In this document: positions 1 to 28,350 of the stretch, piece by piece
How positions within the stretch are numbered: the stretch's first letter is position 1
Layout: every line of letters starts with the position of its first letter
NCBI GenBank assembly: GCA_900128565.1
Contig: LT635978.1
Location: 1-28,350, forward strand
Source of the DNA: Stramenopiles sp. TOSAG23-6
Lineage: Eukaryota > Sar
Direction of reading: 5' to 3'
Length of the DNA stretch: 28,350 bases
Position numbers and translations under genes: made by a program
Notes under the pieces: generated by a model
Database searches by the model: none
Told to the model about the DNA's origin: nothing
Seen by the model: only the letters and a program-made list of their open reading frames with translations

Positions 1-56
1 TTAGGTACGGAATTTCGTATGAAAAAAACAAAAAAAAATTCATCACGAAATTGTAC
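1..56 (-). mobile_element. Introner-like element copy 1, partial at window start
   Basis: On the minus strand the exon ends ...TATGAT and the element begins GTACAATTTCGTGATG. It runs through a T-rich tract and 'CATACGAAATTCCGTACC', and the window stops at the TAA of CCTAA. The head resembles copies A and D (GTACGTTTTYATCAT). The exon ends in phase 0 inside the RdRP coding region. The other half lies outside the window. Confidence 0.8.
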
Positions 57-2371
57 ATCATATATTTTCAGAGCCTCATTTAGAATTGTTCTTTTGAGAT
101 CTATATCGCCATTGCAATGATGATCAGTAAGTAAAAGATCAGGATCTATTCTAATATCATTTGATGACCAATTTGGAAACGACATTACCAAAAATAATTT
201 GCGTTTATCTAAAACTTGTTGAGCGATACTTTGAGATGCACGAACAGGTTTATTCCTGAGCTTTTCTTTCCCATTGACGAGTTCGCCTTGTTGCTTCATA
301 TAGCGAGGTCGATATTTGATAAATTCATCAATATCTGAAATTTCTTTCTCTAATCGTTCAATGCTTTTTCGAGTCCCATGTTTTGGTGCATCTAACGCTT
401 CACAGTAAATTTGCACGGCTTGTTGTAAATATTTGGATATTGTAGATTGGTTTTCATTTGCACTACAACGCAAATCACTCAGCGCTTCGGCCAAATTAGA
501 GGCTCTCCCAAAAATACAATCACATTTAACAATATCACATAGATAGTCTACACAGTCACTCACCCAAGTATCATCAAAAGTAATATGTTGCTTTCTCTCT
601 TTTGTACCACTACAAGACTGTATAAACAAACCTTTTATACGGTTAATTATACTATTATCCACACTATTTTGAACTGGAGTTGTTCCATTATAATCCAAAG
701 GAGGGCGAGTGTTTATTATACGTGTTAACTTTTCATTGCCACAAACCCAAAAGAGATCTCCATCATAATCACCACCAGACATTTTATGCGCCTCGGAATA
801 TTCACCACGGACTGAAAAAACTAAACGTCCTACTCTATCTTTTGAACAGATTTCCTTGAGTTCATCGGGTACTACAGCTTTTAACTTACGTATATCGCCA
901 GGCCACATACAAGGATTCCGAGTGATCAAAACATCACCTTCTAAGTAACATCCTTCGCCATCACAAATAAAGACTTCTCCTGGTTGAAGGACTTGTTCTA
1001 TTGTTGGATCAGTGACACCGATAAAGTAGTAACTTTTAGGTATCTTGATTTTTAGACGACTAATTTGATCAATTAATGGAAGAATAATCAATTTCTTCCA
1101 TATGTATCACAAAAAAATATTTCGAAAATTTCAGTTTTTTTGTTAGGTACAACATTTCATACGAAAAAAAAAATAAATTCAAAATTAAAATGATGAAAAC
1201 GTACTGTAATTGTAGAAATGGATCGGAAAGTGATTGACCTGCCTGTATCATATCATTTAAAAGTGTAGGAGAACGACTAGAGATTGGATCAATTGTATCG
1301 CCTACATGATATTGACGAAATGCAAATCTCAGCATTTCTTGACGAAAATTTGGATTATTCAAAGAATTTGAACATAGAGATGAGTTTGATCTTTGTTGTT
1401 CTGACTCATTGTTGTATGATTCTTTACTCGGTATCATCGAACGAATGATTTCCATTTCTTTTTCATACAAGTCTAGTAAAAACGCAACAGCATTCGATCC
1501 TCCCAAAGCACAAAGCTGTAATGCAAATTGCTGGTTAAGTTTTGCTGGAGTTCCTCTATATGTACGAGATGAAGTGATAACTTCCACTTGACCTTTAGTT
1601 TCTGGATTTTGAAAGCGATGAGATGGGCTGCATTTAATCATGGATTTACGAAGTACGATTACTGTATTCTTGATAACATTGTCAGATGCAGAATGTTTAC
1701 GAAGAATTTGACGCAAATACTCGCGAGATACAACTTGAAGGGTTCCCTTTGCCAATCCTTTGTCGGAATGAATTCTCACCTGAAATACCGCAGGCTGTCT
1801 TTCCATATTAATACATGTAGGAGTGGGTGAAGATTCGGAACCTTTGAAAACATTTGTCGGAAATAAAAATGCGAAATCTTCAGCAACAAAACCAGTTCCA
1901 TCTGTCATGTTTACATGATGATGATACACATCATCCATAACATAAACATCGCCATTTTGTAATGATGGGCCGCGGGCTGTCTTTGAAAAACCCAGTTGTA
2001 GTCTTGCATTAAATTTAGCTATAGACAGAGAAGCCACGTCACCAATCCAACCTCGAACATCATCCACTGTTACATTACAAGTATTATATGCAAGGAATTC
2101 TGCAAATAATATCGCTTCTAATCCTGTTTTATTTCGATTTGTAACTTTGCGTACAAATAACAAAGAATATCTTACATTATATAAAGCTCTTTTCATATCT
2201 TTGCAAGTCACGCAAAATAATTCATTATCAATGTCAGAAAGAGACAATTTTAATTGTGATATGAATATATCCTTACATTTAGACTGGCGTGGGATATCTA
2301 TAGCAATATGAAGAAATCTTGATTTGCCAAATTCTCTTTCGAGTACACCCATTCCATTATCGTCTGCACAC
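57..2371 (-). CDS. Cellular RNA-dependent RNA polymerase (RdRP) domain, C-terminal half of a RecQ-RdRP gene; continues beyond window start
   Basis: This is an RNA-silencing RdRP (RDR/QDE-1 family), which copies single-stranded RNA into dsRNA. There are two exons, 2371-1205 and 1101-57, joined across introner A; the gene runs on past position 1. The first exon has the family motifs 'KFNARLQLGFS', 'MTDGTGF' and 'QVRIHSDKGLAKG', then 'VLRKSMIKC'. The second has 'DPTIEQVLQPGEVFICDGEG', 'LEGDVLITRNPCMWPGDIRKL' split as expected, and the catalytic DYDGD near 755-770, followed by LFW. These are seen directly and match the PF05183 pattern. No start codon separates it convincingly from the upstream helicase. 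Removing introner B (2372-2444) puts helicase and polymerase in one frame, through '..SFG-VCADDNGMG..'. The ATG at 2371-2373 overlaps the introner edge and could be mistaken for a start. I am very sure of the RdRP identity and fairly sure of the fusion. Confidence 0.93.
1102..1204 (-). mobile_element. Introner-like element copy A (103 nt) in the RdRP
   Basis: The head is GTACGTTTTCATCAT, the core is 'CGTATGAAATGTTGTACC' with CCTAAC, and the tail is ...TGTGATACAT. Removing 1102-1204 joins phase 2 to phase 1, giving LQLQ-WKKLIILPLID and continuing into the conserved 'VLQPGEVF' block. Reading through instead gives a stop. There is no AG at the boundary that restores frame. Confidence 0.9.
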
Positions 2372-2444
2372 ATGTATTGTGAAAAAATATTTCAAAAAAA
2401 ACGAAAAAAAATAAATTCGAAATTCAAAAAAAAATAAAACATAC
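2372..2444 (-). mobile_element. Introner-like element copy B (73 nt, core deleted) between RecQ and RdRP
   Basis: The head GTATGTTTTATTTTTTTTTG and tail TTCACAATACAT are typical. The palindromic core and the CCTAAC box are missing, as if deleted between two CG dinucleotides. Removal joins the helicase tail to the RdRP in frame (GGA GT + G TGT GCA). The only nearby AG (in GTGTGCAG) gives a stop or the wrong frame with either possible donor. Confidence 0.87.
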
Positions 2445-4244
2445 ACTCCAAATGAAACATCAAATAAACCTTTTTTGTGACCTTTCACGAAAACAAACTC
2501 TCCATTTTGTGGTAAATTTTCAAAAACGATTTTCTCATTGGTACATTCAGTGTATTCATATTCATCAGCGTATTCTCCAGATATTTTACTATTTGCACTA
2601 CTATAATCATCATAATTTTCATCAATATCATCGCCATCAGTAGTATTACTTTCAGAACAAAAATCATCATAATTTTCATCACCATCAGTAGTATTACTTT
2701 CAGAACGAAACTCCAAACTTTTCTGATGGTCCTTATACCGTAAACAATTGTCACAATTATTGCAGCGCTCATAAGTATTTCCATTTTCTCCATTGAAATA
2801 CCTCCGAAAAGCAACTTGGCGACACGTAATTTTGTCACAACAATATGCATGACACTTTTCGATTTCAATGCGTCGTCTCTGTTTTACTATTTCAGTGATT
2901 TTGTTTGAAAATCCTGTCGTAATAGATCGCAATAGATTTTGCTGATCTCGATGAAACAGAACAAGGCATTGGGCAGGTTTCCTATCACGACCTGCACGGC
3001 CAGCTTGTTGATATAAATGTAATAATGACTTTGGCAAAGCAGCATGAAGCACCCAACGCACATTCTGATTATTAACACCCATACCAAATGCTTCAGTTGC
3101 ACACATTATAATTGGCCATTTACCAGGGTTGGAACAACCCTCAGACCACTTTTTATGTAAGTAAGTCTTGTCCCTTGATGTTCTAATACCACCATGATAG
3201 TAAGTTGCAATGCCTTCGCCAAATTTCAAATTAATATGACGACAAAGTGATTCACATTCTTTCTTGGTAATTGTATAAACAATACCTGGCTTTCCATTAT
3301 TCTTTTTTATGAAGTTTATGACACGAGATAATGTATTTGGGTGTGAATGTATTTTCGAAAAATATTTCAAAAAAAAATTGTTAGGTACAAAATTTCGTAC
3401 GAACAAAAATGGAATTTGAAAAAAAATAAAACATACATGGCCTTGGTTCCTACTATTCCATTCACTCAATTCTTCACAAGCAAAAAAAAGATTTTGTCTG
3501 CCACCAATGTTTTCTCTTATCATCGTGTAGGTGTTAAAATCATCACTACCAAATAAATCATTCGCAATAGTTTTCTGAACAAAAATAGTAGCTGTCGCAG
3601 TCAAAGCAAGCAAACTAATCGATGGAAACATTCTAAGCCACTTATGTAAGTCTTTATAGTTTGGTGATAAATCCTCACCCCAAGTTGAAATACAATGTGC
3701 TTCATCTACAACAACCCGTGAAAGCTTGCCTCTATCATACAATTTTTGAAGGATACATTGGCCTAAAAACAATTGAGATTTTTCACAAACAAAAGACTGA
3801 ACAGTAACGTATAAAAGTCGACAAGTTCCGTTTAATACATCTAATTTGGTCTGTTCATATTCCTTTGAAGAAATATCTGAACGTAGGCACCGTGCATTGA
3901 ACAGTTTCTTCAGCTTCTCTGGCATTTTGTTTATTTGTAACATTTGATCATAAATCAATGATAGAGTGGGTACAATAACAACAGTAAGGCCATCATTCTG
4001 TTTGAAAATGGATTCATATTGTATTTCTACGACGTATTGTTGATTTAATTGCTTCTAGCTGTAGCGCCCGAAAACTCTTAAAAGAAAACAAATTAAAGAG
4101 TAAAGTTGACAGTTTTTCATCCAGTGAGATTCTGTCTCCAGTTTTCCTTCCTCTTCCTTTGCTTTTGGCTGCCTTTATTTGGCGAGTCTTTTGTCTCTTG
4201 CGGGCCTCATTTCGAGCAATCTCAAGTTTTGATAGTGCAGTCAT
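2445..4244 (-). CDS. RecQ-family DNA helicase, N-terminal half of a RecQ-RdRP gene; Walker A region missing
   Basis: RecQ helicases unwind DNA 3'-5'. The chosen start is the ATG at 4244, followed by a Lys/Arg-rich stretch and the RecQ motif 0-like 'FKSFRALQLEAI'. Further on are 'GLTVVIVPTLSL' (motif Ia), VVVDEAHCIS (motif II), LTATAT (motif III), 'GIVYTITKKECESL', 'MCATEAFGMGVNN' (motif V) and 'QQAGRAGRDR' (motif VI). A RecQ-Ct zinc-binding cluster follows, with Cys in 'KCHAYCCDKITCRQ' and 'ERCNNCDNC', and then an acidic tail with a repeated 'SESNTTDGD'. Introner C (3347-3436) interrupts it. At about 4005-4020 the frame changes after 'RRRNTI' and a stop follows. The expected Walker A P-loop (PTGxGKS, about 12 residues) is absent, consistent with a net loss of about 35-38 bases. 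This is either a true lesion or an assembly error. The 3' end splices into the RdRP. Confidence 0.88.
3347..3436 (-). mobile_element. Introner-like element copy C (90 nt) in the RecQ helicase
   Basis: The head is GTATGTTTTATTTTTTTTC, the core is 'TTCGTACGAAATTTTGTACC' with CCTAAC, and the tail is TTTTTCGAAAATACAT. The exon trinucleotide CAT precedes the head and CAT also ends the element. It is 90 nt long and stop-free in the host frame, so retention would insert 30 residues. Removal gives 'RNQGH-SHPNTLSRVINF', the normal RecQ spacing before 'GIVYT'. Confidence 0.9.
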
Positions 4245-4662
4245 TACTTAATTGATTGCAATCACTTGAATTGTTGTCTTGTTTCGTTTTTTATAAAAGA
4301 AAAATGTAAAAGTGACCTTTCTTTGACGTTTCTCACTTCAATTAAAAGTGAAAACTACTTTATCAACTTGCTATTTCAATGAAGAAAATAATGAGTCGCT
4401 ACTCTAAATGTGAAATATATAATAATTCAGTTATGAATTGAAAAATGACAAGAATTTCCACCACAGGCAGTCTTCTTGAATAAATAGGATAGCAAATTTT
4501 ACATTTTACATTTTTTGATTTGAGATTTAAAATTTCGATTTTCATCGGAGATTTTTCCTGAAAATAGAAACTGTCAAGAGACTCAGAGTCACGTATATAT
4601 CAAAAGTAGCAGAAGAAACAACTTCACATCATATGTTTTTCTTCTCATGATTACATAAAATA
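4245..4662. promoter_or_regulatory. Divergent intergenic region between RecQ-RdRP and cNMP-TPR genes
   Basis: This gap of about 420 bp lies between two divergently transcribed genes and so must hold both promoters and 5' UTRs. It is AT-rich. I see no convincing ORF, RNA gene, repeat or recognisable promoter motif in it. Confidence 0.5.
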
Positions 4663-6751
4663 ATGTCGCGGAATGTGTTAGATAAATGGAGATTAGGTGG
4701 TCGTCCAACAGGAGTGAAGCCTTACGTCTACTGTTTTCGAACTAAAAGCTTGAACAGTTATAAGCACGGTGAGTATTGTTGGGATAAACATGGTCAGGGA
4801 GTTGTATCAGCAATTGATCAGAGAAACAGTATAGTTGGAGTTTCGAATTATGCTGCCTTAAATTCCGGTCATTTTGAATTACGAAAGAGTGATGATGCTT
4901 CAAAATACCACATTAAGCAACATCTTCAAGATGGTACAGTTGTGCGCTGTGTGGACACTATTAACAATGTTATAATTGTCCAGCGAAATCGAAACAAATC
5001 ACATAAAAATAGATATAACTTAGTAGAGGACGAGCAACAAAATGTAAAAATAGAAAGAAATCGAAACAAATCACATAAAAATAGATATAACTTACTAGAG
5101 GAACAAAATGTAAAGGTAGAAAAAAGTACTGTAGAAATTGCTCCAAAACGAAGAAGGAGAAGGAAGAAGAAAAAGAAACACGATCCTGGAGGTCTAAAAG
5201 CGTTGAAAAAAGAAATGAAACAAATGATGGGAATATCATCTGTAAAACCGAAAAAAGATAATTCTATATTTGAATCTCAAAAGGAAACAACACAGCAACT
5301 ACATCTAAATTCACAAGAAAAAAAGATTATTCGTGTTTTGAACACAGTATCTATATTTGAAGGTATGCTATTAGAAACGTTAGCTGAGATGGCCCGAGAA
5401 ATGGAAGAAATGACATTCCAAGATGGTTACTCTATCATCAAACAAGGTGCAGAAAATGATAATGAATTTTATGTTTTGATAAAAGGTTCCGCTAATGTAT
5501 TAATTAAACGTGTTGCTGTTGCTGCACTGAAAGCACCAACGTTCTTTGGTGAACTGGCGCTCTTAAATGATGCTCCAAGAAATGCCACAATAAAATCTCG
5601 TGGAACAACTACATGCCTAATCCTTCGCCGTGCTGCGTTTAACCGATTTGTTAAAGAAAATACGAAACGTTGTACGTTTTTATCATGAATTTTAATTTTA
5701 TTTTTTTTCATACGCAATTTTGTACCTAACGAATTTCAGTTTTTTTTAATATTGTTTCACAATATATGCATGGAAAATGCAAATATGGAAAGAGAAGAAA
5801 AAGTTTTTCATGCTGCAAATGCTAATCTTATTACAGCCACAGAATATCTTGATGAATACGACACAAATACACGAAATACACGAGACGCTGGGATATTGAA
5901 AGTGAAAGATGCAATTAGTATTTTACGGAATGCTATAAAAATGACCTCTGAAAATAGAGTAAGGGGCAATCCTTTGCAATTATTCCACATATATATGTAT
6001 GTTTTATTTTTTTTCAAATTCGAATTATTTTTCGTACGAAATTTCGTACCTAACGAATTTTTTTTGAAATATTTTTCCAAAATACATACAACTTGGTAGA
6101 GGTCATCTTAATTTAGAAAATGAAGATGAAGCTCAAAGAGCTTTGATGGAAGCCACTCGAATTATGAAAATAAATGATCTTGATCATAAAAATCCTCGAA
6201 ATGAAATTTTATTAAGAGAGGTATTCGGAAATGCTTTAGGGTGGTTTGGTCATATCAGAGCAGCGAATATTCATTTTATAAAGGGAAAACGATTGGCAAA
6301 GGAGATTGGAGATCGACAACAGGAGCTTCAATTTGATATGTTTTACAAAGAAATCCTTTTAAGAAATGGACGATTTGATGAAGCTATGGAACTAACAGTG
6401 CTATTAAGAAAAGAAAAGTTTATTGGAAGAAAACAGAGAACTTTAAAAAAAGAAAAAGAAAAACCACCAGATTATCTACGAAAGAGTACACATAATACAT
6501 ACCATCTTTTCTCGGATGATGCTTTACGATGGATAGTACACAAAAGAGTGTATCCTAACCCTGATTCTACTTCATCTATTGCAAAGATTGGAACCATGAA
6601 TAGATCGGAATTACTAAATTTAATTATTGCATTTGACGATAGCGTAACATTCCATGAAGCAATGACATTAAAATGGCAACACCATATGCGTAGTATGAAT
6701 AGTGATAGTCTCGTAGCTCCACCTTTTTGCAAACGATTTCCCAAGATTTAA
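4663..6751 (+). CDS. Cyclic-nucleotide-binding and TPR protein (633 aa, three exons)
   Basis: The exons are 4663-5671, 5768-5996 and 6088-6751, after removing introners D and E. The N-terminal ~100 residues are not recognised. Next come a 24-residue tandem duplication (RNRNKSHKNRYNL...), a strongly basic stretch (KRRRRRKKKKK, possibly a nuclear signal) and a cyclic-nucleotide-binding domain at about residues 225-335. That domain contains 'FFGELALLNDAPRNATI', the phosphate-binding cassette with its conserved Glu and Arg, so cAMP or cGMP binding is plausible. The second and third exons form TPR-like helices. Joining across introner E yields 'IQLGRGHLNLENEDEAQRAL', which fits the TPR positions Leu7, Gly8, Ala20 and Ala27. 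No kinase or channel segment is present, so a regulatory or scaffold role is inferred. The start is the first in-frame ATG. Confidence 0.85.
4985..5128 (+). repeat. 72-bp tandem duplication inside the cNMP-TPR coding region
   Basis: The unit starting 'gaaatcgaaacaaatcacat' at 4985 recurs at 5057 almost unchanged, a period of 72 bases or 24 codons. It gives two copies of RNRNKSHKNRYNL(V/L)E. The copies differ slightly, and the second is shortened near its end. Confidence 0.85.
5672..5767 (+). mobile_element. Introner-like element copy D (96 nt) in the cNMP-TPR gene
   Basis: The head is GTACGTTTTTATCATG, the core is 'CATACGCAATTTTGTACC' with CCTAAC, and the tail is TTTCACAATATAT. Reading through meets TGA within the element. 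Removing 5672-5767 joins CGT T to GC ATG in frame. The internal CAG (about 5737-5739) gives the wrong downstream frame. Confidence 0.85.
5997..6087 (+). mobile_element. Introner-like element copy E (91 nt), the best-preserved copy
   Basis: The head is GTATGTTTTATTTTTTTTC. The core holds the perfect 16-base palindrome GTACGAAATTTCGTAC (6034-6049), then CCTAAC (6049-6054), a T-rich tract, and the tail TTCCAAAATACAT. Removal restores a TPR with its LG pair. A TAG further downstream (…GGTAG) is also in frame as an acceptor, but would delete the conserved 'QLGR' of the TPR. Confidence 0.9.
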
Positions 6752-6887
6752 TCATCGGGATTATACTGATTCAATAGGTTGGTACACTCTATGATAATCA
6801 TATCTAGTAAAACCTAACCCTAAGGTAGCTAATAGGTAAACTAAAGTTTATTATAAGAAAAAAACAAATGGATCTTCTTTTAATATT

Positions 6888-7757
6888 TTAACTTTTTTTT
6901 TTCTTTCTTTTTTTCGCTGCTAGTCGCTTTTCCAATTTTTTTCTTTGAGCAGCCTGAGCACTGTCATATTCGGTTGCCCTAAGATTAGTCTCTCGTGCAT
7001 GTTCTTCATGGATTTTCTTCTGAAACTGGAGTGTCTCTGATGCCGAAGGAGCACCCTGCATATCTTCTTCAATATCGTTTAATCTCTCTTGTAATCTTTC
7101 CGAGCGTTTGCGTTGTTCTTGCATTTCCTGGCGAAGCTGGTTGTTTTGGTTTTGTGCATCCTGAAATGCACGGCGTTCGGCCTCGAACTTTGCGCGTTCC
7201 TCGTCTAGCGCAGCTTTTTCTGAAGATACTGTCGCTGTTTTTGCAGATTCCGCCATAACCATTCGAAGTCTATTATAAAGAGGTACAAACTCTTCAAATG
7301 ATAGTACGCCATCTCTGTTATAATCTGCTGCCATGAATTGCTGGTTTGTAAAAACTTTAGGAAACTGCAGATCCTTTAGTAGTAGTGAAAGTTCTGCGCG
7401 GTCAATCAGCATGTCACCAGAAGTGTCATATGTAGCAAATATCTCTCTTATTTGATCTTCTCTCTCATGCAAAGAGTGCATCTGGTCATGCTCAATGTTT
7501 CCATTTGTACCAATTGCATTGGCATTATTTGCTCTCATGCGAGCACCACAAGAAGGACACCCAAATTCTACTACGCCGGGAGGTACTCCAAGTATTGTTT
7601 TGCAGCTGATACATGTACAAAGCGACTGCTGCAATTGGTGTGAGGGTTTGTTTTCTGGCGGTAAGGCCATTACAGTACCACATTTAGGGCAGCCAAATCT
7701 ATTGTGGCCAGGAGGCACCATAATTCTCGTACCGCATGTTGGGCATCCAACCTGCAT
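6888..7757 (-). CDS. LSD1-type zinc ribbon, EF-hand pair and coiled-coil protein (289 aa)
   Basis: Two zinc-ribbon modules open the protein. The first has Cys5, Cys8, Cys23 and Cys26 in CPTC...GCPKC with 'VPPG' between. The second has Cys49, Cys52, Cys67 and Cys70 and also carries 'VPPG'; this spacing resembles LSD1-type zinc fingers. Two EF-hand loops follow: DTSGDMLIDRAE near residue 110 and DYNRDGVLSFEE near 145, both with Asp/Glu at the calcium-ligand positions. The rest is a charged coiled coil, about 170-280, ending in a Lys/Arg-rich tail (KKRKKKKS). A calcium-responsive adaptor is inferred; no catalytic domain is seen. It is intronless and converges on the cNMP-TPR gene, 136 bp apart. 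The start is the ATG just before the first Cys pair. Confidence 0.85.
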   Translation of the reverse strand: MQVGCPTCGTRIMVPPGHNRFGCPKCGTVMALPPENKPSHQLQQSLCTCISCKTILGVPPGVVEFGCPSCGARMRANNANAIGTNGNIEHDQMHSLHEREDQIREIFATYDTSGDMLIDRAELSLLLKDLQFPKVFTNQQFMAADYNRDGVLSFEEFVPLYNRLRMVMAESAKTATVSSEKAALDEERAKFEAERRAFQDAQNQNNQLRQEMQEQRKRSERLQERLNDIEEDMQGAPSASETLQFQKKIHEEHARETNLRATEYDSAQAAQRKKLEKRLAAKKRKKKKS

Positions 7758-8076
7758 TTATGTATCTATTGGGTGCTCTACGTACCTTGGAAGGAATTCA
7801 GTCCAACTAAAACTGTAAAATAATGGATATGTCAATAGATATGATATCATAGTACGGGTCAAGTCAAAAAGTGTAACTGCCGTGTAGGTAGCTTGAGGAC
7901 TTTGATCCTTGAAAAAGCTCTACAAGTCTTATTAAACCAGCCCGTCAATCATTCTTGATTTGTTGCATGTATACATATGGGAACATCAATTTAGATGTAT
8001 GGTCTAGCAGGCTACTATAATACTATGATTGCACTTTATATACCTTATACCTTGAGAAAAGTTTAGTTTCAGTATA
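7758..8076. promoter_or_regulatory. Divergent intergenic region upstream of the zinc-ribbon and LRR-IQ genes
   Basis: This 319-bp stretch lies between two divergent start codons and presumably carries both promoters. I see no repeat, RNA gene or clear motif. Confidence 0.45.
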
Positions 8077-11000
8077 ATGGAAATGACACCTGAAGATGAT
8101 GAGAAGAAAGGAGTTCTTGAAGTATCTTCTATACCTGGTCCGAAATCGCGAATGGAGGAAAATACAGAATATATAGATGTATCATCAACAGAAATTACAT
8201 CAGTAATGAACAACGAAATGCACATATCTGTAGATGGGAGTAAAGTATCTGTATCTAACCATCCTACTTCGAAGCCGGCTGGTAAGAGAAATGTAGGAAA
8301 ACATAACAATAACAGTAATAATTATAGCTCAAAATATACAGAAATACGACCAGTGACAATGACACCAGACGCAAATGACCTGATTATACCAAAGAATACA
8401 ATAAATATGTATGATGATGAAATGCAGTTGACTAAAATTCAAGACAATGAAGAAAAAGGCGACGAACATAAACTAGATATATTTGCCATACCGAAGAAAA
8501 AAAAGGGTAAAAGCCTTCACAAGACAGTTGGTGGTAGATATCGCGCAATAAGTTCTGTCCATTATTTACACTGCCTTTCATCGAGTCCTTCGACACAAGC
8601 ATTACGTCCAGATCAAATTAGTATTAAAAGAAAGACTACTATATTCCCTAGAATTGAGGTAAAACTAGGACATTCAACCGCTTTACTAAATGAATTGCTA
8701 AATTTATCGGATACAAAAAACAGCCACAATAGAAAAACTCGTACAAGAAAGAAAAAGAATCAAAGTAAGAAAACAAATAGAGTTACAAAATCTACTTCTT
8801 ATGGTAGTGGGACAAAACGAACAATGAAAATATCGGATTATCCTGACTTTCCAAGAAGACTTATGTATCAGGATTCTGCTGAACTTTATCCCCAGCTCAG
8901 CCTTGATCTAACAGATTGGGGCTGTGGCGATGACGTTTTATATTTAGTTTCTCGAGCTGGTAAAAGACGTATCAAGAAAGGAGGGGTTATTCTCCCACAA
9001 TTATCAGATTTAGAAGGACATAATACTATTTTAACTTCGTTGGTCATTAATGGCAGTGGAGCCTGTCGAAATTCTAACAAAACTACAAATGTGGGAATAT
9101 CCCATCTGAATGCATGTCAAGCATTACAGAAAATTACACTATCAAATCTTCCCTATATTACTGAAAAAGCTTTCTTTCATATTAGAGCAACACATGCTTT
9201 CCTTACTGAAGTAATACTCGATAACTGTCAAAGTGTCGGTGATAAAGCAATTATCCATTTAATGACTGGGTGTAGGCGCTTAAACAAATTAGAATTAAGA
9301 AACCTAGGGGGTATTACTGATGAAGGCCTTGCTGCAATTGCAATTCGTCCTCCTCCCCCAGATATAGAGGTTGTTAGTGGTGGCGATGATGTTAACATGA
9401 AACATTCAAAACCCACAGACGACTATTTTAAAAAACCGGTATTTCATGCAATTACAGAACTTGTCATTGCAAACTGCCCTAGTGTTAGTGATAAAGGAAT
9501 TTCAGATATGTTTGCTGGATCTTCGCTGAAACATCTAAAAGTTCTAAAATTAATAAAGTTGACAAAACTAACTGATCTATGTCTAATGGGGCTAATTCGA
9601 GGTGAAAGTGCCTGTCAAACAATTGTGGCTTTAAAAGCGTTAACTATATCATGTGTGCCCATCACGTCTTCAGGTTTAGCTTGGATTGCTACAGGCTGTC
9701 CGCAACTTACATACCTTGATATTTGTGGTAGTGATCGTGTTGATGATATTGGTATTTCAAAGCTCGGAGAACATTGTTTGCAATTGCAAACCTTGAATTT
9801 GAATGGATTGAAACTCATTAGTGATGATGGTATTCGAAATATGTTACGAAATGTTCACTGCCTTACATCGCTTGATATATCTGACATGCCACGTATTACG
9901 GATGAAGGTATACTCGCGGTTTCACGATACTGTCCTGATTTGAAAAAGATAAGTATTGTTGGTATTAATAAATTAACAGATTTGTCAATGTGTGCGCTTG
10001 GTGGTGGATGCACTGCACTCACTGATCTTAATATCTCTGGCCGTGGTCCCCAAGTTGCTCAAAATGTTGGTATACGAGCACTTTATGGATCTCCTAGACT
10101 GACTGATAATGCCATTATTGCACTCGCTATTGGTGCACGTTCGTTGAAAACATTGGATCTCTCTGGACTAGCCAGTTTGACCAATTCTACACTTTCAGCT
10201 ATTGCAAGGTATTGCAAGGATATATCAATTTTAATTCTTGCAGGTTGTACAGAAATCACAGACACAGGTATTATTGAAATCATTGAGTCGTGCTCTGCTT
10301 TACGAACTTTAAATTTATCTTACTGTGGTAAAATTACCGATGTCACATTGGCCGCGATAGGTCGAGGTTGTCGCTCTGAGACATATGAAAATGGTAAAAT
10401 GGAAGTTTCCTTCGAGCCAATATTATTGGAAAATTTGATTCTTAACTGTTGTGGTAAAATTACAGATATTGGGATGATAAGACTGGTAGGAGATAATAGT
10501 CCTTCAGTGCCAACCTCAAATCTAACGCGACTTGTGCCGCAAATATCTCACCCTCTTCAAAATGAAGAAGTGTCACGCGGGTGTCGAACACTTACAATGA
10601 TTAGCTTTAAAACATGCCCACTACTCACTGATTTTACTCTGTTAGTTATTGGCAGGTCTTTAATTGAATTAAAAACCCTTGACATAAGTTTCTGCGATTT
10701 CATGACATTGCAAGGTCTGCATTCGTTGTTCCCTTCTGGAAATGGAGTGTGCAAATATCTAAATTCCATTAAATTTTGGGGATGTTTTCACATAACCGCA
10801 AAAAAATACAGTGCACGTCTTGATACGGCTGCAGAAGAATGGGTGGCAATGGGTAGATTACACAAAGATCGTAAGAAAATTTGCCCACTCCCTAATCAAG
10901 CATCTCTAGAAAAACAAATATCATTTGAAAAGCTAGTTCAAAACGAACTTGCCGCAGCGAAAATTATCCAAAACGAATATGTAAAGTATAGAAGACGCAA

Positions 11001-13377
11001 GGAAACAACGATGCATGCAATTGCAGTTGCAACCCAAAACAGCAAGGCTGAGGCAAAGGCGCGACGGAAACGAGCTAGGTGGCAGAGAAAGGCTGCCGCA
11101 GCATCTATCAAAATTCAAAAGGTCTATAGAGGATTTGTTGATAGAAAGACTGTCAAAGCTCTTTCCAAAAAACTAAATGAAGCAGCACCTTACATACAAA
11201 AAATTGTGCGAGGATATTTTGGCCGGATTAAAGCAAAGATAAGATTTGCTGAGGTTCAGGAACAGAAAAGGTTGGAACGATTACTTCGAAAGAAGGCATC
11301 CATTATTATTCAGAGTATTTGGCGTAGCTTTACAGCTCGTACAAATACAGGTATTCTATTTTCTATCAGTAAATTTGAAAATTATGTGCAGCTGTGTGGT
11401 GCAAATACTATTCAAAATGCATGGAGATGTCACCAAGCTCGACAAAAAAAAAGCAACCAACTCCGTTTATTTTTAGAAAAAATAATGCGTGAAAAGCGAT
11501 CAGCCACAATCATTGCCAATACTTGGAGAGGTTACAAAGCGAAAGGCATCATGAAAATAATGCGAAATAGGTATCGTAGGAAGCGCAAGAGGAGGGCATT
11601 GAAGATACAGACATGGGGAAGAAGGATGATAGCAAAAAGGTATGTACAAAAGCGTAGAATGAAGTATAATGCTGCAGCACCACCAATACAGAGGTCCTAT
11701 CGTTGTTACAAAGCAAGGGAAATATTACGCATTCTCTCGGCAGCTAAAATTGCACGTGATAAATTGGTTTTAGCATCAACATATATGATCCAAAATGCTT
11801 GGCGCTGCTACAAAGCGAAATCAGTTGCTAATGTGATTAGGTGGAAAATATGGATGGAAAAGCAAAGATTAAATGCCGCTATAAGGACACAAGCTAGTTT
11901 CCGTCGATATCGTTGTCGCCGCAAAATATTAGCTCGAAAGATCGTATTACAGCACGAAAATATATTTCGAGACCGCAATGCATTAAGAGAATCTCGAATA
12001 AACTCGTTGCGAATCAATGGAGCTGCAATATTAATTCAGCATTGGTTCAAATGCTATCTTGAGCGACGATACACCTTGCAGAAAATCACTTGGCTCAAAG
12101 AGGAAGCTATATTGACAATTCAGAAGTATGCACGAGGGTTCATTTATCGCACTGCATATAAGATAAAGCTTGCAAAATGGCTTCGAGCAATCACAAAACT
12201 CCAGAACTGGCGTCGCGCAAAAAGAGCCCAGCGTATGCTCCAAGACTTGATTAATATTGCTATCCGAAAATATATTGATGAACAGATGGAGCTTCAGGAC
12301 ACGTTGACAGAGTTCTTGTTATTACAGAAAAAAAAACTTAGTAAGAACGATTTTGAAAACGACATGGCTGAAAGAATTCAAAGAATGGTTCGTTCTTGGA
12401 TGGCACGCACAATAAATGATCGGGCAGATCGAGAATATATCTTACAGGAGGAAGCACGTCGCAAGGTCCCTATAGTATTATCAATTTGGAATTCAACTAA
12501 AGCGACATATTCTAAACGAAAAAAAACATTAGAAAGGAAGAAGCTATTAGAGGAAATGACGGAAGCGGATCGAGAGAAATTTCTTTTGCGCGAGAAAGAA
12601 AAGAAAGAAGAAAAAATAAGAGAAGACATTGCTAGGAAAGCGCGGATTCTTGCAAGAGCTCGAGACAAGGAAGCCAAGCGAATATTGCGCATTGCTGAGA
12701 GAACACACAGAGAAGCTATCAAAGAAGCAAAAGTTAAGTTTGATCTCGCTGAGCAATATGAATACATCTGCGAGCAATCTGTAGAAGCGACACAGAAGAT
12801 TTGTGATGCTGCTCCTGGTAAGTTCCAATTGGCATCTTCAAAACTTGATGAGTGTAAGAAGTTACTAAAGAAAGCGAAGGGATTGGAAAAGCGCCCACTT
12901 AATGAACAAAAAATGGAACTTGAAGAAGCCTACAAACTTGCAAAGGAAGCAATTAAATCTACACGATTGGCTGCCAAGAAAGCGCGGCTTAATCTCATCA
13001 AAGCAAAAAAAGATGTAGTTATAATGGAGCTTGAGTTAGAAGTAGTTGTTCGCGACACTGAAGAAAGAATGGAAATCATAAAGAAAACGGCAAGTGATGT
13101 ACGTACTGGTGCTATAAGTGCAAAGAAAGCAGCAAAAAAGAAAATAATTCGATCCCCCTCTTCGTCGCCTATTGCAAATCGGAAAAAAATTTCCAAGAGC
13201 CAGGTAAATGAAAGACTCAAACAAAGAAAGAAACAGAAAGATGATACCGAACAACAAGAAGAAGTTTGTGAGGAATCAAATAGACAAAGTATGGAATCGC
13301 ATAGAATGAGTTCCGTCGATGAGAAAGAGGGGAAAACTACTAGTGTTTCTAGCAATAGTTGGACACTAGGTAGGTAA
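8077..13377 (+). CDS. Large LRR plus multi-IQ motif protein (1766 aa, intronless)
   Basis: Residues 1-270 are low-complexity and basic. About 275-905 is a long run of cysteine-containing LRRs of the AMN1/FBXL type ('LxxLxLxxCxxITDxGI'); at least a dozen are visible, for example 'LRTLNLSYCGKITDVTLAAI' and 'LKTLDLSGLASLTNSTLSAI'. No F-box is evident. About 960-1440 carries roughly 14 IQ-like motifs, including 'IKIQKVYRGFVDRK', 'TIQNAWRCHQARQ' and 'ILTIQKYARGFIYR', the usual calmodulin-binding pattern. About 1450-1700 is a charged coiled coil and the tail is Ser/Lys-rich. A cytoskeletal or ciliary scaffold regulated by calmodulin is inferred from the architecture. It is one uninterrupted 5.3-kb frame with no introner, in contrast to its neighbours. 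The start ATG at 8077 is the first in frame. Confidence 0.9.
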   Translation: MEMTPEDDEKKGVLEVSSIPGPKSRMEENTEYIDVSSTEITSVMNNEMHISVDGSKVSVSNHPTSKPAGKRNVGKHNNNSNNYSSKYTEIRPVTMTPDANDLIIPKNTINMYDDEMQLTKIQDNEEKGDEHKLDIFAIPKKKKGKSLHKTVGGRYRAISSVHYLHCLSSSPSTQALRPDQISIKRKTTIFPRIEVKLGHSTALLNELLNLSDTKNSHNRKTRTRKKKNQSKKTNRVTKSTSYGSGTKRTMKISDYPDFPRRLMYQDSAELYPQLSLDLTDWGCGDDVLYLVSRAGKRRIKKGGVILPQLSDLEGHNTILTSLVINGSGACRNSNKTTNVGISHLNACQALQKITLSNLPYITEKAFFHIRATHAFLTEVILDNCQSVGDKAIIHLMTGCRRLNKLELRNLGGITDEGLAAIAIRPPPPDIEVVSGGDDVNMKHSKPTDDYFKKPVFHAITELVIANCPSVSDKGISDMFAGSSLKHLKVLKLIKLTKLTDLCLMGLIRGESACQTIVALKALTISCVPITSSGLAWIATGCPQLTYLDICGSDRVDDIGISKLGEHCLQLQTLNLNGLKLISDDGIRNMLRNVHCLTSLDISDMPRITDEGILAVSRYCPDLKKISIVGINKLTDLSMCALGGGCTALTDLNISGRGPQVAQNVGIRALYGSPRLTDNAIIALAIGARSLKTLDLSGLASLTNSTLSAIARYCKDISILILAGCTEITDTGIIEIIESCSALRTLNLSYCGKITDVTLAAIGRGCRSETYENGKMEVSFEPILLENLILNCCGKITDIGMIRLVGDNSPSVPTSNLTRLVPQISHPLQNEEVSRGCRTLTMISFKTCPLLTDFTLLVIGRSLIELKTLDISFCDFMTLQGLHSLFPSGNGVCKYLNSIKFWGCFHITAKKYSARLDTAAEEWVAMGRLHKDRKKICPLPNQASLEKQISFEKLVQNELAAAKIIQNEYVKYRRRKETTMHAIAVATQNSKAEAKARRKRARWQRKAAAASIKIQKVYRGFVDRKTVKALSKKLNEAAPYIQKIVRGYFGRIKAKIRFAEVQEQKRLERLLRKKASIIIQSIWRSFTARTNTGILFSISKFENYVQLCGANTIQNAWRCHQARQKKSNQLRLFLEKIMREKRSATIIANTWRGYKAKGIMKIMRNRYRRKRKRRALKIQTWGRRMIAKRYVQKRRMKYNAAAPPIQRSYRCYKAREILRILSAAKIARDKLVLASTYMIQNAWRCYKAKSVANVIRWKIWMEKQRLNAAIRTQASFRRYRCRRKILARKIVLQHENIFRDRNALRESRINSLRINGAAILIQHWFKCYLERRYTLQKITWLKEEAILTIQKYARGFIYRTAYKIKLAKWLRAITKLQNWRRAKRAQRMLQDLINIAIRKYIDEQMELQDTLTEFLLLQKKKLSKNDFENDMAERIQRMVRSWMARTINDRADREYILQEEARRKVPIVLSIWNSTKATYSKRKKTLERKKLLEEMTEADREKFLLREKEKKEEKIREDIARKARILARARDKEAKRILRIAERTHREAIKEAKVKFDLAEQYEYICEQSVEATQKICDAAPGKFQLASSKLDECKKLLKKAKGLEKRPLNEQKMELEEAYKLAKEAIKSTRLAAKKARLNLIKAKKDVVIMELELEVVVRDTEERMEIIKKTASDVRTGAISAKKAAKKKIIRSPSSSPIANRKKISKSQVNERLKQRKKQKDDTEQQEEVCEESNRQSMESHRMSSVDEKEGKTTSVSSNSWTLGR

Positions 13378-13462
13378 ATAGTTAATCATAATAAAATAAA
13401 CAAAAATATACTGTAAAAAATAAATTCATAATTTTGTAGTCTTGAACATTTTATATAATCTG

Positions 13463-14281
13463 TCATATTCTTGGAACCACATCACTGATTAATGTATCAC
13501 TATTTGCTAATCCTTCTACGATAACTCCATTATATTCCTTTATACGTTGAATAACCCATTCTTCAACACTCGGTTTTTCAGAACCTCCAGAAGAAAGTGG
13601 TAATTCAGAGTGCTCGAACTCTTGACTCACTCGATCCATCTCAACGAAACTTACACGCGAAAGCACTTTAGACTTGGAAAACAAGCTAGCAAACTTTATC
13701 AACGCATTGATAAATACTCTCTTTATAAAGCTTGCACCAACAATAAAGATATTTTTTGGTCGGAGAGGCAAACTTTGCCATGTTTTCTGGAGTTTCCTTT
13801 CATTACCTACTTTTGAGATTGAAGATTGCTTGCTTGTATCAATTACAAATGTACAACCATTTCTTAATGTATAAATATCAGAGTGTACTGCCATCCAATA
13901 CATTATTCCAGCGTGTACAACTGTCTTTTCCTCGGATATTGGGTTCGGCTTCGACGCAGATATCCACATAGTTGATCGTCCAGATTTATCTAAACCACAA
14001 ACTTCATAATTCTCTGACCACTTTTTCCCTAGTTTCTGCTGAAGTACCGAATCCTCATCGTATAAGTCATTCATCTGCAGGTCATATTCCTCAAGAATAC
14101 GAAGGAATTCTTTATATTTTTCTACCGCAGTGTCAACCCTTAACTTGGATAGAGTAGTCACTAGAGCAATTTCTCGAGCACGTACTACATCATTTGGTAC
14201 TTCTTTGTCAGCCAGCAGAGTATTGGCTACATTCTTGAAACATGCTTTTTCTTCATCATTAAATGAACTCTCCAAAGACAT
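13463..14281 (-). CDS. CRAL-TRIO (Sec14-like) lipid-binding domain protein (272 aa)
   Basis: The N-terminal helices resemble a CRAL-TRIO N domain ('LVTTLSKLRVDTAVEKYKEF'). The lipid-binding fold follows, with 'CGLDKSGRSTMWI', 'DIYTLRNGCTFVIDTSK', 'LPLRPKNIFIVGASFIKRV' and 'SLFSKSKVLSRVSFVE', matching the conserved order of the family. Such proteins carry phosphoinositides or other hydrophobic ligands between membranes; the ligand cannot be told here. It is a single exon, tail-to-tail with the LRR-IQ gene (85 bp between stops). The start ATG at 14281 precedes a typical acidic N-terminus. Confidence 0.82.
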   Translation of the reverse strand: MSLESSFNDEEKACFKNVANTLLADKEVPNDVVRAREIALVTTLSKLRVDTAVEKYKEFLRILEEYDLQMNDLYDEDSVLQQKLGKKWSENYEVCGLDKSGRSTMWISASKPNPISEEKTVVHAGIMYWMAVHSDIYTLRNGCTFVIDTSKQSSISKVGNERKLQKTWQSLPLRPKNIFIVGASFIKRVFINALIKFASLFSKSKVLSRVSFVEMDRVSQEFEHSELPLSSGGSEKPSVEEWVIQRIKEYNGVIVEGLANSDTLISDVVPRI

Positions 14282-14432
14282 CTTTCTTAATTATTCTATT
14301 GTTGACTAATAGTTACAAGATTCTTCTTCAGCTAATCCTAAAATTTAATCTAATCGTAAGCTTCGTGTGTGCAAGGGTGTGTTCCTCCTCAGTTGAGTTG
14401 ACTGACTGTTGTGAAATCGAAAATCATCAGCT

Positions 14433-14819
14433 GATCACACGGGGCGACGAAAATATAGAAAAAAGTCCAAAAATAAGAAATCGAAAAATTGGCCTAATTT
14501 GCTCAAAGCTGAGAGATTTTCTTATTCCTTTCAGATTTGAGGTGGGGCACATAGCTGGAGCTTAAATCTGAAAGGAATAAGAAAATCTCTCAGCTTTGAG
14601 CAAATTAGGCACATTGTGCATTTTTGGCATTTTGGAAACTTCATGCTAAATTTTTAGAAATTTCATGAAACTTTTGAATTTTTGGAACTGGTACCGGGTA
14701 ATTATTGAAATTTGTCCATTTTTTTTGGAAACATGGAAAAAATTGGACAAAATTTCGCCAAAATATTTCGTGTTCTTATTTTTGGACTTTTTTCTATATT
14801 TTCGTCGCCCTGTGTCATC
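14433..14819. mobile_element. Foldback/MITE-like element with about 47-bp terminal inverted repeats
   Basis: The left arm 14433-14479 (gatcacacggggcgacg...aagaa) pairs with the right arm 14773-14819 (ttctt...cgtcgccctgtgtcatc), with about two mismatches in 47. Inside lies a second, perfect 47-bp inverted repeat (14492-14538/14564-14610), and a weaker one around aatttgtcc/ggacaaaatt (about 14708-14757). No transposase is present. A clear target-site duplication is not visible. A non-autonomous DNA element is likely; a hairpin small-RNA source is an alternative. Confidence 0.75.
14492..14610. repeat. Perfect 47-bp inverted repeat with 25-nt loop
   Basis: Arm 14492-14538 begins gcctaatttgctcaaagctg, and arm 14564-14610 is its exact reverse complement, ending caaattaggc. 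The loop 14539-14563 is gaggtggggcacatagctgg plus agctt. If transcribed from either strand it would form a long perfect RNA hairpin. Confidence 0.95.
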
Positions 14820-14938
14820 GATCTTGATCTGAATTTTTATTTTCTACCCAGTGGGTATTTAGTATTAATACCTGTGGGGTACTGTTCGGCAAGCGTTTCA
14901 TATATCTCTATCTAAAACAAAACAGTACAATATCAAAA

Positions 14939-16661
14939 TATCAAAATATCAATATAAATATTCTAAAACAAAAAATTACAATAATTTGCTCGGAATAAAA
15001 ATCCATAAATGTTAATTTATTATACAATCACAAGACTATAGTTCAAACAAAGTCCTAATCTACATCTTATTTATAATATCATTATGATATTATCGAAAAT
15101 AATAAATAAAAAAAACATTCTTTTTATCAGTAAATATTTTTTCTTAGAATGAGAGAATCCAAATAAAAATAACTAGAATCAAAGAAATTTTTAAAACAAG
15201 ACTCCAATCCTAAAAAAATATACAAACATCACTCTCATTATCAGTTATAACCGATAATTTGCTGCTAAAGCTGCCAACAATAGAACAGCAAGAGGCACTA
15301 GGTATATATGTTGATGAATTACATGGGTAATGCGTCCTAGAGCAGTCGGAGGTAATTGGAAGTCAGTGTGAATGTTACTGAATCGTTGACGAATTTCCTC
15401 TGGAATTGATAGTTGGTTGTTGTTCAAGTTCAAAGTCCAAAGTTTTCTTAGTTGACCAATTTCCGTTGGAATTGAACCAGATAGGTTGTTACAATTCAAG
15501 TACAATTCTTTGAGATTTGTTAGTTTACCAATTGTAGCAGGAGGTATTGAGCCAGTTAGTTCATTGTTGTTCAAATGCAATTCTTCGAGATTTGTTAGTT
15601 TACCAATTTCACTCGGAATTGAACCAGATAGTTTGTTGCTGTACAACCACAATGTTTGGAGATTTGATAGTTGACCAATTTCTTTTGGTATTGGACCAGT
15701 TAGGTTGTTCATATACAAGTACAATTTTTCGAGATTTGTTAGTTGACCAATTTCTTTTGGAATTGGACCAGTTAGTTTGTTATCAGACAAGCTCAAATCT
15801 ACGAGCTTTGTTAGTTGACCAATTTCTTTTGGAATTGGACCAGATAGTTGGTTTCTTCCCAACTTCAATTCTTCAAGATTTGTTAGTTGACCAATTTCCT
15901 TTGGAACTGAACCAGATAATTTGTTGCTTTGCAAGAGTAATTTAGTAACACTTCCTTCAGTACACGTAACTCCCCCCCATTCACAAATATCTGCATCTGT
16001 TTTCCAATTTGTCTTACGCCTCCAACCATCTCCATTTGTACTATCATACAATATAGTTAGAGCTTCTTTTTCCAATAAATTACGATGTTTCACTTCTACA
16101 CGGCTTAACCATTCGGCACAGGTTTCGGTTTCATTCCTTGTAAGGGTGGTTGTTTCTACGTTGAGGCGAACAGAACTTTCAAAAAACATTCTGAAAATTC
16201 CTTTAACACGGTCATACCACTTCCATAAAGATTCATTTGGGGTTTGTTTAGTAAGTTCTTTCATTCGGTCTTCAGTGGTTTTTCCTCCGAAATTTTCGAC
16301 AACTTTCATTAGTAAGTAATCTGCTTCATCCTTAACCTTTTTACTGGTATGCTGATGTATCACAGCATTTGCAGTGGACAGAATCATTCTTTCAGATGGA
16401 GTAAGAAATTCACTCAGAGGGCGCATAGCAGAGTCTGTGAATTTTTGCGCACCGACGTCTTCATTTGCGAGACGATTAGCAGCACGTGTTGGATTAGTGG
16501 GAGAGGCGTTTCCCTCACGGAGGAGATGTTGTGAAGCATTGACAAGAGTAATCAACATGAATAACGACAACATAGAAGTGTATCGAGTGAGTAAGATTGT
16601 CATGATATGTTTTTCCAATCAAAAGTAATACCTTTATGTTTGTACTAATTAGTTACACGAG
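14939..16661 (-). repeat. Tandem duplication unit 1 (LRR gene with flanks)
   Basis: The unit runs from the downstream flank (atcaaaatatcaatata) through the gene to the upstream flank ending ttagttacacgag. It matches unit 2 at 16739-18697 nearly base for base across the 3' flank, C-terminus, N-terminal ~90 codons and 5' flank. It diverges in the linker and LRRs. Confidence 0.88.
15245..16618 (-). CDS. Leucine-rich repeat secreted/surface protein, copy 1 (457 aa)
   Basis: The N-terminus is hydrophobic (about residues 8-29, 'LLTRYTSMLSLFMLITLVNA'), a signal peptide or anchor. A linker of about 150 residues without a recognised domain follows, then the LRR cap 'EALTILYDSTNGDGWRRKTN' and 'ICEWGGVTC'. 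Eight 24-residue LRRs of the plant-like type (LxLxxNxLSGxIPxEIGQL) follow, and then a hydrophobic C-terminus (PLAVLLLAALAANYRL) that is either a membrane segment or a GPI-type tail. An extracellular recognition or adhesion role is inferred; there is no kinase domain. It is a tandem paralogue of the next gene upstream, with nearly identical ends and a diverged middle. It is intronless, and the start ATG is shared exactly with the paralogue. Confidence 0.88.
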   Translation of the reverse strand: MEKHIMTILLTRYTSMLSLFMLITLVNASQHLLREGNASPTNPTRAANRLANEDVGAQKFTDSAMRPLSEFLTPSERMILSTANAVIHQHTSKKVKDEADYLLMKVVENFGGKTTEDRMKELTKQTPNESLWKWYDRVKGIFRMFFESSVRLNVETTTLTRNETETCAEWLSRVEVKHRNLLEKEALTILYDSTNGDGWRRKTNWKTDADICEWGGVTCTEGSVTKLLLQSNKLSGSVPKEIGQLTNLEELKLGRNQLSGPIPKEIGQLTKLVDLSLSDNKLTGPIPKEIGQLTNLEKLYLYMNNLTGPIPKEIGQLSNLQTLWLYSNKLSGSIPSEIGKLTNLEELHLNNNELTGSIPPATIGKLTNLKELYLNCNNLSGSIPTEIGQLRKLWTLNLNNNQLSIPEEIRQRFSNIHTDFQLPPTALGRITHVIHQHIYLVPLAVLLLAALAANYRL

Positions 16662-17046
16662 AACTTCGCATCGATCATGAAAGAGTCAGCGTCGACGTCA
16701 GCTGACCAAATTTAACACGAAATCTCATAAATTCCTACTATCAAAATATCAATCTAAAAATTCTAAAACAAAAAAAATTACAATAATTTGCTCGGAATAA
16801 AAATCCATAAATGTTAATTTATTATACAATCACAAGACTATAGTTCAAACAAAGTCCTAATCTACATCTTATTTATAATATCATTATGATATTATCGAAA
16901 ATAATAAATAAAAAAAACATTCTTTTTATCAGTAAATATTTTTTCTTAGAATGAGAGAATCCAAATAAAAATAACTAGAATCAAAGAAATTTTTAAAACA
17001 AGACTCCAATCCTAAAAAAATATACAAACATCACTCTCATTATCAG
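16619..17046. promoter_or_regulatory. Intergenic region between the two LRR genes
   Basis: The first ~43 bases (16619-16661) are the conserved upstream flank of LRR copy 1. About 16662-16738 is unique, and 16739-17046 is the conserved downstream flank of copy 2. Apart from these duplicated flanks I see no gene. It presumably carries the promoter of copy 1. Confidence 0.6.
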
Positions 17047-18697
17047 TTATAACCGATAATTTGCTGCTAAAGCTGCCAACAATAGAACAGCAAGAGGCAC
17101 TAGGTATGGACGTTCATCTATATGTTCATATATTACACGGCCAATACGTCCTAGAGCAATCGGAAGTTCGTGGAAGTCAGTCTCAATGTTACTGAATCGT
17201 TGACGAATTTCCTTTGGAATTAATAGTTGGTTGTGATTCAAGGTCAAAAGATCGAGATTTGTTAGTTTACAAATTTCCGTTGGTATTGAACCAGATAGTT
17301 GGTTATGTGACAGTTGTAACCAATCTAGATTTGATAGTTGGCCAATTTCTTTTGGAATTGAACCAGATAGATTGTTGTTGTGCAAGTTCAAATCTTCAAG
17401 ATTTGTTAGTTGACCAATTTCCATTGGAATTGAACCCGATAGCTTGTTGTTGTACAATTCCAAAGTTTTGAGATTTGATAGTTGACCAATTTCGGTTGGA
17501 ATTGAACCAGATAGTTGGTTACGATACAAGTACAATGCTTTGAGATTTGTTAGTTGACCAATTTCCGTTGGAATTGGACTAGATAGTTTGTTTTCGTTCA
17601 ACGACAATCTTTCGAGATTTCTTAGTTGACCAATTTCCTTTGGAATTGAACCAGTTAGTTTGTTTTCGTGCAACAACAATTTTTCGAGCTTTGTTAGTTG
17701 ACCAATTTCTTTTGGTATTGAACCAGATAGTTTGTTGCGATTCAAGCGCAATTCTTTGAGCTTTGTTAGTTTACCAATTTGATTTGGAATTGGACCAGTT
17801 AGTTTGTTATCAAACAAGTACAATGCTTTGAGATTTGTTAGTTGACCAATTTCTTTTGGTATTGAACCAGTTAGTTCGTTGTTTTCCATGTTCAATTTTT
17901 TCAGATTTGTTAGTTGAAAAATTTCAGTTGGTATTGAACCAGATAGTTGGTTGCTAAACAAGTACAATTCAGTAACGCTTCCATTAATACACGCAACTCC
18001 CTCCCATATACAAATATCTGCATCTGTCTTCCAATTTGTCTTACGCCTCCAACCATCTCCATTTGTACTATCATACAATAAAGTTAGAGCTTCTTTTTCC
18101 AATAACTTACGATGAATACTTTCTACACGTTGTAGCCATTTGTCACAGGTTTCGTTTTCTTTTTTTGCGAGGGTGGTTGTTTTTTCTTTGAAGCGTTCCA
18201 AACTTTCAGAAAACATTCTGTGAATGCTTTTCACACGGTAGAGCCACTTCAATAAAGGTTCATCTTTGGTTTGTTTGGTAAGTTCTTTCATTTGAATTTC
18301 CACTTCTTCAGTGGTGTTTCCTCCGAATTTTTCGACAACTTTCATTAGTAAGTAATCTGCTTCATCCTTGACCTTTTTACTGGTATGCTGATGTATCACA
18401 GCATTTGTAGTGGACAGAATCATTCTTTCAGATGGAGTAAGAAATTCACTCAGAGGGCGCATAGCAGAGTCTGTGAATTTTTGCGCACCGACGTCTTCAT
18501 TTGCGAGACGATTAGCAGCACGTGTTGGATTAGTGGGAGAGGCGTTTCCCTCACGGAGGAGATGTTGTGAAGCATTGACAAGAGTAATCAACATGAATAA
18601 CGACAACATAGAAGTGTATCGAGTGAGTAAGATTGTCATGATATGTTTTTCCAATCAAAAGTAATACCTTTATGTTTGTACTAATTAGTTACACGAG
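16739..18697 (-). repeat. Tandem duplication unit 2 (LRR gene with flanks)
   Basis: This is the second copy of the duplicated unit, about 1.96 kb against 1.72 kb for unit 1. The extra length is accounted for by three additional 72-bp LRR-coding repeats plus small linker indels. Similarity ends abruptly after ...ttagttacacgag on the right. Confidence 0.88.
17047..18654 (-). CDS. Leucine-rich repeat secreted/surface protein, copy 2 (535 aa)
   Basis: The architecture is the same as copy 1: N-terminal hydrophobic segment, linker, LRR cap 'EALTLLYDSTNGDGWRRKTN' with 'ICIWEGVAC', and a hydrophobic C-terminus identical to copy 1 in its last ~20 residues. It carries eleven 24-residue LRRs instead of eight, which explains most of the 78-residue difference. 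The linker (for example 'MKELTKQTKDEPLLKWLYRV') is only moderately similar to copy 1, while the first ~90 residues are nearly identical. LRR gain or loss by unequal crossing over is inferred. It is intronless. Confidence 0.88.
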   Translation of the reverse strand: MEKHIMTILLTRYTSMLSLFMLITLVNASQHLLREGNASPTNPTRAANRLANEDVGAQKFTDSAMRPLSEFLTPSERMILSTTNAVIHQHTSKKVKDEADYLLMKVVEKFGGNTTEEVEIQMKELTKQTKDEPLLKWLYRVKSIHRMFSESLERFKEKTTTLAKKENETCDKWLQRVESIHRKLLEKEALTLLYDSTNGDGWRRKTNWKTDADICIWEGVACINGSVTELYLFSNQLSGSIPTEIFQLTNLKKLNMENNELTGSIPKEIGQLTNLKALYLFDNKLTGPIPNQIGKLTKLKELRLNRNKLSGSIPKEIGQLTKLEKLLLHENKLTGSIPKEIGQLRNLERLSLNENKLSSPIPTEIGQLTNLKALYLYRNQLSGSIPTEIGQLSNLKTLELYNNKLSGSIPMEIGQLTNLEDLNLHNNNLSGSIPKEIGQLSNLDWLQLSHNQLSGSIPTEICKLTNLDLLTLNHNQLLIPKEIRQRFSNIETDFHELPIALGRIGRVIYEHIDERPYLVPLAVLLLAALAANYRL

Positions 18698-19147
18698 TGT
18701 GCGCATTGCAGGCTCGCTGAATTGATTTGAACGAAATTTAAAGTCAGCTGACCTTTTAGGTAAGAAATTTTCTACCAAATCAAAAATCAAAGGCTAACTA
18801 GAATCGGATCTGAAAGTTGTAACAGTTACTGCTTAGAATAACCCTAGGTACCAGTACTGCGCCACTCAATACAATAATGCCTCTCGAAGGAGTCGTTATA
18901 TTATTATTATTCTGAATTGCAGTTTTCTAAAAATGTATACAGTGTTCTACGTACAAAAAAGATACGTAGAACGCTGAATGTATAGTAATATGTAAAGCAT
19001 TAAAAGAAATATAATACATCTTAAATTAAATTCGTTTATTTAACTGTACACTGTACACATTGTAAAAGTATATAGATCTAAATTGTACCTATCATAATTA
19101 TTAAGTTCTCACATCCTTCTAGAATAAATTATAAACATCAAAGATCA
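18655..19147. other. Intergenic region of about 490 bp upstream of LRR copy 2
   Basis: It contains the duplicated upstream flank of LRR copy 2 (to 18697) and an imperfect hairpin at 18940-18976 (cagtgttctacgta / tacgtagaacgctg). AT-rich sequence follows, including a repeated tgtacac near 19050 and the 3' UTR of the reductase gene. No gene is supported. Confidence 0.5.
18940..18976. repeat. Short imperfect inverted repeat (14-bp stem)
   Basis: cagtgttctacgta pairs with tacgtagaacgctg across a loop of about 9 bases with one G/T mismatch. Its function is unknown. It lies between the 5' end of LRR copy 2 and the 3' end of the reductase gene. Confidence 0.6.
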
Positions 19148-22100
19148 TTAATGTTGGCTTGACTTTGAAATTTCTCGGAGTCTTCGTCTTGCTCCCGACG
19201 GTAGGCGCAAAGCTCCACCTCTACTTTCAACAGGAAGCATTGTTAAAGCAAGAACTGCTGGCGGACCCGCTGATGCAACTAAACGGCGCCAGTTTCCATA
19301 GGGCATCTCACGTTGCAGCGGTGGAGCATCTTTACCACGCGCTACTTCAATCTCATCTAGAAGACTAGAGAGAAGTTTTGGAGGGATTCCAAAGTGAGCA
19401 GCATCAAAGTGAATAATTTTGGTTTTAGTATCATCCCGGATACCATTTTTATTACTTTCAGTCGAATCACTCAAAACATTTGATGCCTCAGCCACCAAAG
19501 CAGCAGCGGCAATATTTACAGGTAAGACCCCAACACTGCGCTTTTTAGAGGTCAACCCAGCGGGGCTTGCACCTGTTACCTCTACAGCAGATAGCAAGAG
19601 TGAGAGCCAATCACGACGCTCTGAACGCGGTGTATAGTGAGAAATATTTTCATTGCATTCAAAAGAAGAATTCATATTTTGTTTGGATGAAACTGGAGGA
19701 CCAATCAGCCCAAGACGGACAATAACAAGTTGTATTTTCCCACGAGCTGTATTTTGGAAAAATATTTGAAAAAAAACGTTAGGTACAAAATTTCGTACGA
19801 AAAAAATATCGAATTTGAAAAAAAATAAAACATACATGCTGCAGCAGCAAAGAGATGTTCAGCAACCATTTTACTACGGGCGTATCCACTACCTAAAGAC
19901 ATTGCACATGATGATGGAACCAATGAGTCAACTGGGTCTCTCCAGTCTGCTACTTTCGCTGCCGCGGCAACTGGAATCACACTCATAGTAGATACAAATA
20001 CAACAAGTGGTTTTGTATACTTGCTAATGTAATTGTTGTTCTTATTTACATTGATTGCTCGCGAGGAACTTGGAGATATGAGGTCAACTAGAGCTGCAAC
20101 AGAGGCAACATTAGTTGCACGAAGTGAATTATAGGGTCGAGCATGATCAACTGATGCACCGCTATGTAAAACAGCGCCAAAGTGCATTGCCTGAATGGTT
20201 GAGAAGTCAGATGTTGAAAGACCAAGTTGAGGTTTTGACAAATCATATTCAAACACAAGCAAACGACCAGACGTTTTTGCTTCATTCGTTGCACAGCTTT
20301 TACAAATACGATCAAGTGGGCTACGCGTCAAAACTACTATGGTTTTCCATGAATTATTCAAAATTGCATCAAGAAGATGAGGACCAAGGAATCCAGTGGC
20401 TCCAGTGAGAAGTATACAGGGTGATTTTACTTCATTATTGCTTACACATACTTTTTCTACTGGAACCTTTTGAAGAGCTTGCCAAGCAACATCGAAAGAA
20501 ACCTCCTCTTTCCAAAATATGGTAGATTCCGTCTTGGTAGATTCCGTCTTGGGTATGCACTGCGCATCGATGTTATCAAAGTTTGACTGCTCAATTGCTT
20601 GCACAGTATCATTCTTGAAAGAATGGATGTAAAACTGCGCCTTTCTTCGAAGATCCCAGGGTAAGAGGGCATATATATCCCTCACGGAAATCCTTTCAAT
20701 AGACATTGAGGTTGAATTTCTTATATATTGTTGATCCCAAGCAGCTACAAGTAAAGTTGCAGCAATACTGTCACCACCTAATAATGTCCACCATTCTCCA
20801 GGATCTAATTCCTTGGAATTTACCAAGGCTTCAGGTAATAACTTTATTGCCTCTTTATCAGTTTCTGCTACTAAAAACGCTAATATTCTTTCGACTACAT
20901 CATTACTACCATGATCTATATTGTTACTAATGCTTGAGTTCACTGTTGACGTTGTCGTTGTAGTAATGATACCTGGGTGTCGACTTGCAATAACATTTCG
21001 CCTGAGCTTTCCATGAGAAGAACAACAGCCACTTGTCTCATCCCACGGACCACTGTCAATCGAAACACGATCAGGACACTCCCAACTTCTTAGTCCAGCT
21101 TCAGATGCTGCTAATCTCATTTCTCTAATAATTTTACGAGCTACATCAGCTGTTGTTTTTACCGGGACCTCGTTTTGTTTTACTGTAGAAATGCTCGTAT
21201 TTGCAACAATGACAATAGCAATTGGTTTCACATCACCAGGTCTTGCAATTAGCACACAACTTTCGATAGAGGGACAGTGCTCTTCATATACCCATTCCAC
21301 AGTCTGCGGTGAAAAAAATTCACCATTATCTAGTTTGACGGTAAAGCTAACACGTTCACAAACTTCTAGAAGTTTTCGTTCTGGTTCATTCTCATTTCCA
21401 GGGCGAACAATCCAACGACCAAGGTCTCCAGTATGGAACCATCCAGCAGCATCCAATACCACTGCATCGGTGCCTCCATTTTGTAAAGGTTTCTTCACTA
21501 GAATCTCACCTAAATCATCCCGGTATTTGTGTTTTAACAACTTGATATGTACACCTTTCAGTGGAACACCATCGCGTGTAATGCCACCAATTTCAGTCAT
21601 GGCATATCCATTCGAAACAACAGCGTTACCACCGCCTTTACCACCTTTTCCAAAACATTTTCGAAGAAAATCTAATAATGGTGGAGGAACAACTGCACCA
21701 CCAATAGCCACTAGTCGAAGACGAGATCCACCAAGACGCCGAATTATTCCAAAAGCAGTTGTTGTAGCTTTTTCAACAGTTTTACTTTCTTTACATAAAT
21801 TATGTAACTCGATTTCATACCGACGTTGATATAGAGAATAGAAGCGCGGTGCTGCTGAGAGTGTGGTTGGTGCAATAGCAAAGATCTGATCAAGAATATC
21901 TATTTCTCTACACTTATTATCGCTTTTTCTATCACTAGTACCTCTCGGATTTGTTTCACTATTATTAGATATATTACTATTACTATAACACACACCGCGA
22001 GTATTACAAAGGCCAAGACGCCCGCCATGTAGCAACTCACCCCATGACGTTCTACGAGCTAACGCATGAGACAATGGTGCAAATAGTGCAGCACAAGATA

Positions 22101-23058
22101 CTCGAATACTTCGACGAGCAAGAGCAAGTCTGCCCCGTCTAGAAATTGGTGGATTTTGCTCTCCCCAAGACGCCCAACGATTAGAATCGAACCATATCGG
22201 TTTTGGTTTACCAGTTGAACCAAAGGAAAAAAGACAAGTAACCAAATCATTACCTGTTGTTTCGACCAAAGTATTGGTTTTAGTAAAATCAGCAATTTTG
22301 TTTCTTAAGGGAGACGACAAGGTTACTTTTGTTTGTTCTTTTACTAGTAAATTACGAGAATACATTGTTGTAAATATGGAAATTCNCGTTTCACTTAAAA
22401 GTTCTTGCCATTCANCTTCGCAGGCNGCATCGACAATAACTGCTCCAATCACACGTCCCACAATTTTGGCAGCTTCCTGAGCTGATAAAAATACACTATT
22501 CGNATCTACTGATGAATCTGCAGCAATTGACGGAAGTCCAGCCAATGTACAAGCCCAATCTGAAATAAGCCAGCCAACTGAATTTGTTGCACAAATTAGG
22601 ATAGCAACTCTATCGGGGTTGAAAATGGCACAACTTTGATATAATTCAGACGCAAATGTTTGAGTGGCAATGCCACAATCATGGTAATTGAACCAATGTA
22701 CTGAGCCGTCGTTGCATGGCTCACCTAGTAGAGGTCGCTCAGCGTATGTTACAAAAGCTCGTCTAACCATTTCCCGAGGATGCACTACTGTCGAAGAATC
22801 GATATTATTAGACTCAAACGATTCGCGAAAGCATCTGGCTCGCAGTACATACGGCGATGCATCATCACGGTACATACATGCACTACACTGCGGACAAGTA
22901 ATACCACATGAAGTACACAAATGTATGTCGTCACACTGTGTCCTTTGGCAGCGACGGCGGGGTGATATTGCTAGAATTTCAGCTTTGCACGCGTCGCATG
23001 TGCTATCCGCTCCCTGGCACCACATTTTAGGATTTCGACTGAAAGCCAGTGGTGCCAT
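19148..23058 (-). CDS. Adenylation-carrier-thioester reductase enzyme (carboxylic acid reductase-like, about 1273 aa)
   Basis: The order is A-T-R, as in carboxylic acid reductases and Lys2-type aminoadipate reductases: acid activation with ATP, loading on a phosphopantetheine arm, and NAD(P)H reduction to aldehyde. The N-terminus adds a Cys-rich ZZ-like zinc finger (Cys14 to Cys61). The AMP-binding domain shows 'FSFGSTGKPKPIWFD' near 280, 'NGYAMTEIGG' near 488 and 'GWFHTGDLGRW' near 539. The carrier site is 'LLGGDSIAATLLV' near 759 (attachment Ser). The reductase has 'ILLTGATGFLG' near 888 (Rossmann GxxGxxG) and YxxxK as YARSK near 1060. The A3 motif ends PKP rather than the usual PKG. Exons are 23058-19836 and 19746-19148, joined across introner F to give the normal spacing 'HLFAAA-SRGKIQLVIVRLG'. 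Four N bases lie at 22386-22503. The substrate is unknown. Confidence 0.88.
19747..19835 (-). mobile_element. Introner-like element copy F (89 nt), with a canonical CAG end
   Basis: The head is GTATGTTTTATTTTTTTTC, the core is 'TTCGTACGAAATTTTGTACC' with CCTAAC, and the tail is TTTTTCCAAAATACAG. Removing GT...AG joins GCA GCA T to CT CGT and restores the reductase frame and spacing. Of the copies whose tail matches the family consensus, this is the only one with AG at the boundary, because T is replaced by G after ATACA. Confidence 0.92.
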
Positions 23059-23459
23059 ACTTTAAATAACTTCCTTATAGTTTAAGATAAGAAGTATAAT
23101 TATAGCGAATGCTGAATATTTAGCTCACTACTACTACTAGAAAAATAAAGGCTACTAAAAGCCAGAAAGTACAAAGCGTGGTGTTGTGATGTCTAGTCGA
23201 ACCAATTATTGACCGGAGCCGACTATTTTCATTGTTTTTTTTCTGGATTTCGTGTGCATCTTGGAGCGATATTGTACTACATACTATTTAATTGAATTAT
23301 AACATTTAAACATTGTGTTTCGATAATATGGTAGTCACAAGTATAATGCTTGTGATGATATAGAGTGTATGAAGTTACAGTGATTTGATTTTCATATTTT
23401 TACATTTTGAAAGTTCGTTTATAAATAATCAAGTGTTATGAAAAATAAATAAGAACGTA
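23059..23459. promoter_or_regulatory. Intergenic region upstream of the reductase gene
   Basis: This AT-rich stretch of about 400 bp lies between the reductase start codon and the tandem repeat array. It probably contains the reductase promoter. No ORF, repeat or RNA gene is recognised. Confidence 0.45.
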
Positions 23460-23684
23460 TTCTCACACACAACCACTCTTTGTTATATATATACTTCATT
23501 TTATTCTCACACATAACCACTCTTTGTTATATATATATTTCATTTTATATACTCACACACAACCACTCTTTGTTATATATATACTTCATTTTATATTCTC
23601 ACACACAACCACTCTTTGTTATATATATTTCATTTTATTCTCACACACAACCACTCTTTGTTATATATATACTTCATTTTATAT
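23460..23684. repeat. Five-copy tandem repeat of 42-46 bp, overlapping a stop codon
   Basis: The repeated unit is (tc)tcacacacaaccactcttt followed by gttatatatatacttcatttta. 'aaccactctttg' starts at 23471, 23515, 23561, 23607 and 23649, so the periods are 44, 46, 46 and 42. The last unit includes the TAA stop of the acidic protein, so the array forms its 3' UTR. It lacks CRISPR-style unique spacers. Confidence 0.92.
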
Positions 23685-26042
23685 ACGAACTCCGTTGGCT
23701 TCAATAATAGCATTTTCTCCAGCATTCAAANCATTTGCTGGTGTTGGAGCAGGTGTTTGTTTCTGTTCATCTGCAGCAAGTTGGTTAAAGGCTCCTGCAA
23801 GATTGACATTCTCTCCATATGTGAAAGGAACTGGATCATGGTTGTCGCCACTTGCATCTGTGTCACTCTCACTTGCATCTGTCTCACTCTCACTTGCATC
23901 TGTCTGACTCTCACTTGCATCTGTGTCACTCTCACTTGCATCTGTGTCACTTTCATCTGCGACTTCTTCTTCCAATTTTCTTCGATCATCCCAGTTTGCA
24001 TTAGTAAAATACGATTCAGCCTCTGCAGAAAAATTGATACTCGGTGATTCACCATTAGAAATGGCATTAGCATTCGCATCAACAAAAGTGTTCTCATTAA
24101 CATCAGTCGCATCAGTGGCATCACCATCAATGGATTCCGCAAAGCCACTATTATCCATGGACTCAGATTCTGCAAAACTATTATCATCAGCATTTCCTTC
24201 ATCAAGTGCAATGTCACCAGCATTTTCTCCATCAAATGTAGTGTCATTCGCATTTTCTTCACCAAGTGTATCATCATTAATGTTTGTTTCAGCAGGATTG
24301 CCCATGATATCAAAACCATCAGCCCCACTGAAGGATTCACCACCAAAATCATCAAAATCATCAAAATCATCATCAGCAAAGTCATCAAGATCATCATTCA
24401 AGAAGTAATCATCAACTGTATCATCGATATTATTTTCTATATCAATGGAATCCAAAGTATCATTACTGGACTGTAAAGCATTTTTCATATCTTGAAGCAC
24501 GTCGGCTTCCAAAGAATCTACTANAGATGTACCAGGGGCTGAAGTAGTATTCTGGCTATTACTTTCGGGGGTTGCTTCCAATCTCCTTTCTTCGCCGTTT
24601 TCNAATGCACTATTGATTGCAGTATTAGCCTTGTCAACATTTGCTTGTGTGCATATACACNTTATTTCATCGTTATCCTCGAAGACCTGACCTTCATAAG
24701 AACATCCATATAGGAGCTCTCCAACACAGTCATAATTTCCAGATTCTTCACCAGAATAGTCATCAGATTCATCATCAGATTCACTTTTGCCACCATCTCC
24801 AGATTCTTCACCAGAATAGTCATTTATGAGATCATCATACATGTCTAATCTTCTTTTGCCATTGTTACCACCATCATCAGCACCACCGGTACCATCATCA
24901 CTACCACCACCATCGCCAACACCAGNGGCAGCACCACCACTATCACCAGTATCACTACCACCAGTATCACTACCACCAGTATCACTACCACCTGTATCAC
25001 CACCGGTACCATCCTCATTGTTACCATCATCACCTGCAGCATCACCACCACCACCATAAATGCCACTATTGGCACGCTCAACTTCTTCCTCGGTGCATCC
25101 TTCGCTACAAGGAATCCCATTAGCATCTTTAAGGACTTGATCTTTAATCAAACAAGTATCTACAAGACTTTCTCTGTTTTGGCATTCTAAAGAAACACCA
25201 TCATCATTGTTACCACCATCATCAATTGCATCATCACCATAATTATCACCATCATCAATTACATCATCACCTGCATCATCACCTGAATCATCACCTGCAT
25301 CACCATAATTATCACCATCATCACCATAATTATCACCATCATCACCATAATTATCACCATCATCAATTGCATCATCATCTGCATCATCAACTGCATCACC
25401 ATCGTAATCATCACCATCATAATCATCACTATCATAAACACCACCATCATCACTTACATCATCACCATCATCATCAACTGCATCACCATCGTAATCAGCA
25501 CCTAAATCATCACTTGAATCATCACAATCATCACCACCATCATCATCAATCGCATCAATCATTCTTTCAATTTTTTGAGCGTTGTCTATAAGAGCTTGTG
25601 TACATTTGCACAACTCATTACCCTCGACATCTGTGAGTGGTTGACCTACAGATTCACATGTGATACACTTGGCGAATTCCACGTTTTCCTTGGAGCATAC
25701 ACACACATTGCCACAGGTATCTTCGACTTCCAGATCAACAGAGTCACAGCTATATAGGACGATTCCTATAGCGCAATCACTCTCAGAAGGCTCAGAAGTA
25801 TAGTTATTACCGTTGTTATCAGCATCTTCACCCTCACTAACTTCAATAACAGGAGTACTTTGATCGTTTTCCGTTTTATCCTCAAGTACCCTCAATTTTC
25901 TTAAAACGTTTGTGCTTCCTGTGCTTCTTATTCTTGATTGAGTTTCATATGCGATGATAGTGAAAGCAAATAATGTTACAATCAAAACCCCTTTCGCAAA
26001 TGGTTTATGTTGAGCATAAGATTTTTGCTTCGCTTTTGTCAT
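23679..26042 (-). CDS. Large acidic Asp/Ser-rich secreted or membrane protein with Cys-rich modules (787 aa)
   Basis: A hydrophobic segment near residues 18-32 (GVLIVTLFAFTIIAY) after a basic start suggests a signal peptide or type II anchor. Cys-rich modules of similar pattern occur near residues 85-170, 283-330 and 430-475, for example 'CVGELLYGCSYEGQVFEDND' and 'CKCTQALIDNAQKI'. Between them are very acidic low-complexity tracts: (D/Y/G)n near 170-280, GGSDTGGSDTG repeats near 345-370, and five SESDTDA-type heptads near the C-terminus. Dibasic RRL/RKL sites recur next to acidic stretches (near 48, 395, 486 and 687), a pattern known for processed diatom silica proteins such as silacidins. 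A calcium-binding or biomineral-associated wall protein is one inference. No enzyme domain is recognised. Five N bases occur in the gene. It is intronless. Confidence 0.75.
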   Translation of the reverse strand: MTKAKQKSYAQHKPFAKGVLIVTLFAFTIIAYETQSRIRSTGSTNVLRKLRVLEDKTENDQSTPVIEVSEGEDADNNGNNYTSEPSESDCAIGIVLYSCDSVDLEVEDTCGNVCVCSKENVEFAKCITCESVGQPLTDVEGNELCKCTQALIDNAQKIERMIDAIDDDGGDDCDDSSDDLGADYDGDAVDDDGDDVSDDGGVYDSDDYDGDDYDGDAVDDADDDAIDDGDNYGDDGDNYGDDGDNYGDAGDDSGDDAGDDVIDDGDNYGDDAIDDGGNNDDGVSLECQNRESLVDTCLIKDQVLKDANGIPCSEGCTEEEVERANSGIYGGGGDAAGDDGNNEDGTGGDTGGSDTGGSDTGGSDTGDSGGAAXGVGDGGGSDDGTGGADDGGNNGKRRLDMYDDLINDYSGEESGDGGKSESDDESDDYSGEESGNYDCVGELLYGCSYEGQVFEDNDEIXCICTQANVDKANTAINSAXENGEERRLEATPESNSQNTTSAPGTSXVDSLEADVLQDMKNALQSSNDTLDSIDIENNIDDTVDDYFLNDDLDDFADDDFDDFDDFGGESFSGADGFDIMGNPAETNINDDTLGEENANDTTFDGENAGDIALDEGNADDNSFAESESMDNSGFAESIDGDATDATDVNENTFVDANANAISNGESPSINFSAEAESYFTNANWDDRRKLEEEVADESDTDASESDTDASESQTDASESETDASESDTDASGDNHDPVPFTYGENVNLAGAFNQLAADEQKQTPAPTPANXLNAGENAIIEANGVRI
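23849..23959 (-). repeat. 21-bp tandem repeat encoding SESDTDA-type heptads
   Basis: About five units of cacttgcatctgtgtcactc plus t occur on the plus strand. On the coding strand they give Ser-Glu-Ser-(Asp/Gln/Glu)-Thr-Asp-Ala heptads. Units differ by one or two bases, which is typical of slippage-expanded coding repeats. Confidence 0.88.
25200..25560 (-). repeat. Trinucleotide-rich (ATC/GAT) low-complexity coding tract
   Basis: The plus strand is dominated by atcatcacc and atcatcaat triplets and encodes a long Asp-rich tract on the minus strand. The repeated 15-bp unit tcaccataattatca recurs three times near 25300-25360. It is prone to length variation. Confidence 0.85.
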
Positions 26043-26342
26043 TGTCTTTTTCTTTGTCTCGTAAAGGTTCGCTTTCCTTAGAGTACTAAGTTGTCTACAG
26101 AACGCCGACCGTTAAAATAACACAAAAACAAGGAAACAAGAACAGAATGTAACGTCAATTTTTTGCGCATTTGTTACCCGGTACTTTATATTTTAAAATG
26201 AAAAAATTGACAGCTATTTTGAGCCACACACGAATCTATCATCAACACTGTTAACTTTGACTACGTAATCCAGTAAGTAGGTACAAGTGTCAAGTGCTCA
26301 GCATACAATAATTCTTCTTTTTCTCTATAAAGGTGGTCTACA
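26043..26342. promoter_or_regulatory. Divergent intergenic region between the acidic protein and AIP1
   Basis: These 300 bp lie between divergent start codons and presumably hold both promoters. No specific motif or RNA gene is recognised. Confidence 0.45.
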
Positions 26343-28292
26343 ATGACGGACTACATGGCAGAACTGATTACAGAGACAGGGTTGGCTGTGCCTGCACCGA
26401 ATACTATGCGAGGGCATCGTACTCCTATTTCTGTAAACGCTAAAGATGGGGACACGTTTGCATACGGCGCAAAAAAGATGACAGTCATCCGTAGTTTACG
26501 TACGCCGTCTACTTCTTTGGTTGACACGAATCATCAAGAAACAGTCCGTGTTGCTCGATTTGATAAAAGTGGTTCTTGGGTAGCAAGTGCAGACGTAACA
26601 GGAGTACTCCGCGTGTGGGCTTGGAAACGGGAGGATCATTTATTGAAAAAGGAAAGTCGACCAATTGCAGGAGAGGTTACAGATTTGGCTTGGGATTCCG
26701 ACTCAAAGCGCATCGCTGTAGTTGGAAAAGCCCGGGGATGCAAAGGCAAAGTTGTTGGATGGGACACAGGATCGGCGATGGGTGAGCTTACGCAACACAC
26801 TAAAAATATCAATTGTTGTTCTTTCCGTCAATCTCGTCCGTTTCGTGTGTGTACTGGAGGAGAAGATAGAAATGTCATTTTGCATCAAGGACCTCCGTTC
26901 AAAGTGCTTTTGCGTAATAAGGCCGGACATAAAAATTATGTAAATGCTATGGCATACAGTCCTGATGATTCTGTATTTGCTACGGGATCATCAGATACTC
27001 GTATTCGCATATGGGACGGGAAAACTGGAGAAAAACTAAAGCAAATGGCCTGTACGTTTTTCAACCAAATGTCTACTTTTTTTTGTTACGAAATTTCATA
27101 CCTAACATTTTTTTTTTCCCTTTTCAAATGAATGACTAGAATGTATCGTTCAATTTGAAGTTTATTTTTATACCACATTCTCTGTATCTAAACATATTTT
27201 CGAATTGTGCATATTTCTTTACTGTACACGGAAAGGTGAAAATCCTGGACACGTAGGTTCCGTGATGGATTTGTGCTGGTCAGAGGATGGAAAAACAGTA
27301 ATTTCCTGTGGTAGTGACAAAAAACTTTGCTGGTATGATCTTGAAACACGAGCGTGTTTGAATGAGTGTATTGTCCGTGATAAAGTTACCGTGACTTCGT
27401 TTCCAGATCTAAAACCGCAAGTCCATCATCAGCTGGTTAGTGTTTCTCGGTGCGTTTTCATTTCAATTTCGAATTTGGTTTTTTTTTCGTACGAAATTTT
27501 GTACCTAACGATTTTTTTTGAAATATTTTTTCATAATCCATGTGCGGCGATAAATTATTAGTAGGCTCTCTTGCTGGAGATATCAATGTCATTGAAGCTA
27601 CAGATGGCACATTTGTCGACACTATATATAGTCATACATCTATGGTATCTAAAAATAGTCTTGTACTCGCATCCGATGGGAAAACAGTTTATTCAGGAGA
27701 TCTTGGTGGTATGATTTTCTGTTGGGATGTTACTGCTGATTACCTTCAGCTTTCACGATTACCTGGTTATGCTGTGCCTGACGATAACCGAATGGCACAT
27801 GATGGTTGTGTGCAAGGTATCGCAGCTCTTACTAACAATTGTCTTTTGTCTGTTGGTAATGATGACACGTGTCGTGTTTGGATGAATGGAGTCTCAGCAG
27901 GTGTTGGGGATAAACTTGGAGGCCAACCACGTTCTATGGTGTCTGTTGGTCCTTCTGATAAGGCTACTATGGCCATTATTGTGACTTCGAAAAATAAAGT
28001 TCTTACGGTCAATGGGTCAGGGAAAATTATTTCATCATTCGATTTACCTTATTCTGCTAGTAATGCTCTTGCTGTGTCTGTAACTGGAACTGAAATTGCT
28101 ATTGGTTCATCTCAAAGAGGTAGAGGTGTAATGCATAGATATGAACTTGTTGATGGCGTAATTGGCAATGAGCTTCAAAAAGTCTGTGGTAATGCAGAAT
28201 ATTATGAGAATGCTGAAGACGCAGAGTATTCTCCGGATGGCACGATGTTGGCTGTTGGCTGGGGAAAAGGAGAAGTTTCGCTATATGAAAGT
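26343..28292 (+). CDS. AIP1: Actin-interacting protein 1 / WDR1-like WD40 protein, continues beyond window end
   Basis: AIP1 works with ADF/cofilin to disassemble actin filaments. The exons are 26343-27051, 27236-27449 and 27542-28292 (558 codons), and the last intron runs off the window. Diagnostic segments are 'LLKKESRPIAGEVTDLAWDS', 'SKRIAVVGKARG', 'WDTGSAMGELTQHTKNINCC', 'RPFRVCTGGEDRNV', 'GPPFKV', 'VNAMAYSPDDSVFATGSSDT' and 'IWDGKTGEKL', which follow the AIP1 order closely. The second exon holds 'GHVGSVMDLCWSEDGKTVIS', and the third has 'LLVGSLAGDINVI' and 'YSPDGTMLAVGWGKGEVSLY'. The family is about 600 residues, so only ~50 should lie outside. Three introner-type introns interrupt it. 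The start is the first in-frame ATG. Confidence 0.92.
27052..27235 (+). mobile_element. Degenerate introner-like intron copy G (about 184 nt, AG end)
   Basis: The head is GTACGTTTTTCAACC, the core is a degraded 'GTTACGAAATTTCATACC' with CCTAAC, and a T-rich tract follows. No ATACAT tail is present. The best end is GGAAAG at 27235, giving 'KQMA-CENPGHVGSV', which fits AIP1 spacing. An alternative in-frame AG at 27160 (109 nt) would add about 25 hydrophobic residues. The 3' boundary is uncertain. Confidence 0.7.
27450..27541 (+). mobile_element. Introner-like element copy H (92 nt) in AIP1
   Basis: The head is GTGCGTTTTCATTTC, the core is 'TTCGTACGAAATTTTGTACC' with CCTAAC, and the tail is TTTTCATAATCCAT. 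Removal gives TCT CG + G TGC GGC, that is 'SVSR-CGDKLLVGSLAGDI', matching an AIP1 WD repeat. GTGCG occurs both at the head and just after the tail, so a target duplication or shifted boundary is possible. There is no AG at the junction. Confidence 0.87.
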
Positions 28293-28350
28293 GTATGTTT
28301 TATTTTTTTTCAAATTCGAATTTTTTTTTCGTACGAAATTTTGTACCTAA
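28293..28350 (+). mobile_element. Introner-like element copy I, partial at window end
   Basis: After the exon ...TATGAAAGT comes GTATGTTTTATTTTTTTTC, then AAATTCGAATT and 'TTCGTACGAAATTTTGTACC', stopping at CCTAA. It is the same subfamily as C, E and F. The window ends at the same internal base at which copy 1 begins. Confidence 0.85.

Follow-up and report, generated by a model that had tools for sequence, protein, structure and literature searches.

Introner copies and their host genes in the window

The window, the whole 28,350-nucleotide stretch of contig LT635978.1 analyzed here, harbors four host genes interrupted by copies of one short element (Table 1). The first-pass annotation had placed ten copies in these genes, all in the sense orientation of their hosts and none between genes; the element is present at all ten places, and both statements hold for all ten copies. 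With a profile built on 41 copies, window copies included, nine of the ten were detected at E < 1e-3. The exception, 2372-2444, is devoid of the core and gave only a weak match to the profile tail (E 0.29). Although the elements themselves are real, some of the proposed extents are incomplete or uncertain: 1-56 and 28293-28350 are truncated by the contig ends, and the 3' end of 27052-27235 is ambiguous, with candidate ends at 27235 (...AAAG) and 27229 (...ACAC), either of which keeps the frame.

In the RecQ-RdRP fusion gene, the RdRP domain scores 241 bits once the exons are joined, and an RdRP exon used as a query gave no match in the protein collection. We take the WD40 protein to be AIP1/WDR1-like.

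Table 1. Host genes, introner copies and a putative branch point in the window
Feature	Positions	Strand	Evidence
Host gene 1, RecQ helicase + eukaryotic RdRP fusion, 4 copies	3..4054	-	Pfam DEAD, Helicase_C, RecQ_Zn_bind, RdRP
Introner copy, 5' part, donor at 56, rest cut off by contig end	1..56	-	Profile model 2-59, E 1.2e-5
Introner copy, RdRP part of fusion gene, end ATACAT	1102..1204	-	E 9e-13; AT end in frame
Core-less copy between RecQ and RdRP reading frames, joining them, end ATACAT	2372..2444	-	Family ends, frame restored
Young-subfamily copy, RecQ helicase part, end ATACAT	3347..3436	-	E 2.8e-13
Host gene 2, cNMP-binding domain + TPR-like region (latter by eye), 2 copies	4663..6751	+	Pfam cNMP_binding; frame
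Introner copy, cyclic-nucleotide-binding/TPR-like gene, end ATATAT	5672..5767	+	E 2.2e-14; frame restored
Young-subfamily reference copy, GTATGTTTT...CTAAC...ATACAT	5997..6087	+	E 6.4e-15
Putative branch point CTAAC of the 5997 copy	6050..6054	+	Column conservation, spacing to intron end
Host gene 3, AMP-binding + NAD_binding_4, 1 copy	19148..23061	-	Pfam
Young-subfamily copy, AMP-binding/thioester-reductase-like gene, end ATACAG	19747..19835	-	E 8.7e-13
Host gene 4, WD40 protein, 3 copies, extends past contig end	26331..28350	+	Pfam WD40
Long degenerate copy, WD40 gene	27052..27235	+	Profile model 1-64, E 5.5e-5
Introner copy, WD40 gene, GTGCG donor, end ATCCAT	27450..27541	+	E 1.1e-14; frame restored
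Introner copy, 5' part, rest cut off by contig end	28293..28350	+	Profile model 1-59, E 2.2e-6

Family size, orientation and age

The introner family has about two thousand genomic copies. The core gave 2,179 matches in the 8.03-Mb assembly, a count inflated by assembly redundancy, and none in a reversed control; the exact core had no match in the viral and prokaryote collections. The profile, whose 97 positions cover the whole element, gave 92 matches at E < 1e-3 in the 219,960 bases sampled for this search and for the frame analysis, and the reversed-sequence control gave none at E < 1. Chance repeats are ruled out by these control counts together with that of the end-motif count described below. 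Beyond the element borders the columns are little conserved except for an AT before and a G after. Highly similar introns are therefore found in unrelated genes with a similarity that reaches the splice borders, the pattern that defines introners.

The sense bias claimed for the window holds in this wider count. Judged by coding orientation on both flanks, 41 of 46 copies are sense and 5 mixed, and copies antisense on both flanks number 0. In a coarser scan of all 88 merged elements, 22 are flanked on both sides by sense coding segments no more than 150 nt away, 41 on one side only and 16 on neither; the rest comprise 8 at region ends and a single core-only match with an antisense neighbor. 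A noncoding stretch of another sampled locus (L011) contains two core-only matches.

On sequence grounds, the copies form one family with two subfamilies. Among the matches listed, at least 39 other copies, some of them on redundant contigs, are 93-96% identical to the young-subfamily copy at 5997-6087. Sampled copies share a median pairwise identity of 0.83, and the older ones have clearly diverged, which points to a family of several ages and not to the single recent burst proposed in the first-pass annotation.

Intron ends and reading frame

The 44 well-defined copies are 87-112 nt long and share a layout of U2-type donor (GTAYGTTTT), internal palindrome, branch point (CCTAAC) and near-fixed end (ATACAT). 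A donor GT is present in 41/46 copies and a G at +5 in 42/44, the CTAAC columns are conserved in 42-44 of 44, and the distance from the putative branch A to the intron end is 32-44 nt in 41/43. In its U1-compatible donor and its CTAAC-like branch point, held within a tight range of the intron end, the family resembles canonical U2 introns; the layout is spliceosomal, and PRP8 is present in the assembly. U12-type introns carry an RTATCCTT donor and a TTCCTTAAC branch site, and these motifs are absent here. The palindrome is less constant: in the 5' arm, conservation drops to 29-30 of 44 copies at four columns. Pairing of the intron ends over 6 nt, flank included, is complete in 9/44 and reaches 5 of 6 in 16 copies, and two of six folded copies beat their shuffles (z -3.1 and -2.1).

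AG is the almost universal 3' end of introns. The family departs from it, with AT in 39/46 copies and AG in 3/46, and genome-wide the end ...AATACAT occurs 1,081 times (control, 9) versus at most 55 times for ...AATACAG (control, 4), the latter being an upper bound because several of these clearly do not mark the end of a family copy (runs resembling telomeres, or an ATACAT immediately upstream). The window copy at 19747-19835 is among the few that end in AG. As most copies end in AT and not AG, the intron end recognized by the splicing machinery is probably a different one.

The reading frame was followed in 46 full-length, nonduplicate copies with flanks of at least 60 nt, taken from the 92 profile matches. 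Coding phase was clear on both flanks in 38 of them, and removal from GT to AT (or to the homologous end) restored the frame in all 38. Among the remaining 8, the phases agree in 6 and disagree in 2; matching phase is thus seen in 44/46, and the other two resemble nested or tandem composites. An earlier, cruder pass that placed the ends by simple motifs, and skipped 8 of 76 copies for missing ends, had 55/68 in frame and 13/68 out, several of the latter with visibly misplaced 3' ends.

These could in principle be ordinary GT-AG introners whose acceptor is an AG just within or beyond the ATACAT end, with AT merely the end of the transposon. The few AG-ended copies accord with this, as do the 11/43 copies in which an AG follows the branch point but precedes the AT end (an AG that a spliceosome using AT would have to skip) and the in-frame AG 12 nt downstream of 5997-6087. 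Taken over the sample, however, the AG alternatives keep the frame about as often as expected by chance, in 12/37 copies for the first AG past the branch point and in 12/38 for the other AG alternative, counts that include copies themselves ending in AG. In the window, the frame is broken if the AG 7 nt downstream of 1102-1204 or that 20 nt downstream of 27450-27541 is used.

Protein alignments bear on the same point. The first-pass annotation had held that removal of the copies restores both frame and known motifs; frame is indeed restored, and motif continuity is seen at the domain level in the window RecQ and at the residue level in related loci. The window RecQ, after splicing, aligns to helicase Q1 (9i22) with E 1.5e-43, the 3347-3436 junction falling inside a gapped stretch. 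A spliced urocanate hydratase with two copies (L021) aligns to 6uek with E 1.1e-190, both junctions being gap-free with identical flanking residues. In a spliced RecQ4-like fragment (L019) aligned to 5lst, two junctions are without gaps and the first, ATVA|FGMGLD, is identical; the DEFQD junction of a UvrD/Rep protein is also gap-free. For all four copies in the urocanate hydratase and the RecQ4-like fragment, use of the next AG would throw the sequence out of frame, whereas the conserved residues are preserved with the element end. We therefore regard a GT-AG acceptor as very improbable.

Mode of insertion, host and related systems

In 28/46 copies, versus 22.4 expected, the element ends in the same two bases as its 5' flank (p 0.0005). 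Putative two-nucleotide target duplications, mostly AT, are present in 9/10 young-subfamily copies; non-AT duplicates (GT/GT, TT/TT) also occur. The inverted ends are short, only about 4 nt (GTAT...ATAC). The window copy at 1102-1204 has CA as its 5' flank and no duplicate of the terminal AT, and the flank of 27450-27541 is likewise other than AT. In the older subfamily, 29/34 copies have the terminal AT and only 16/34 have AT as the exonic flank.

Such duplicates make a second register conceivable, in which splicing occurs two bases further left, from AT to AC, and the terminal AT is exonic. AT stands directly before the donor in 25/44 copies, and where AT is duplicated the two registers yield identical mRNA and are indistinguishable by sequence; codon scores for the 17 copies whose flank and end differ even slightly prefer the -2 register (51.3 versus 49.3). 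Over 44 copies, the codon scores separate the registers weakly in the other direction (135.4 for GT-AT versus 129.3), a stop codon arises in 1/44 at register -2 and in 0/44 at register 0, and the 5' end of the element is unlike a U12 donor. An AT-AC register would need the opposite of what the older subfamily displays; because older copies keep the terminal AT while the exonic flank varies, we favor GT-AT and judge AT-AC improbable.

We consider it likely that the copies are introner elements that are removed from GT to AT by a U2 spliceosome accepting AT and that insert in a DNA-transposon-like manner. Introners would act here as short, nonautonomous mobile elements, a copy that lands in an exon becoming an intron. 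Insertion would generate a 2-nt target duplication, mostly AT, adjoining the short inverted ends, and removal would take place at the RNA level, with AT accepted as the 3' splice site. The last two bases of the intron may thus originate as a target duplicate, with AT maintained thereafter by the requirements of the acceptor.

Spread by reverse splicing of intron RNA, which concerns the mode of spread and is compatible with GT-AT removal, seems less likely than a DNA transposon, yet it is the alternative to which we give most weight. It would explain why the testable copies are sense and exonic, and an unsystematic look revealed no carrier transposon. The 2-nt duplications that match the element end in young copies, non-AT ones included, and the short inverted ends argue against it.

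Elimination of the copies as DNA from a somatic genome, in the manner of ciliate IESs, is extremely improbable. The copies are AT-rich and short, have TA-containing ends and restore the frame precisely when removed, as IESs would. Ciliate IESs, however, lie in either orientation and also between genes. The sense orientation of the copies and their asymmetric layout of donor, branch point and acceptor do not fit this, and neither does the host: PRP8, present in the assembly (PF10597, E 8.7e-71), groups with Phytophthora and apart from the ciliates in the tree. The host, an uncultured single-celled eukaryote, is probably a stramenopile on this single PRP8 tree, which comprises 23 of the 120 proteins listed. 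U2 and U6 snRNAs were not found in the fragmentary assembly, the two family searches being silent in all 14 control genomes as well, and the CCCH matches (8 in 6 genes, with the matching frame read in 5) included no convincing candidate for U2AF1.

Huff et al. reportedly described the introners of Micromonas, Aureococcus and other organisms in 2016. The proposal that the window copies match established introner elements is correct as to an introner family, but only partly right because most copies are without an AG 3' splice site, whereas canonical splicing motifs are described for Aureococcus introners in the portion of PMC7789003 drawn on here. Like the introners in the portion consulted of Gozashti et al. 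2022 (PMC9860276), the family is short, genic, thousands of copies strong and from an aquatic protist, TSD/TIR signatures being found in many of those families. Unlike them, it has a stereotyped AT acceptor; that portion describes none, reports GC and GA donors as rare variants and relies on a search among similar annotated introns.

Non-GT-AG ends, border direct repeats, potentially pairable inverted ends and spliceosome proteins are shared with the introners of Amoebophrya A25 and A120 (Farhat et al. 2021, PMC7789003). According to the same portion of that paper, these comprise 252 and 1,954 families with no clear end dinucleotides and with inverted repeats of 8-20 nt, whereas the present family, with its two subfamilies, keeps GT, has a predominantly AT acceptor and possesses a CTAAC branch point. 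Fritillaria borealis, as presented in the part used of Soo et al. 2026 (PMC13326754), likewise departs genome-wide from GT-AG with removal by the U2 spliceosome (by inference in our case); it is an animal with divergent ends, studied by experiments, while the family described here is known from sequence alone. Hemistasiid diplonemid introns, in the passages used of PMC12621601, are also short, non-GT-AG introns with pairing ends from marine protists. Unlike this family, they are without conserved dinucleotides, and the term introner is absent from that text.

Introners account for bursts of intron gain, and the families compared above, within the portions cited, use AG acceptors or lack fixed ends. 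One possibility, which we put forward tentatively and hold to be somewhat short of probable, is that AT has replaced AG as the standard 3' splice site of this lineage, with nearly every detectable intron derived from one GT...CTAAC...ATACAT family and the spliceosome (U2AF1, PRP8 or snRNA contacts) retuned. If so, one of the best-conserved signals of eukaryotes would have been overwritten by a family of selfish introns. Some two thousand copies with a predominantly non-AG acceptor would offer a natural test of 3' splice-site recognition and of the ability of selfish introns to shift that site. Surveys based on GT-AG gene models could overlook such families and mispredict many genes of the host. 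In the 219,960 sampled bases, scored coding segments on the same strand are separated by a gap free of family matches in only 10 cases, and most of these gaps, by eye, are not intron-like. Two clear intron-like gaps fit an AT end: one (L011) is a degenerate family member, and in the other (L018) an AG 6 nt later also fits.

Structure and abundance of the element

All ten positions in the window that the first-pass annotation had assigned to one repeat family do contain copies of one short AT-rich element. On the sense strand, it opens with GTAYGTTTT and a variable T-rich part, continues with the palindrome CGTACGAAATTTYGTAC and then CCTAAC, and closes with a T-rich tail ahead of a terminal ATACAT. 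Across the assembly (8.03 Mb in 408 contigs, the window being contig C28), the 23-base core with at most 3 mismatches gave 1,131 + 1,048 matches and the reversed pattern gave none, while CCTAAC followed within 18 to 48 bases by AATACAT or AATACAG occurs 1,081 times (control, 9) and 55 times (control, 4), respectively; these counts are inflated because some contigs duplicate themselves or others. Judged by eye, about 15 rows among the 100 listed for the AATACAT search repeat another one. Contigs C2, C4, C27, C381, and C13/C14 are self-inverted duplicates or are nearly identical to other contigs, which we infer to be typical of whole-genome amplification chimaeras. Twelve 10-kb regions (120 kb), picked by contig number and not by matches, contained 46 elements. 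A profile made from 41 copies and run on 219,960 bases gave 92 matches at E < 1e-3, with 0 at E < 1 in the reversed sequence.

Excision at a probable AT acceptor

Using a codon model trained on 85 long open reading frames (window and 26 other loci), phase was called independently from up to 90 bases of each flank of 46 full-length, nonduplicate copies. It was clear on both flanks in 38, and exact removal of the element (GT...AT or homologue) left all 38 in agreement and stop-free. An acceptor at the first AG past the branch point would keep the frame in 12 of 37 copies, and one at the first AG from the element end onward would do so in 12 of 38, both matching the chance expectation. Among the 8 copies with unclear phase, 6 agree and 2 disagree; the latter look like nested or tandem composites. 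An earlier pass with cruder end placement found 55 of 68 copies in frame. Because most lengths are not multiples of three (13 of 46 are), retention would disrupt most host frames.

Proteins spliced in silico were then compared with homologues. Urocanate hydratase with two copies excised (locus L021 of the same assembly) aligns to 6uek (E 1.1e-190); at each of the two junctions, GPQGIVH|GTTIT and PFRWVC|TS, the flanking residues on either side are the same in the two proteins. In a RecQ4-like fragment (L019), the first junction, ATVA|FGMGLD, is identical in 5lst, and the second, ESLC|VLFLDP, where the copy ends in GT, is gap-free. A UvrD/Rep-like gene (L017) is joined without a gap at DEFQD. 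The spliced RecQ of the window aligns to helicase Q1 (9i22; E 1.5e-43), its junction lying inside a gapped stretch. AG is absent from the intron end at every one of these junctions.

The 46 copies begin with GT (41), AT (2), GC (2), or TT (1) and end with AT (39), AG (3), GT (2), AC (1), or TT (1). The CTAAC columns are conserved in 42 to 44 of 44 copies, against only 29 to 30 for four columns in the outer arm of the palindrome. From the branch-point A, the intron end lies 32 to 44 nt away in 41 of 43 copies (8 and 52 nt in the other two); in 11 of the 43 an AG intervenes, which splicing at the end would require skipping. This layout is that of a predicted U2-type intron with an unusual acceptor.

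Among the matches listed in searches of the open-licence PMC literature, no introner family was described as having a fixed AT acceptor. Gozashti et al. (PMC9860276) describe introners in 175 of 3,325 genomes, detected via similar introns, and mention GC and GA donors as variants. According to parts of Farhat et al. (PMC7789003), the introners of Amoebophrya lack clear end dinucleotides, and parts of Soo et al. (PMC13326754) and of a diplonemid paper (PMC12621601) describe other non-GT-AG genomes. By word search, splice sites are absent from the main text of two papers on stramenopile single-cell genomes (PMC5778133 and PMC8163842), except in one reference title.

Splice register, age, and spread

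In 28 of 46 copies (22.4 expected; P = 0.0005), the 5' exon and the element finish on the same two bases, and matching pairs include GT/GT and TT/TT; matches over 1, 3, or 4 bases were not significant in these 46 copies. The shared dinucleotide is a putative 2-nt target duplication, mostly AT. Insertion is directly before G in 24 of 44 copies.

Such a duplication allows two registers, GT-AT and AT-AC, the latter leaving the terminal AT exonic. Subfamilies were split by tail motif into a younger (n = 10; median identity, 0.92) and an older one (n = 34; 0.83). The dinucleotides match in 9 of 10 younger copies and in 18 of 34 older ones, in which AT remains on the intron side in 29 but is found on the exon side in only 16. 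Because the acceptor AT persists while the exonic pair changes, the subfamily contrast favors GT-AT over AT-AC as the probable register. Weighing against this reading, codon scores for 17 mismatched copies do not favor GT-AT (49.3 versus 51.3), and the contrast may instead reflect a different target preference of each subfamily.

The reference copy of the younger subfamily has at least 39 other copies at 93 to 96% identity across nearly its full length, some on redundant contigs, and median nearest-neighbor identity in the sample is 0.91. The family, described at first as young, therefore holds young and old members.

The sense orientation noted earlier holds: 41 of 46 copies have coding sense on both flanks, 5 are mixed, and none is antisense on both. 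Purifying selection would account for the lack of antisense copies; it does not explain the lack of clear intergenic ones, which could come from reverse splicing, from a preference for exons as targets, or just from the compactness of the sequence, with 136,953 bases out of 219,960 scored as coding. Because of the duplications, DNA transposition would be the more likely mode of spread; no carrier transposon was seen.

Host and accompanying features

Features of the window and of other loci (L numbers) in the same assembly
Locus	Position	Strand	Observation	Reading
Window	1-4054	-	Excising copy 2372-2444 fuses RecQ helicase and eukaryotic RNA-dependent RNA polymerase in one reading frame	
Window	~4030-4100	-	By eye, RecQ domain start seemingly without Walker A stretch; frame change without introner	Appears to be assembly fault, decay, or unusual intron
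Window	5997-6087		Younger-subfamily reference copy	
Window	15245-18654	-	Two adjacent leucine-rich-repeat paralogues, N termini nearly identical; no profile match at E < 1 within their frames	
L024	7449-7587		Composite intron, two cores or two tails	Apparently introner inserted into or fused with another
L023	466-613		As L024	As L024
L011	4492-4638		As L024	As L024
L011	1940-2361		Pair of core-like palindromes, inverted, both adjoining CGGCCAC; the stretch is noncoding and lacks element ends	Perhaps promoter motif or parent-transposon relic
L016	From 744		Introner copy including TTAGGGTTAGGG, a telomere-like repeat; CCCTAA runs also on contigs C300 and C367	

PRP8 was found in the assembly (PF10597, E 8.7e-71; open frame of 2,021 amino acids), with 75 to 86% identity to the 120 matches listed. 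In a tree of 24 rows (this genome and 23 of those 120 proteins), the genome falls within a set of 7 rows (support, 100/99), with Phytophthora and environmental sequences among them, and is sister to a EukProt protein (100/98). The host is thus most likely a stramenopile.
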